DNA of 64,000 nt from Cheiracanthium punctorium (taxonomy: Eukaryota > Arthropoda > Arachnida > Araneae > Cheiracanthiidae). Under the pieces are notes generated by a model, which was not told the DNA's origin, searched no databases, and saw only the letters and a list, made by a program, of their open reading frames with translations. Positions 1-64,000 of this stretch are shown piece after piece. The position numbers and the translations under genes were made by a program. The stretch spans positions 372,001 through 436,000 of the forward strand of contig JAWZYV010001807.1 of assembly GCA_038373885.1 (NCBI GenBank), read 5' to 3'. How positions within the stretch are numbered: position 1 is the stretch's first letter; every line of letters starts with the position of its first letter.

Positions 1-267
1 TATGGAAATCGGGTCGTATTTGGGATCACGTGATAATGCGAGGAAAAAGTAATACATTTTAATACTTTGGATGCGAAAATTGTATTGCATTGAAATGGTC
101 TTTTTCGGCTTTCGGAGGGAAATGGCAGAAATGTTATGCTGTGAAGAGAATCGATAATCATTGGAGAGATTTTTGTGTTTGAACAAAGTTTTGATTTCTA
201 ATACTTTGCCAGATTATATAGAATTAGCGCACAAATAAACTACCGGATTTTAAATATTTATATTTTT

Positions 268-280
268 ATTCTTACGCCAC
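268..280. repeat. Left target-site duplication of LINE
   Basis: The 13-mer ATTCTTACGCCAC recurs exactly at 2658-2670. The two copies bracket the LINE relic, as expected for target-primed reverse transcription. The sequence before it (1-267) is AT-rich and shows nothing recognisable. Confidence 0.85.
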
Positions 281-362
281 CCTTAGGAAAACAATTATCG
301 AGAAATTTTCTTCATGCCCTCGGGGACATTCGTTTTGTAATAGAGTTTCTAGTATTTCAGAA

Positions 363-1711
363 TTGCGGGGAGCTATTGGACAAATGAAATGTAAAGAATG
401 TCCAGGTCCAGACAATATCCATACCGAGTTTTTAAAGAATTTTGGCGAAAACATCCTGAATGTCCTCCTGAAGCTTTATAATAAGAGCTTGAACTCGACT
501 GTTCCAGCTATCTGGAAAAAGGCCATTTCAATCCCAATTCTTCAAAAGAACAAATTACAGCAGGATTTGGACAGCTAAAGACCTATTGCTTTAATTTGTG
601 TGTTATCAAAGATAATGGAGAGAATGATTGTTTCTCGTTTTAAGTGGTACTTAGAAACCAATGGCTTGATATCTTCCAAACAAGCGGGATTTAGAAATTA
701 CCATTCTACAAGCCGACAGAATGGTCGTCGTATTCTTAAGCCAGTCAATTAAAGATGCACTTGAAGAACGAAATTCGGTGCTGGCTGTTTACGTAGATTT
801 CCAAGCTGCATATGATAATGTTTGGAGGTTGAAGACTGTTCAAAAGCTCCAGACATTAGGCGTTGGCGGGAAAATGTTCCTTTGGATAAAAAAATTTTTG
901 ACCCAACGTTTCCATGCTACTCGTTATGGTACCAGCACTTCAAAATATGAACAAGTTGAGACGAGTTTGCTCAGGGCACAGTTATTAGCCCTATTCTCTT
1001 TAACATTTTCATTTCTTGTAATCAGATGGGCTAATGAACACTGCCCTTTTTGCCGATGATCTTGTCGTATGGGCCAAAGCCAGAAAAAAGGATCAAGATG
1101 GTTTAAACCGAATCTTAAACTTTGCGCTCCAGAGACTAGAGGAGTGGTGTTCTGCTAACAATATGAGAGTTAAAGAGGGGAAGACTACCTGTCAGTTTTT
1201 CTCTCTTAACAGACAACACTTTACTCCTAGACTAATGTATAACAAGTCGGTTTTACACCATACGGATGGTGCCACCTGTCTTGGCTGTATTATTGACAAG
1301 TTCTTAAGCTGGAGAAAGCATGCAGAGCATGTCGTTGCTGAGGCTGAGCGTAGGTTATCTATCCTTAAACGCTTAGCAGGTGTTAAATGGGGATGTGGTA
1401 GAGAGACTCTCAACTTGACGTGTAAAATGTATATTCTACCGATACTAAATTATTGTTGTGAGATATTGATCTCGGCTACGATAGATGTGATACAACGTCT
1501 AGAGGTACTCCAAAAACAGATATTGCGCATTATAACTGGAGCTGTTAAAACGACTCCCATTTTGGCAATGCAGCTGATATCGGCAAACCAACTTATGACA
1601 AACCTTATTCAGAGAAATGCTTTCATCCTTTTCCCGAGACTTAATCGACTGCCAAGTAATACTCATTGGAGGAACTATGATTATAATAGACAACGAAATT
1701 TGAAGACATAA
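363..1711 (+). pseudogene. Reverse transcriptase domain, broken
   Basis: Fragments of one RT domain lie in three frames. 363-578 matches the finger region (KCPGPD-like start, then a stop at 576-578 followed by RPIALICVLSKIMER). 721-960 carries the YVDFQAAYD block with the first catalytic Asp. 1034-1711 begins with FADDLVVWAKA, the catalytic FADD box, and continues through the thumb. Frameshifts fall near 715-722 and 970-985. Family role: it would copy element RNA into DNA at the nicked target. Identification is firm; the clade is an inference. Confidence 0.9.
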
Positions 1712-1881
1712 AATGGTTTCCTGCAGTGTGTCTCTCACCTAGAACGATACAACCATGCAAGAACACTGAAACCGGCACTTCTGTTTTTGCCAAATCCTTT
1801 GGATTATAGCTTCCTAGATGTGCGGTTGGTCCTGGAAATGAAAGTAGATAAGAAGGAAATCAGTCCAGAGCAAATAAGATA

Positions 1882-2260
1882 TTGCTTTGGAAACAATTAA
1901 GAAACGTTTTCCGGCTAAGGAATGGATACATGTATACACGGATGGCACGGATGGCTGGGGCTTACTCCACACATTTTGATGGAGAACTGAAAGCCATTCA
2001 TGTGGCTCTAACAACTAACATTGAGACAGACCTCGTTCAGGAGGCTGTTGACCTATCGGATTCGACTTCAACAATACAGGCCATTTCCTCTTACCAAGAG
2101 TGTAAGAACTTATATAAAGTAATTAAAAAACTTTGTAAAAAACACACATAAGAAGTAAAAGGACTTTTATGTTCAACAGTGTCAGGAAGTCTTAAAAGAA
2201 CTTTCCCACAAGATATCTTTTCAATGGGTACCTTCACACTGCGATTTTTAGGGGGAAGAA
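1882..2260 (+). pseudogene. RNase H domain of the LINE, broken
   Basis: After the RT there is a run reading GELKAIHVAL followed by LSDSTSTIQAIS. These correspond to the Glu-helix and the DS motif of LINE-encoded RNase H. The start of the domain (a YTDGT-like stretch near 1930) is in another frame. The end of the domain (FQWVPSHC near 2219-2242) is followed by a stop and continues after a frame change. RNase H would remove RNA from the cDNA hybrid. Confidence 0.75.
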
Positions 2261-2590
2261 ATGCCAGATATGCTAGCCAAAAGGGGGGCTGCGGTTCTCC
2301 AAAAGCCAAAAACGAGTGCGAGCCTCCATTTTATTAAGCTTCTGACACCACTCACATATCAAAAAACTTTTATAGATTTTGTCACTCGAGCTTTTGTTTC
2401 TGACAACCCGCGAACAGTTGCGGTTGCTTCTTTTAGACTTTTGACGGGGCATGACTGTCTACAGAATCATTTATTTAGCATTGGACTAGCAGATTCGCCG
2501 TTGTGTATTTTATGTGATAGTGGACGGCCAATGAAGACAGAACATTTGGACGAGTGTGAAGCACTGAGAGATTTTTCATGTATATTTTAG
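2261..2590 (+). pseudogene. LINE C-terminal region with CCHC-like cluster
   Basis: This run starts at MPDMLAKRGA, the tail of RNase H, and passes through RLLTGHDCLQNHLFSIGL to a Cys-x2-Cys ... His-x3-Cys cluster (PLCILCDSG ... EHLDECEAL). That is the usual closing segment of RNase H-bearing arthropod LINEs. The protein ends in a stop at 2588-2590. The same type of segment recurs as a relic near 36.8 kb. Confidence 0.8.
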
Positions 2591-2657
2591 CGCTATTGGC
2601 AGGCTAGGAGTTCAATGGCCTAGAGGCCAATGTAACTGGCATTTGACAAATAAATAA

Positions 2658-2670
2658 ATTCTTACGCCAC
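2658..2670. repeat. Right target-site duplication of LINE
   Basis: Exact second copy of ATTCTTACGCCAC, directly after the A-rich tail. Confidence 0.85.
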
Positions 2671-3119
2671 TGCATTACAGTCATTCCGGGAAACTTTCAG
2701 TCATTCATAACTTTGCAACACCTCCTAGTTTTCAGTATGTTTGTTTTTATATTATTATAAAAATGTTACATTAAAAAGTTATACAATGATGTCGCTAAAA
2801 ATTTTACATTGCTTTAACGTAACATTTTCATTTATTGTACACATTGTTTAGCTTTGCTTAAAATAATGCCTCCTCTAAAACATTTCTGTATCCTCCACTT
2901 ACGCCAGTCACTGCATAAGCTAGATAATTTCATAACTTTCATAAGTTTCTCTTTTTAACTTTCATAAGTTTCTCTTTTTTATTTTAAGGAAAGATTAAAC
3001 CCAGCAAGTATTTTAAGCAATCTGTACATTTCATTCCTACTATGGTTTACACTTTCTTAACTAATTAGGCAATTTAGCATAACTAATGCAGGCAATATCT
3101 TTAGGTATTGTTAAAATAT
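2671..3119. other. AT-rich sequence, nothing recognised
   Basis: No coding potential, paired termini or RNA signature seen on either strand. A short direct repeat (TTTCATAAGTTTCTCTTTTT) occurs twice near 2937-2980. Confidence 0.4.
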
Positions 3120-3720
3120 TGTAATGTTCTTTCCCCGCTAGCTTTTAGCACAGCAAGCTAGCTATTTAGCACACGCATTAATAGCTAGCACACGCATTAA
3201 TGTGCGTTGCTAGAGAGAGAGTTGTACAGGCATTCCTGCACGTGTAATGAGTAAGCGAATCGAGGCCCCTTGACTTTGGGAAACAACTTGGCGACCGTTT
3301 CGGCGACCTGGCTATAAAATGACGATTTTGGCAGAAAAAATTAAATAAGACAGTAGAAAGTACTGGAATTTCGGCTGTATCTTAATTAGGAAAGAAGCTA
3401 CGAGAAATATCGAGAAATATGACGTCACGACCTATGTAACTCCATGAACTGCTTGGAAATCTATCAATATCAAAGTCTCGTTGTGAATGAGTTGAAACAG
3501 ACTGTGGATATAGAGAGGAAAGCTATATGATTTACATTGCTATTTGAATAGTGCTATTGCTGTGCTAAATTATGATTTCCTGTTGCATGTACTATTAAAT
3601 TCTGTATTATTATTGTTATTATTAAATATTAGTTCTTGTATTCGTCAAATAAAGTGTCATATTCGTTTTCAAGATTGCTGGACTATTTTAACGTACACCC
3701 AAATTGCGATTTTTGTAACA
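3120..3720 (+). mobile_element. LTR-like repeat, copy A
   Basis: This block is colinear with the reverse complement of 17613-18114. Shared landmarks in order are GCATTAATGTGCGTTG, CCCCTTGA, CTTGGCGA, GGAATTTCGGCTGTATCT, TATGACGTCACG, GTGCTATTGCTGTG, TAAATTCTGTAT and an AATAAA signal. It begins TGTAA and ends GTAACA, fitting TG...CA LTR ends. It has a TATA-like GCTATAAAAT near 3311 and AATAAA near 3648. No matching target duplication is seen here and no internal region with PBS, gag or pol follows, so it is probably an old solo LTR. Confidence 0.6.
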
Positions 3721-3865
3721 GTGTGTGTTTAAAGTATCGTTCAATAAAATTAATTGATAGTGTTTGATTGACATTGGTTTTTCAATATTGTGAACACATG
3801 GTTCTGTAGAGATACTGTTTTATTATCATCATGCAGCATATTTGCTCTTTGTAAGTAACTTTATA

Positions 3866-4031
3866 CAGGGGCGTAGCCAGAAATTTTTCATGGGGGTGTT
3901 ACGACTACTACAACTCATATATATGTATACGTGGGTGTGACAATGTAGTGAAGAATATACATTTTGTATGGCAAAAAATTCCTAATGGGGGGGTTATGTC
4001 CCCCCTAACCTCCCCCCTTGGCTACGCCCTG
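3866..4031. mobile_element. hAT-type MITE, 166 bp
   Basis: Termini are inverted: CAGGGGCGTAGCC at the left and GGCTACGCCCTG at the right, with G-run and C-run subterminal sequence. A diverged copy of the same 166-bp length lies at 41937-42102 and shares CAACTCATATATATGTA in its middle. No clear target duplication remains at this copy. It is non-coding and would depend on a hAT transposase elsewhere. Confidence 0.75.
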
Positions 4032-4879
4032 ATAATAAGTTATTTAATAAAATAAGATTTCATAGTAAGATATTCAACAAACGCAGAGAAAATATTTTGT
4101 CACATTGATGCTTCCATTTTTATAGAGCTCTTAGCATATTCAAATACCATAATAATATTTCAACATATTCAATAAGGCCAGGGGACTAACCTCATATACA
4201 ACACACAAAATCATTATTAGATAGAAGTTGGCGTAAATCTCCCATCAAATTCTCATTTCTTGAGCTAGAATTTTCTTGAAAAATATTATCAGACCCTCAG
4301 ATGTCTTCACGAAAGTCCGATCAATATTTTCAGAATATTTTCAGTGAATCAATATTTAATTAAACGAATATTCCATCCTGGTGTTATCGGGAAGCAATAA
4401 GCACCCTTTATTAAGGGGCTAAAATATTGAAGTTTCATTAGTTTTCTAATACACGTGGTATTTCACCACTAAACTCTAAAATTAATTAGCATTTATTCGC
4501 CGACCGTGGCTCAATGAATACATAATGCATTGAAAATTAAATTAGTCATTGTTTAATGCATATCTCAATACGTATGGCAGTTTCTTAACATTAATTCGAC
4601 TATTGGATTATTATAATTCTGCAATAAATAGAGGAATTCTCAAATTACTTTACCATGAAAAACTCAGAAATATGCGGCCGAACTTCTGTGTACTGTTATT
4701 CAAGAAACCGAAATATTAATCACGCAATACGGTATGTTTACACTGCTCCAAGAGTAACTGAAAAGGAAAGTGAGAATGGTAACATTTATGCTATCTTCGG
4801 ATTAATTTCAGTGAATGGATATGAAGCGGATAAGCATTATATGCTGTTGTATCGATATGCAGTCAGCAAGCACACTTTA
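4032..4879. other. AT-rich sequence, nothing recognised
   Basis: A 78-codon open frame at 4655-4891 runs into the TTAA element and matches nothing I recognise. I do not call it a gene. Confidence 0.4.
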
Positions 4880-4883
4880 TTAA

Positions 4884-5140
4884 CCCTTTAACGCGCAGTG
4901 TTCCCGCTCTGGGAACACCAAACTCTGACGTTTTGACTGTTGCCAGTCACGAAGAAAGATTTGAGCCGTTGCCAGCGACGACAGCTAGCTGAGGCACAGC
5001 CAGCTGCGTCAAAAAAGGGTCTCTAGATCTGTGGCACGCGATGAACGTTTCGATCGTCCGTCATCTTTCTGGTAGTTAAGTCGAGCGATGGCAACGGCTG
5101 CCCTTTTTCCAGCATTGGGAAAGGGTTGCTCCTTAAAGGG
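4884..5140 (-). mobile_element. TTAA foldback element copy 1 (subfamily I)
   Basis: Flanked by TTAA at 4880-4883 and 5141-5144. The left end CCCTTTAACGCGCAG is followed by a hairpin GTTCCC-GCTCT-GGGAAC (4900-4916). The right end is TTGCTCCTTAAAGGG. Only one full inverted arm (about 5005-5120) is present, so this is an internally deleted copy. TTAA duplication and CCC ends are piggyBac hallmarks. I orient copies with the CCCTTTGAGGC end as left, so this copy is minus. Confidence 0.85.
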
Positions 5141-5697
5141 TTAAATGGTGCGAAATTGCTAAGAATAAATTGTTTCCAAATTTCAGCACAAAATATTGTC
5201 ATCTTCAGGTTCCACAACTCAAGCGAATATATTTCTAGCTTCTTTTTATTAAAATAATAATGTTTAATTAATTAATTGAATAATTAGTTATGCTTTCATT
5301 ATTAAATTGCTTTAATAATTCATTATTATCACATATCATTGCTGGAAATCGTAGATTTAGAAGCAAACGTCGACTTAGGTTCTGAATCAGAAATGGAATA
5401 TACCTCAGAAAATGATGACGATTTTGTTAGTCAGGAAACCAAATGTCGGAAAACGACTGACGATTAGATTCCCTAAATCTCCAAGACAGACCCAATGCCC
5501 GAACTAGCCGTTGTTCTTGATAGAGCAAGTGTATCGGAGTATTAATTATTCAATTAATCAATTAAACGTAATTATTTCAATGGAAATTTATAAAAGCCTA
5601 AAAAAGACACTGGGAATATATTCACTTGAGGTGTGGAACCTGAAGATAGCAATATTTTGAGCATTTGTTCGTATCAGTTTTGCACCATTTAATGACT
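5141..5697. mobile_element. Large foldback element with coding-like centre
   Basis: Left arm 5141-5300 and right arm about 5533-5697 are imperfect inverted copies. Both carry TTAAATGGTGC, CTTCAGGTTCCACA, GAATATATT and TTAATTGAATAATTA in mirrored order. Between them 5342-5467 reads as an open, acidic stretch with DLGSESEMEY and SENDDDFVSQE up to a stop. A second open piece, MPELAVVLDRASVSEY, follows. The second piece resembles a repeat-associated arthropod protein segment of the CDRxGVSDR type; that likeness is from memory and weak. TTAA element copy 1 abuts its left arm at the shared TTAA. Confidence 0.6.
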
Positions 5698-7212
5698 CAG
5701 GCAATGTGAATTTCGAGAAAAGGTGTTTTTCGCTCCACCCTTGTCCACATACCTTTTAAAAATGCCATGAAAATCGATTTTTCAAAAGATGTTCTCAGTA
5801 TTTTTACATTTCTGAACAATATGCAAGAAACCGCATTCAAATATTATATCAGAGATAATAAAATGTTATCCAGTGCATTAAGAACTGAGATGCTATTCCC
5901 TACAAATCGGAATCTTTTCGATTCCAAAAATTAAAAAATAAAAAATAATCCACGATAGATAAAAATAAGGCTAAAGTTTACTTGAATTACACCAAAATAT
6001 ATTTTAATATATTTTTAAATTACAGAAATCCACCCCACCCGCAAACTGTACTTTTGCTTTTAGCAAAATAGTGCGCCTGTATTTTTGGCTTCTTTACAGT
6101 TTCACATGTAAAACGTATTTCTCAGCTATTCAAGATATCAAACAGACATGAAAATAAGTCTTGACTGGGTTGAAAATAAGATCGATATACATAAAGCTTC
6201 AAACTAATTAAGAGTCTATAATTGTTTTCCGCAGTAACAATAAATCACGAAAAACGCAGCCAGCGATTTTTGAAAATAAGGAACACATTAAGTCTGTCAT
6301 TGAACGTCCTTTGCTGCGCTGTTTCCTAACGGAGAAAGAGCTAAGACTGACTTTTTGGTGGCAATCGATTCTTGGAATAAACTGTATCGTATATGAAAAT
6401 GTTTCTTGCATGGAAATAAAAACAGTATTTTTCAATTGAAATAATCACTTAATTGGTATTTACTCTGTTCAGAACAGGCTTTATGATAATTTTGCATAAA
6501 GTGGATTTTGGGAGCATCATTGCAACGATCTTTTCTTTCTATAACGAACATGTTTTACAGATTCTTGAACTCTGGCATTTTTTTATTAACGTAAACTTTG
6601 ATTAAATAATTATAATTTTCTATAGGAAAATTATTTTTCTGCCAAAAAACAATTAGATTTTTTTCGTCATTTGTCACTGTGTTGAAAGTATGCACGATGT
6701 AAAGATAAATTTAAGCAAGAAAGAAAAAGTACGCTAAGCACATTTATCACTAAGCACTTTACGACACAATGTTATTTCGACATGTGGTTCATGAATAGTT
6801 AATGAGTTCATTCCTTCCGTCGCTAAAGTGCGGTTGCAAAGATTTCAGGAAACAGTGACAGTTTGTGATTAGGAGAAGGGACAGGGGTGAACTAGAAGTG
6901 TGACATCGTGAAATTTTGTGTCATTCATAAGTCACCAGATTGAAATATGAATTTTTTTTAATTACCAGAACTTGAGGATGTATCTTTTAATCTCTTGTCT
7001 CTTGTATCTTGTATACACAGAAAAGCAATCGTAAGGATTACGTGTCTTTGCGACAAAAGCAAACTCGCGTAGAAATTCAAAGAATCAGCAACGCTTAAAT
7101 ACTTGTTAACGCTTTCAAACTAAGTCAAAAAGTGCTCAGATTTCGATCTGTCTAATTATCCCAATGGACATCGATTACTTGGAAATTTGCATAGCTGTTT
7201 TCGCAATGTACC
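5698..7212. other. AT-rich sequence; 5698-5760 repeated at 9640-9720
   Basis: 5685-5760 (CATTTAATGA ... GTGTTTTTCGCTCCAC) is similar to 9640-9720, so a dispersed repeat extends past the foldback. From 5761 to 7212 I see no gene, paired termini or RNA signature. Confidence 0.4.
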
Positions 7213-7220
7213 GTATAAAA

Positions 7221-7553
7221 CAGCGGTTCTCAGCCTTTTAACGTCGCGCCCCCCAACAAAGGCTAACTTACGGTGCCTGCCCCCTCACATTTTTCAGCAT
7301 ACATTCAGTTTATTAATCTGTAACAATGAACATTTAGTCGAATTTTCTACAAAATGATGTTTTCAGTAAAATTTGAATGAACATTTTAAGCGAAAATGGA
7401 TATATTTTTGAGTAAAATGAGAATAAATTAGATGATATTTTTAAAAGCATGCATCACTACTCGCTCTTTGGTTTTTCTCACTCTCCCCCCCCCCCCGCTG
7501 CAAACACTCTACGCCCCCCTTTGGGGTCGCGCCCCACAGATTGAGAAACGCTG
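7221..7553. mobile_element. hAT MITE with perfect 8-bp target duplication
   Basis: The left end CAGCGGTTCTCAGCC pairs with the right end ATTGAGAAACGCTG. GTATAAAA flanks it exactly at 7213-7220 and 7554-7561. Eight-base duplications and CAG...CTG termini of this kind are established hAT features. The 333-bp interior is non-coding, with GC-rich subterminal blocks and a C homopolymer near 7484-7497. Confidence 0.92.
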
Positions 7554-7561
7554 GTATAAAA

Positions 7562-8300
7562 AATGATTGTGTACACACCCACTTAAAAAGGTTTTAGAGT
7601 AATATTGAAATTTCTTATTTTAGTTTTGTCAGCAATTAATTAGTTTTTGGAAAAACACATCATTAAGAAGAAATATGAGAAATTAACATATATGTCATAG
7701 TTATTTTTACGGAGAACAATAATGCTAATTATGAAACTGACTCAGGAAATTTGACATACGGTTGAATATTTTTTTGATGATATGTAACAAAAAGGACTAC
7801 CTGTCTTTGAAATGAATAAAAAAACCAAACAAATAGAATTATTAAATAATTTCTTACTGGAAGCGAATTTTTTATGTTTGGAGTTTTCAGTGGAACACTT
7901 TATTTTGTTAGTACAAACTCTTACAGAGATATGGAGCTGGGGGTATTCCATTCAGCAGTCGTGGTTTGTAATTACGTGGCAATATTCTCGAAATGTTCTG
8001 CATTCATCACACTTCAACACACAAAATATTTTGCAACGTTTCTAACGGAGTGGGTGCACGCTAGAGATGAGACGGGCTCAGCAAAAGCCCGAAACCCCGC
8101 ACTCGGGCTCCGTAATCCACGATTCTGTTTGGGACTTGGGCGGACTCGAGCGTGAGAAATTTCTCCTTCATTGAACATGATTTTAAAAAGTGATTCTCAG
8201 AGAAATAAACGTATTTCTATTTTTTAAGAATTGTGTGTCTAAAAATTGATATTGATTTGAGAATTATAATTAATAAGGTTAATTCTCGTGATTAATTGTT
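7562..8300. other. Intergenic sequence with GC-rich patch
   Basis: No gene seen. 8068-8155 is a GC-rich patch (CGGGCTC, CTCGGGCTCC) unlike its surroundings. A similar GGGCT-rich patch occurs at 9600-9670 just after the tandem array, so the two patches may be ends of one composite element. Confidence 0.4.
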
Positions 8301-8311
8301 ATTTATTATTA

Positions 8312-9600
8312 TTATCTATCTATATAATTAAAATTAGACTTTTGTCTGTACATGTCTTGGAATTCAAAAATTTTGCGATTTCTATCCGTTTCAAGCACCC
8401 GGGAATCCGATGCGACCCTCAAAAAAAAGTTTGTCTGTATGTCATTCTGTCGTTCTGTCATTCTGTCATTCTGTCCGTGACGCTTTTTGTGTTTAAGCAT
8501 CACGTAAAAACGACTGAAGCGAATGATATGAAATTGGGTGTCATGATAGGTGGTCACTCAACTTAAAACATAGGCGTCGAATTTTTAAAAAATCTTGATT
8601 GGATTTTGAGATTTTGCGAAAATCTTTTCAAACTGCGTAAATTTGTGTTCAAGTATCACGTAAAAACGACTGAAGCGAATGGCATGAAATTGAGTGTCAT
8701 GATAGGTGGTCACTCAACTTAAAACATAGGCGTCGAATTTTTAAAAAATCTTGATTGGATTTTGAGATTTTGCGAAAATCGTTTCAAACTGCTTAAATTT
8801 GTGTTCAAGCATCACGTAAAAACGACTAAAGCGAATGATATGAAATTGGGTGTCATGATAGGTGCTCACTAAACTTAAAATATAGGCGTCGAATTAAAAA
8901 TATCTTGAGTAGATTTTGAGATTTTGCGAAAATCATTTCAAACTGCGTAAATTTGTGTTCGCACATCACGTAATAACTGCAAAGGTGAAAAAGATGATAT
9001 TTGGTAAAATGATAGGTGGTCACTCACCTTAAACTATAAGCATCTAATTTTTTAAAAAATCGATCAGATTTCGAGAGTTTGTGAAAATCGTTTAAAACTG
9101 AGTGAATCTTTGTTCCCGCATTACATAATAACGACTAAAGCGAATGTTATTAAATTTGGTCACATGATAGATGGTTACTCAACATAAACTATGTCCAATT
9201 TTTTAAACATTTGTATTAGATTTTGAGATTTTGTGAAAATTCTCTCAAAATACGTTTATATTTCTTCAAACATCACGTAATAACGACTAATACAAATGAT
9301 ACGAAATTTAGTGATATGATAGGTAGTTGCTAATCTTAATTTATAGGCGTTGAATTTTTAAAATATTTTGATTACATTTCGAGATGCGAAAATCGTTTTA
9401 AAATGCTGAAATTTTGTTCCAGCATCACGAAATAAAGACTGCAGGGAATAAAACGAAATTGGGTGTCATGATAGATTGTCACTCAACTTAAATTCTAGGC
9501 TTCCAATTTTTCAAAAATGTTGATTAGATTTTGAGAATTTGCGAAAATTATTTCAATATGCGTAAATATTCGTTTGCGCATCACATAATTACGACTTGCA
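8312..9600 (+). repeat. 155-bp tandem array with non-repeated leader
   Basis: A leader at 8312-8497 (TCTATCTATATAATTAAAAT, TTGCGATTTCTATCCGTTT, then GTCATTCT repeats) precedes units marked by CATCACGTAA. Marks start at 8498, 8654, 8810, 8964, 9119, 9271, 9423 and 9579, giving periods of 152-156 bp. The first three units are most alike and later ones more diverged. Leader plus unit recurs on the minus strand at 55880-56200, so this is a dispersed element, not a satellite. The TCTATCTATATAA start is Helitron-like; that assignment is tentative. Confidence 0.85.
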
Positions 9601-10249
9601 CGAGCTCGGGCTTGCACGAATTAAAAGTTTTCGGGTTCGGGATTTAAACATTTAATGATTCGGGCCGTGTGAATTTTGAGATAAACGTTTTCTTCGCTCC
9701 ACGCTAATGTGGACCCTTTAACGAATTCAAAAAACTGCGAACTTATTTCTATTTTTATATACTTATTGCAGTAGAGATCTTTTTTTTTTGCATTAAAACT
9801 GTATCCGACAGTTAAAATTAATTAATGTTTTAAGAACGGCTACATTTTCAACTTTTTCAAATTGCTTTTATTTATTTTTTTACGCAATAGTGCAAAATTT
9901 TAAGCTTACCATCAAAACAGTGTGGATTTGCATACGAAATGAAGAAAAAAATAGGTAACATATATTTAAAGAAACACATTTTCTTTCTTATTTATTAGAA
10001 GATAGTCTACATCTGAGGTACCGACAGAACAAATATTTTGTAGATAGCAGCAGCCGTTACATATGTTTATTAAAAACACCATTTATTATTTACATTCATA
10101 TACACAAAGTATAACGTTTGCGTTATTCGGCGCATCATATTCCCATTCCCTATTTGTACAATACATAAATACAGCTGTACGAATAGGGTCAGTTCTTACT
10201 CTTCTCTCAGTGGCAGATCGCTCTTTCTATGGTTGCAGTCAATGAAACT
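9601..10249. other. AT-rich sequence; repeat fragment at its start
   Basis: 9640-9720 is related to 5685-5760. The rest shows no gene or paired termini. Confidence 0.4.
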
Positions 10250-10345
10250 TTATTCTTCTGAAGAAGGGAAGACATTTTTTGAACTAAACGTGAGTACTGA
10301 TCGATAACAACCTTTTATTTTACAAAGTTTTTATTTTGTTATTTT
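10250..10345 (+). repeat. Retroelement-tail-like motif, copy 1
   Basis: CTGAAGAAG (10258) followed about 30 bases later by AAACGTGAGTACTGAT and then TTTACAAAGTTTTTATTTT. The same order occurs at 46722-46810, where the middle reads GAAACGTACGT. Such CTGAAGAAG ... AAACG junction motifs are common near ends of Penelope-like and some LINE elements; the family here is unproven. Confidence 0.4.
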
Positions 10346-11047
10346 ATTTGCTGAACCTTGATATTTACAAAAATTTTAATTATTTCAAAAAAAAGCTTTT
10401 GTCTTTAATAAAACTGATGCTACAGCAAGGTACTTAAATGAACTACACTGTAAGAAATACCTGTAATTTTACCGCACATATTGCACATATTGCTGAAATA
10501 CCCGCACATATTGCTGTAAAATAATACAGCACAAGTGCTGCAGCATTGTGTGTTGCAAATACACTGACGAAATCACGTAATGACGTTTATAAGCCAATCA
10601 CGAAGGAGCTTGTGCAGCAAACTGACACAGTCTTTAGATCCCAACGTGCTGACGTTACGTTTACCCACACGTTGTGCTGTAATCTAGGTAAATATGTTTT
10701 GAAGTGTATCTTTATCCCTTGAGCTCAACATATTGTCTGAATGTCAAAATTACACACCAAAAATGCTACAGAAAAAGAGTATAATATGTTTGTTTTATGC
10801 GTCGCATCATTATTTAATTATCTTTCTGCATATATTAATGCAGAGAAATTGCATTTGTTACTTCAAATTTTCGTTTCTGAAATATTTTAATGAAACGTAA
10901 AGTAATTTCGAAATGGAAATACGAATAATTAATTAATAACAAATATGGAAATGCAAATACAAGCGTTACGAATTTCATTAATCCCTTGACAATTTTGATT
11001 AGCTACAGAATAAATTTTGCTTAAATAAAGTCCTTCTATGCGCTATT
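10346..11047. other. AT-rich sequence with short CACATATTGC direct repeats
   Basis: CGCACATATTGC or close variants recur three times within 10471-10520, next to TGCTGCAGCA. No gene or termini recognised. Confidence 0.4.
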
Positions 11048-11051
11048 TTAA

Positions 11052-11517
11052 TCCTTTGAGGCGTAACCCTTTCCTAATGCTGAGAAAAGGGCAGCCATTA
11101 CCATCGCTCGACTTAACTACCAGCAAGATGGCGGACGATCGAAACGTTCATCTGTGCTCACAGCCAGCTGTCGTCAAAAAAGGGTCTCTAGATCTGTGGC
11201 ACGCGATGAACGTTTCGATCGTCCACCATCTTGCTGGTAGTTAAGTCGAGCGATTGCAACAGCTGCCCTTTTTTCAGCATTGGGTAATATCTCCAGCTGT
11301 TCTCGCATCCTTCCATTTTTCAGCAGATGTCAGTGCTGTTAAAAATAATCGTGATTTTTTTTTACGAGAAATGACGTGCTAAAAAGTAAAGGATTCTCGT
11401 GGAGCTATGTCACCCGCAACTATTTTTTATAGAAATGAAATCTATTCTTCGTGCTTGTCAACAGTCAAAACGTCAGAGTTTGGTGTTCCCAGAGCTAGAA
11501 CACTGCGCGTTAAAGTG
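11052..11517 (+). mobile_element. TTAA foldback element copy 2 (subfamily I)
   Basis: TTAA at 11048-11051 and 11518-11521. The left end TCCTTTGAGGCG leads into a shortened arm with CCAGCAAGATGGCGGACG. The inverted arm (about 11155-11280) follows, then the unique third (ATCTCCAGCTGTTCTCGC) and the ACGCG end. The subterminal hairpin is damaged (GTTCTA-GCTCT-GGGAAC read inward). The left arm lost its inner part, so the foldback is asymmetric. Confidence 0.85.
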
Positions 11518-11521
11518 TTAA

Positions 11522-11774
11522 CGATTTTACAATAGTTTCAAAAAACAGATTACAGGAAGAATTCATATAAAATTTCGACACCCTTTATCAAGTGTTCCAT
11601 TTTTCAAATAATTCATGTTTTAGTTTAGAAATATGAGTAGCTAAATATTACATAGAAACATAATATTATCCAAAGGAAGCATTTTCGTATGTGTTGTATG
11701 ATGATTAACTGAATAAACTAAAGTAATGATTATTGTTCTAGAGTATTCATCTTGAAGTATTCCGTGAAACGCTA
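11522..11774. other. AT-rich sequence, nothing recognised
   Basis: No gene, termini or RNA signature seen. Confidence 0.35.
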
Positions 11775-11920
11775 TTAGGGAATGCAATCCCGCACTGTTT
11801 TTCGTTTCGCGGGATATCCGGATTGAGATTTCTTGATACCGTGGGACCTCGCGAAATCCCTAGACATAGTCCCATAGTCACGATATTGTCTTCCCGCGGG
11901 ATCGGGATTGCATTCTCTAA
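11775..11920. mobile_element. Short MITE with GGGAATGCAATCCCG termini
   Basis: TTAGGGAATGCAATCCCG at the left is inverted at the right as CGGGATTGCATTCTCTAA with one mismatch. If TA is the duplicated target, the element is 11778-11917. The GC-rich centre includes GCGGGATATCC and CCCGCGGGATCGGG. The superfamily is uncertain (TA-type DNA transposon). Confidence 0.65.
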
Positions 11921-12045
11921 ATGCCATCCACGTGTACTTTCAGAATTTATTAAAATAGTTTTGGATTTACGGAAAACAATTCACGCCATTAAAATTAACC
12001 GAGACCAGTTTTCTTAAAACATTAATAAAAAGAAAGGGAATTATA

Positions 12046-12490
12046 CAGGGTGAATCTAAACTCTTCGGCGAAACTTTAAGGGTTGATAGGGCACACAATG
12101 AGGAATCGTAATCACATAGCAATCTGGGGTGAAAAACTCAGTTTTAACTTACCCGCAAATAATCACTTTTGGAAAAGCATTGAAGTGTCCGTCTAATTTC
12201 TTAACCAAGTTTCATCAACAATAGGCTCGCCTCCAAAAATTTCATCCATGAAATAAAATAGAATTTTTAAACTACCCATTTTAGTCTTCTGTTTTCGGAG
12301 AAAAATACATTGGTTTCTGACGAAACAATGGCCGGAAAGCGCACTATTGTTTCGGCACTTTTTTCCGAAGTGATTATTAACAGCTACACGAAGACGACGT
12401 TGCCGACCCCACATTGCTATGTGATTCTGATTCCTTGTTATGTGCCCTATCACCCCTTAATGTTTTGCCCAAGAGTTCAGATTCACCCTG
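12046..12490. mobile_element. MITE with about 90-bp and longer terminal inverted repeats
   Basis: The left terminus CAGGGTGAATCTAAACTCTT is mirrored at the right (AAGAGTTCAGATTCACCCTG). Similarity continues inward through GATAGGGCACA and AATCACATAGCAAT. A looser inner pair near AATAATCACTT extends it. The left flank is TA, the right flank is CA. It is non-coding and looks like a Tc1/mariner-dependent foldback. Confidence 0.75.
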
Positions 12491-12648
12491 CATGTATCTT
12501 TGAGGTGACACATATTTACGCTTCTTCAAGAGAAAAGTACTCAACAACTTCAAGGGAAAAATGCTCACAAAACAGTCGTGAATCATGAAAGAGTGTGCAT
12601 ATATGCAATATTCAGCAGGTTGTATCCTAAAAGAGTAGTGAATAACTA

Positions 12649-12842
12649 CAGTAGAAAGTGTTATTCAAGGTGACCACCCTCGGGAGTAACAAAACTGGTC
12701 CCTTTTTAGGTCATTTTTTAAAGACGGTTGGTCACATTACTAAGGTGGTAAAATATGGTATTGTAAAGTGAAATTGCACAAAAGAAGTCACTATACACAG
12801 GTGGTCTCTTCACCAAGGTGGTCATTTCAGCAGGTTCCACTG
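12649..12842. mobile_element. pogo/Tigger-like MITE
   Basis: Flanked by TA on both sides (12647-12648, 12843-12844). The right end read inward is CAGTGGAACCTGCTGAAATG, close to CAGTGGAACCTC termini known in pogo/Tigger elements. The left end is CAGTAGAAAGTG. Both arms contain GACCACC-type repeats. Non-coding. Confidence 0.65.
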
Positions 12843-12844
12843 TA

Positions 12845-13850
12845 TTTACTTTTATTCTTTCCAGTGAGTAGGTAAGTGTTGTGATACTGAAAAAGGAAGG
12901 ACCTTCTGCCTTCCGAAACATACGTCGGTTATTCTGCTTTTTAATGTGCAGTTATGTACGTTATATATTCTCCAGTATTTTTAAGCATTCCCAAAAATCC
13001 TTATTTAGGCACGAGCATGCATGAATTTTTAATTTATTTTAGGAATGTAATGGCAACATTAGATAATAGATTTTTAAAATAGAAACAGTTTGTTAGAAGA
13101 TTTGTTATGATAATATTGGATTAAAGCACAATATACCGTGTTAATAAATATTTCGTGTATATCATATTGTGTTTGCTATATTCATCATTTTCTTAACACA
13201 CGCCTTACAACGACTTAAATGATAATTCAACGTTAATGTGTCCCGTTAACGTTAATGTATGTAATAATGCAATGTATGGTAGTTTAAACAGAAGAAACTA
13301 CCTATTTTTTTGTTTTATTTTGTTTTGTTTCCGTTGTTTTAAGAAGCAATAGTACTTTTTTCTTTTTTTCAGAAACTAAAGCGTATAAAGCACAAATAAG
13401 TATCAAACTTTTAAAATCGACACATATTTCAGTAGTCCAACTGACTAAAAAACATTGTAAAGTAAACATCCAATTTACCCTCAACCATAATTTAGAATTG
13501 AATTTATATGGACGTACTAGATTTTATTAGGAACCCCAGAAACTTAATGCTGGCACGAAAATAGCTTCGCAAACACAAGCTCACAAATGTCTAGGAAATC
13601 CCGAGTATATTCTAGGTAAACATATGGAGTATGCATGAATAAATAGCCTTGCAAGACGTAGGATGATTTCAAAATTTGTTTATTCTAGCATAAATGAATA
13701 AATTTCAAATGTTCTACACAGCTTGAAATTCGAAAACTTTGAAATTACATGTCAACATTGTATTTACTTGCATATTTTTATCTCCATACGTCTTGTACAT
13801 ATTCGAATGTTGCTTTTTCGTGCTAGCTAGTACTACATTTTGCTATTCGC
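12845..13850. other. AT-rich sequence, nothing recognised
   Basis: Short open frames only. No domain, termini or RNA signature seen on either strand. Confidence 0.4.
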
Positions 13851-14062
13851 TGACCAGTAGCAAAGTGGATAAGACACTGAACACTGTTAAATGACTGAAG
13901 TTTGAAGGTCCAGGATTCTGGCCTATCATTCGGCTATCGATCTAACATTTCAGACGGTTTTTTCCAGGTTTCAACGCGTGTACGCGTTAAAACCCCTTAT
14001 GAATCTCCGCCCAAGGCATTCTCTCCTTAGGCAGATAGCCCTCGTTTAGTTTTGCGATAGCC
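13851..14062 (+). mobile_element. tRNA-derived SINE, copy 1
   Basis: The head TAGCAAAGTGGATAAGACACTGA resembles a tRNA A box, with AGGTCCAGGATTC in the B-box position about 40 bases on. The body (CCAGGTTTCAACG, CTCCGCCCAAGGCA, GCAGATAGCCC) matches copies at 19152-19390, 20876-21096 and 58111-58345. SINEs of this kind are RNA polymerase III transcribed and depend on LINE machinery. Confidence 0.7.
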
Positions 14063-14562
14063 GCATATCAACCAATCTGCTTGCAATCGTTCTGGCAGAA
14101 TTTGAATTCCATTCCTGGAAAACGATATGTTTATCAAAGCTATCCAAGTGTCAACCCATTTCATAAGAATGGAAAAACGGCAGAGTCACCAGAACATGCC
14201 CTGTCTATCGGTATTAGTGGAAAGCGGAAGATGCAATGTCCGACAAACGCGGCGGATGGTGCAAGACTTAATAGAGCAAGAGCCAGCGACCGCCAGACCT
14301 TCGTCATAGTATAAAAGCTGAAACTTTCTCTGTGCATACCCCCCAACAGAGGTAGGAACCATCGGCCACTATAAAGTTTGGATGATCGTGGCTTTGGCAG
14401 GTAATATTCGTCTCAAACACATCATTTGTAGTTGACAGTGATACACCGTTATGATTTCCGGTCTGTTTTAACCATCTGTTGGAGAATAGACAAAATTTAA
14501 TGTATGGTCCTGTTTATAAAAAACATTTAGTACTGTGAAAACATGTTCTGGTTAATTCTTAC
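14063..14562. other. Intergenic sequence, nothing recognised
   Basis: Moderately GC-rich around 14200-14300 with overlapping 60-77 codon frames on both strands, none matching a family I know. No termini found. Confidence 0.35.
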
Positions 14563-14697
14563 TTTACGGTGCTTCTTGGCGCCTTTTCAAAAATCGCCAA
14601 TTTGGCGCGTTTTCTCGTCTTGTCTCAGGAAACAAATAATAGTCGCCAAGGTTACCACATTAAACTTCTTATCGTCTCGTTGGCTAAGCACCGTAAA
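14563..14697. mobile_element. Short inverted-repeat element
   Basis: TTTACGGTGCTT at the left is mirrored by AAGCACCGTAAA at the right, a perfect 12-bp TIR. The interior has CGCCAATTTGGCG. It is related in style to the GCCAAATTTGGCG array near 21.6 kb. Confidence 0.55.
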
Positions 14698-15192
14698 CTA
14701 GGAATCAACTCATGTTCTCGCTTGAAGTCTTAAATGACCGTACGAAGGACGGGCACATAACCTTCTGGACATTTAAAGACTAAACGGGAGAAGGAATATT
14801 GGACACAGTATGAGCATCTTTACCGTTTCACCTTTGGTAACTTGGAAGTGAATGGATTAAACATGAAGTTAAGTTCAGAAATTAAACCATTGAATTTTTA
14901 CTATAAAAAATTCTGCTTACACAATTGAATGTGGGTAGTTTTTAAAAATGTAATTAATAAGAAATTTTGATAAAATCAATAATAAATACAGAAAATCAGC
15001 TCTAAATAAGATATGCAACAATTAAAGAAGAAAAAAATATTTATGATTTATGGGAGTATGTTTCGAGATATTATCCCTTGCCTGTGGAATATGTTTCAGA
15101 CAAACGTGCCAAAAATGGAAAAAAAATTCTCTTTAATTTTGTTCGTGTGTAGCATTTGTAATGGATAGCCAACTCCATTAGACTGCCCCACT
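14698..15192. other. AT-rich sequence, nothing recognised
   Basis: No gene or paired termini seen. Confidence 0.35.
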
Positions 15193-15240
15193 GCGCCAGT
15201 ACTGGAATGCCCCACAGGTCGGGCATTCCTGTACTGGCGC
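15193..15240. repeat. 20-bp-stem hairpin
   Basis: GCGCCAGTACTGGAATGCCC (15193-15212) and its inverted partner at 15221-15240 differ at one position, with an 8-base loop. It is GC-rich against an AT-rich background. It could be a MITE tip or a hairpin transcript; nothing favours a specific role. Confidence 0.7.
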
Positions 15241-15800
15241 AATTGTGTTACCCGAGATGAGTTCGGGCTTCACAGGCAAGGGATTAGAATAACTATGAGC
15301 ATGTAAGTTCAACCATGTTAGCATGTTGGTGTTCTACCCACCCCAGACGAACCTGACAATTCAGCTGAGTTTCTGCATCCTAAACAGCACAAACATGCTC
15401 TCTGAACTATCGTCCCAAAAAAGTTCAGTGACGTTCTCTGAACGTCTATTAAAGTTCAAAGAACGTGTGTGTGATGCCTCTGAACAGTTTTGTATTCTTG
15501 CTCATGTAAGTTATATCTGCAGCGTAATTACTCAAGGAAAACTTCTTATAATCCTAGTTATATCTTTAAAAAAGAACACCCGAAGACATCCCAAAACAAA
15601 TATGACAACAGCATACACATATATCCTCGATTATCGTAATTTCAAGTTACACGGTTATTCAAATATCAAAACCAGTATCTTATGTTTTAAAAAAAGAAAA
15701 ACATGAGAGAAAATTCTGTTCTTTTAATTAAAAAAAAATCAATTTTAACTTTTTAAATAAACTTTTAATTGACAGTAATTTACAAGTCAGACTTTTCTTA
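15241..15800. other. AT-rich sequence; unsupported 127-codon frame
   Basis: The frame 15323-15706 on plus is the longest here but is compositionally unremarkable and matches no family. Near 15395-15485 the words CTCTGAAC and GTTCA recur in both orientations. Confidence 0.35.
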
Positions 15801-15956
15801 TCGTATATCTCGGTATATAACACGGACTTCGAAAAATTACCTAAATTTTTCGTGTGCGTGTTATACACCGAATAAAAATTCAGAATATAAAATATAAAAT
15901 ACATTGCTTAACATAGCCTAAATTCAATGAAGCGTGTTATACGCCGGGATATACGA
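15801..15956. mobile_element. TA-flanked MITE with TCGTATATCTCGG termini
   Basis: TA flanks both sides (15799-15800, 15957-15958). The left TCGTATATCTCGGTATATAA is mirrored by the right end GTTATACGCCGGGATATACGA with a few mismatches. Non-coding, 156 bp. Confidence 0.7.
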
Positions 15957-16059
15957 TAGATTTAATAATGCAGTACTCAAAAACCTTAAAAATTTAGAAA
16001 ACTATGAAGTCTAAAAACATGTTTTGATGTATCAGACTTATTTCAATTTATTAACATTC

Positions 16060-16353
16060 ATAAGCTCTCGTCGGGTTGGTAATTAATCTTCCATTGGAAT
16101 TCAAGCCTTGCGAAATTTGTGGCGTCATTTTACTCTTAGTTAATGCAGTTAATTTTCGAACGCATTCTCTGGAAAGACGCAGTCAGTGAGACGCGGAGTG
16201 CTACAAAGATTGTTGAAGTGCTATTTTGCAAGAATAATAGACTTTTAAGTGAGTAAAACGGAAACAGAAATTCGAAACATGATTGGAGAGGCTAGAGAAT
16301 TCATAAATGGACTAACTAGCCGTGTTTGAGGCATTCAGTTGCGCATTGTTTAA
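16060..16353 (+). repeat. Family D repeat, copy 1 (left part)
   Basis: Shared landmarks with copies near 18.3, 23.5 and 27.1 kb are GGAGTGCTACAAAGATTGTT, AATAGACTTTTAAGT, GGAAACAGAAATTCGAAAC, GAGGC, ATTCATAA and TAGCCGTGTTT. TTAA element copy 3 interrupts it at GCGCATTGTT; the remainder (AAGAGTTGAATAGATGA) resumes at 16811. I do not recognise the family. Confidence 0.6.
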
Positions 16354-16808
16354 CCCTTTGAGGCGCAACCCTTTTCCAATGCTGAAAAAAGGGCAGCCGT
16401 TGCCATCGCTCGACTTAACTACCAGCAAGATGGCGGACGATCGAAAATTTCATCGCGTGCCACAGATCTAGAGACCCTTTTTTTGACTGTGCGCAGCTGG
16501 CCGATCTAGAGACCCTTTTTTCACAACAGCTGGCTGTGCCGCACAGCCAGCTGTCGTCAAAAAAGGGTCTCTAGATCTGTGGCACGCGATGAACGTTTCG
16601 ATCGTCCGCAATCTTGCTGGTAGTTAAGTCGAGCGATGGCAACGGCTGTCCTTTTTTCAGCATTGGGCGTGCTAAAAAGTAAAGGATTCTCGTGGAGCTA
16701 TGTCACCCGCAACTATTTTTATAGAAATCAAATCTATTCTTCGTGACTGGCAAGATTCAAAACGTCAGAGTTTGGTGTTCCCAGAGCGGAACACTGCGCG
16801 TTAAAGGG
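16354..16808 (+). mobile_element. TTAA foldback element copy 3 (subfamily I)
   Basis: TTAA at 16350-16353 and 16809-16812. CCCTTTGAGGCGCAACCC begins the left arm. The centre has a duplicated fragment (GATCTAGAGACCCTTTTTT occurs twice, near 16465 and 16504) before the mirror arm starts at GCACAGCCAGCTG. Of the unique third, the part that usually follows CAGCATTGGG is lost: the element jumps to CGTGCTAAAAAGTAAAGG. Confidence 0.88.
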
Positions 16809-16812
16809 TTAA

Positions 16813-17612
16813 GAGTTGAATAGATGACTTTTAGCTGAATCCCATTAAAATTCAATGGGGAAAATTGAAATTCAACAAAAATTTAACTATTATTTGTAAA
16901 TAAATTACCAAAATGCACTCGCAATTTAAGAAGCGCATTTTGTTTTGTTGAACATTCTTGTTGTTCTTTCAAATCACTCTGACTAACCTCATTATGGCTC
17001 CGAATCTATGGCTCCGAATCATATGGGACGGCGATGGACGAAATTAAGCGGCTTCATTTTATTGAGCCCCAGTGAGAAGAAGACTGACTTATATCTCAGT
17101 GGTCTCCTTATTTTTTATCAATTACGGATCACAAACCTGCACCTGGATTGGCACCCCCCGGAAGTATCGTCTCAACGTGGAGAACACTGAATCCACGACC
17201 AGATTTAACGTGTACCTGCTCCCGTTATCGTCCCACATGAGTCCAGACGAGGGATATGAATCCCCCCCCCCCCAAGCGCTGACCTAGGTCGGCGACGCAT
17301 CACTTTCCGTGTTCATATGGAAACGGAGCTTTGCGGCTACGACACTGCGGTACTGAAAATATTTTAACATTCTTTTAAAATTTCTTTAAATTCTCAAATG
17401 GCAATGAAAGCACCAAGTAGAATTATCAACAAAACATTATAACAGTTTGTCCAATTTTGGGTACGTAAATGTACGTAACATAATCTATTTTCGGGAGAAA
17501 AAATGTTTCATAAAAAGCAAAAGATTGTCTCTTTTGATGAAACAAATACCATTTTTAAAGAAAGGAAACACTTTCGAGCAGTTTACATTTCACAGTGAAC
17601 TTAAATATATAT
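16813..17612. other. Remainder of family D copy 1, then unassigned sequence
   Basis: 16813-16860 continues repeat D. 17000-17330 is relatively GC-rich with a C homopolymer at about 17260-17270 and overlapping 60-71 codon frames that match nothing I know. Nothing else seen. Confidence 0.35.
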
Positions 17613-18114
17613 TGTTATGAGATATTCACAGTGAGTGTATGTTAATTGTCCAGCAAACTCAAAAAGCGAATATAACAATTTATTCGGCAGATCGAAGTTC
17701 CACTATCTCACAAAAATACAGAATTTAGTAACACATACAACTGCAAACGATTAACTGTCACAGCAATAACACTATTTAAATCGCAACATCAATCGTTTGG
17801 CTCTACTCTCTATCCGCTGTCTATCACACTGAACTCGACAGTAAGAGAAACAGTCGGTTTATAGATTTCCACGCAGGACGTGACGTCATAAAGGTGGTTA
17901 TATCATATTTCTTGATTTTTCTCGTAACTTCTATCCTAATTGAGATACAGCCGAAATTCCATTACTTCCGAGAACTTTCCTTTTGTTGCCAAAGTCGCCA
18001 AAACGATCGCCAAGTGTTGCCAATCTCAAGGGGTCACATACTCAGAATGCCTGCACAACTTCCTTTTCACCAACGCACATTAATGCGGAAAAACCACATT
18101 ATAATTTTGTTACA
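17613..18114 (-). mobile_element. Solo LTR, copy B
   Basis: 502 bp running TGTTATGA ... GTTACA on plus, with ATAT directly duplicated at 17609-17612 and 18115-18118. Read on minus it begins TGTAACAAAATT and ends CTCATAACA, with a TATA-like TCTATAAACC and an AATAAA signal near the end, matching copy A at 3120-3720. TG...CA ends with a 4-6 bp duplication are established LTR-retrotransposon features. No internal domain is adjacent, so it is a solo LTR. Confidence 0.75.
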
Positions 18115-18279
18115 ATATTATGCAGTACTGTGAAATCTATATAATTAGCTGAAACATGGGGGATGCCTGAAAATACATTTTGATGTAACAAATTTTTCAC
18201 GTATTTAAATGCTTGTGTTCTGAGAGAAAGATAATTAAATTCAAGATTCCACTTTAAGTTCTCGATTGATATTTACTAG

Positions 18280-18542
18280 GAAGTGAAATGTTACTAAATC
18301 CGTGATGCGAAAAAAACGAATTCACTCTACTCAATACTTCATTTCGGTTCGTTCCGTAATTGCTTCTGGAGAAGGAAAAGAGGATATAAACCGGATGTAA
18401 TTCATGGAAATTCTACAAGGATTGTTAATGCGCCGTTTAACAAGAGCAATAGACTTTTAAGTTAATAAGGCGGAAACAGAAATTCAAAACACGGCTGAGA
18501 GGCGAGGAATTAAGTCAAGTAGCCGTGTTTGAAGTTATTTAA
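18280..18542 (+). repeat. Family D repeat, copy 2
   Basis: Shares ATAAACCGGATGTAATTCATGG, ACAAGGATTGTTAA, AATAGACTTTTAAGTTAATA, GGAAACAGAAATTCAAAAC and TAGCCGTGTTTG with copies 1, 3 and 5. It is interrupted by TTAA element copy 4 and resumes at about 18867 (ATGTTAAGAGTTGGAGAGATGA). Confidence 0.6.
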
Positions 18543-18862
18543 ACCTTTAAGGCGCGGTGTCCTCGCTGTGAGGACACAACATTTTGGATGTTTTGATTTA
18601 CGAAGAATAAATTTCGTTTCAGTGAAATACTTACGGAGAACACTTAGATAGACTGTACAATATCGAAAAAGTGCAATCGTTGCCACCGCATGATTCAACT
18701 ACCAGAAAGATGGCTGTCGATCGAATCGCCCACAGCGTCCCACGGAGCTAAGGAACCTTTTTGACAGAGGTGGCTGTGCGGTGCCGCACAGCCAGCTGCA
18801 GTTTTTCGATGACTTTTCGACTGAACTTTTTGGATAGTTGAAAATGGTTGCGCTTCAAAGGG
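18543..18862 (-). mobile_element. TTAA foldback element copy 4 (subfamily II)
   Basis: TTAA at 18539-18542; the right flank is TCAA (18863-18866), one change from TTAA. The ends ACCTTTAAGGCGCGG and TTGCGCTTCAAAGGG are family-like. The subterminal hairpin is GTCCTC-GCTGT-GAGGAC (18559-18575). The stem matches subfamily I by compensating changes. The arm reads ACTACCAGAAAGATGGCTGTC. Confidence 0.75.
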
Positions 18863-19151
18863 TCAAGCCATGAATTGATCAATGTTAAGAGTTGGAGAGA
18901 TGACAAAACGATCTAAAAAATATGAAACTTTTCAAATCCAAAATGAGGAGATGGTTTAATTGTAATCGTAATTTATGATATATGTATAAGAAAATCGATA
19001 TCAAAAAAGTTTTACAAAACTGCATGGATAAATAAATGCACATAGCAATGTAAGATGAACATCTTTTGGGTAAAATTAAAAAAATTGGAAGAACTACAAG
19101 GAATATTCATTCCGGATAAGCAAACATAGAGCAAATAGATAATTATTTTGG
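18863..19151. other. End of family D copy 2, then AT-rich sequence
   Basis: Nothing recognised beyond about 18910. Confidence 0.35.
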
Positions 19152-19390
19152 TTTGGTTTAGTAGTTAAAGCAATGCTACACTAAAGGGCTATCTACCTAA
19201 GTGGCAGATGCCTTGATCGGAGGACTTTTTAAAGAGATCTGACACCTATTCCCGTTACATCTGGAGAGAACCGCGCAAAAATCTAAATCGTTAGAACTAC
19301 AATCACGCGGTAGGTTAGAATCCTCGACCTTCACACTTCAGTCATCTACCAATGCTCAGTTTCTTATCCACTCGGCCATTTGGATGACGA
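19152..19390 (-). mobile_element. tRNA-derived SINE, copy 2
   Basis: Read on minus, the head is AAATGGCCGAGTGGATAAG, an excellent tRNA A box, followed by GAAGGTCGAGGATTCTAACC at the B-box site. The body has CTCCAGATGTAACGGGAAT and GGTAGATAGCCC. It lies 12 bases left of TTAA element copy 5. Confidence 0.8.
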
Positions 19391-19402
19391 ATCGATAGTT
19401 AA

Positions 19403-19858
19403 CCCTTTGAGGCGCAACCCTTTCCCAATGCTGCAAAAAGGGCAGCCGTTGCCATCGCTCGACTTAACTACCAGCAAGATGGCAGACGATCGAAACGTTC
19501 TTCGCGTGCACAGATCGTCAAAAAAGGGTCTCTAGATCTGTCGCACGCGATGAACGTTTCGATCGTCCGCCATCTTGCTGGTAGTTAAGTCGAGCGATGG
19601 CAACGGCTGCCCTTTTTGCAGCATTGGGCAATCTATCCAGCTGTTCTCGCATTCTTCCATTTTTCAGCAGATGTCAGTGCTGTTAAAAATAATCGTGACA
19701 ATTTTTTTGTGGCAAATGACGTGCTAAAAAGTAAAGTCTCGTGGAGTTATCTCACCCGCAACTATTTTTACAGAAATCAAATCTAATCTTCGTGACTGGC
19801 AACAGTCAAAACGTCCGCTTTTGGTGTTCCCAGAGCGGGAACACTGCGCGTTAAAAGG
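19403..19858 (+). mobile_element. TTAA foldback element copy 5 (subfamily I)
   Basis: TTAA at 19399-19402 and 19859-19862. CCCTTTGAGGCGCAACCC starts it. The two arms have lost their innermost part: the first arm goes from GCACAGATC directly to GTCAAAAAAGGG. The third third and the ACGCG end with its GTTCCC/GGGAAC hairpin are complete. Confidence 0.88.
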
Positions 19859-19862
19859 TTAA

Positions 19863-20620
19863 AGTGTTATAAATACATAGACAGTATTTAATCTTTGTAC
19901 GATAAAAAAATAAAGATTGGTATTTATTTCTCATCGTCTGAGGAAACTTTTACTCTATGAAAAAGAGTAAAAAATTGCACAGAATCCCATTTTATTAACT
20001 TTACCACAGCCAACTGAATAAAGACGCACAGAGAAACATAAATGCGGAAAAATTAAGCTCCATTGATTGAGTAGTTTTTATTAAACATAAGACTACCGTA
20101 ACACTTTTATGTTTCCAGAATTATCTTTTTTTTTATTTTATAAGCACTTTTATAAATATTTTACGTTTTCATATATAATTTATTATCTTTATTTTCTTTA
20201 TTTTTATATTTTTGTCTATAATACCAAAAATTTTAAATGTTAAAGGTAAAAACTTTTATGTTTTGTGCGCGTGTAAATAATGCGCGTGACTTGTGCAAGT
20301 GAATCTAATACACAGGCTATTTAAAAAATGAAAATATAGGTAGAAGGGACTCAAACATATTTTGTAATGGAAAAGCGATGCATAAATTTCGCGTTAAGAA
20401 TAATTCTTACACCATGGATTTTTACTGCTTTCAAATTTGAATAGATTCACTTTTGTACGAATTACACAACTTTTACAAAAAATATGCAATTTCTGACAGA
20501 GATTATACAAAGCGTTAAATCAGGTGACATGCATGTATAAGGGAACAAAACCAGGTCATGCTCACCAACGCGTCTAATTAGACACTCAGTTCTAACTTTG
20601 TGAAAATTAATATGGAACCT
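19863..20620. other. AT-rich sequence, nothing recognised
   Basis: No gene, paired termini or RNA signature seen. Confidence 0.4.
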
Positions 20621-20841
20621 AGGGAGAGATTCAAGTGAAACGCAAGTTCGTATGGAACGTTTTTCAGTCCACAGTTCGAAAGTTTTGGCACAATGCTTCC
20701 AATGAACAAACCTACTGCGCTATCACGTGAACAAAAGACGATTGGCTTGTTTCAGTTGAATAAGAAACATTGATATCTTTCTAAGTTCCCCCTGTTCGAC
20801 GCGGAAAAGGTTCGAATTGTGTTTCACTTGAATCTAGCCCT
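20621..20841. mobile_element. MITE with GATTCAAGTGAAAC termini
   Basis: AGGGAGAGATTCAAGTGAAA at the left is mirrored by GTTTCACTTGAATCTAGCCCT at the right. 221 bp, non-coding, no clear target duplication. Confidence 0.65.
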
Positions 20842-20875
20842 TAATAACACACATATGTAAAACTGTTTGCGTTGT

Positions 20876-21096
20876 TATAACAAAGCCCGGTATAGGCTAT
20901 CTGCTTTGGATGGGGATGCCTTGGTCATAGGACTTTCTAAGGAGTTCTAATGCATATTCACGTTACATCTGGAAAAAACTGACCAAAACTCCAGATGGTT
21001 AGAAAGGCAGCCACGCGATGGGCCCGTACCCGAACATTTCAAACTTCGGCCTTGAACCACGTTGTGTGTCTTTACCCACTCAGCCATATTGGAGTC
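20876..21096 (-). mobile_element. tRNA-derived SINE, copy 3
   Basis: Minus-strand head ATATGGCTGAGTGGGTAAAG, then a B-box-like TTCGGGTACGGGCC. The body TTCCAGATGTAACGTGAAT and CAGATAGCC agrees with the other copies. Confidence 0.75.
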
Positions 21097-21580
21097 ACAT
21101 GTATAAAAAAATCTGATGTGTCCAACACATGACTTCCTTGCACGTCCATTAGATCAAAAATATTTTCGACGCACTTCCTCTAAATTTATTTGTTTGAAAG
21201 AGATAAAATATCAATAATAGTAAGGTTTAGCGATTTCTAGCCAAATATTTCGATATCGCCAAGCTGAGTTCAATTTGAAAGATTTCCTTCTGACACTTTA
21301 TTTGGCGATATTTCACCAAAAGCCGACAAACTTGAGATAGTCAGCGAGATTTTGGGGATAGCCAAAGTAGTCATTGACCACAGACTTTCAATGAATTGAA
21401 TGCATCTATACACCTCAATGTATTCAAAGTCATTTGGCTCACCATATAAATAAATTCTCAGTCGATTGCTGTCAAAAAAGATATTGAAAACAGTTAGATA
21501 TTACAATAGTTCTAAATACAAAGTTAAAAAATCTACGGGTTAAAGTTTTAGAGTTATACAAAATAGGAAATAATTTTTGG

Positions 21581-21845
21581 CGCCAAATTTGGCGATATTT
21601 CGGCGAAACTCGTCAATGTCGACGACATTTGGCAAGATTTTAAGCATAAACCAAACAATGACAGATTATCGCCAAATTTGGCGATATTTCGCCAAAACTC
21701 GCCAAGAACGATGACAAATGGCGATACTTTGGGCATGGACCAAATGACTGACTATCGCCAAATTTGGCGATATTTCGCCAAAACTCGCCAAGGTCGAGGA
21801 CAGACAGCGAGATTTTGGGCATGTACCAAACAATGACTGTCTACA
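21581..21845. repeat. 86-89 bp tandem array of CGCCAAATTTGGCG units
   Basis: Units begin at 21581, 21670 and 21756. Each begins with the perfect palindrome CGCCAAATTTGGCG followed by ATATTTC and GCCAA. A diverged unit precedes the array near 21300. Confidence 0.85.
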
Positions 21846-22032
21846 GTTGTATTATAATGAAGATGTCCATAGACATTAAAGTACTGAAATTCTTTTCGGT
21901 GGTTCAGTAAATAATCTCTTTATTAGATTGGAACCAAAAATCGAGATGCACAACTATATGTTACAACAATCTTATATATGAAATTTCATAATAGTTTTTG
22001 AGATTCGAGAGTTAAATATGCACACACGTACA

Positions 22033-22062
22033 CCAAAAGTCGCCAAGCTTGGCGACTTTTGG
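22033..22062. repeat. 30-bp perfect palindrome
   Basis: CCAAAAGTCGCCAAG followed immediately by its exact reverse complement, with no spacer. It lies between the two tandem arrays and uses the same GCCAA word. Confidence 0.9.
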
Positions 22063-22152
22063 ATAGTTCTTGAGGGAGGCACGTGACCGTGGTCGGACCA
22101 TTACCTAACTTATGTGGTAGGACGGTATTGTGCTTGAAATGGATGAATGCCC

Positions 22153-22850
22153 CTAAAATTGCTATTGACCGTAATGTATTGGAAATCTTTTGAGTGTTCC
22201 TGTAGCAGAACTATAAATGATAAAGACACTTTTTTTAAAGGAGAAATTCATTTTCTAACTCTTTACAGCATATATCACTTCTGAGTCATTTGAAATATCC
22301 CAATACCTCTAAAAAACGCTTTGATGAATTTCGGCCCATAGAGCGTAATGTATTTCGAATCTTTTGGGCGGTCCTGTACATAAACTATTCAGTCGAATGG
22401 AGCCGAAAGGGGAGGTGCACAACTAGATGTTACAACAATCCTAAATATAAAGTTTCAACATTCAACGCCTAACAGTTTTTGAGATATGCGAGTTTAATGA
22501 ATTTCGGCCCATTGAGTGTACTGTATTTCGAATGTTTTGGGCAGTCCTGTAGATAAACTATCCAGTCGAATGGAACCAAAAGGGGAGGTGCACAACTAGA
22601 TGTTACAACTATCCAAAATATGAAGTTTCGACATTCTACGCTTAATAGCTTTTGAGTTAGGCGAGTTTAATGAATTTCGGCCCATAGAGCGTAATGTATT
22701 TCGAATCTTTTGGGCGGTCCTGTACATAAACTATCCATTCGATTGTCACCAAAAGGGGAGGTGCACAACTAGATCATAGAACAATCCTAAATATCAAATC
22801 TCAACATTCTACGACCAATAGTTTTTGAGATATGCGAGTTACATACATAC
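22153..22850 (+). repeat. 173-bp tandem array
   Basis: GAATTTCGGCCCAT marks units at 22326, 22499 and 22672, spaced 173 bp. Each contains GTAATGTATTTCGAATCTTT or a variant and GGGGAGGTGCACAACTAGAT. A diverged unit starts about 22153. Older units with GATGCACAACTATATGTTAC occur near 21850-22015. Confidence 0.9.
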
Positions 22851-23047
22851 GTACGTACAGACGGCATGGAAAAACTGGCCACAATAGACTCGCCGCTGGT
22901 CAAAATGAGTTGCAGACGCATTAATATGATCGTGCATGATAGCCTACGATGAGATGCATCGAAAAAAAATTTTTAATTCAATTTATAGGTAGTCAAAATC
23001 GGTTTTTTTGTCGAAATTTGGCCCCCAAAATTTTTTGGGATCACATT

Positions 23048-23074
23048 ACTTCCTTATACTACGTACAAGGAAGT
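23048..23074 (+). repeat. Terminal hairpin of composite element
   Basis: ACTTCCTT pairs with AAGGAAGT across an 11-base loop, followed by AAAAATTAG. An equivalent hairpin TACTTTCC/GGAAAGTA before AAAATTAG lies at 62376-62402. Confidence 0.75.
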
Positions 23075-23085
23075 AAAAATTAGCT

Positions 23086-23135
23086 GAGTACAAACGTTTC
23101 GGGGTTTAAGAAGGATATATCTTCTTCAGTTTTAA
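23086..23135 (-). repeat. Retroelement-tail-like motif, copy 2
   Basis: On minus: CTGAAGAAGATATATCC, then CCCCGAAACGTTTGTAC. Same logic as 10250-10345 and 46722-46760. Confidence 0.35.
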
Positions 23136-23399
23136 AAAGTTACCCTTTCCACACAGGGTGCAATGTATGCAAACATGAAATATGCATCTAGGTATGAAGA
23201 TATCAATTATTTACTTTACTATTTTTTATATAAGTAGGAAAATATCAAATTTATTCCTTTATTTGTTTGAATAATTTGTTTTAATAATTTCAAATTCCGT
23301 GCGAAGAACGATACTTCAGTTACAATTCAATAATTCTGAAAACACAGAAAGCCTCAAAATAATTTGATGTATGAAATTTATCACACTACTGTTTAACTC

Positions 23400-23790
23400 C
23401 TCGAATGATAATTGAATTCCGCAGATTGCGATTAAATATTTCTCTAGAATTCAAATTTCGCAAAATTCATGAGGCGAGGAAATTTTTACTCTGGTGTTTC
23501 TATTCCCTAATTTGGTCTCGAGAACGAAACACAGCGTAAACCGCATGTAATCTCTGGAGCGCTACAAGAATTGTTAAAGAGGTATTTAAGAAGAGAAATG
23601 TGCGTGCTTTTTAAGTTAATTACACGAGAAAAGGAATTCGAAGCATGTTAAAAGGCAGCGAATCCATAAGCTAATCAGCCGTGTTTGTTAGTTATTCCTG
23701 TTATGCATTGTTTGAAATAAGAGTTAACTAAAGGTGGGAGTTCTTTGAAGTGGCGGATCTCGAAAAGTTTCAATTGAGAGGCGATAACTA
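23400..23790 (+). repeat. Family D repeat, copy 3
   Basis: The most complete copy. ATTCATGAGGCGAGG, GAGAACGAAACACAGCGTAAAC, GCATGTAATCTCTGGAG, CTACAAGAATTGTTAA, TATTTAAGAAGAGAAAT, TTAATTACACGA, TAATCAGCCGTGTTTG and GCATTGTTTGAAATAAGAG occur in order. Copy 5 (26985-27350) follows it closely. No reading frame is conserved across copies. Confidence 0.65.
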
Positions 23791-23850
23791 AGACGAAATA
23801 TATTACCAGAGATGTGATCTATGAGGGAGTTGTTCGGATAAGTTTTAAAA

Positions 23851-24774
23851 ATTTTAAATAGAAATTAAAGTGAACGTAAAATGGCATTCCGTTTGAAAAA
23901 AACTATGTCTCGTTGCACTCCAAAAAACAAATATACAAATGAAGATCAAAGTAGTTTATTTAAAAAAATAATAGCAATTATTATAATGGAGGTTGACAGC
24001 AAACCAAAACATTATCAGGCCGTGATAAAAGCGATAAGTGAGTGTATCACGAAGTGCAAACACAGTAGGCCAACTTGGCGATAGCGCTAGGAGCAAGAAA
24101 GAACAGATGCCAATTAAACCGCCAGATTGAAAAAAAAAAAAAAAACAAGTTGCGAGATAGTGAAAACGCAATTGAATTAAAATTGAAATGCGGGTTCGCG
24201 AATAGGGGATAGGTAAGGAGAACTTGTAACACAAGAACATTTACAGAAGCCCCGTGGGAAAATAAGGAGGAAAGTAAATACCGGACACGAGGGCGTCTGA
24301 TATTATAACGGTTAAAATCCAAAGTAAATAACCAAACGGAATTAAAATAGCGTAACGGATAGAGATGTGAATTTAAATAGGGCAATCAGTATTAAATTTA
24401 GAATAATGAAAGGAAAATCAGAACTTATTAAAAATAAGTGATGACATGCATCACAGGATTACTCTTTTTTCTGTAACCTGTTCGTTTTTAATATTGAAAC
24501 CATATACAACCGCTTCGCTCTCATCATAAAAAAGACGTAGCAGTTCTTTGACCATTGTTGCTTCCCTGAATTTCTGGGGGCTAGCGTTGCGCTTGCGAGA
24601 TCGCTTGGTCATCCAGCGAACCGTTCTGGGAAGCGGCATCGGTCAAAGAAGGAGAGTCTTCATTGTTGCATCGAATCAATAATGAGAGCGAACAGGTTAA
24701 ACATGGGTTCAGTAGTGGTTTTAAGTACAATCACCCTATCGCTCCCTCCCTTTGCATCTACTGCTGCCATAAGT
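23851..24774. other. Unassigned sequence with possible eroded coding patch at 24451-24715
   Basis: 24451-24639 on minus is a 62-codon frame of mixed composition (FREATMVKELLRLF, YDESEAVVYGFN). Upstream in another frame is SPSLTDAASQNGSLDDQ. The local GC content is above the surroundings. I do not recognise it; it may be a decayed exon or transposon piece. A poly-A run lies near 24127-24144. Confidence 0.25.
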
Positions 24775-24860
24775 TAAATAATCGTGTTTGCACTTATTCC
24801 TGCGATGCATTCTTTAAAGTAAGAGTTGAGTAGACGAAGGGGTTCTTAAAGATGCATGTC
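24775..24860 (+). repeat. Family D repeat, copy 4 (tail only)
   Basis: GTGTTTGCACTTATTCCTGC, GATGCATTCTTTAAAGTAAGAG and GGGGTTCTTAAAG match the tail of copy 3 at 23690-23750. Confidence 0.5.
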
Positions 24861-25079
24861 TCGAAATTCAGAAATATAACTTCATTTAACCTTGATTCCA
24901 ATCCATCAAGTTAAAAATACTTTAAGTTGAAGAAAATTGGTACTATCGAGAGAAAGATAGATTGTTCTGTCATGCACATCTTTTCGGAAATTTTCTATTT
25001 CTTTTCTTAATTCTAGGTCGGCGTGATTGATTATCAATTTCTTTTTTCTTTAACACTACGTGTCAGTCAAACTTAAATA

Positions 25080-25599
25080 CAGGGTGTCCATAATTAAAGT
25101 CACACTTTAAAACGATCAGAAGAGGAAAACTGCTGGACCAAATGTTATCAAACTTGGTAATTGTGTAAAGGTGGTTGGTCAGGGCAGTCATTATCGGCGA
25201 TAAAGGTGTTTAAAAATTCAGCACCAGCGGCTAAGGGAGAGGGGTTGTTCCAGGGGTCCGAACTTCCTCCTCCACGAAATTTTGATTTTTGTTAATAAAA
25301 TGATATTGATACAGTTTCCTTTTGAGAAAAATACTGCCTTTTTTTACCGTTTGGACCCCCTCCGAAATTTTTGAACCCCCCCCTCCAAAATGTTCTTTAT
25401 GGGGTTGGGGTCGGACCCCTGAACCAACCCCCTCCCCTTAAATACGTTCTTGCCCCTGGTGTTGAATTTTTGAGCATTTTTTCCACGGATAATAAATCCC
25501 CTGATCACCTTTATACAATTACCAAGTTTGATAACATTGGGTCCAGTAGTTTTCCTTTTCTGATCGTTTTAATGCAGAACTTCAATTATGGACACCCTG
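25080..25599. mobile_element. Tc1/mariner-type MITE with long TIRs
   Basis: TA at 25078-25079 and 25600-25601. CAGGGTGTCCATAATTAAAG is mirrored by CTTCAATTATGGACACCCTG. Similarity continues about 100 bp inward (GATCAGAAGAGGAAAACT, CCAAATGTTATCAAACTTGG). The interior is C/G-skewed (runs of CCCCC) and non-coding. Confidence 0.88.
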
Positions 25600-25601
25600 T
25601 A

Positions 25602-26138
25602 CTTCGTTCTATTGTGTTGGTCAAGGTATCTCCTCTTTCTAAAATCTGGAGCTGTTGAGTTTCAATGACAAACTACTTATTTCATCATTTTTTTTTTTTT
25701 TTTTGGTCTATGCTTTTTACTACCGTTTCCAATTATTAAATCAGATCATCCCATCGAGCTTCCTTCAGATTTGTAGTTTTTTAGGAATTCAAGTAATTTG
25801 GTACTCAGTAATCCATAACAATTGTAAACTTTATCCCAAGTAGGCACTGTCTCAACCTATCAAGTGCCAATACAATTGCCATTAATTCTAACTTGCTTGA
25901 ATGTCAGCTCTTTCCCACGCCGGTGGTTTTCTTATTTACGCAGAGTACACCAAATAACATTTTTCATCATTCCCACGTTTAAGTAGAATTTGGAATAATA
26001 CATTTCAACTTGAATCTGCGTGCACTTCCGTAAATACAGGAAATTTCACAAAAACTTATCAAAATTTCACAAAAAATCACCTAAAAATTATCACACTTCA
26101 ATATGTCCGTGAACGATATTTGAATTCATCAGTACACG
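25602..26138. other. AT-rich sequence, nothing recognised
   Basis: A T homopolymer lies near 25688-25703. No gene or termini seen. Confidence 0.4.
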
Positions 26139-26142
26139 TCAA

Positions 26143-26976
26143 CCCTTTGAAGCGCGATGGTTGCGCTGTGAAACCACCTTATTTTAGTGCTTTCACTGCT
26201 ACTCACAAAAGAATACAGTTAAATGGTCTCAACGCTAAAATAGTGCAGCCGTTGCCATCGATCCATTTAAATGCCAATAACATGGCGGTCGATCGAATAG
26301 CCCATCTGGCCCCACATCTGAAGAAGTTTTCTGACACAGCGGCTGAGCATGGTGTTGGTAGTTAACCCTTTAACGCGCAGTGTTCCCGCTCTGGGAACAC
26401 CCAACTCTGACGTTTTGACTATTGCCAGTCACAAAGAATAGATTTGATTTCTATAAAAATAGTTGCGGGTGACATAGATCCACGAGAATCTTCTACTTTT
26501 TAGCACGTCATTTCCCGTAAAAAATGGTCACGATTCTTTTTAACAGCACTGACATCTGCTGAATACTGGAAGAATGCCAGAACAGCTGGATAGATTGCCC
26601 AATGCTTTAAAAAGGGCAGCCGTTGCCATCGCTCTGCTTAACTACCAGCAAGATGGCTGACGATCGGAACGTTCATCGCGTGCCACAGATCTAGAGACCC
26701 TTTTTTTGACGACAGCTGGCTGTGCGCGGGCACAGATATCTGCGTCAAAAAAAGGGTCTCTATAGATCTGTGGCACGCGATGAACGTTTCGATCGTCCGC
26801 CATTTTGCTGGTAGTTAAGTCGAGCGATGGCAACGGCTGCCTTTTTTTCAGCATTGGGAAAGGGTTGCGCCTCAAAGGGTTAAATGGATCGATTGCAACT
26901 GCTGTACTTTTTCAGCGTTGAGCCGTGCATCCAGTTGGTCTTCGATATTGATGTGAAAATGCTTACGGTTCAAGGG
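26143..26976 (-). mobile_element. TTAA foldback element copy 6 (subfamily II), split by copy 7
   Basis: Left half 26143-26361 begins CCCTTTGAAGCGCGATGG with hairpin GGTTGC-GCTGT-GAAACC (26159-26175). It contains GCCGTTGCCATCGATCC and ACATGGCGGTCGATCG. Its right half (26884-26976) runs ATGGATCGATTGCAACTGCT ... GGTTCAAGGG. Copy 7 sits between the halves at TTAA. The left flank TCAA and right flank TTTA are eroded TTAA sites. Confidence 0.75.
26366..26879 (-). mobile_element. TTAA foldback element copy 7 (subfamily I), nested
   Basis: TTAA at 26362-26365 and 26880-26883, both inside copy 6. It carries the ACGCG end with its GTTCCC-GCTCT-GGGAAC hairpin, the unique third, then the two arms and GGGTTGCGCCTCAAAGGG. 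The centre between arms is GCGCGGGCACAGATATCTGC instead of the usual GCACAGCC palindrome. Confidence 0.88.
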
Positions 26977-27099
26977 TTTAAGTTTTCTATTAAATATTTC
27001 CCTGCAATTCAAATTTTGCCTTATTCATGAGGCAGGTAACATTTTAACTCTACAATCCTGAACCTTAATTGGGTTCTCGATAACGAAACACACCATAAA
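26617..27099 (+). repeat. Direct duplication, unit 1
   Basis: Starts within the first arm of copy 7, runs through its right end, the right half of copy 6 and family D start, ending at ACCATAAA. Unit 2 at 27394-27874 is highly similar; 26702-27095 in particular differs from it at only a handful of positions. Confidence 0.85.
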
Positions 27100-27350
27100 C
27101 CTCATGTAATCTCTAGAGTGCTACAGGAATTGTTAAGCAAGTATTTAAGAAGAGAAATATGTATGCTTTAAGTTAATTACACGAAAAGAGAAGTTAGATG
27201 CCTCTCAAGAGGCAGTGAAATCCATAAGCTACGAAGCCTTGTTTGTAGTTATAAATTATCAACCTGTTATAAATTATCTTTAAAAAAAAGAGTTTAGTTG
27301 ACTGGGGGAGGGGTGTTGTAAGGGGCCTCTTTGTAAAAAATTCATGTTTA
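26985..27350 (+). repeat. Family D repeat, copy 5
   Basis: ATTAAATATTTCCCTGCAAT, TTCATGAGGCAGG, GTTCTCGATAACGAAACACA, TCATGTAATCTCTAGAGTG, CTACAGGAATTGTTAA and TATTTAAGAAGAGAAAT align with copy 3. Its start lies in the direct duplication, so a partial further copy is at 27760-27874. Confidence 0.65.
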
Positions 27351-27393
27351 GAAATTGGAGGATGAAACTTGATTTTGAAACCTGATGATGAAA

Positions 27394-27874
27394 CAGCCTT
27401 TGCCATCGCTCGACTTAAGTACCAGCAAGATGGCGGACGATCGAAACGTTTATCGCGTGCCACAGACTAGAGACCTTTTCTTGACGAGAGCAGTCTGTGC
27501 GCGGGCACAGATATCTGCTTCAAAAAAAGGGTCTCTATAGATCTGTGGCACGCGATGAACGTTTCGATCGTCTGCCATTTTGCTGGTAGTTAAGTCGAGC
27601 GATGTCAACGGCTGCCCTTTTTTCAGCATTGGGAAAGGGTTGCGCCTCAAAGGGTTAAATGGATCGATTGCAACTGCTGTACTTTTTCAGCGTTGAGCCG
27701 TGCATCCAGTTGGTCTTCGATATTGATGTGAAAATGCTTACGGTTCAAGGGTTTAAGTTTTCTATTAAATATTTCCCTGCAATTCAAATTTTGCCAAATT
27801 CATGAGGCAGGTAACTTTTTAACTCTGCAATCCTGAACCTTAATTGGGTTCTCGATAACGAAACACACCATAAA
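27394..27874 (+). repeat. Direct duplication, unit 2
   Basis: Second copy of 26617-27099, containing a TTAA-element arm pair, the GAGGC end plus TTAA, and the same right half of copy 6. The left part (27394-27490) is more diverged than the rest. Confidence 0.85.
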
Positions 27875-28911
27875 ACATAAAAACCACAGCCAGCTGTCAA
27901 TTGGCTATCGTATGCACTATATGGGAAAAATTACCAGTTGCGTTAATCTTCGTTTTTCACGTGAAAATTAATTTGATTACCCTTATTGATATGCTGAACA
28001 ATAAATATTCTTGAATTAAAAAAAAAATTGCCAAAGATTACTGAGCCCCTTAAAGTTGGATGTATCAGAAAATCAGTTAACCAACCAAGCAGTTATCCAA
28101 GTTAGTTGACCAACACAGCGCGTGCTGATAGTAAGAAGAACAAAATTACGTAGAAAGTGTCCATCAAAAACGCTTCCTTTCTCTAGGTTTAGAATTAGAA
28201 AGAATTTTTATGAAATGAGCTACAAATCATGTACAAGTATCTTTTTGACATCCAGAATATAAAACCGTATGTATGTAGATGTAAATCTATTGTATTTTAA
28301 ATGAAATAATGGTGACATACACAAATAAATAAATAAATGTAAAAATGAATCGAAACACCCAGAAAGTGTACAAATTTATATCACTATTCTTATTAACATA
28401 ACAAAAACTTTCAGTTTAATTTTATAGAATGTTTTAGAAAATTTCTCCTCTTTCTACAAATTAATCACCGTGCTTTATGATACTATAAATATAAAGTGTA
28501 TAAAGTCTATATTAAAATGTTATTCTTAAACTGCATATAGGATGAATCAGTTCGAGCTAGGCCAGGCATTAAAATTTGATTTTTGAAGCGGGGCAAGAAA
28601 TTTTTGACTCCTGCAGACCTCTAGTGCAGATGAAAACGATCTGCGCAAATTTTTCAAATGTATATCATTATTAATAGTGATAGTAATTTTTCATCCTCGT
28701 GATACCTTCTGTTACCCATCTGAGTTTGTTTGCTAACTTGTGTAACGGGAAAAGCTTTTGAGATAAATTATGGAGGACATGCTCCTCTGATCGCAATGAT
28801 TAGCAGACAAGTGATGGGTCTATATAAAACAAATTTTGTTAATTATTAGACTTTAATATAGTAAATCAGGCTGTCTTAAATAACACTCAAAATATTCCAC
28901 TCGTAAATTAT
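27875..28911. other. AT-rich sequence, nothing recognised
   Basis: AAATAAATAAATAAA near 28323 is the only simple repeat of note. No gene or termini seen. Confidence 0.4.
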
Positions 28912-28915
28912 TTAA

Positions 28916-29200
28916 CCCTTTAACGCGCAGTGTTCCCGCTCTGGGAACACCAAACTCTGACGTTTTGACCGTTGCCAGTCGCGAAGAATAGATTTGATTT
29001 CTATAAAAATAGTTGCGGGTGACATATAGCTCCACGAGAATCCTTTAACTTTTTAGCACGTCATTTCCCGTAAAAAAATTGTCACGATTCTTTTTTAACA
29101 GCACTGACATCTGCTGAAAAATGGAAAAATGCGAGAACAGCTGGATAGATTGCCCAATGCCGAAAAAAGGGCTGTCGTTGTCATCGCTCGATTTAATTAC
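28916..29200 (-). mobile_element. TTAA foldback element copy 9 (subfamily I), truncated
   Basis: TTAA at 28912-28915, then the ACGCG end with an intact hairpin and the unique third as far as CATCGCTCGATTTAATTAC. Both the foldback centre and the GAGGC end are missing. The break is followed by a short direct repeat, GCGTTTTGTCACT at 29201 and 29221. Confidence 0.85.
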
Positions 29201-29233
29201 GCGTTTTGTCACTAAGCAACGCGTTTTGTCACT

Positions 29234-30837
29234 TAAACTTAGACTAACAGAATGGTAACCCGAAGTAGATGTTTTTAAGATCAAAATTACAAACGCAATT
29301 TTCTCTTTTTGTTTTCATTAATAATGGCTAGACATGTAGTTAGACACAACGTTAATTGTCGTTAGGCTTTTTCGTTACACTGCTACAGCTCATTAAATTG
29401 TTCAAGAAGTAATCTGCGGGGGAAAAATGCGTCTAATATCCTAATAAACATTTTCTAATACCCCAATAAAAAACCCAAATGCCTTCCATTCCTACTTCGA
29501 ATTAAACCTCTCTTTTAAATACTTAATGCTGAGGAACTAAACAAAGCTATAAAAATCTTTCATGAAGTCGACGTTACATTTCTTTTTCCTTTCATGGAAA
29601 GCTTTTAATGCTTGCTTTGAAATGCATTTCTGCCTATAGGTACTCAAACTTAAAGAAACATTTAAAGAAAGAAATGTTAGTAATCTTAAAATGCAGTTTG
29701 TAAGTTTATTTAATTTGAGGAAGCTTTCATTTTTTCCATATGTTGAATGTACTAGAAGCGTTAAGTTCAAGCTTAATGCCACTGCAGCCTGGAAAGCGGA
29801 TGTTAGATTTAACAATGATTGTACGTTTTTTTATATAATGCGTATTTCATCACTACTATTTTTAATTAATTCTTAATTTGCTATTCTAAATGTATAACAC
29901 TCCTGTCCGTTTTTCAAATCCCATCTTTCAGGCTACCCGACTATTTCCTACCATTTTTGAATATCACTTAGGTTTTCACTATTCATGCAGTAATTTATTC
30001 TTTCTTTGATGTATCCCTGCCGTGACAATTCTAAAAGTTGATCTCCCAAAAGAGTTCCTCACAGATTTCAGTATATTTGCTAGGGTAGCCAGCTCTTTGT
30101 ATCCAACCCCAGTTGGCGTTTCTGGATTAAAAAATATTACAAAACTCTTAATTTATACCTATTCATCCATAGGCGCCACATCAACTATGCGCTCACTGGG
30201 CGATTAAATTGCGATCATTGTATCCCTGTGCTTTCGCCAGCTTAGCTTACACCAATCCCAAATTTGTTCCATTATTTGATAATTTGTCCTTCAAACAAGT
30301 ACATCATTCGCCATACTATCAGCCACCGGTAAATTATCTTTCAACATTTTTAACAAACCAATTTGATTCTACACTGGACTGCGTTACAGGTTATTGCACG
30401 TTAATTTTTATACGATCACGCTAACATGGCGAAACTTCAAATTTTATCTTTTGTTTTGTCGAATCCTTGACAAGAAATTCCCTGGTAAAATAACTTATGA
30501 ATGGATAGGCTGAGTATTATTTAGAATAGTCTCATTTACAATACTAAGGTAAAATAATTCCCATAATTTGTCTTTCATAGATCAATACCACGACTAATAA
30601 TAATTGCGACCAGAGGAGCATGGCCCTCATAATTTATTTGAATAGCTTTTCCCATTGTACAAGATAACGAACAAATTCAGATAGGTGATAAATGGTTCCA
30701 CGCGGATAAAAAAGTACCATAGAACATAAGGTCAAAAACCTCATTCAGTAGTGAAAACAATAAAAGTAAAATGACCAAATAAAGTCAAATGACTAAATAA
30801 AAGGAGAACTGCAGTCGATAATAAGTAATCTTCTCGT
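29234..30837. other. AT-rich sequence, nothing recognised
   Basis: Several 60-90 codon frames on both strands without family features. No termini or RNA signature. Confidence 0.4.
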
Positions 30838-31185
30838 GTGCAAATACCCATTCTGCTTCTACCATTCTTTCTGTGCACCAGTAGTACCAAGGCAACTATC
30901 CTGGTAGCTCTCGGTCTACTCAGTGCAGAAGATAGAAACAAACTACTGTTTCACGGTTTCAAAGTGGCGCTTCAGAATGTCGGCATTCTACAAGGGAAAA
31001 GTTTCCCTGTTTTTAACAAGTGTTCCAACTACCAAGCCACTGCGGATCATATTCTTCATTGCTTGGAACTCACGAAAGAAGAATTTCACTAGCATCCGCT
31101 GCTGGTTATGAATTTTCTAAGAGTTAACAATGTCATCGATTTGATCCTGTTGGCTTGGAGATTAGTGGCAACAACAACAAACTTC
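30838..31185 (+). pseudogene. LINE 3' end relic (C-terminal segment)
   Basis: The frame 30838-31092 ends with CSNYQATADHILHCLELTKE, a Cys/His segment. After a stop it continues LLVMNFLRVNNVIDLILLAW, then a CAACAACAAC tail (31168-31178). This order (Cys...DHIL-C, D/NFLRVN-x-DL, stop, CAA repeat) is typical of spider LINE 3' ends as I recall them. Upstream RT is not present, so it is a short 3' relic. Confidence 0.55.
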
Positions 31186-32649
31186 TCACTTATTCTGGGA
31201 AAGTAAAAGCAACGGACAAGTACTTATTAGTAAACATTGCAAAATTCGAAAGGATTAAATTCCATTCCGAAACAATATATGTCGGATTACACGAACCAGG
31301 AATATGCGGATATGAATTTGATTCATGGGCTAGCAAGGGGTAATGGACGCCTAGCACAAATAAGCAAACTGCAGCAAATGCCGTGAGATTAGTCCAGATA
31401 GCAGCAACAATCTATTGCTCTCGCAGCAAGTTTGGATACGTGTATTTAAAAATTCATTACTTGAATGTTTCTTTCTATTTCAGATGTATTTCAAGACTAA
31501 ATACGAAATTGGAAAATGCATACAAATAAAAGTGGAATACATTATTTTTGTTCTACGTATTATTGATCACTTTTTTCATGCTAAGCCAAAATATCTGCAA
31601 CTACAATTAACCGTTAAAGTTTTGACCGAGCTGAACAGTTTATGCTGCCACCTTATAAAAGCTCACAACATTATTTACTACAAGTTTCGAAATTTTATTT
31701 CGATCCCTGGTACATACACAGACAGAAAAATGGATCAAGATCTGAACGTATTTTTAAGAAAAAAAATTATCTATACAGAAATCTAAACGTGTAGAAACAA
31801 AGGGTGAGGGCTCCATGACTTGCTGGTAAAAATGCAGTCCATAGTAGCAGTGACTGCTTGTTTTCTGCTCGGTCGTTCATCGACTCATCTAATTCAGTCA
31901 TCGGCAAGTGCACTTTTGTTTTTCTGCAATAGATGAACTTTTATTCATGGATAGAAGTGATCTAGACGAGCAGTTTCGCCGATGGGAAACCGACAAACAA
32001 TATCTTATCCGAAACTGCAGCTCTATAGTCATCGGGCCTTGCAGGTGTCCCAGTGGTTTAATGTGCCTTTTCTAATCTAAGGGAAATTTTGAAAAATTCT
32101 TGAATGAATGACATAATTTACTTCAAATTTCTTATATTGGGGTTGGGACGGGGCAGGGGGGGGTGATATCCCCCCACAAAATTTAAATGAAATATTTACA
32201 AAAAAAAGTAAGTGTTTATTATATAAAATCGTTTGTAATATTTAAATAATTTTTAAAAAATGTGTTTAAAAAAAAAGGAAAAGAAAATCTGTTTGAGCGT
32301 CAGCTGCATTATAAGAATAACGGAAACTTAATTAAAATGAGCAACTCTTTTGAAACCTCCTTAATGTAAACAGCAAGAAGAGAAATCACTTAATTTTTAT
32401 AAGTTATCCAATCCAAGAAATATGAAAGTTAAAATCACACTAAAATTCCTTTACTATTTGCAATATTGTTTTTTAATTATTAATTTTGAATGTTGTTGCT
32501 ACTTACATACATTGGTAAAAAGTGAAATTAATTTGTTACCAATTGAATAATTTGACTATTATTAATAATAGCTGAACAGCACTTTGTCAAAATTTCACCA
32601 AAGTCCCAATCTGTGACTAAAATAACCGGTACTTCAATCTTTGGCTAGC
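31186..32649. other. Unassigned sequence
   Basis: A 123-codon frame at 31415-31786 and a 62-codon frame at 31155-31343 match nothing I know. A G-run with CCCCC lies near 32155-32176. Otherwise AT-rich. Confidence 0.35.
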
Positions 32650-32651
32650 AC

Positions 32652-32730
32652 ATGATAAGTCTGGATGGTCTTGCGGTAGCGTGCAGGCTTAGATTCTGCA
32701 GACTCAGGGTTCGGGTACGGTGGAGGAAGA
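32652..32730 (+). repeat. tRNA-like segment, possible SINE head
   Basis: TGGTCTTGCGGTAGCGTGC fits an A box and GGGTTCGGGTAC fits a B box about 30 bases on. The sequence after it (GGTGGAGGAAG, then T-rich) does not complete a tRNA acceptor stem, so I read it as a SINE head or tRNA pseudogene, not a functional tRNA. Confidence 0.45.
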
Positions 32731-33131
32731 ATTATTTTTCCCTTTTTTTTTCAGAAAAACGGAAAGTTAGCATCCAAAAAACGAAAACATAATAAACGGA
32801 ATGGACATTTTTTGAAAATTTTGCTGCCAGTCGTTTATTTTTTATTAACAAATATATTTTAAACAGTTTATCGCTTTCTCATCGGTTCCTTTTAGTTATC
32901 TCATCGGAGTCATCGGGAAACGATGATCGGCTTTATTTATCGGCCCACCAAGCGGACATTTTGTACCAGTTGCCGATGAAATTTCCTCTTTTTTTTGGAT
33001 GAAAAGCCGTGATCGGCCATTGCTTCTTCTCCTCGGATTAAACTCACCCGCCTCTCATTGACCGATGGGTTATTGATACTAGGGGTTACATTCTTTTAAG
33101 TGTGTGTATCATTTGAATTTCATTTGACTTA
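32731..33131. other. Unassigned sequence
   Basis: Contains several near-repeats of CATCGG...GATGATCGGC (32880-33010). No gene seen. Confidence 0.3.
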
Positions 33132-33139
33132 TTATAGAG

Positions 33140-33277
33140 AAACCCCAGGGATTCACTAGTTGTACCACGGGGTTCGTGAAAATAATTCACTAGCATACAA
33201 CGATTACACAAGGGATTCATCAAATTCTTCAGGATTTAAGAAGCGGTTGGCAAGGAGAAAAAGGTTGGGAACCACTG
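33140..33277. mobile_element. hAT-like MITE with lost left terminus
   Basis: The right end GGTTGGGAACCACTG is a classic hAT terminus. TTATAGAG directly follows it (33278-33285) and also precedes 33140 exactly (33132-33139). The left end AAACCCCAGGGATTC is not the expected CAGTGGTTCCCAACC, so the left TIR is missing although the 8-bp duplication is intact. Confidence 0.75.
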
Positions 33278-33285
33278 TTATAGAG

Positions 33286-34756
33286 CATGTGCTAACTTAC
33301 CCAGAAGGTATAGGCAATTTGCCTCGCTACAAGGCAAGCTGACACTCATTTTTTCTCCTTAGTCTTCTGTTATACATAAACTGCACACATTACGAAATGA
33401 GAACTGCTTGGTAATCATAACCAAATATCTGTGCTTAAAGGATGCTGCCCAATTTTGTTAATATTCTTGAGAAAAGAAATTAATAAAAATAAAACACTAA
33501 GAACAGCGCGTACTAGCACCGTTCTCCCTATGTGCAACAATTTAGGGACAACGCTATTGCAACGTTAGCATTTCTTGGAGAATGTCTAGTACATTCCCAA
33601 ATACTTCGAAACTATGCACTTCTGGGTGATGTAATGCTGACGCACAGAACAAATCTTGGAAAATCACTCACCAGACAAACGATGCATTATTTTTATTTAA
33701 AACAAAACTTTTAATGGGATCCTTTAAAATGCAGTTTCGCTCTAAGTTACGCCAATTAAGAGAAACATTTTTGAAAAAAAAATGAAGTCTTGATCGCCTT
33801 AAAATGCTGTTTCAGTTTATTTAAATGGAGAAAGTTTTTTGGATTTCTTGTTAGCGCAAATGCTTGTTGGAGCATTTAGTTAAAGTTAAAATTAATTTCG
33901 CTGTACAGATTGAGGGAATAAAAACAGATCTGAAGTGTTTCGATTGTAAAATTATTGTTTATCTTAAAATACCCTTCTTGTGCATATTTTTAATTCTTTA
34001 TAAATTACTTTTAATTTTTGTATAAATAACGTGAGTAAGTAATTATCTCAAATGTGTTTTCTGAATATCATTTACTTGTTTTATTTTGAACAGATGAAAC
34101 ATTCAATTAAAGCGAAACTAACAAGTAGAAAACGGTAATATGATTACATTTAAATGTTGTTCAATGTTATTTCAGAAAGTTTTAATATCTTCCTCGAGTA
34201 ACGATACATTTAAGGATTTAGTTAAAGAAAGCGCAATGTGTTTACATCTCCAAAATGAATTTGTTCTAATGCGTATATCATGAGTTATCTGTACGGCTTT
34301 AATTCCTTACGTGCATATATATTTTTGCAATTATTCAAACTTCTTTCTTTGACACCAGCAGTTCTCGCTCTAGCATTAACTAGTCGTAATAATTCATGCA
34401 TTCACGCTTCGGGTTTCAAGAAGTTCTCACTGAATTATTTGCACAGGATGTTTTTTTTTCCCTGATGTACAAAATTATCAAAATCCTTGTAAACATATGG
34501 AATCAGCTGATTATCATATCCATCATAAAATCCAACTTTTATTCGGTAGTTTTGTACTCCCTCTCAAAAAAGTAACCGAGTGTAAGACAAGCTTCCACTC
34601 CAAATTACAAGCTGGTGCAGCTCGTTCAAAATATTCTTGACTGCTGAATATAAGTTTACCATGCTCTCTGGATCCTATCCTTGCTAATGTTCGAGGTATT
34701 AATGAATTAACATTTATTTATTTATCTATCTAACTCTTTATTCTTTTATTTCCATT
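33286..34756. other. AT-rich sequence, nothing recognised
   Basis: Short open frames only; no termini, domain or RNA signature. Confidence 0.4.
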
Positions 34757-34765
34757 AGCAGTGCT

Positions 34766-35785
34766 GGAACAGGACAATTCCGCCGCGCCATTTTGTCATG
34801 AACTGACCCCTGTAGGACAATTCCGCCCCTCCATTTTCTTGTGACAAGACATGGAGTTTGAATAGCACGTTCATATTTGAAGATTCATCCAGCAGGTGTT
34901 GGCTACGACGAAATACCAATACGTCCACGAGTGCATGTGCTATAAATTAGTGAACATACTGATAATTTTCTTGACACAGAATTTTCTTTGCCTTTTGAAT
35001 TAATTTCCGGATTCAAATCTCACATTTCTAAACAAATGTCACAAAATATACATGGATCGCACATCCATGTATATTTTGTGCATTTAAATATTGCACAAAA
35101 TTTCGGTTACAATTGTTCACAGTCCATGGGATTGAAAATGGCAGATATGTGCCCTTAATTTTCTGTTTGCTGCCGGATGAACAACAAGAAACTTATTCTA
35201 ATTTATTCAGAACGATTCTCGAAAAATGCCTTGAACAAAATCTTCATTTTGAACCGAGCCATTTTTGGTTTGATCCTTAATCTTTGACTTGGAAAAGAAT
35301 TTCGTGAAGGGAAATCAAATGAGGTTGGCAAATGGATAAAAAAAATATTAGGACTTTCATATTTGAAGCCAGAAGACGTTGGAGAATGTTTAGCATTAGA
35401 CCTAGGCCCAATTCTGCCGGAAGATCAGTTTTAACCACACCAATTTTTATTTTAAAGTCTGCCAGTCCTAAATCTGGATAAAGTAAGAAGAAACTTGTTC
35501 CCTTAAATGTCAAAAACCGTAAAACACAAAAAGACTACAGTAAATTAGGAATATTCGAGATCAAGATCTTTTTCCTCATACCTCTCAAAATATCCTATTT
35601 GTAGTCAAAGAACAAATAAATGTCGCCAACTCCTCGTTGCCAAAAGGAACTCTGTCTATAAACCCTTCGAAGGAATTGTCCTCTCGATAAAATACACCCA
35701 AAAAAGAATCGGCGGAATTGGGAGAAATGAGAGGGAAATTTTTCGTCGGAATCGTCCTACACTGCGGCGGAATTGGTTAGTGACC
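34766..35785 (+). mobile_element. Mutator-like element (MULE) relic with 9-bp TSD
   Basis: AGCAGTGCT flanks the element at 34757-34765 and 35786-35794. The left terminus GGAACAGGACAATTCCGCCGC mirrors the right end (read inward GGTCACTAACCAATTCCGCC), sharing CAATTCCGCCGC. Subterminal copies of GGACAATTCCGCC or GGCGGAATT recur at both ends. The interior encodes a decayed MULE transposase. A 9-bp duplication is the established Mutator signature. At 1020 bp the copy is internally deleted. Confidence 0.85.
35074..35430 (+). pseudogene. MULE transposase domain, broken
   Basis: First segment: FKYCTKFRLQLFTVHG, IENGRYVPLIFCLLPDEQQ, ETYSNLFRTILEKC, ending in a stop at 35278-35280. Second segment, in another frame: EVGKWIKKILGLSYLKPED then LALDLGPILPEDQF and a stop. 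These correspond to the start and the later part of the MULE transposase catalytic domain. The expected DGTF at the first catalytic Asp reads CAF here, and the part between the segments, which normally holds the second Asp and the Cys/His region, is gone. Confidence 0.8.
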
Positions 35786-35794
35786 AGCAGTGCT

Positions 35795-36234
35795 TTGAGA
35801 ATACAAAAGAGAAAGGAACCTCAAAAATAAGCGAGAAGATAAACATAAAAAGTCATTTTCTCATTCTTCCTCTCGCTACCCAATATAAACGTCCTGCGAT
35901 CTAGTAGGGAAGCTTTTAGCAGCTAAAGTACGAAAGATCTAATACTCTCGAATGGAAAATCTAATTTTTATTAAAGGGTAAAATATTTATAAGAATGGCT
36001 TAGGCACCCTACTCAGTTACGACATGGACCACAGATCGACCAGTAATCTGATTGACCATTCATGTGATCAACCGTGGTCACGTGTTCGGTGTTATATATT
36101 AAAGGTGAAAATTTTTATCTTTGGATCTACAATGGCCCAATCAGTTTACATTAGGTTCCCGTAAAAACGCCGAAAATGACGTTTGTCAGTGCTTGGCAGG
36201 ATGACAAGCTCTTACTATCCATGTTGCTCTTACT
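35795..36234. other. AT-rich sequence, nothing recognised
   Basis: GTGATCAACCGTGGTCACGTG near 36063 is locally palindromic. No gene seen. Confidence 0.35.
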
Positions 36235-36990
36235 GTCCACAGATCATACCCAGCTGCAGAATGGATTCGTAGCTATATAGGTGGATATTTCATGCTAGAG
36301 CTAAACAGAGCTGGTGCTGCTTGGCACTATGTTCTGTTCGAAGGTTACAAAGTAGTGGGAAGAAACGCGAGTAACTATGATGACGAGGTCTGCGCAATAC
36401 ATGAAGCAGCCAGCATCCTTCAGACTTTTACCATCCCCCATGGTCAAATCACCTTCGTGTTTGATTCCCGGAGCTACCATTTGGGGTCTAAACAATAACA
36501 ATCCTACAGACTGTCTTCACATAATTCACTACCGAACTAATATGGTCGAGACCGGTTAGGTTGACACTCCCAGCAACGAGAAGCCAATGACCTATGAAAA
36601 CGGAGCGCAGCCTCGGAAAAATCAGTTATAGCAGCCCTACTTAGAGCAGCACATAACAAAATAAAAGTTATCCTTAACAGCATTACTAAAGAATACCTTG
36701 ATTAATAAAAGGAGAGGCAAACGATGAGAATGCCTGGTCACATCAGGCACAATTCCCTAAATATCTGGAGAGATCAACAGCTGTCTCCCTGTTTCGGTTA
36801 AGCATGAGACATGACTACCTACAGGTCCACTTACACCGCATTGGCCTCGCTGCTAATGATACATCTCCACTTCGCGAACCATCCACGATGGATGATGGCA
36901 CCTGCTCACCTTCCCATCTATTTATCACCTAATTACTGATATCCATTTGCGGTACTGGGAGGCTTGCCATCAAATGGCCGTTCAGCCAAA
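36235..36990 (+). pseudogene. LINE relic: RNase H and C-terminal region
   Basis: 36292-36498 reads LNRAGAAWHYVLFEGYKVVG, ASNYDDEVCAIHEAA and ITFVFDSRS, which are the first strands, the Glu motif and the D-S motif of LINE RNase H. Further on, in other frames, 36790-36870 gives RLSMRHDYLQVHLHRIGL, the same closing segment as in the LINE at 2261-2590. Stops and frameshifts throughout; no RT upstream and no target duplication found. Confidence 0.7.
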
Positions 36991-37983
36991 GGAAAAGTGT
37001 TGGCGGAAGAAAAATCTCATCTCTCTCCTGTAAGGCTGTGCGACCATGTACACTAAAGGGAGCTGGTGCACGTAAAATCGATGTTGTCCTATTCACACGA
37101 TATCTCTGGCACTGCCAATCTAGGCGCTGGTGTCTCATTTGGAATTGGCTCAAAAGTAGGAGACCACGAGCTGAATCGGTCTTCCTCCAATTGGGTCTCA
37201 GTAAAATAGAAGCTGTCCAGCGTCGCCCATTGCTCTTCTATACGTAAGGAGGTTCTGGTAACACTCTGCAGTTAGCCAGATGGCATTAGAAACAATAAGC
37301 AACATCAATAATCTTTTGTGTTTAGAGAGAGGATCAGCCGTGTGATTGCTCATCTTTTAGGACAAAAAATATTGTATTAAATGAAAACATTTTGATCATT
37401 TGCGCAACCTTACATTTATGTCAACCACCAATCGTCAGAATTTATTTTTACATTGCTTTTTATACCGAATAAACATACATGTGTTCTTAAGGATGATCCG
37501 AAATCGAATTCCCTCTTCATTAGAAGAATTCATCGAAATGCTTTACTGCAATAATAATTAACGCTGTCGAAATCGCATTCCCTTTTCACTTCCATCGTCA
37601 ACTATATCTGTTCACAAGCCATGCTGCTACACAATTTCATACGGCGCCTAATTATGAATTAAACTGAATAACTGCTTTTGGGAATTTAAGTCTCCCCCTG
37701 AACTGCGACGCCCCATGTAAGCTAATAAATTAAGCTCTGTGGAGATGATTTATTCCGCATGTTTGCTGATTGATTTACCGAAATGAATAGAAAATACCAA
37801 ATTTAATCTGCACTGCCTAAACATGTCAACGATGTTATATATTATAGGTAAATTTCGTTATAATGCTTACAAAGAAAAGTATTGCAAAAATTATTTTTTG
37901 TTTATTTTATTTACGAATTCAGGAACGCCATATTACTGATGGTATTAGTTGAGTTTAATCCCGGGTTCCGTACTGTCTAATGA
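36991..37983. other. Unassigned sequence, GC-richer at its start
   Basis: 36991-37250 is GC-richer than average and may still be element sequence (frames on both strands). ATTAGAAACAATAAGCAACA near 37286 resembles a LINE tail. The rest is AT-rich with no features. Confidence 0.35.
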
Positions 37984-38914
37984 CAGGGTGAGGTGGCCTA
38001 AAATAATCCTAGAGGGCAAAACGATGCACATACGTTTTCTTAGATACAGGTAAAGTTATCTACCGGGTAACACATAAACTAGTTGTGTGAAGTAAAGAAG
38101 AAGCAATAGCGGTATTCAAGTGGTCAGATTATTACGCATCTAAATAGAATGCTTTGAAAAATTAGGTTTTATAACATCTGTTGTAACTTGAACACAACTT
38201 TCCTGTTTATTTAGATTTACAGACTTTCATACCCCCAGAAATATGATTTGTGTTACTGGATGGAGTATGCTTTCAGATGGGAATTACACTTGCTAAGTTT
38301 GTTATATTTCTCTGCGTCATTCAGCAATATGACCTAAAACGTGCAGCCATACTGCGGGGTAAAATGATTCATCGACTGAAGAAACTACAGTAACGGGTCC
38401 CAGACATCATGCCTAGCCTTCAACCGTTCTCAAAATGCGTGACACCCCATTACATAATTTTATTTATTTCTACATTTACCGCAGGGCATAATTTTTGAAT
38501 TATAATTTTGAAATATCCCATTTTGTTTTTGGTGAAATGTTTTTATTTTAAAATTTTTATAAAATAAATTATGTATACTATATGATTTTAAAACTTATTT
38601 CATTTCATTATGCATAGTCATAAATTTTTACATATTTTATTTTTCCGATAAAAATCAATACAAAATTATTTTTAAATGAAGGATCATTTTGCCCTTTGGT
38701 TGAGGGTGATCTTTCACACTTGGGGTGTGAGAGAGATTTTGCACACTTTCTCAAAATTCTATTTTTTTTTTCATTACGGAATGTGCTTTTAAAATACTAT
38801 TAAAATATGTTTATGATGCAAAATATAGTGTACAATAGGATAGCAAAGGGCCAAAGCTTTATTTAAACATTTATGTTATTTTATACAGGTATCATTTTAG
38901 TCCACCTTTCCCTG
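37984..38914. mobile_element. DNA transposon relic with CAGGG termini
   Basis: CAGGGTGAGGTGGCCTAAAA at the left is mirrored by TTTTAGTCCACCTTTCCCTG at the right. Similar words (GGGGTAAAATGATTC near 38358, GGATCATTTTGCCC near 38681) lie inside. No target duplication or transposase frame seen. Confidence 0.6.
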
Positions 38915-40038
38915 CATCTGGTTCGTCGTGCTCGGATTCTTATGGAATTTTACATTCACTCAACACTCTGGTGACTGTATTCTTAAAAATACTTCATTGT
39001 TTTGAAAGAAATAAACAGCATGTTACAAGTTAGAATATATAAAGAGCACTTTGAATGCTTCTGGCGAAATTATTCAGATGTTTAAGAACATTGTTTTAAT
39101 ATTTATTGCCATGATTTCATATTGTTAATTGATTGATTGATTGATTGATCTCACGGCCTAGTATTCATACTCTAAAACAGTGGTCCCAGGCTTTTAAACA
39201 TCGCGATCCACATTTTATAAATCAATCATCCCACTTCATTCTTGGTGCTGGGAAGTTTATCAGATACTCAGAAAATAAAAAAGATTTTTTTTTTCTATGT
39301 GTGCAAATTGCGTCGCGACCCATTCAAAATTGATTAACAGAGACAGTTTGGAAAAAAGTGTTTCAAAAAAAAAAAAGTAGGTTGATTACAAAAAAAAGAA
39401 CTTTTTTTTTTTTTTTTGAATTTACGCACTGCACATTTCTGCAATTCTATGGTGGCTTTGATTTTAAAAGCAAAGCACTTTTCACTTATTTCTCCTCTTT
39501 CCAATAAAAGTGTAACATTTTCTCGATGCAATTCGTATCGCGCGCTGTTTTTATTTAATCTACAAACAATTCATCAATGACTCGTTTTAAATACGCATAC
39601 AATAGAAAAAGGATTTGGATCTGCAGAAGGATTCTTACAGGGTTTTCCCGCAATAATCATATGTAAATTCACGGATTGAAAGACCGAGGATGTTTTCAGT
39701 TGAGAGCAGGAATTGATTCCTTCCTCCCTTTATCTTCCAATAGCAATACACTATCTCCCCCCTAAAAAAATAAGAAAAGAATTGCATAAGGCTGTTATTG
39801 AAGAGGGAGTAGATTTGTATTGATGGAATAGCGTAAGAAGCAATAACACTAAGGATATCAATCAATTTATAAAACAGGGGTCGGTTTCTTTTGACAGATC
39901 CTGAACTCAGTCTCAATTTTCGGCATTTTGTCTTAATCCATTTGTTCACAGTTTGTTATTTACAGGAAATTCAAATTTTGATACGCTTGTTGTGCCAAAA
40001 TTCAAAACTGCTATTTTGTGTGTGTGTGTTTTTCAATA
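38915..40038. other. Intergenic sequence with simple repeats and a hAT fragment
   Basis: ATTGATTG repeats at 39126-39150. 39178-39215 begins CAGTGGTCCCAGGCTTTT, a hAT-type left terminus whose right end is missing. A and T homopolymers lie at 39366-39377 and 39403-39418. No gene seen. Confidence 0.45.
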
Positions 40039-40085
40039 CGCAAGTATTATATCGTATTTCTTCAAAATACGATATAATACTTGCG
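40039..40085. repeat. Perfect 20-bp-stem hairpin
   Basis: CGCAAGTATTATATCGTATT (40039-40058) pairs exactly with 40066-40085 across a 7-base loop. Nothing else in the neighbourhood belongs to it. Confidence 0.9.
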
Positions 40086-40231
40086 ACATTGACAATACAT
40101 TGATTGATGCAGTGTCAAATGCGAAATTCTCACTTTTTATATAGATTTTTATAAAGCAAATATACCGATTTCCTAAGCAATTAATTTCAGCAATCTATTG
40201 CAGCATCCTTCATTAAAAATACCAGAATAAT

Positions 40232-40447
40232 GTGATGGTATTGGTGAGACGTAAATGGATTAAATTAAAGGTATCAGTCCACAGACAAGACACATTCTAC
40301 TTGTATGTGGTGATTTCCAATTAAAAAAACTTTAAAAATTGGAAAGCGTAATGGTATTGGTGAAGCCTCAAATGGATTAAATGAAATATATTAGTGCATA
40401 GACAAGACACATTTTAATTGTATGGGGTGATTTTCAAGTAAAAAAGG
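40232..40447 (+). repeat. 116-bp tandem duplication
   Basis: Units start at 40232 and 40348. Both carry ATGGTATTGGTGA, AAATGGATTAAAT, AGACAAGACACATT and TGTATG(T/G)GGTGATTT. They are diverged, so the duplication is old. Confidence 0.75.
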
Positions 40448-41039
40448 AGCATAGACTTGAGTTTGAGATACTAAATTGAATTTGGAAACCTGCGGATAAG
40501 ACGATTATCGGAAGATGTTTTAACTCAAGCAACTGAAGAATAAATTGAAACAAAAAATAGGAACTCCAGCAATTTAACTTTTATCAACAAGTAACAGTTA
40601 AATGGAACAAGAACAACAACTACGTAAGGACGATGATTAAAGATCACGAGTCGCCAAAATAAGGTCGGGTTTGACGAATGTTCCAAGACGAATGTTTTTA
40701 AAGGTAATCTAGTGTAAATGCTAAGAAAATTATAATGCTGTTGGATGAGATGCGTGTTAAAACGATCTCAGGAACCATGTCCACAGGAATCCGGAACTCT
40801 GCAGATAAAAGTTTCGGCATGGTGAATTTCTTAGTCTCAACCAACTGCAAAGCTTACAAATATTTCTTCTACACGTAGTTTGAGAATTTAAAAGTTTCCT
40901 TTGAAAAGCAAAACTGTTTATATTACAAAACAGTGTAAATGTATCTCGGTGAAGAATTATAGAAGAAGTGGCATCGGTAATCAATTGATGATATTAATGA
41001 ATGAAAATAAAAATAATAATAAAAAACCGAAATATTTTT
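40448..41039. other. AT-rich sequence, nothing recognised
   Basis: No gene, termini or RNA signature seen. Confidence 0.35.
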
Positions 41040-41437
41040 ATATTTTGAATACGCACTAAAATGCTATATTTTTAAAATGTATCATAATCCATGCGTCGTC
41101 CCTATTTTTCTTTCTTTTCCATTAAGTTGGAAATTGTATCATAATCCATGAGTAGGCCTTATATATTTTTCTTCCTTGTTCCATAAAACACTTCTTTAAA
41201 ATGGAAATTTGCCTACTAAAACTGTTTTATAGTCTTCGGAAAGCACATTCTAATTATACTTGTCCTTCATAAATACTGTTTGGAATGTTCATCATAATCC
41301 ATGATCGCGCTTTATTTGTCTTCCAAATTGCTTCTTTGCACATGCAGTCTATATTAAAATCGCTATCTATGCTAAAACTGTTTCGCAATCTTCGTCAGGC
41401 ATATGCTAACTATACTTCTCCTTTGTAATAAAATGTA
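41040..41437 (+). repeat. Dispersed repeat with 155-bp internal duplication
   Basis: TCATAATCCATG marks positions near 41088, 41139 and 41293. 41129-41283 and 41284-41437 are diverged tandem units sharing CTAAAACTGTTT, CTTCG and CTAATTATACTT or close variants. 41050-41150 also matches the minus strand at 49660-49780 (GCACTAAA(A/G)TGCTATAT, CCCTATTTTT, CATTAAGTTGGAAA). Confidence 0.65.
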
Positions 41438-41447
41438 GCGTCTAGCA

Positions 41448-41600
41448 GTTTCTAGCCAAATATGGACGATATCACCAAACTAGGTTCAGTTTGGGAACTT
41501 ATTTCCAAGCTTGGCGATAAATCATCAAAAAAAAAAAGCAAACCTTTTCGACTTTCAACATTTTATTCTTTCCACACACTGGCGATATCTGGCAACCCTA
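41448..41600 (+). repeat. Fragment of the 21.2-kb composite element
   Basis: TTTCTAGCCAAATAT, GATATC, CCAA and TGGCGATAT-type words follow the same order as at 21230-21320. Short and diverged. Confidence 0.45.
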
Positions 41601-41936
41601 TTGAAAAATGCAACGCAAACATGTCCTCAACAATATGTCGACAGAAAGAAATAGCATTCTAGTACTAATAACTTTACTTTGATATGAATTTCGTATCAGT
41701 CCGTTTGTCTTGCAATGAAATGTATATGATTGTGTAGCTATCTGCCAGTGCGAGATGTAAAACCTCAGCTGCCATGACGTGTTCTGTTCTTCGAAGAACA
41801 TTGAATCTATTTCTTCAGAGAGACAGCTGAGGTCGTTGAGTAATTTGCGACAAAAACACTACGGCTGATGATGATGATCACACGCTAAAAAATGTTTGTT
41901 GAATTCAACGAAATTTGCTTGGTTAAACAGTTTGGT

Positions 41937-42102
41937 CAATGGCGCAACCAAACATTTTTCTTGGGGGGGGGGCTATGACTACTGCAACTCATATATATGT
42001 ACACGTGTGTGTGATAAGGGAGTGAAAAATATACATTTGAAAGGCAAAGACAAAAAATTCAAGGGGGGGTGTGACCCACCCAACATCGTGGCTACGCCAC
42101 TG
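41937..42102. mobile_element. hAT-type MITE, second copy of the 3866 family
   Basis: 166 bp, the same length as 3866-4031, sharing GACTACTGCAACTCATATAT and ACACGTG(T/G)GTGTGA. Flanking octamers AGTTTGGT and ACTTTGGT agree at 7 of 8 positions, as expected for an aged 8-bp hAT duplication. The right terminus is GGCTACGCCACTG. Confidence 0.75.
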
Positions 42103-42110
42103 ACTTTGGT

Positions 42111-42465
42111 AGTTTTGTTTTATTGTTTTGAGAGAAATTTGTTTTATTCAGCCAAATCGATTAGCCAAATGCTTTTAATTTTAACAAAACGTTTCGTTGA
42201 AAGTGTTGAAAGATTCTAATTGGTCCAATCAATTTACGCATGCGTTAATGGGCGGTGCGAGGGAGACGAACGATCAGAATAGATTTTTCAAAAACATTTA
42301 GTAACGACCATTTTATTAACACGTTGAACTATGTGTTATATAAAATCGCCTTCATCCTGGAAACTGTTCGCTTCAAATTTTTTTCTCTAGGGTCGTCCCA
42401 ACCTCCGTTGGTGTTTCATGCAGTCAATACTTTTGATTCATGTATAGATTTAACTCCGTGGCAAT

Positions 42466-42498
<33 letters not shown>

Positions 42499-42947
42499 AA
42501 TTCAAGATGGATAATTCCACCATACCATGGATATTTAGGAGTACAAAGACGTTCGCCTGAACGAAGCTAGAAGCCCAGACAACAACAAATACAAAATATA
42601 CTAATCGATCTGGGGTTTACTGAGTTAGTCGAAAGTTTGTGAAGTTAGTTTAATTATTTTACCTATTCATTAAAATTTAAATTTTTTGTTTTATTTCTTT
42701 TATCTGTATCAACATAGTTTAAAACAACTCAATGTCAAATTTTTCAGAGAAAGTAAACCATCAGAATCGTATGTGCCTTCGTGATAAAATTAAAAACAAA
42801 TGTGTATAATTAAAATGGATAGCTCGATCCTTATGTAAGGAAGTGCTGGGATTATTTAATAGACGTTTACAATGTTTACACTAGTATACTACATTCGCTT
42901 TGCGCTTATCACGAGTGATCTGTTTTCTTTTTTATTTCGATTCTAGT
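42111..42947. other. Unassigned sequence with long T homopolymer
   Basis: A T run of about 30 lies at 42467-42496. AACAAAACGTTTCGTTGAAA near 42182 and TTGTTGAATTCAACG near 41897 belong to an AACAAAATTTTGTT-type repeat also seen at 45280-45480. No gene seen. Confidence 0.4.
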
Positions 42948-42951
42948 TTAA

Positions 42952-43451
42952 CCCATTGAGGCGCAACCCTTTCCCAATGCTGAAAAAAGGAGCAGCCGTT
43001 GCCATCGCTCGACTTAACTACCAGCAAAATGGCGGACGATGGGAACGTTCATCACGTGCCACAGATCTAGAGACCCTTTTTTGACGACAGCTGGCTGTGC
43101 CGCACAGCCAGCTGTCGTCACAAAAGGGTCTCTAGATCTGTGGCACGTGATGAACGTTTCCATCGTCCGCCATTTTGCTGGTAGTTAAGTCGAGCGATGG
43201 CAACGGCTGCCCCGTTTTCCAGCATTGGGCAATCTATCCAGCTGTTCTCGCATTCTTCCATTTTTCAGCAGATGTCAGTGCAGTTAAAAATAATTGTGAC
43301 ATCTGTTTTACGAGAAATGACGTGCTAAAAAAGTAAAGGATTCTCGTGGCGCAACTATTTTTATAGAAATCAAATCTATTCTTCGTGACTGGCAACAGTC
43401 AAAACGTCAGAGTTTGGTGTTCCCAGAGCGGGAACACTGCGCATTAAAGGG
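42952..43451 (+). mobile_element. TTAA foldback element copy 10 (subfamily I), fullest copy
   Basis: TTAA at 42948-42951 and 43452-43455; 500 bp. Layout: CCCATTGAGGCGCAACCC end, arm 1 (about 42972-43100), arm 2 in mirror (43101-43229), a unique third (CAATCTATCCAGCTGTTCTC ... TCAAAACGTCAGAG), and the ACGCG-type end with hairpin GTTCCC/GGGAAC. The arms meet at GGCTGTGC-CGCACAGCC. Variant bases such as GCAAAATGG and ATCACGTG occur in both arms. No coding sequence; mobilisation would need an outside piggyBac-type transposase. Confidence 0.92.
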
Positions 43452-43455
43452 TTAA

Positions 43456-45269
43456 GGTTGTTCGCATGCATTTCTCCAAAAATGGCCCCTGGTGCAATTA
43501 ATGCAGGAAAAGAGCATTATAAAATAACATGTAATAAGTTTGCCTGACACAGTTTATATTATAATTATTAACAACAGAATAAGGGAATCAGTTGTATTTA
43601 AATAATGTTACTTTCCCCTTACTACACGTTTTTCATAGCCCTGCAAAGTTTCTTTACCTTGCTTAATTCATTTAATCATGTATTCAGTATGCATTAACAA
43701 TGTTTCGGTCATTTAAAATAATTCAGCGATTATTTGTGTGCATAACTACCTAAATTTATGGCTAACGTCTATTTTGACTTCTCACAAGAAACGCTTCTTT
43801 TATCGATACATATTGGTTGTTTGTATGTGTAAGTGGTAAATATTCACCCAAATTTCGGCATTAAATTATTTCGGATGTGACTACATAATAGGAAAACACA
43901 CTCATCATAAATTTTGAATAATCTGACAGTCTTACTAAGTTTGTCTTAGGCGGCGGAAAAAAACTCAAAGTTGATAAAATTAAACTTGTAGATACATAAA
44001 AGCACTCAAATGAAAATGTAAATTTTGATAAATAGATAATTAATTACTTTAATTTCTGAAAATTTCAACCAACTGTTTATGGGTTAAAAAATAACATAGT
44101 TAAATCAACAAAATAATTTTGTTAAATGGCTAGGGGCCAAGGCCCCCTAGAATCGCTATGCTCGCATTTCGTATGAGGCATTTGGCCCCTAAAAAGACTT
44201 ATCCGTAAAAAGACATAATTTCAACAAACAAAACCTAAATGTTGGATAAGATAGAATGTTACCGAGCTACACATTGCTTTGTTCTTGCATGTTGCTTGGA
44301 ACATAAAAATTTAAACCTCGCACTATTCGTAATTGTGTGAAACCCATGGTACGCCTTGCGTATTAGCCAATTATGGAGAATTTTCATAATTTGGCGACTT
44401 GCGTATATGTATAGTTAATAATTAGCTCTAAGAAAACAGTAATTCATATGTTTTCTTTGATAAAAACTACGGAACAGGTAGGATAGCTTGCCACCCATGG
44501 CGACTTTTCATTATTTGGCGATTTACACATGCTCACAACCTATAATTACTGTTCATTTAAGGTTCCCGGAAAACCCCCGGTTCCTGTTATCCATATTTTC
44601 ATTTACATTATTCTTTGCAGATTGGCGTGCTTAGCACCACGAATTATGCCATCTCGCCGCGCTAGCAAATATCCAAAGTGTACTAAAACTGCTATTGGCA
44701 TAGTTAACGCCGCCAAATATTTCTACTGGTAGCAAATGATCCAGCTGGACCGAACCGGATTTAAAATAATCTGCATTTTAATTATTTTTAATTTTCAAGA
44801 TATTAGTTATTCTGTTTTGGAAAAATGAATAATCGCTAATTCTAAACTCTGTTGTCTAAGCGAACTTACTATTTGAAAATTGTCAACTTTGTGTAACACA
44901 TTTTGAGTTACTTATTTCATATACTTTTTAATTTGGCGTAAAATGGATGTAATTCTACTTCATGTTTGACAATTTCACGTGATTCTACATAATTGGAATT
45001 GCTTTGTTGCAAAGGAATGAATGATTTTATGCCAAATCTGGCAACCATTATGTTTTTTTTTCAGTTTTTATTAATATCTTCTAAAATAATTCGATTTTCG
45101 AAATTTAAGTCACTTTATCAGGTTCCTCGGAGATTTCCGTATGCTGGAACTTGTTTCTCGAAATTCAAATCCCCACGATTTAGGAGAAGATAGGTCAAGC
45201 TCTGACAGCGGCGACAGCAGCCTTTACTTTTTTTTAGAGTAGAGAGATACATGAACATACCAGTACGTA
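43456..45269. other. AT-rich sequence, nothing firm
   Basis: 44130-44150 (CTAGGGGCC-AA-GGCCCCCTAG) is a short near-palindrome. GGCGAC words near 44394 and 44500 recall the composite element family. AACAAAATAATTTTGTTAAA occurs near 44108. No gene seen. Confidence 0.35.
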
Positions 45270-45480
45270 AAAGATTTTTGTTAATTCAAACAAGTAATTT
45301 GGTTGATTAGTTTGGTTAAATTAACATAACGCTTGTTTATTTTAATAAATGAACTGACAAAATGTTTTGTTGAAATAACCGAATAATTTTAGTAAAATAA
45401 TTTTGTTAAATTAACAAAAATTTCGTTGGTGCTATTTCAACCGGAAAATTTTGTTGATTAAACAAAACATTCTGTTCGGT
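45270..45480. repeat. AACAAAATTTTGTT-type repeat cluster
   Basis: TTTTGTTGAAAT, AATAATTTTGTTAAAT and TTTTGTTGATTAAACAAAA recur in both orientations within about 200 bp. Related words flank the MITE at 41937. It may be subterminal sequence of a DNA transposon; termini were not found. Confidence 0.4.
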
Positions 45481-46042
45481 GCAGGCAAACAACTGTTCAT
45501 AAAAGCTGTGCTGTTAGTTTCAAATAACCTTAGATGTTGACCAGTTTAACTTGCATTTTAATATTTGAATCCGACACCTTCACACTCCATCCATTCATCA
45601 TGTTTAGTGGACTAGTAAAAGCAAATATTTTTATTTTCCAAAAGAAGTACTTCGAAGCGTTTTTTTATTTTTTCACTTACTCCTAATCTATTCATCAGCT
45701 CATTTTAAATACGCATAGGAAATAGAAAAGTGCATCGTATTCCTCTAAAACCTTCACCGAATGGTGATCGCATGTAAATTGGGAACAGAAACAGCAGAAT
45801 ACGTTTGGCGAAAGAGAGAAAAATTTATTTCTTCGAGTTTTCAGACTAAACACAATTCGCAGTACTTGTGGAGAAGGAAAGCATCCCCGTCATTGGATCA
45901 AATAGGGATTAATCAGATACCAAGCAGCGCTGAGGATATAATTGTAAGAAATACAAACTTACTGAAACTTACCGAAATATTTATTCGGGAATATTTGTTA
46001 TTCAAATGTTTTCGGTTTTGTATAAGGAATATTTATTTTTAT
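45481..46042. other. Unassigned sequence
   Basis: A 94-codon frame at 45761-46045 matches nothing I know. TTTTAAATACGCATA here (45703) also occurs at 39585 and, altered, at 41043, hinting at a further old repeat. Confidence 0.3.
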
Positions 46043-46140
46043 TAGGTGTATCGGGAAAGTAATGTCCTTTTTTTTTACATAAAATTGAAAAAAATAAATA
46101 TTCAACAAGAACTGATTTATAAACAAACTGTGTCTAACAC
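46043..46140 (+). mobile_element. mariner-like terminal fragment
   Basis: TTAGGTGTATCGGGAAAGTA following TAT resembles mariner left termini. A T-run and AATAAATATTCAACAAGAAC follow. No right terminus or transposase found nearby. Confidence 0.4.
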
Positions 46141-46567
46141 AGTGTTGCCAACACTATCAGAGAAAAAATGGCTAGAATCAAATCGAGTGGCAAAAAGTGG
46201 CTAAAAATGATTTCGAACTGAGAAAGCATAAATTACTCTTAACTGATTCCAAAAAAAAATATCGTTTTTTCCTCGTTTTTGTGGAACTTCTGCCTTAAAT
46301 GGAGTGAATTCTGACGCCAAGTGAAACTGCCATATTGTGTTGTCGACATCCTCTGCGAAGTTTAATTTTGCCGTATATGGTCTCCGTTTTTAAAAAGACC
46401 ATAATGGTATAATTTTATGCCCTCAAGTTTGCGCAGAAGCGTTATAACATAAATTTAAATAACATTTAATAATGCAAATATAAAACTGCAGATACGAGCA
46501 AGCGAAACGCAAAGGATGATCAACGACGATTGAAATTGGCTAGAAATTGCGTATAACAGAAAGAATT
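46141..46567. other. AT-rich sequence, nothing recognised
   Basis: No gene or paired termini seen. Confidence 0.35.
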
Positions 46568-46811
46568 AAAGTAAATAAAAAACTTTGTAAAAGCACACAT
46601 AAGATGTTATAGGTAAGAGGATACGTACGTTTCAGCCAAAAATTTTTTTGGCCTTCTTCAGTCCAAGCCCTTCGTCGCAAGCCCGGCGAAGGGCTAGGCT
46701 TGCGACGAAGGGCTTGGACTGAAGAAGGCCAAAACAATTTTTGGCTGAAACGTACGTATCCTCTTACCTATAACATATTATGTGTGTTTTTTACAAAGTT
46801 TTTATTTACTT
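46568..46811. repeat. Near-perfect inverted repeat, arms about 115 bp
   Basis: Arm 46568-46683 is mirrored by 46697-46811 across a 13-base spacer, with few mismatches. Each arm carries AAAGTAAAT, ACTTTGTAAAA, ATAGGTAAGAGGATACGTAC and CAAGCCCTTCGTCGCAAGCC. On plus the right arm reads GGACTGAAGAAGGCC ... GGCTGAAACGTACG, then TTTACAAAGTTTTTATTT. It looks like two inverted copies of one retroelement tail or a foldback product. Confidence 0.85.
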
Positions 46812-47005
46812 TATTGTTTTACACCAGTATTTTGAGTGTTTTTTTCCACAGAAAGAATTTGACTAGAAATGGCCAGAAATAAATTAAAACGGAAAGAATA
46901 TGGATAAAAGAATTTCTAGTAGCTTCCTCGAACTTTTCTCGGTTCTTAAAGATTTCTTGGTTGTTAAAGTGGCCAGATTGAGCCACAAATTTGCTAAGTT
47001 GGCGA
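46812..47005. other. AT-rich sequence, nothing recognised
   Basis: TGGCCAGA and TTGGCGAACCTGG words recall the GGCGA-bearing repeats. No gene seen. Confidence 0.3.
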
Positions 47006-47013
47006 ACCTGGCC

Positions 47014-47171
47014 CATGGGCGCCGGCAGCATAGGGCAAGGGGGGGCAATGCCCCCCCTGGATTTTTGTATGCAGTGTTTTCCCTTGCTTTTTTGCTCTTT
47101 CCAACATGGTAACCATACGTTAAAGTAGTCTTTGTCCTCCCCCCTGGGGAAATATTCTGCCGGCGCCCATG
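47014..47171. mobile_element. hAT-type MITE with CATGGGCGCCGGCAG termini
   Basis: CATGGGCGCCGGCAG at the left is mirrored exactly by CTGCCGGCGCCCATG at the right. Flanks ACCTGGCC (47006-47013) and ATCTGGCC (47172-47179) agree at 7 of 8, an aged 8-bp duplication. G/C-run interior, 158 bp, non-coding. Confidence 0.8.
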
Positions 47172-47179
47172 ATCTGGCC

Positions 47180-47620
47180 TAATGTCCAGTCAGCATGTGT
47201 GGCTAAAAGGACTTGCCTGGCAAAAGGTGGGGTAGAAGTTTTTTTCTTTTAATTTGAACACGTTAGTGCCAATAAAAAAAAAAAAAATTATCCAGCATGG
47301 CCGACCCCAGGTAAACTTTCCACTGAAAAAAAAAAAAAAACCACGAAAATTAATTAATTTTTGAGGATTTTTCGAAATATCTCAGAAATGGTTGAATTTA
47401 GCAATAGTCTTATGTAACGTTGAAAGATGATTAAATTTCGCTGCAACTTTCATTATTGCAACATTTTTGTAATTTAAATAGCCAGCGCGTTGCGGCTTGT
47501 TGAAAGTTATTTGCCTCAACTTGATTGATTCAGGGATGGTGCGTGAAAACTGAGAAAAAGAAGAGGATGTCGGACAGTTCACAAGCTAAACGACGTCGCG
47601 TTGCTACTCTACCAGCAGAC
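47180..47620. other. Unassigned sequence
   Basis: A homopolymers near 47274-47287 and 47326-47340. 47520-47620 is slightly GC-richer (an open frame into the microsatellite) but matches nothing I know. Confidence 0.3.
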
Positions 47621-47630
47621 GACACACACA

Positions 47631-47684
<54 letters not shown>
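47621..47684. repeat. (CA)n(TA)n microsatellite
   Basis: A CACACA run with an interrupting GA passes directly into a TATATA run. Confidence 0.95.
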
Positions 47685-47685
<1 letters not shown>

Positions 47686-48110
47686 GACAATTTTTAAATG
47701 TTTAAATGCTCAAGATATTTTAAAAAGCATTCGAGAAGAATATTCCACTTGAACTGTATTTGCTTGTATTGATTTAGTCATTAATATCTGAACTGCAAAG
47801 GTCTCGACTGCTTTTAAAATATTTTGAACATTTAAAAATTTTCATCTCTTGCAAAAGTGAAATATCTATATTTTTTACAAAAGTTTTCTTAGTTTAGAAG
47901 CTTTCGTTCATTTATAGCATATCTTTGCAAGAAGAAATTTTTATTTTATGACTTTTAGGGCTCCATAATTAAAAGCTTCTACTTTTGAAAATTGCATTTT
48001 TACTTAATTTTTTATGCCAAGAAAAATTCAAATAAAAGAAAACATTCTGTAAACTTGAATTTTCACTTAGCTTCCATTCTTTAAAATCGGAGCATTGCCT
48101 TCGTTTCGTC
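47686..48110. other. AT-rich sequence, nothing recognised
   Basis: No gene, termini or RNA signature seen. Confidence 0.35.
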
Positions 48111-48114
48111 TTAA

Positions 48115-48390
48115 CCCATTTATGCCTAGTGTCCCTTTTTTGGGACGGCATTTTTGCTATTAGTCGAAAACGTTATTTATTTTTCCTAGCCTTTTTTCAT
48201 GAGTATTGAGCCTCAACTCTACAAAATATTTTAACATGAGCAAGTAGGATGTTGATATTTCTATTTTTATGCATAATGATTTTAAAAGAAATCATCCCTT
48301 GTTCAAGAAGTTGACATCAGAAATTTATCTACTGTTTCTGTTATCAGTAAAAATCGAAGAAAGTCGCAAAAATATCCAGGCACAAATGGG
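48115..48390. mobile_element. Second piggyBac-type MITE family
   Basis: TTAA at 48111-48114 and 48391-48394. CCCATTTATGCCTAG at the left mirrors the right end (CCAGGCACAAATGGG), matching known piggyBac-type CCCATTTGTGCC termini. Just inside the left end lies GTCCC-TTTTTT-GGGAC (48131-48146), in the same place as the hairpin of the foldback family. 276 bp, non-coding. Confidence 0.85.
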
Positions 48391-48394
48391 TTAA

Positions 48395-48931
48395 GCCAGC
48401 GAACAGTTGCAAAGCTAAGAGAAGAAAAAACAAAGTGAGTGTAGATAACGCAAAAGAGATTCGAAGTTGAACTATATATATATTTTTTAAAGATTTACTT
48501 TTAACATCGATTTTCATCAAACGTTAAGTAGGTGGATTCAAAACCGGAATGTTAACAGACAACGGAAGCAAGCCATTTCTCTCTGCATCCAGATACAATA
48601 GAATCGACTACATTAGAATAGCGATTTCATTTGTTAAGTCTAAGCTCAAAACCCTTGTTCCTAGGAAGATTCGTTGAAAGAACACAGTGAACTGACGATA
48701 TATTTACACGAGTTTTTAAATTGAGTACATGAGCTTCCACATTTCGATCATGAGAGAAAATAGTTGTGTTTCGTTTTCTTTTATTGTAGATGTAGGGAGC
48801 GATTCTAAATAAATAAGACTAAGAGACGAATATTGTACAATTTGCACAATCAATTAACCCATTAGGGACTGCACACATTTTCCATTCATCAGAATCGTTG
48901 ATTATTGACATTTTAAGACTCACTAATCTAT
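48395..48931. other. Intergenic sequence with possible piggyBac-type end
   Basis: TTAACCCATTAGGGACTGCA at 48854 resembles a piggyBac left end, but no right end follows. Otherwise AT-rich, nothing recognised. Confidence 0.35.
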
Positions 48932-49200
48932 CTATCTATATAAATAAAACAGAGTGTAAACTATCCATTAGTTTGTTTGTCTTCACCTCGCCTAGCTCCT
49001 AGACGGATGGTCGTAGACCTACCAAATTTTGTATGGAAATTATCCAGGACGGGTCCCTACATACCTTGAAGCGATTTTTTCGAAATTCGAAGTATTTTAA
49101 GAGATATCGATAAAAAATGTGTCGCAAAAGGCAAATATTTTCTCTCGCCATTTCGCAATTGTAACCCGCAGTGGAAAAAGAGAGAATATAGCATATCTAG
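48932..49200 (+). mobile_element. Helitron-like 5' fragment
   Basis: CTATCTATCTATATAAATAA, then TTAGTTTGTTTGTCTTCACC, AGACGGATGGTCGTAGACC and CCAAATTTTGTATGGA form a layout I associate with arthropod Helitron-type elements (TCTATATATAAA start, TTTGTCT, ACGGAT-x-ACC-AAATTT). No Rep/helicase and no CTRR end found. Confidence 0.45.
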
Positions 49201-49559
49201 GTTGCCATATTTGGCAAGTTTATTAAATGATTCAGTCTCTTGAAGTAAAAATAAAAGAATAACGATTTTTTTTTTGTTTAGATTATTTGTAAGGTTGTTT
49301 TTTAATTAAAATATCGTGTGCATGTGAAATCAGCGCAGGAATGAAATGTTTTATACTCAAAAGAAAAATAGGATTTGGAAATTTTCCGAGACTAAAATGT
49401 GCCACTTTTTAATTTCGCGAAAAATAAAATGGTTGATGTGCTATTTTGAGGAGATGAGTCTAAAGCTTGGTGCTATTTATATTAATTTTATTGTCTGCTA
49501 CTTGATATATGAATACACCTGAGAATAAGTTTTTGAAATTTTCATTCAGTTGGAATTGT
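49201..49559. other. AT-rich sequence, nothing recognised
   Basis: No gene or termini seen. Confidence 0.35.
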
Positions 49560-49780
49560 GCATTTTTCTGCGCAGCTCTTCCCCATCTATTTCTAATGTA
49601 TTACATCCAGAAAAAGGATGTTAGAAATATCACTTTTCATTTTGTTTAATCACACTCATGAGTATATGATTTACTTTCCAACTTAATGAAATAAGGAACA
49701 AAAATAGGGAAGACCCAAGGATTGTAATACACTTTTAATATATAGCACTTTAGTGCATATTTAAAATCTGAAAGTGTGTC
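49560..49780 (-). repeat. Dispersed repeat related to 41040-41150
   Basis: On minus: GCACTAAAGTGCTATATATT, then CCCTATTTTTG and CATTAAGTTGGAAAG, in the order seen at 41050-41130. Confidence 0.6.
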
Positions 49781-49859
49781 AGATTTTCTTACTTTTTTTT
49801 TTCTTTTTCCTTTCCGTTTTTTGATAAAGGCCAATATATCCAGAAGCTCTTCAGAATTA

Positions 49860-50566
49860 ATATAGGACGAAAATAATTTGTTCCTTTTTGTCGGTTTTTA
49901 TCGTTTAATATCTTATTCTTGTAACCAGGCCCTTTCGAAATAATGCACTTATGCCAACGAATAATCCAATCATCAAAACATTTTTTAAACACATTCTTCG
50001 GAATCGACTTCAGTTCTCGCAGTGAATTCTCTTTTATGTCTTCTATCGACGAAACGGGTGCCTCGAACTGGTAATTTAAGTTGTAGAAAGAGAAAAAAAG
50101 TTGTCTGGATCGATATCGGGTGAATACGGTGGTTGCTCGGTGGTATTTGTTAAGTTTTGATCAGAAATTCGTTCACAATGATAGCCTTATGAGATGGTGC
50201 GTTGTCGAGGTGCAAAATCTAAGAGTTTTCTTTCCACAAATCCCGCATTTTTCGACGAATTTTCTCTCTCAATCGCCGCATAACGCTCAGATAATATTCT
50301 TTATTTACCGTCTGACCTTCTGGCAAGAATTCCGAGTGCACAACACAGTGATAATCAACTTTGACGAGGTTTCTTCGGTTTCGGCTAAGTGGAGGGCGCC
50401 ATTTCGAAGCTTGTTGACAGGTTTGCATATCAAACTCGTAAACCCATGTCTCATCACCAGTTACAATGCGTTTTATGAATGCAAAAATCACAAAACACTC
50501 TTGAAATAAACTGATAAAATCGAGCACTGTGAACAAACTGAATGAGAGATAACGCTCTAACTCCAC
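49860..50566 (-). pseudogene. mariner transposase, C-terminal two thirds, broken
   Basis: On minus, 50566-50222 encodes FIKRIVTGDETWVYEFDMQT with the first catalytic Asp (about 50453-50455), then VVHSEFLPEGQTVNKEYYL. A TAG replaces the usual Trp codon before ILHLDNAPSHK, which holds the second Asp. After a frameshift comes PPYSPDIDP with the third Asp, then IEDIKENSLRELKSIPK and CFDDWIIRWHKCII. Order and spacing fit the mariner D,D34D catalytic domain. The N-terminal HTH region is missing. It would cut and paste at TA; this copy is dead. Confidence 0.88.
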
Positions 50567-50635
50567 GTCAGTATAGACGACAGTTGTGCCAACTTGGCGA
50601 CAAAAAGTATTTTGGCAATCTCTTTAGGCGGGCTT

Positions 50636-50872
50636 TTTAAATGACCAATTTCCGGTACTTTTTGGAAAGAATGTAAATAAACAACTGCATAAACCGAAAA
50701 AAGATCCCAAGGTGGAAAAAGTGCTGCCGCAACCATCGATCGATTTAACTATAGGCAACATGATGGTCGATCAAATCGCCAGTCGTACGCCACAGAACCA
50801 AAGAGCTTCTATGGCACAGCTGACTGAGTGGTACGCGATTGGCGACTCGATGGACCGTCATATTTTAGTTAA
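50636..50872 (-). repeat. Subfamily II TTAA-element unit E1
   Basis: Begins TTAAATGACCAATTTCCGG and ends ATTTTAGTTAA. Contains CCGCAACCATCGATCGATTT, CAACATGATGGTCGATC and the mirrored pair ATCGCCAGTCGTACGCCAC / GGTACGCGATTGGCGACTCG. Repeated at 51322-51558 directly after TTAA element copy 11. Confidence 0.8.
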
Positions 50873-51321
50873 CCCTTTAACGCGCAGTGTTCCCGCTCTG
50901 GGAACACCAAACTCTAACGTTTTGACTGTTGCCAGTCACGAAGAATAGATTCGATTTCTATAAAAATAGTTGCGGGTGACATAGCTCCATGAGAATCCTT
51001 CACTTTTTAGCACGTCATTTCCCGTAAAAAGAACTCACGATTATTTTTAACAGCACTGACATCTGCTGAAAAATGGAAGGATGCCAGAACAGCTGGAAAG
51101 ATTGCCCAATGCTGAAAAAAGAGCAGCCATTGCCATCGCTCGACTTAACTACTTACAGCTGGCTGTGCCCACGCACAGCCAGCTGTCGTCAAAAATAGGG
51201 TCTCTAGATCTGTGAAATGCGATGACCATTTCGATCGTCCGCCATCTTGCTGGTAGTTAAGTCGAACGATGGCAACCGCTGCCCTTTTTTCAGCATTGGG
51301 AAAGGGTTGCGCCTCAAAGGG
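50873..51321 (-). mobile_element. TTAA foldback element copy 11 (subfamily I)
   Basis: TTAA at 50869-50872 and 51322-51325. It carries the ACGCG end and hairpin and the unique third. A first arm is cut short at CTTAACTACTTACAGCTGGC, the palindromic centre, a full second arm and GGGTTGCGCCTCAAAGGG follow. It sits exactly at the junction of two tandem E units. Confidence 0.9.
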
Positions 51322-51619
51322 TTAAATGACCAATTCCTGGTACTTTTTTGACAGAATGTAAATGAACAACTGCATAAACTGAAAAAAGACCTCCAAGGTG
51401 GAAAAAGTGCTGCCTCAACCATCGCTCCATTTAACTATAGGCAACATGGTGGTCGATCAAATCGCCAATCGTACGCCACACAACTTAAGAACTTCTGTGG
51501 CACAGCTGGCTGTATGGTACGCGATTGGCGCCTCGATGGACCGTCATATTTTAGTTAAATCCAATGATAGCTGCGGTTACACTTTATCAGCGTTGGACAG
51601 TCTACCCAGTCATACTTAG
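51322..51619 (-). repeat. Subfamily II TTAA-element unit E2 and its right arm
   Basis: 51322-51558 repeats unit E1 with scattered differences (for example GATGGTCG to GGTGGTCG). It continues into TTAAATCCAATGATAGCTGC and TATCAGCGTTGGACAG, which correspond to the right half of copy 6 (TTAAATGGATCGATTGCAAC ... TTTCAGCGTTGAGCC). Confidence 0.7.
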
Positions 51620-52012
51620 GTTTTGATGACACGAAATCACCACCAGAGAAGCTGTTATTCAAATTTTCGAGAAAGCTTACTGTGCGTTGAAATAATCAAA
51701 CATTTCATCAGATTGTTCATGTGATACTTTTTCTTTAATGAAATTTGATAAAGAACCACCTTCCTCATCGTCGTTTTCAACCAGGTCCTCCAAATCTTCT
51801 CGTCGCGTCGAGTGGATGCACTGAATGTAACAATAACCGATGAAGATTTTATGTATTGCTACACAAAATATGCTACCTCTTATGGAAAGATTGCGATATT
51901 GAAAAACAGCACATTTTGTGGTGAATAAAAGTTATTTTTGTTGTAGCCAAATATAACTTTTATACAAGCACTTTTACCGCAGCTCTTGCATTTGCTAAAT
52001 AAATCTTTTATA
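51620..52012. other. AT-rich sequence, nothing recognised
   Basis: No gene, termini or RNA signature seen. Confidence 0.35.
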
Positions 52013-53052
52013 CCGGGTGATTCAAAATATATGTTAAAGCGTTCATCTTTTTAACCGTAAGTGATCGAAACATACTTTCAATTGGAAAAATCGTCAAATT
52101 AAGAATAGCTTTCAAATACAGCAATTTTTTCCCTAGGGGCTGTATACATATTTAAAAAATCAATTTTTCTACAGTCTCTCATCTCCTATCAATTAAATTC
52201 AAAAAATTTTGTCCTGTGCCCAAGAAAATTAATTTTTAAAAAATGCATGTCTCTAACTGAAATAGTTAGCTAGATACTTTATGTTAAAGTTAACTACTTT
52301 AACATGCCAACCATAACCTGCTGTTGGTGTTCGTTTTCAGCAGAAAAGAAATTTTTACTTTAGGGGACCCACTATGAGTTGATAAAAGTTAAATCATGAT
52401 CCCACTGTTAGAAAATGGCAACCAAGCGCATTCAAACGCGTAAAATTAACAAGTTCAATTTTACCTGAACTGATAGATACTATGGAATGATCGATAATTT
52501 ATTCTTTTAGGGTATCATCCACTTATTACGTTATGCTTCTAGAGAAGGACTTTTAAAGTGTAATAGAGAATATGAAAGCAATGGTGTGGACTAACTTTCA
52601 CTAGAAACTGCCAAGCATGCATTATAGGAAAATTCCAGACAAAATTGGACTGCCAGGAGTCAAATGTAACTGTCGAAAGACCATTGATATAAATAAATGT
52701 CAGTTGAAAAGTAACTTTACTTTTCTCCCATTTGAGACATCCTCTTAGCATTTGCCGACAAATGCTAAAATGTTTAACTTGCGACATCTTGGTAATTATT
52801 CCACTCAGAAACACGGAATTTTTTTTTTATTTACCTTCTTAGAACAACATTTTTAAAAGTATAAGTGGTAAGAAAGGAGGGACCGCATAAAAATTAAATT
52901 TCACATTTTAATATGTATACGGAATCTAGTAAAAAAAATGCCATATCCGAAAGTTACTTTTTATTTGACGAACTTTTTTCTAATTGAACGTACGTTTCGA
53001 TCACTTATCGTTTAAAACATAATCGATTTAACATCTATTTTGAATCACCCGG
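52013..53052. mobile_element. 1.04-kb element with long terminal inverted repeats
   Basis: CCGGGTGATTCAAAATATAT at the left is mirrored by ATCTATTTTGAATCACCCGG. Similarity extends inward through AAGTGATCGAAAC and TTCAATT(G/A)GAAAAA to about 150 bp. TA precedes the left end; CA follows the right end. The 91-codon minus frame at 52539-52814 matches no transposase I know. Probably a non-autonomous Tc1/mariner-type element. Confidence 0.7.
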
Positions 53053-53772
53053 CATAAATTGGACGATACTCGCCATTTTCTCCCATTTATTATGAATAAT
53101 CTTGTATCTAAAATAATGTTAGTAATGACTATTATAAATTCACCCACATACAAGAACTTGGAGATAGTCAAATGAATAATACAAGTACTATTCACAGCTC
53201 TAACGATTGCACGAATGATTATTGAATGTCGGCATTCGGTTCATTCAGCGATGTTGCAATTAATTATTTATTAGAAGTGTTCTCATCGGACGTACGTCAG
53301 ACACGCTGCTGAAACACTGTAAACGAACTTGCAGTCATGAGGAACGATGACGGCGTAAATTCATCGCCACTCTATCATCAAAGTAATAAATTTCAAGTTT
53401 TACTCAGCTGATGCGTATGAACTAGAGACTAAGCTAATCTATTCAGAAACATCAACAGCAAAACGTTTACCCGCAGAAAGGACTTGTTCCAATTGTACTA
53501 AATTTTTGGGATGACTTGCTCTTAAATTAGGCGAAAATTCGTGTTCAAATGATTAAAAACTGTATTTTGTTACAACAAAATCGGTGAACTGGAACACAAA
53601 ATAAAGAGTTTTGGATATCCCTTTGTTTAACATAGGGTTTTCTCGAGTTCTAGAGAATTATTGGTGCTATCGCTTAGCTGACTTCAGTTATGGGAGAATT
53701 ATTTTTAGCGCCAAATCAGGCAGTTTTTCGCCCAAAAGTAGCTAAGCGTGGGAAAATATGGTGCGTTTTTAT
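53053..53772. other. AT-rich sequence; GCCAAA words near its end
   Basis: AGCGCCAAATCAGGCAGTTT near 53708 recalls the CGCCAAATTTGGCG repeats. No gene seen. Confidence 0.35.
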
Positions 53773-54178
53773 TTATTGGCCCTGTTACGTTTGCTTCCCT
53801 GCATTAGTATTATGTAACAGCCTAGTATTACGCAATTGCATTTCTATTAAGCAGTCAAGGTTCGCGATTGATTGGGATTTTTCTAGCGATAGAATCTCTG
53901 AAATGTTCGCGTAACGTTGGCGGAAGCTATAAAAGAGCAAGGTCGCTAACAGCCGTTAGCTGACAAACTGACTGTTATGAAGCAAGTTACCGACTTAATT
54001 CCCGAGAACTGAGTATGCCAGATTCTTCGTCGAAATTCTAGGATCAATGAAATTTGTGTTTTGTCTTGTCAACTGGACGGTTTATTTGAACTTTTCATCT
54101 ACACTGGACTTTTAAGTTACGAATCCGAAAACTAATTAGAGTTTTCTGCAACAATAGGTATACTAATCTAGTGATTAC
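53773..54178 (+). mobile_element. Possible LTR
   Basis: Starts TGTTACGTTTGC, has a good TATA box in GGAAGCTATAAAAGAGC (53918-53934) and ends GATTACA followed by GAACTGGTGCGAC, which could be a primer-binding site. No second LTR, internal coding region or duplication confirms it. The TATA sequence could instead be a promoter of another element. Confidence 0.35.
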
Positions 54179-54180
54179 AG

Positions 54181-54599
54181 AACTGGTGCGACAGTATACC
54201 GATTGACGTTATTGCGTGATGTTTCGCAATTTTGTGAAACCCGTATTTACTAAGGTTAAATATCGAAATTTTCGGTATTAGCTGTAAATGGGAAATTGAT
54301 TTTTCATTATTAAAGTATTGACGTACTGTATTGAATGGGCACTTGCAGTTATTTAAAATGCTCTCCCCCCTTCCCCTGATGTAGCCTTAACCACAGAATT
54401 CTGCGCAGTGCAAATTGCTTTGCTTTTACCCGATCAGAGGTTAGACGTTGAAAGGGTGCACGGTAGGGTGGTGCGAAAAACATTTTTTTTTTTTTTAATT
54501 TGAAACGTCACCATGTGCAATAGTTGCGATTTTGTTAGTAAAATTAAACCCTGAAATTTGGATGAAATTGTGCAAATTATATGCAGTTGTGCAAATTAT
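54181..54599. other. Unassigned sequence
   Basis: A T homopolymer at about 54483-54497. GTGCAAATTATATG(C/A)AGTT is directly repeated near 54572 and 54590. No gene seen. Confidence 0.35.
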
Positions 54600-54740
54600 A
54601 TGAAGTTTTTATGCATACTAAAACAATAATTACGCAGTTTGAAACGATTTTCAAAAAAATCTTTAAACCCAATCATTTTTTTTTTTAAATCCGACGTCTA
54701 TATCTTACGTTGAGTGACCACCTGTTATGTCACCAACACG
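54600..54740 (-). repeat. Single diverged unit of the 155-bp repeat
   Basis: On minus: TTGGTGACATAACAGGTGGT, CACTCAACGTAAGATATAGA, CGTCGGATTT and TTTCAAACTGCGTAA, in the order of the unit at 8498-9600. Confidence 0.65.
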
Positions 54741-55879
54741 CTTAAATCTATTGATTAAAACTAACACTCCTTCATTGATTAAATTTCTTATCGGCTGATT
54801 TAAATCCTTTTACGCTAAAAAATACTCATTAAAGACAATAATTTCTTATCTCCTCAATTCACCTCATCCTTCCGATTCACTAGATTCTACTTAGCTCAAT
54901 TTTCACAATATTTTTGTCTATTTGAGTATTCTGTCTGTCTCTTCTCCCCCACGACCCATATCCTATTACTATCACGTGACCAACGCTCTTCAACGGATAA
55001 CGTTTCATAGTCACAAACGTGGCTCACGGCTTAGTTGTGTGTGTATTCGCTAGTGATAATTTGGTTTTATATCCGAATACCAAATGCATCTTTTTCTTAA
55101 TGAGTTGTGAAATAAATTCAGCCTAGATATGGAGGAGATGCTTTAGGTAAAGATTTCGCTTTATGACACAGTTTCTTACGATTGGATTATAAAAAGCTGT
55201 TGTAAAACAAATGAAGTTATGATATCTCCACTCAAGTGAGTAAGTAGTATTTTACCTTTTTCATGTAAATAAATTTGGTTGCTGCTTTAATTAAATCTCA
55301 CAGCTGGTTTAACCATGACTGTACTGTGAATTCGTTTTATAACTAGAGACTATAGTGAAATTATATTCTATTTATTAAAAAAATACTTTTTTATAGTGTA
55401 TTAAGATATATGTAATGTATTTGCCTTGATTTAAAATTTATTTTCTCGGGCTTATAATCATAGATTACAGCTCTGATAATAAAAAATGAAGAAAACGAAT
55501 AATTCAATATATTAATCAAAAACAGCAAATTTTAATAAAACACCCTTTTTATTGCTTAAAATAATAATCTTAACTGAGTACAGATATATTAATTAAAAAA
55601 AGGCTGATTTTGTAAAAACGCTCATTCTATAGCTTAAAAAATAATCATAATTGAGTACAGTTATATTAATCAAAAACGGACAGACACTCCTCATTTTTGA
55701 TTATTATTTAGCCTAAATGGAGCTGTTGTATAATGCTCAAAAATTGAGAATTTTTCTCTCCATTGATTTTTGTCGATTAATGTAGCAAATTTTACTAAAT
55801 CGGGAAAATGGCTGTCTGAAGTCAAAAATTGAGTAAAAATATACTCCGTTTGATTATTATTTTACTCAATAGATTTGAG
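54741..55879. other. AT-rich sequence with TTAATCAAAAA repeats
   Basis: ATATTAATCAAAAACAG, ATATTAATTAAAAAAAG and ATATTAATCAAAAACGG recur at 55509, 55587 and 55666 about 78 bp apart, each after GAGTACAG(A/T)TAT or AATTCA. This is a diverged short tandem array. No gene seen. Confidence 0.45.
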
Positions 55880-56215
55880 CGTGAAATTTCCTTTCTTCCG
55901 CTTCAGTCGTTATTACGTTATGTGTGAACAAAAATTTACGCAATTCAAAACAATTTTCTGAAAATCTCAAAATCCAATGAATTTTTTAAAAATTCGACGC
56001 CTAAACTTCAAGGTAAGTGACCACCTATCATGCCACCAAACTTTATTTCATTTGCTTCAGTCAGCTTTACGTGATGTGCGAATAAATAAAGTGTCTCTGA
56101 CAGAACGACAGACAGACAAACTATTTTCTTTTTTACGGTCGTACTGGGGTCCCAAATGCTTAAAACGGATAGAAATCACAAAATTTTTTAATACCAAGTA
56201 GTGTACAGGCAAAGT
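55880..56215 (-). mobile_element. Second copy of the 155-bp-repeat element (leader plus units)
   Basis: On minus: TTTTGTGATTTCTATCCGTT, GTTTGTCTGTCTGTCGTTCT, CGCACATCACGTAA, TGACTGAAGCAAATG, GTGGCATGATAGGTGGTCAC and TTTAGGCGTCGAATTTTT, then a second CATAACGTAATAACGACTGA unit. Same leader-then-units order as 8312-9600, but only about two units. Confidence 0.8.
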
Positions 56216-56299
56216 ATAATATTATTTATTTAGATACATAAAAGTTCTCATTCCGAAATTGAAACAACAATCACTTCAAACTTTAGTTATTTCATATCG

Positions 56300-56400
56300 A
56301 ATAGAACCCGTCTGGTGGTTAGAACGCTCGCCCTCCGCTCCTTGGTTCTTCAGTTCGATACCAGTCTCGGAAGTTAGAAGGAGGCAGTTTAAAAGTAACT
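56300..56400 (+). repeat. tRNA-like segment, probable SINE head
   Basis: CTGGTGGTTAGAACGCTCGCC resembles an A box and AGTTCGATACCAGTCTCGG a B box. CACTAAAATTGAATGACGTC and CACAATCC follow. It reads as the head of a second SINE family; no tRNA folding or CCA-compatible acceptor is evident. Confidence 0.5.
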
Positions 56401-56404
56401 TGAA

Positions 56405-58110
56405 GTTCTTACGTATAATAGCTGCACTAAAATTGAATGACGTCACAATCCATTTTTTCCCCAATTCACTTTTTGTCCATATGTATCTGAGCGTGATGGT
56501 AACGCGGAAGTGGGATGGTCACGCGAATTCAGTGACTTTACCCATACCACAAGTGCCCAACGTGCCTAAAAAAGTTTTCACTTCAAAAAGTACATGTATT
56601 ATGTTTCTGGTCCGGTATTGCAAACACTAAATCTACGGCATGATCAGCCGCTCATAGGGTTAAATACGTAAAATCTTGATCAAAACCAAAACACAGGGAA
56701 GTATTTATGAAACTTTGAACGAAATAAAGTTGATTCCTGAACAATTCATTCGATCTAGCAGGAGCGACAGTTCAGGAAATTAATAATACACCTTCTGCAC
56801 TTCCAGGAAAAACGTGAGTGGTTGTCGGTCGGCAAACAAAAGATCTAAAGCGTTGCGATAAACCTTTCAAAGAACTTAACATCCTTGTTGACATTTTGCC
56901 AGAAATCGAATTGCGCTTCTATTGAAAATCCTGTAATACTCTTCCCCCCAAATTCAGCTGTTTCCGGAGATATACATTTTGTAGATGAATGTATTTACTA
57001 AGCCGCACTTCAGGAAAGTTGTAAAATGTTACCTGCACGGTGACATAATGCTTAATTTGTTCTGAATTTCTGAAAAATGTGAATTAATTATTAAAGCATC
57101 AGTTTCGAGCTTTTTTCCCTAAAAAGTGTTATCTTAAAAAATCATCAAAAATTACATATTGTAATAAATTTAAGTTTCCTACACTTTCGTAAAAATATAT
57201 TTCGGTCACCTCACGGCATTTTTCAGTTTCAACTAGTCCCACCCAGAACTCTAAAATATCTGTCAATCTTGACAACATCGAGAAAATTGCTGATTGATTA
57301 TAAAAACAGAACTTATGCCTTTTTCGTGAATCACCAGACATTTAATCAACAGATGTCGCTGTAAATGACATGGCAGAGCCAAGCATTGACGATGCTTGCA
57401 ACGTTTTGCTCGTGTGAACAAGAAAAGCACAGGACATTTTTGACTGAAGAAGACTCTGAGAAAGCGGAAATATAATTTTAGGATTTTCAGATTATTACAA
57501 TTTTATAATTAATCTTATCTTGTTAAAAAAAATTATCCACGAAACGCGGAAACTGAAATTTTATTATATATAGCGCACCATGATTGCTCAAGACTGTCAG
57601 AACAACAACAACAACAACAAAAGACAAATCAAGCCAAACACATCAACAATAAAACACTTTCCAATACAACCTTATCGGTAGATTTATTACCATTGCCTAA
57701 CATAAATAATCTGTACGCTCCCAAGGGTAATACGGTAAGATATAGCAGAAAAACTCAAAGATCCATGCTGAAAAGAAAATAAAATATCTGCCACATCGGC
57801 CTTAATGAAACATAGAGTAAAGAAGTAAATAGGAAGACAAATCATGCCAAACGCATCGATTAGAAAATACTTTCTTACATAACTTTTTCTTTGGGTGTGT
57901 GTGTATGTCAAATTTGGTAATGTATCGATATAACACCGATTCGAGAATTTCATGATTATTACGTTGTCTTGATGATGAGGATTATCGATTTGACGTTTTT
58001 TCGTGAGCACAGTTGCGAGATTTTAGACATGGCCTTAAAAAGTGCATCTCTATTAATTATATTTTGTGATATGCTTTAAAAATATTAAATGTTATTTCAA
58101 AGATTTGGGC
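56405..58110. other. Unassigned AT-rich sequence
   Basis: AACAACAACAACAACAA at about 57601-57620. The phrase AAGACAAATCA(A/T)GCCAAAC occurs at 57622 and 57834. No gene or paired termini seen. Confidence 0.35.
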
Positions 58111-58345
58111 CCTACCATGGCCGAGTGGATAAGGCACTGAACATAGTTGATGGCTGAAGTCTGAAGGTTCACTGTCCTGACCTACCTTGCGTCTGTCGAT
58201 TTAACGGTCTGGAATTTCGGTCGTTATCTCCAGATGGAACGTGAATACGAGTTAGAACTTTGAAAAGTTCTCTGCCCAAGGCACCCTCCCTTATGCCGAT
58301 AGCTTTTCCATAGCTTTGCTTTGACGCAACACACATATGTTGTTG
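58111..58345 (+). mobile_element. tRNA-derived SINE, copy 4
   Basis: The head CCATGGCCGAGTGGATAAGG is the best A box in the window. The body TCTCCAGATGGAACGTGAAT, TCTGCCCAAGGCACC and CCGATAGC match copies 1-3. It ends in a TTG simple tail (58339-58360), a usual SINE 3' end. Confidence 0.85.
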
Positions 58346-58378
58346 TTGTTGTTTTTGTTGTCGTGTCCATGCATAGAC

Positions 58379-58612
58379 GAATCCATGGAAAGAGGGGTGC
58401 AGTGCCCCCGAGGGGGTTGGACTTCTACTTGTTGATCCCTAATTTTGAACCGATTCCAGATGAGGGACCAACCACCACCTGAAATCGGCACCCCCAGAAT
58501 CCATGGAAAGAGGGGTGCCAGTGCCCCCGAGGGGGTTGGACTTCTACTTGTTGGTCCCTAATTTTGAACCGATTCCAGATGAGGGACCAACCACCACCTG
58601 AAATCGGCACCC
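58379..58612 (+). repeat. 118-bp tandem duplication
   Basis: GAATCCATGGAAAGAGGGGT starts at 58379 and again at 58497. The units are nearly identical (GATCCC versus GGTCCC and a one-base gap), so the duplication is recent. GC-rich (GTGCCCCCGAGGGGG). Confidence 0.92.
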
Positions 58613-58623
58613 GCTGGCTTTTC

Positions 58624-59001
58624 CGACGCAGCTGGCTGTGCCGCACAGCCAGCTGTCTAAAAAGGGTCTCGAGATCTGTAGCACGCGATGAACGTTCCGG
58701 TCGTCCGCCATCTTGCTGGTAGTTAAGTCGAGCGATGGCAACGGCTGCCCTTTTTTTCAGCATTGGGAAATCTATCCAGCTGTTCTCGACATTCTACCAT
58801 TTTTCAGCAGTTGCCAGTGCTGTTAAAAATAATCGTGACCATTTTTTTACGGGAAAGGACGTGCTAAAAAGTAAAGGATTCTCGTGGAGCAATGTCACCC
58901 GCTACTATTTTTATAGAAATCAAATCTATTCTTCGTGACTGGCAACAGTCAAAACGTCAGAGTTTGGTGTTCCCAGAGCGGGAACACTGCGAGTTAAAGG
59001 G
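58624..59001 (+). mobile_element. TTAA foldback element copy 12 (subfamily I), left-truncated
   Basis: Begins at the foldback centre (CAGCTGGCTGTGC-CGCACAGCCAGCTG). It then has arm 2, the unique third and the ACGCG-type end with hairpin GTTCCC/GGGAAC; TTAA at 59002-59005. Arm 1 and the GAGGC end are lost at the border with the 118-bp duplication. Confidence 0.88.
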
Positions 59002-59005
59002 TTAA

Positions 59006-59832
59006 ACCTCCTCAGGATTGAGAGAAAATTTTACTCCAAACAGCGCTTCAATCAGTCCTGTAAGAAGAAATACATATTTTAAACATTGTCTTTTATATAC
59101 ATAAATATTAACACTGCTTTTCGAAATTTCGATGTGTAATTAATTTGGCCCAGAAAATGCTTTCACTTTCATAACTCTGTCGCGGACTTAGTTTTAAGCA
59201 ACTAATTTATCAAACTATCTTCCAGTTTACTGGAGGCTTAAAACTGTCTCCTCCAATGTTTACCGATAATTGCGTCTTAAAATACTAGCATAGAAGTTAC
59301 TATTAATACACTTATTCAATTAAACCGTCGCGTTGTAGACGCAATTAGTTAAATTTTATCTTATTGAAATATTTCACAGTTCTTATTAGTCAATAAATAA
59401 ATCGTACTTTTCTTGCAGTGAAAGTATGTTAAGATTTGAATAATTTACTTTTTAAACACTTTCCAAGAATTTTGCAAATTGCTTGAGGTTTTATTTGTGC
59501 CAGACTGTATTCAAGCTGTCGTAAGCATGCATACGGGCCTCAAGTTCTTATTATCTGTTATTGAGAAATGCAATTGCTTGCTTCCTCGAAAAATATATAT
59601 ATAGTGTGTAATAGTATTTATAGATTTACAATATATTAAGAAGTCAGGACGGCAATTGCTCGTAGTGTGTCTTAGTGACTATAATATCTTTCAAACAAAC
59701 CGGAATAGCATTTAACATCCGCTAAACTAAAATCCTGGCGAAGTGGTGCATGAGGATTTTAGTTTGGTGGAGCTACAGATCCAGTTGAACTTGTTTATAG
59801 CTACAATTCTCTTATAACGTTAAGCGTTAATA
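59006..59832. other. AT-rich sequence, nothing recognised
   Basis: AAATCCTGGCGAAGTGGTGC and GGATTTTAGTTTGGTGGAGC near 59730-59775 form a loose inverted pair (ACTAAAATCC / GGATTTTAGT). No gene seen. Confidence 0.4.
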
Positions 59833-60967
59833 CAGGGTGTCCAGCAAATAACACCCTGAATTAAAAATTAAAAATCTCAAAAATAAAGGTCAATAGGAAA
59901 ATTCAGTAAACGGTATATACTGGGTATGTTTATTTTGTAATCTCTAAGCATTTTATACAGAAGTTTTAAAATAGTGGTTACAATATCTACTAACAGGCAG
60001 TGCTGAACAGAAATTTACCGTGGGGTGCCCCCATTGTTTTACTAACCTCACCATTCGTCATGTTTTAACCTCATGCACTGCTTTTAATAATTTTGACCAA
60101 ATACTTTGATTTTACTATTTTTACGCATAGTCTGCCGCAGTATGTCCTTTCTAAACCTTGTGCCATTAAACACAAACTAGCTAACTGAACAGAGATTTCC
60201 TTTAAGGCGATAGACATAACTGTAGACGTAATTTTAATGTTAAAAGACACAATCTTTATGTTGAAAATTAAAAATTTATGTACTTTATGTTAAAAAATCT
60301 TCTACAATGGGGAGGAGGGGCGTAAAACGCCCAAATAATCCCTTGCGTAGATCATGCATGAGTATGAACTCATTCTCAGCAAGCATTTACAGCATTATTT
60401 TTTCAAAATGTCGAACGTTCGACTTAGAGCGGAGTCGCAAAATTATAATGATCACTTTCTTTTCAAAGGCCAGACACTAACCATTTTATTTTGGGAGCAC
60501 CCAGTGGGCGGCTAGCGTTAAACCCTATGAAAGGACTCACAAGTCAACACCCAAACCTAAGTCAGGACTCGATCCCTGGTCCAAGGTGCTACAAAAGGCC
60601 ACACAAATAAACAACTCAAGGTAGTCCAGTGTCTTGGGATGATTCTGGTAGACAATATATCTCAATGTTCTCTACAGAAAGTAATCACAAGGAGTCAGAT
60701 CGGGATCAAATATGGATGCCTACTGTTACAACGCCATCTGTTAACGGTTCTTCTAACTACTACTTCGAAAATTATGTGTAAAATTCTTACAATTTACATA
60801 ATAAACATACCGTTTGCAGCACCCTTCTCTTGGTCTTTATTTTTCATATTTACTTTCCGAACATGTACCATGTAAAGGAAAGTATTGTAATCATGAAAAC
60901 ATTCGACTTCGAGATTTTTTAAATTTTGAAATTAGGATGTTATTTGCTAGGTAACCTATATATCCTG
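59833..60967. mobile_element. DNA transposon relic with CAGGGTGTCC-type termini
   Basis: TA then CAGGGTGTCCAGCAAATAAC at the left. The right end read inward is CAGGATATATAGGTTACC then TAGCAAATAACATCC and AATTT. The right terminus has about a dozen extra bases. A reversed fragment of the hairpin-tailed element (60845-60920, TTTACTTTCCGAACATGTAC) lies just inside the right end. Confidence 0.55.
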
Positions 60968-61589
60968 TATCATTCCTGATAGAAGAGAAACCCAGTTAAA
61001 ACTTCATTCGTTAAAGCGTCATAAATAATTATCTGGGGCCTAATTAATTTTCAAACACATAAATAAAATTCTCCGTTCCAGTTTAAAAGATTTTATTGAT
61101 ACTACTGATACACTATTTCCTGGACTACTTCTAAAATTAGCTGTCAGTGTAGTTTAGCCTCTATCGGCCACACAAAAAAAAACACGCACTAAAGGATAGA
61201 ATCAAGTAACACATAGCTCTAGTTTAAAAGCATGAAACTAAGAAGTAGGTATAGCTAGGTACTGCAGAAACGCTAACCACAGTTTCGATTTCAGTACAGA
61301 AAAATTTATTTGTAAGCCCCAATCCCCCAGTGAATTTGATATTTTAGAAAACCTTCAACATAAACAAAGATTTGCTAATGTATATTTCGCCGTTCTTTGT
61401 TCGATTGTTGGGAATCCCTTACCGTTTCCACTTAGCTTTGCACATAACCTCTCTTTTCCTCTCCAACTATGTTTGCTGTATGCAGCTCTTGTCCCTGAAT
61501 ATGTGTATCTACAATACTAGCAATTTTGCTTGGCCCATCATCGGCTGGCTACGTGGCCGGTGGTAGCCTGAGCAAACTTGCTAGTAGAG
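60968..61589. other. AT-rich sequence, nothing recognised
   Basis: A 64-codon frame at 61372-61566 matches nothing I know. Confidence 0.35.
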
Positions 61590-61591
61590 TA

Positions 61592-62958
61592 CAGTGTCCC
61601 CCAAAAGGATGAAAAAACACTTTAATTCTTTATTCATTAGAGATAAGTGGGCAATTTAAATTGAAAACAATGATAAAAATAAGGCAGGTAAAAAAGGCTA
61701 CGTTAAGAAAAAATTTGTCTAGTTAATTTTCGAAAAGTGACATTTTAAAAATATGTATACTATCCCCCTAGAGACATAAAAAATCTAGAGTGACTCCACT
61801 CGACTTTCCGAACATTACGCATTTAAATAAATTTTAATCGATGAATAATTCAAACATATATACGAAATTGAAGCTCAATCGAATGCGCCGTTTAAACGCT
61901 AGCGCACTTTCAAGAATTTCTCCCAATACGCTATAATGTAAAAGAAATATTTGTCGTAGCCCTGTAGAAAAACTATAAAACCTATACACATCAAAATCAA
62001 TACCGGTCTTACGATGGTGGTTTATAACATGTATACCCATTTTGAGCTCAATCGAATGTACCGTTTAAACGCTAGCGCACTTTCAAGAATTTCCCTCATA
62101 GGACATAATTTAAAAGAAATCTTTGACGTAGGTCTGTAAAAAAACTATAAGTACTATACACATCAAAATCAATACCAGTCTTGCGATCTTGGTTTGTAAC
62201 ATATATACCAAATTTGAGCTCAATCCAATGCCCTGTTTAGGAGCTATCGTGTTCACTCACATACACACACACATACGCACATACATACATACATCTCGTA
62301 GGAATAGCATAAATGAATTCAGAAGACCTCATACACCAAAATCTCGAAGTCGAATTTTTTCATGATTACAATACTTTCCTTACATGGTACATGTTCGGAA
62401 AGTAAAAATTAGGTAAATGCGCCCCCCATACATGAGGTGATGCACAAAATTTCAGTCTTCATCATAAAATGTCTCGGACATCTTTCAGATATTCACAATT
62501 CAGAGAGATCGTCAGGAGATGTACATGAATTTGAATGCAAAATTTTATTGCTAGACTGCGAAACATTGTTTTCTTTTGTAATTTCTGTACGAAACCTGAA
62601 ACGAGATCATTTGATGGGCATCATGACTCAAAGTGATATTTTTTTTTCTTTCAAAAGCCATTGAAAAGTGGTTTAAGTCAGCATACATTTATCTTTATAA
62701 ACACTTTTCAGAATTTAATTCTCAAATTTTGTCTATCCCGTCTTAAGTAAAGGGCACTTTTTACTGGCTGGGATTGTTTTTCATGTGAGAGTCGTGTACA
62801 AATATAAAAAGTATCATTTTCTGAAAATTAACGAGCGAAATATTTTCTTAACTTGGACTTTTTTCTAGTTTATTTTCAACATTTTATCAGTTTTCATTGC
62901 CCATTTATCCCTAACGGATAAAGAATTAAAGCGTATTACAACATTTTCAAATACCCTG
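61592..62958. mobile_element. Tc1/mariner-type element with long TIRs and nested insert
   Basis: TA at 61590-61591 and 62959-62960. The left arm (CAGTGTCCC, CACTTTAATTCTTTATTCAT, GATAAGTGGGCAAT, AAGAAAAAATTTGTCTAG) is mirrored by the right arm (CAGGGTATTTG, CGCTTTAATTCTTTATCCGT, GATAAATGGGCAAT, AAGAAAATATTTCGCTCG). 61805-62412 is a separate element nested within. No transposase frame remains. Confidence 0.75.
61805..62412 (+). mobile_element. Hairpin-tailed element with tandem units, nested
   Basis: Units of about 180 bp marked by GAGCTCAATC(G/C)AATG (61871 as GAAGCTCAATCG, 62042, 62215), each followed by CGTTTAAACGCTAGCGCAC or its decayed form. Then come a CACATACACACA stretch, ATCTCGAAGTCGAATTTTTT, the hairpin TACTTTCC/GGAAAGTA (62376-62402) and AAAATTAG. 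Same design as 22153-23085. Confidence 0.65.
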
Positions 62959-63235
62959 TATGCCGAAGCACATCTTTTTGCCGCCTCATTCCCTCACAGA
63001 CGATGGTAAGTCATACTTACCGAACATATACTCTCATTGGAGTCGGCAATATTGTTCATTTTGTGTTAATTGTTTTACATCAAGCTACGAATTCTATGAT
63101 ATGTTGGATAAAATCACTTCATTCATCGAGGTTGAGCTTTCTTTATACTTGTTACTAACATTTTCCATTAAGTTTGAAAAGTGTTCAGAATTTCGGTTTG
63201 TCTGTCTGTCTCTCTGTCCGACCGTCGTGCTTTAA

Positions 63236-63876
63236 CCCTATAATGCAGTTCCCAGAGCGGGAACACCAAACTCTGCCGTTTTGACTGTTGCCAGTCACGA
63301 AGAATAGATTTGATTTCTATAAAAATAGTTGCGGGTGACATAGCTCCAAGAGAATCCTTTACTTTTTAGCACGTCATTTCCCGTAAAAAAGTGGTCACGA
63401 TTATTTTTAACAGCACTCACTTCTGTTGAAAAGTGGTAGAATGCGAGAACAGCTGGATAGATTGCACAATGCTGAAAAAGGGCAGCCGTTGCCATCACTC
63501 AACTTAACTACCAGCAAGATGGCGGACGATCGAAACGTTCATCGCGTGTCACAGATCTAGAGACCCCTTTTTTGACGACAGCTGTCTGTGACCGCGCACA
63601 GCCAGCCTACCATACTGTTTCTGCAGTTTTTACCTTGTTCCCAAAGAATTTATTTTTCGACATTCCTTAAACCTTTGAGGTGCAACCCTTTCCCAATTAT
63701 GAAAAAAGGCAGCCGTTGCCATCGCGGCGCACAGCCAGCTGTCGTCAAAAAAGGGTCTCTCGATCTGTGGAACGCGATGAACGTTTCGATCCTCCGCCAT
63801 CTTGCTGGTAGTTAAGTCGAGCGATGGCAACGGCTGCCCTTTTTTCAGCAGTGGGAAAGGCTTGCGCCTCAAAGGG
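63236..63876 (-). mobile_element. TTAA foldback element copies 13/14, broken at the centre
   Basis: TTAA at 63232-63235, then CCCTATAATGCA and a hairpin whose loop is inverted (GTTCCC-AGAGC-GGGAAC, 63248-63264). The unique third and arm 1 follow up to GCGCACAGCCAG at about 63605. 63606-63728 is foreign to the normal layout: 61 unrelated bases, a TTAA, ACCTTTGAGGTGCAACCC and a short arm piece. Arm 2 resumes at GCGCACAGCCAGCTG and ends CTCAAAGGG, followed by TTAC. Confidence 0.8.
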
Positions 63877-63880
63877 TTAC

Positions 63881-64000
63881 TTGCCGTAAATGTGCATCGA
63901 TCACCACGAAATTTATGCATGTTATTCCTACGTACAGCACTACATACTCTTTTACATCGTCTATGTACTATTTATAGATCTTTTACAGGAGTACTGAAAA
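63881..64000. other. Window end, nothing recognised
   Basis: AT-rich, no feature seen before the window ends. Confidence 0.3.

Follow-up and report, generated by a model that had tools for sequence, protein, structure and literature searches.

The left end of the piggyBac element of Trichoplusia ni carries a 19-bp palindromic internal repeat that is bound by a dimer of transposase CRDs; in the published account the CRD dimer binds the palindrome at bp 17-33, with a narrowed groove and an axis near bp 25 (PMC7351741). The left end of piggyBat (Myotis lucifugus) is described as containing a G motif and an imperfect palindrome that recur every 44 bp (PMC11707139, PMC13405395). In the solved complexes of both elements, as reported, the CRDs sit on duplex DNA, in short linear oligonucleotides that are unable to extrude. 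Subterminal inverted repeats are also reported for the human elements MER75, MER85 and Looper and for invertebrate piggyBac-like elements in a preprint that proposes binding of PGBD5 to hairpin or cruciform structures (PMC12324416). The remark in the original prediction that no such hairpin was known to have been described for piggyBac-type ends is at odds with these reports of palindromic CRD sites in piggyBac and piggyBat and of subterminal repeats in MER75, MER85 and Looper.

Here we analyse subterminal dyads of TTAA elements in a 64-kb window (the whole stretch of DNA under study) and in the genome from which it comes. What looks like a hairpin is very probably a duplex palindrome on which a dimer of transposase CRDs docks, a known kind of site that occurs in this genome in unusual variety.

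Dyads at the ends of TTAA elements in the window

Transposon ends are numbered such that bp 1 is the first base after TTAA. The following elements and dyads were read in the window:

4880..5144, plus strand: main-family MITE, 265 bp including both TTAA
4898..4918, plus strand: main-family left-end dyad GTGTTCCC-GCTCT-GGGAACAC, bp 15-35, axis at bp 25.0
18539..18866, plus strand: subfamily II MITE (copy 4), whose distal TTAA is TTGA on the minus strand
18557..18577, plus strand: copy 4 dyad GTGTCCTC GCTGT GAGGACAC, changed on both sides at pairs 19/31 and 21/29
26158..26176, plus strand: copy 6 dyad TGGTTGC GCTGT GAAACCA, with one mismatch
26380..26400, plus strand: consensus dyad, left end of a probable MITE at 26362-26883
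28930..28950, plus strand: consensus dyad, left end at 28912
50887..50907, plus strand: consensus dyad, left end of a probable MITE at 50869-51325
58967..58987, minus strand: consensus dyad, left end at 59005
43417..43437, minus strand: consensus dyad, left end of a probable MITE at 42948-43455
19824..19844, minus strand: consensus dyad, left end of a probable MITE at 19399-19862
16775..16794, minus strand: dyad minus one base in the 5' arm, probable MITE at 16350-16812
11483..11503, minus strand: dyad whose 5' arm differs at two places, in a probable MITE at 11048-11521
63248..63264, plus strand: GTTCCC AGAGC GGGAAC, a dyad in which the 5-nt spacer has been inverted in place
48111..48394, plus strand: MITE of a second TTAA family, with a transposase-bearing relative on contig C1853
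48131..48146, plus strand: dyad of the 48111 family, GTCCC TTTTTT GGGAC, axis at bp 24.5, 6-nt spacer, start at bp 17

The TTAA on both flanks of the elements at 4880-5144 and 48111-48394 is the target duplication of the piggyBac superfamily, and the terminal inverted repeats of the window MITEs start with CCC (CCCTTTAACGCGCA / CCCTTTGAGGCGCA and CCCATTTATGCCTA / CCCATTTGTGCCTG), again as expected of this class. In the main family, bp 1-14 are alike at both ends in 12 of 14 positions. In the sequence examined, forty-six TTAA-bounded pairs fell into one cluster with at least 10 of 14 end bases in common, a number in which overlapping loci are possibly counted twice. When 352 kb were screened de novo for TTAA-bounded elements whose two ends match, 61 were recovered; they fall into five clusters, each of which was known beforehand.

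All four hairpins from which the analysis started read as they had been described. The core GTTCCC-GCTCT-GGGAAC at 4900-4916 corresponds to bp 17-33 of the left end and lies within a longer stem that spans bp 15-35; the copy 4 core, GTCCTC-GCTGT-GAGGAC, occupies 18559-18575; and the copy 6 core, GGTTGC-GCTGT-GAAACC at 26159-26175, is changed on both sides at pairs 18/32 and 20/30 and has its mismatch at 21/29. As single-strand DNA they fold beyond dinucleotide shuffles (z -5.9 for the hairpin at 4900, -4.4 at 18559 and -3.6 at 48131), the one at 26159 only weakly (z -2.2), and perfect copies fold at -7.5 to -8.4 kcal/mol. The hairpin of the 48111 MITE had been placed at the same distance from the tip; its start, bp 17, is indeed the same, but its axis lies at bp 24.5 instead of 25, with a spacer of 6 nt.

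The stem is abundant: the exact 17-mer of the main family occurs 26,213 times in the 2.53-Gb genome, and a left anchor that asks only for T16 and G17 of the stem occurs 37,691 times.

Covariation of the main-family stem

We collected 106 copies of the main family from the sequence examined and dropped three with fewer than five of the eight pairs, which left 103 copies, 89 of them distinct. Among these 89, the covariation score was 0.437 for pairing centred at bp 25.0, as against a maximum of 0.060 at 12 neighbouring centres. Four of the eight pairs (18/32, 19/31, 20/30 and 21/29) had covariation scores above all 500 shuffles; for mutual information at pair 20/30, two of 500 shuffles reached the observed value. 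Compensated change was not seen at pairs 15/35, 16/34, 17/33 and 22/28 in the 89 distinct copies. Counted over all 106 copies, 848 pair cells divide into 728 consensus cells, 89 with a one-sided change, 24 with a two-sided change that stayed paired and seven with a two-sided change that did not. Paired change at a fixed place, the core of the original prediction, is real, and the larger alignment bears it out.

One reading of such covariation is that the transposase or a host factor recognises the fold, binding the palindrome once it has extruded as a cruciform or as a hairpin of single-strand DNA. The stable folds of perfect copies would suit such recognition, as would the structures proposed for PGBD5 binding in the preprint cited above (PMC12324416), and a single spacer inverted in place, together with a single fold-back of two left ends, suggests that the arms occasionally pair. 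We nevertheless regard recognition of the fold as very improbable, since the near-constant feature is the axis, while the stem varies and the spacer ranges from 1 to 8 nt; the CRDs of the solved relatives, as reported, bind duplex; and a form with a broken pair outnumbers its repaired counterpart. At 18/32, the broken pair A.A is present in about 4,550 copies (an extrapolation to 5,990 places from the 100 listed, of which 76 had this form) and the repaired A.T form in about 720, so that the broken form is about six times commoner. The suggestion that paired change reflects a fold that matters, for instance for transposase binding, thus holds in that the data point to transposase binding, whereas a role of the fold itself is unsupported, the axis being nearly constant and the A.A form the commoner one.

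Paired changes can also arise by mutation without selection: in a single step, polymerase template switching within an imperfect inverted repeat would write a change in one arm into its partner, at times inverting the spacer. The process is described, with homogenisation of arms and inversion of spacers among its reported products (PMC8604942), and the copy at 63248-63264, with its spacer inverted in place, and a 49-bp element of two left ends (L043) that resembles a fold-back are of the types it would leave. At position 20, C30 accompanies G20 in 12 of 25 listed copies but is found in only two of the 75 remaining listed copies. Template switching should, however, hit every change, yet among the matches listed the complementary partner was present in 12 of 25 copies with G20, five of 57 with T20 and none of 18 with A20; these uneven rates look more like one amplified lineage. 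Nor can template switching by itself explain why many families have palindromes of differing sequence at bp 24.5-25 (see below). As the sole cause it is unlikely, though it may yet contribute to changes in the site.

A nearly constant dyad axis across piggyBac-type families

We scanned 60 centres in the left ends of 20 piggyBac-type families of this genome. The unique best dyad lay at 24.5 or 25.0 in 15 of them; one of the remaining five has its axis at 23.5, H, K and M have no clear dyad, and S has a tie. Without the two families of the window and without L102, which was set aside because it had been accepted as a family with its palindrome in view, the count is 12 of 17; family N (L137, L144), first noticed by its palindrome, was excluded from the family count. 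The binomial probabilities (7e-13 for 15/20 and 5e-10 for 12/17) assume independent families, an independence that is only partial: protein identity is 50-69% among A-E, 56% between H and I and 55% between L102 and C5701 (from a mutual comparison of A-I only, plus that pair). Across all 20 families, bp 16-21 are paired in 69 of 120 cells at centre 24.5 and in 60 of 120 at 25.0; seven other centres gave 26-35 paired cells of 120.

The stems themselves vary (GTGTTCCC, GTGAGCCC, GCCCGA, CGTACC, TCACG, TGTTGCGT and CCGTTTGC), their letters mostly differing among families, and the spacers of families with an axis at 24.5-25.0 measure 1 to 8 nt. The related families A-E have CCCG half-sites in common, as shared ancestry of a single palindrome would leave them. 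Differing palindromes nevertheless have a common axis where the transposases are only 29-36% identical (A-E versus F, G and I, and F, G and I mutually), and the main-family covariation at 25.0 is seven times that at the next best centre tested; chance, or descent from one palindrome, is accordingly extremely improbable.

If the palindrome acted as an RNA stem in the transposase mRNA leader, its position upstream of the transposase frame in transposase-bearing families would fit, and of seven cells left unpaired at bp 16-21 in 15 families, five are G-T (with one A-C and one C-T; p 0.22 for G-T versus A-C). The position is, however, tied to the transposon tip independently of the reading frame, and non-coding MITEs retain the dyad. 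Wobble pairs are not favoured at the main-family pair that was counted: at 20/30, T.G (about 600 copies genome-wide) does not exceed C.A (about 870; both extrapolated from 100 listed places each), and the 106 copies contain 21 G-T and 15 A-C cells, no clear excess (p 0.41), although the test is weak, since most of the changes may be decay after insertion. Tolerance of wobble combined with a requirement for pairing, the signature of a functional RNA or cruciform, was not observed, the small leans towards G-T being non-significant, and we consider an RNA stem highly unlikely.

Further inward, a dyad at 67.5-70 ranks among the two best inner dyads in eight of 19 families (in C5701 composed of A/T only); L142 has three dyads, at 24.5, 68.5 and 112.5. 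In the main family, a second site at +44 was not found, its inner dyad lying at 58.5 instead. Of eight right ends scanned, three have their single best dyad at 24-26 and a fourth has a tie there; these dyads are all short or dominated by A/T. The main-family copy ending at 5144 has, on its right side, a 5-bp dyad centred on 27.0. The idea that right ends are without a dyad is softened by the A/T-dominated dyads near bp 25 in three of the eight and by the 27.0 dyad at 5144.

Transposases associated with the dyads

We scored 116 transposase candidates out of 3,515 first-look candidates; some contain stops, and many frames are free of internal stops. By sequence, the L102 transposase matches piggyBat (9c0f) through the CRD at E 4e-39 and piggyBac (6x67) at E 1e-33, and the same two entries are the best PDB matches of its predicted structure, for which 46 proteins were aligned, L102 itself plus 45 of the 120 homologues listed. 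All seven transposases scanned, from six families, matched PF13843 and, at E 0.0012 or better, zf-Tnp_2, and five of the seven exceeded the curated cut-off of the zinc finger. The cysteine-rich C termini of 15 families, a set from which the main family is absent, align with the piggyBat CRD, those of G, P and Q with some departures.

A check proposed with the original prediction was to look for the same hairpin in the autonomous parent. It is present in the transposase-bearing relative of the 48111 MITE, the C1853 element, whose left end is closely similar to that of the MITE, and in 12 other transposase-bearing families; for the main family, no matching transposase was found among the transposase-bearing ends examined. 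Six transposases used as queries revealed no transposase fragment in the window or in the other loci examined that exceed 500 bases. The transposases of the first 30 loci form 11 clusters, two of which (L100 and L123) yielded no left end; the sequence examined around C5811, C7709, C11561 and C5257 yielded none either.

A probable docking palindrome for a CRD dimer

Under the scoring used here, the piggyBac LE35 oligonucleotide has its dyad centre at 25.0, and the axes of the main family (25.0) and of the 48111 family (24.5) lie near bp 25 as well. The piggyBat palindrome does not rank first under the same scoring (24.5 scores 3, the best two centres 4). From the piggyBac and piggyBat structures we infer that CRDs bind these dyads, that the DNA is bent and that the site plays a role in pairing the ends. 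Each protomer of a transposase dimer would contribute one CRD, and each CRD would take one half of the palindrome as double-stranded DNA, contacting about 6 bp per side (bp 16-21 and 29-34) with the DNA bent around bp 25, while the transposase core would occupy the outermost 16 bp or so of the end. If a protein dimer reads the site as duplex, a near-constant axis across families is what one would expect. Stem changes would look compensating because one protein reads both halves, so that a shift in CRD specificity would pull both half-sites alike; and the strong palindromes, being found here on left ends, would make the two ends distinguishable.

With piggyBac, as described, these elements share the TTAA target and a palindrome that occupies bp 17-33 around an axis close to 25, and the transposase-bearing families a probable C-terminal zinc CRD; the L102 transposase matches that of piggyBac in sequence and fold. 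They differ in their letters and in that the piggyBac repeat is reported on both ends, at unequal distances, whereas the eight right ends here have only A/T-dominated or short dyads near bp 25, besides the 5-bp dyad at 27.0. The left-end palindrome, the candidate second and third sites that follow at intervals of about 44 bp in some families and a similar pattern of CRD zinc ligands recall the published descriptions of piggyBat, the best PDB match of L102 by both sequence and fold; the palindromes here are mostly better, vary by family and, in the main family, come without a +44 copy. MER75, MER85, Looper and the invertebrate elements likewise have short palindromes just within piggyBac-like ends, but the preprint, in the part available to us, considers a hairpin or cruciform and gives no fixed axis (PMC12324416).

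If a CRD dimer does read these sites, the prediction follows that a dyad centred about 24.5-25 bp from the tip is present in most piggyBac-type left ends and is read by the CRD of their transposase. Uninterrupted transposase frames beside differing palindromes make CRD specificity, left-right asymmetry and the co-evolution of dimer and site directly testable, and are a possible source of non-cross-reacting transposase/end pairs for genome engineering. A bolder and rather doubtful extension is that the genome forms a natural library in which CRD and palindrome change together round a near-fixed axis, with a code that could be read by comparison and with template switching between the arms altering both half-sites in a single mutational step and so speeding the appearance of new specificities. 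In piggyBat, one CRD loop reads C19 and G20. As a first hint of such a code, CRDs with R-x-E at the corresponding loop are accompanied by C19-G20 in six of seven cases, the exception being family S, and those without R-x-E in two of 11 (p 0.013; K and S included).

Palindromes at the Left Ends of the TTAA Elements

Direct reading of the window shows all four hairpins of the original prediction in place, and this observation stands. Positions are in base pairs (bp), bp 1 being the base that follows TTAA; the hairpins are treated as dyads, with an axis given in bp from the tip.

4880-5144, copy of the main TTAA MITE family; family palindrome GTGTTCCC-GCTCT-GGGAACAC, bp 15-35, axis 25.0
48111-48394, MITE of a second TTAA family; palindrome GTCCC-TTTTTT-GGGAC, bp 17-32, axis 24.5

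A left-end motif scan found left and right ends of the main family on both strands of the window. The right ends match the left ends at 12 of the first 14 positions (CCCTTTGAGGCGCA vs. CCCTTTAACGCGCA) and are devoid of the left-end palindrome. Across the whole genome (2.53 Gb, 15,171 contigs), the exact main-family 17-mer occurs 26,213 times and the left anchor TTAACCCTTTNANNCGCNNTG 37,691 times.

Covariation of the Stem Pairs within the Main Family

We gathered 107 left ends, one from the 48111 MITE and 106 from the main family; removal of three family copies with fewer than five of the eight pairs left a set containing 89 distinct copies. Covariation of the stem, which the original prediction had proposed as a check, was borne out: summed over the eight pairs, the score reached 0.437 at centre 25.0, and none of the 12 other centres between 22 and 28 exceeded 0.060. 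Scores above all 500 shuffles were obtained for four pairs (18/32 to 21/29), and the remaining four had no compensated changes among the 89 copies. Columns outside the pairing also covary by subfamily (e.g., 21 with 26, and 26 with 31), and hence the signal partly reflects shared descent.

Genome-wide states of two stem pairs (left.right base; first 100 places of each listing, transcribed by hand)
18 not T, 100 listed of 5,990: A.A 76, A.T 12, G.T 5, C.A 3, G.A 2, A.G 1, C.T 1
20 not C, 100 listed of 1,205: T.G 50, A.G 15, G.C 12, G.G 12, T.A 5, A.A 2, A.C, T.C, T.T and G.T 1 each
20 = C with 30 not G, 100 listed of 1,336: C.A 65, C.T 18, C.C 17

The original prediction had also suggested that the fold itself matters. 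Among the 100 listed of 5,990 places, the broken pair A.A is about sixfold commoner than A.T; moreover, T.G (about 600) does not exceed C.A (about 870) when both are extrapolated from 100 listed places each, an argument that is weak wherever the changes represent decay after insertion. Both observations speak against a required fold. In the 100 listed places at pair 20/30, C30 accompanies G20 in 12/25 cases vs. 2/75 others (p 3e-7), while no T20-A30 link was seen (5/57 vs. 2/43, p 0.7).

Position of the Dyad Axis across piggyBac-Type Families

Of 3,515 candidates from a PF13843 search of the genome, 116 were scored; open frames of 550-680 amino acids are common among them. Left ends were defined by TTAA plus a matching right end (families A-E and G), by the points at which alignments of copies stop (H and C5701, the latter from two copies 98.8% identical over 509 bases from the tip onward; evidence of this kind also backs A-D), or by a TTAACC-type end upstream of the frame (F, I-M, and P-S). 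Together with the two families of the original finding, 20 families were compared; family N was left out of the count since it had been noticed by its palindrome. When 60 centres were scanned, a single dyad centred on 24.5 or 25.0 scored best in 15 of the 20; R was best at 23.5, S gave a tie, and H, K, and M had no dyad at either centre. The proportion is 13/18 without the two original families, and 12/17 without F (locus L102) as well, whose palindrome was already in sight when it was accepted and whose right end was unmatched.

Left-end dyads in further families and loci
L102: GTGAGCCC-TATTC-GGGCTCAC
L117: GCCCGA-GTCCAGT-TCGGGC
L125: AACCCGAG-TTAT-CTCGGGTT
L142: CGTACC-CTATAC-GGTACG
C9555: TGTTGCGT-TG-ACGCAACA
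C5701: CCGTTTGC-ACTGT-GCAAACGG
C1853: AGCGTCCCAA-TT-TTGGGACGCT (its end closely resembles the 48111 MITE end)

Over bp 16-21 of the 20 families, 69 of 120 cells were paired at 24.5 and 60 of 120 at 25.0; seven other centres gave 26-35 of 120. Binomial values for the axis agreement (7e-13 and 5e-10) overstate independence because transposases within the set are related: among A-I, identities are 50-69% within A-E, 56% for H vs. I, and 29-36% for other pairs, and L102 vs. C5701 is 55%. Many open piggyBac-type transposase frames were seen in the genome among the 116 scored candidates, and near-identical copies suggest that several families were recently active.

Relation to Known Transposase Binding Sites

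The original prediction knew of no description of such a hairpin for piggyBac-type ends; palindromes have in fact been described for both piggyBac and piggyBat (excerpts of PMC7351741 and PMC11707139). In piggyBac, the transposase dimer places its two C-terminal cysteine-rich zinc domains (CRDs) on a palindrome that spans bp 17-33 of one end; the two-fold axis runs through the middle of the site, the minor groove narrows around bp 25, and the DNA is bent by about 40 degrees (PMC7351741). The piggyBat CRDs, whose fold is unlike that of piggyBac, bind an imperfect palindrome located three bp inward of a GCGGGA motif (bp 11-16); this motif pair is repeated at bp 55 and 99, and the excerpt reports that no such palindrome was found at the right end (PMC11707139). 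A later preprint places a piggyBat bend exceeding 90 degrees around bp 25 (PMC13405395). The window axes of 25.0 and 24.5 coincide with this place. Under our scoring, the printed piggyBac oligonucleotide gives 25.0, and the imperfect piggyBat site pairs 5/8 at 24.5 without ranking first. The dyad belongs to an already known kind of site, and the most likely reading of the hairpin is a duplex dyad that serves a CRD dimer. No statement of an axis fixed across families was found in the paper listings and passages covered.

Transposases and Possible CRD Recognition

Named homologues listed for one transposase of this genome are closest in spiders (Araneus, Stegodyphus), with a tick (Ixodes) next, which points to a probable arachnid host. 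Among solved structures, the 577-amino-acid L102 frame matches piggyBat with E 4e-39 over residues 127-576, extending through the CRD, and piggyBac with 1e-33; its predicted structure (mean pLDDT 78.6) retrieves those two entries as its top PDB hits (4e-28 and 2e-26). D240, D316, D426, and D429 are invariant in a 46-row alignment, and we take the catalytic aspartates to be among them, from the piggyBac alignment and the DDD triad of piggyBac. In 15 families, the C terminus is rich in cysteine and can be aligned with that of piggyBat, three of them showing deviations. In the excerpted piggyBat description, R543 and E545 touch C19, G-19, and C-20. With R543/E545 placed on the assumption that PDB chain numbering runs six ahead, R-x-E is present in piggyBat, A-E, and S; C19-G20 accompanies every R-x-E case but S, vs. 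2/11 others (p 0.013). As A-E belong to a single clade and S lacks a clear dyad, this pairing is no more than a lead.

Right Ends and Inner Repeats

For three of eight right ends (C, D, and E), one dyad in the range 24-26 outscored all others, and A gave a tie; the dyads of these four are short or A/T-dominated. A 5-bp dyad lies at 27.0 in the right end at 5144, which belongs to a main-family copy. Around bp 20-30, the right ends of L110, L117, L125, and L127 show T-runs giving way to A-runs, and the first three also contain A/T dyads around bp 46-47; these are possibly bendable tracts.

Left ends often carry a second dyad: a centre at 67.5-70 was among the two best inner dyads in 8/19 families with enough sequence, a count that carries no chance level and includes C5701, whose dyad is A/T only. 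L142 has three dyads (24.5, 68.5, and 112.5), and words repeat at 43-45 bp in 5 of 16 left ends scanned, resembling the 44-bp repeat of piggyBat. The main family departs from this spacing, with its inner dyad at 58.5 instead (TGACTG-TTGC-CAGTCA, window 4934-4949), which differs from the first site. By eye, the leaders of L134, L138, L146, and L145 (C1853 and C5571 families) seem to hold an inverted internal left-end motif plus palindrome.

Possible Origin of the Paired Changes

Template switching between the arms of imperfect inverted repeats homogenises the arms and inverts spacers, according to PMC8604942. The left-end copy at window 63248-63264 has AGAGC instead of GCTCT, an in-place inversion of its 5-nt spacer that template switching between the palindrome arms could have produced; the tip-side flank of this copy is about four bases short, and the inner flank is normal. 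A 49-bp element (L043, G000:C1:2664768-2664898) lies between two TTAA and consists of two left ends with one common dyad, with CACG and CGTG immediately outside, and is probably a fold-back event at the palindrome. At pair 20/30, the presence of the complementary partner is uneven by base (G20 12/25, T20 5/57, and A20 0/18 among the 100 listed), a pattern more suggestive of one amplified lineage than of homogenisation in general.
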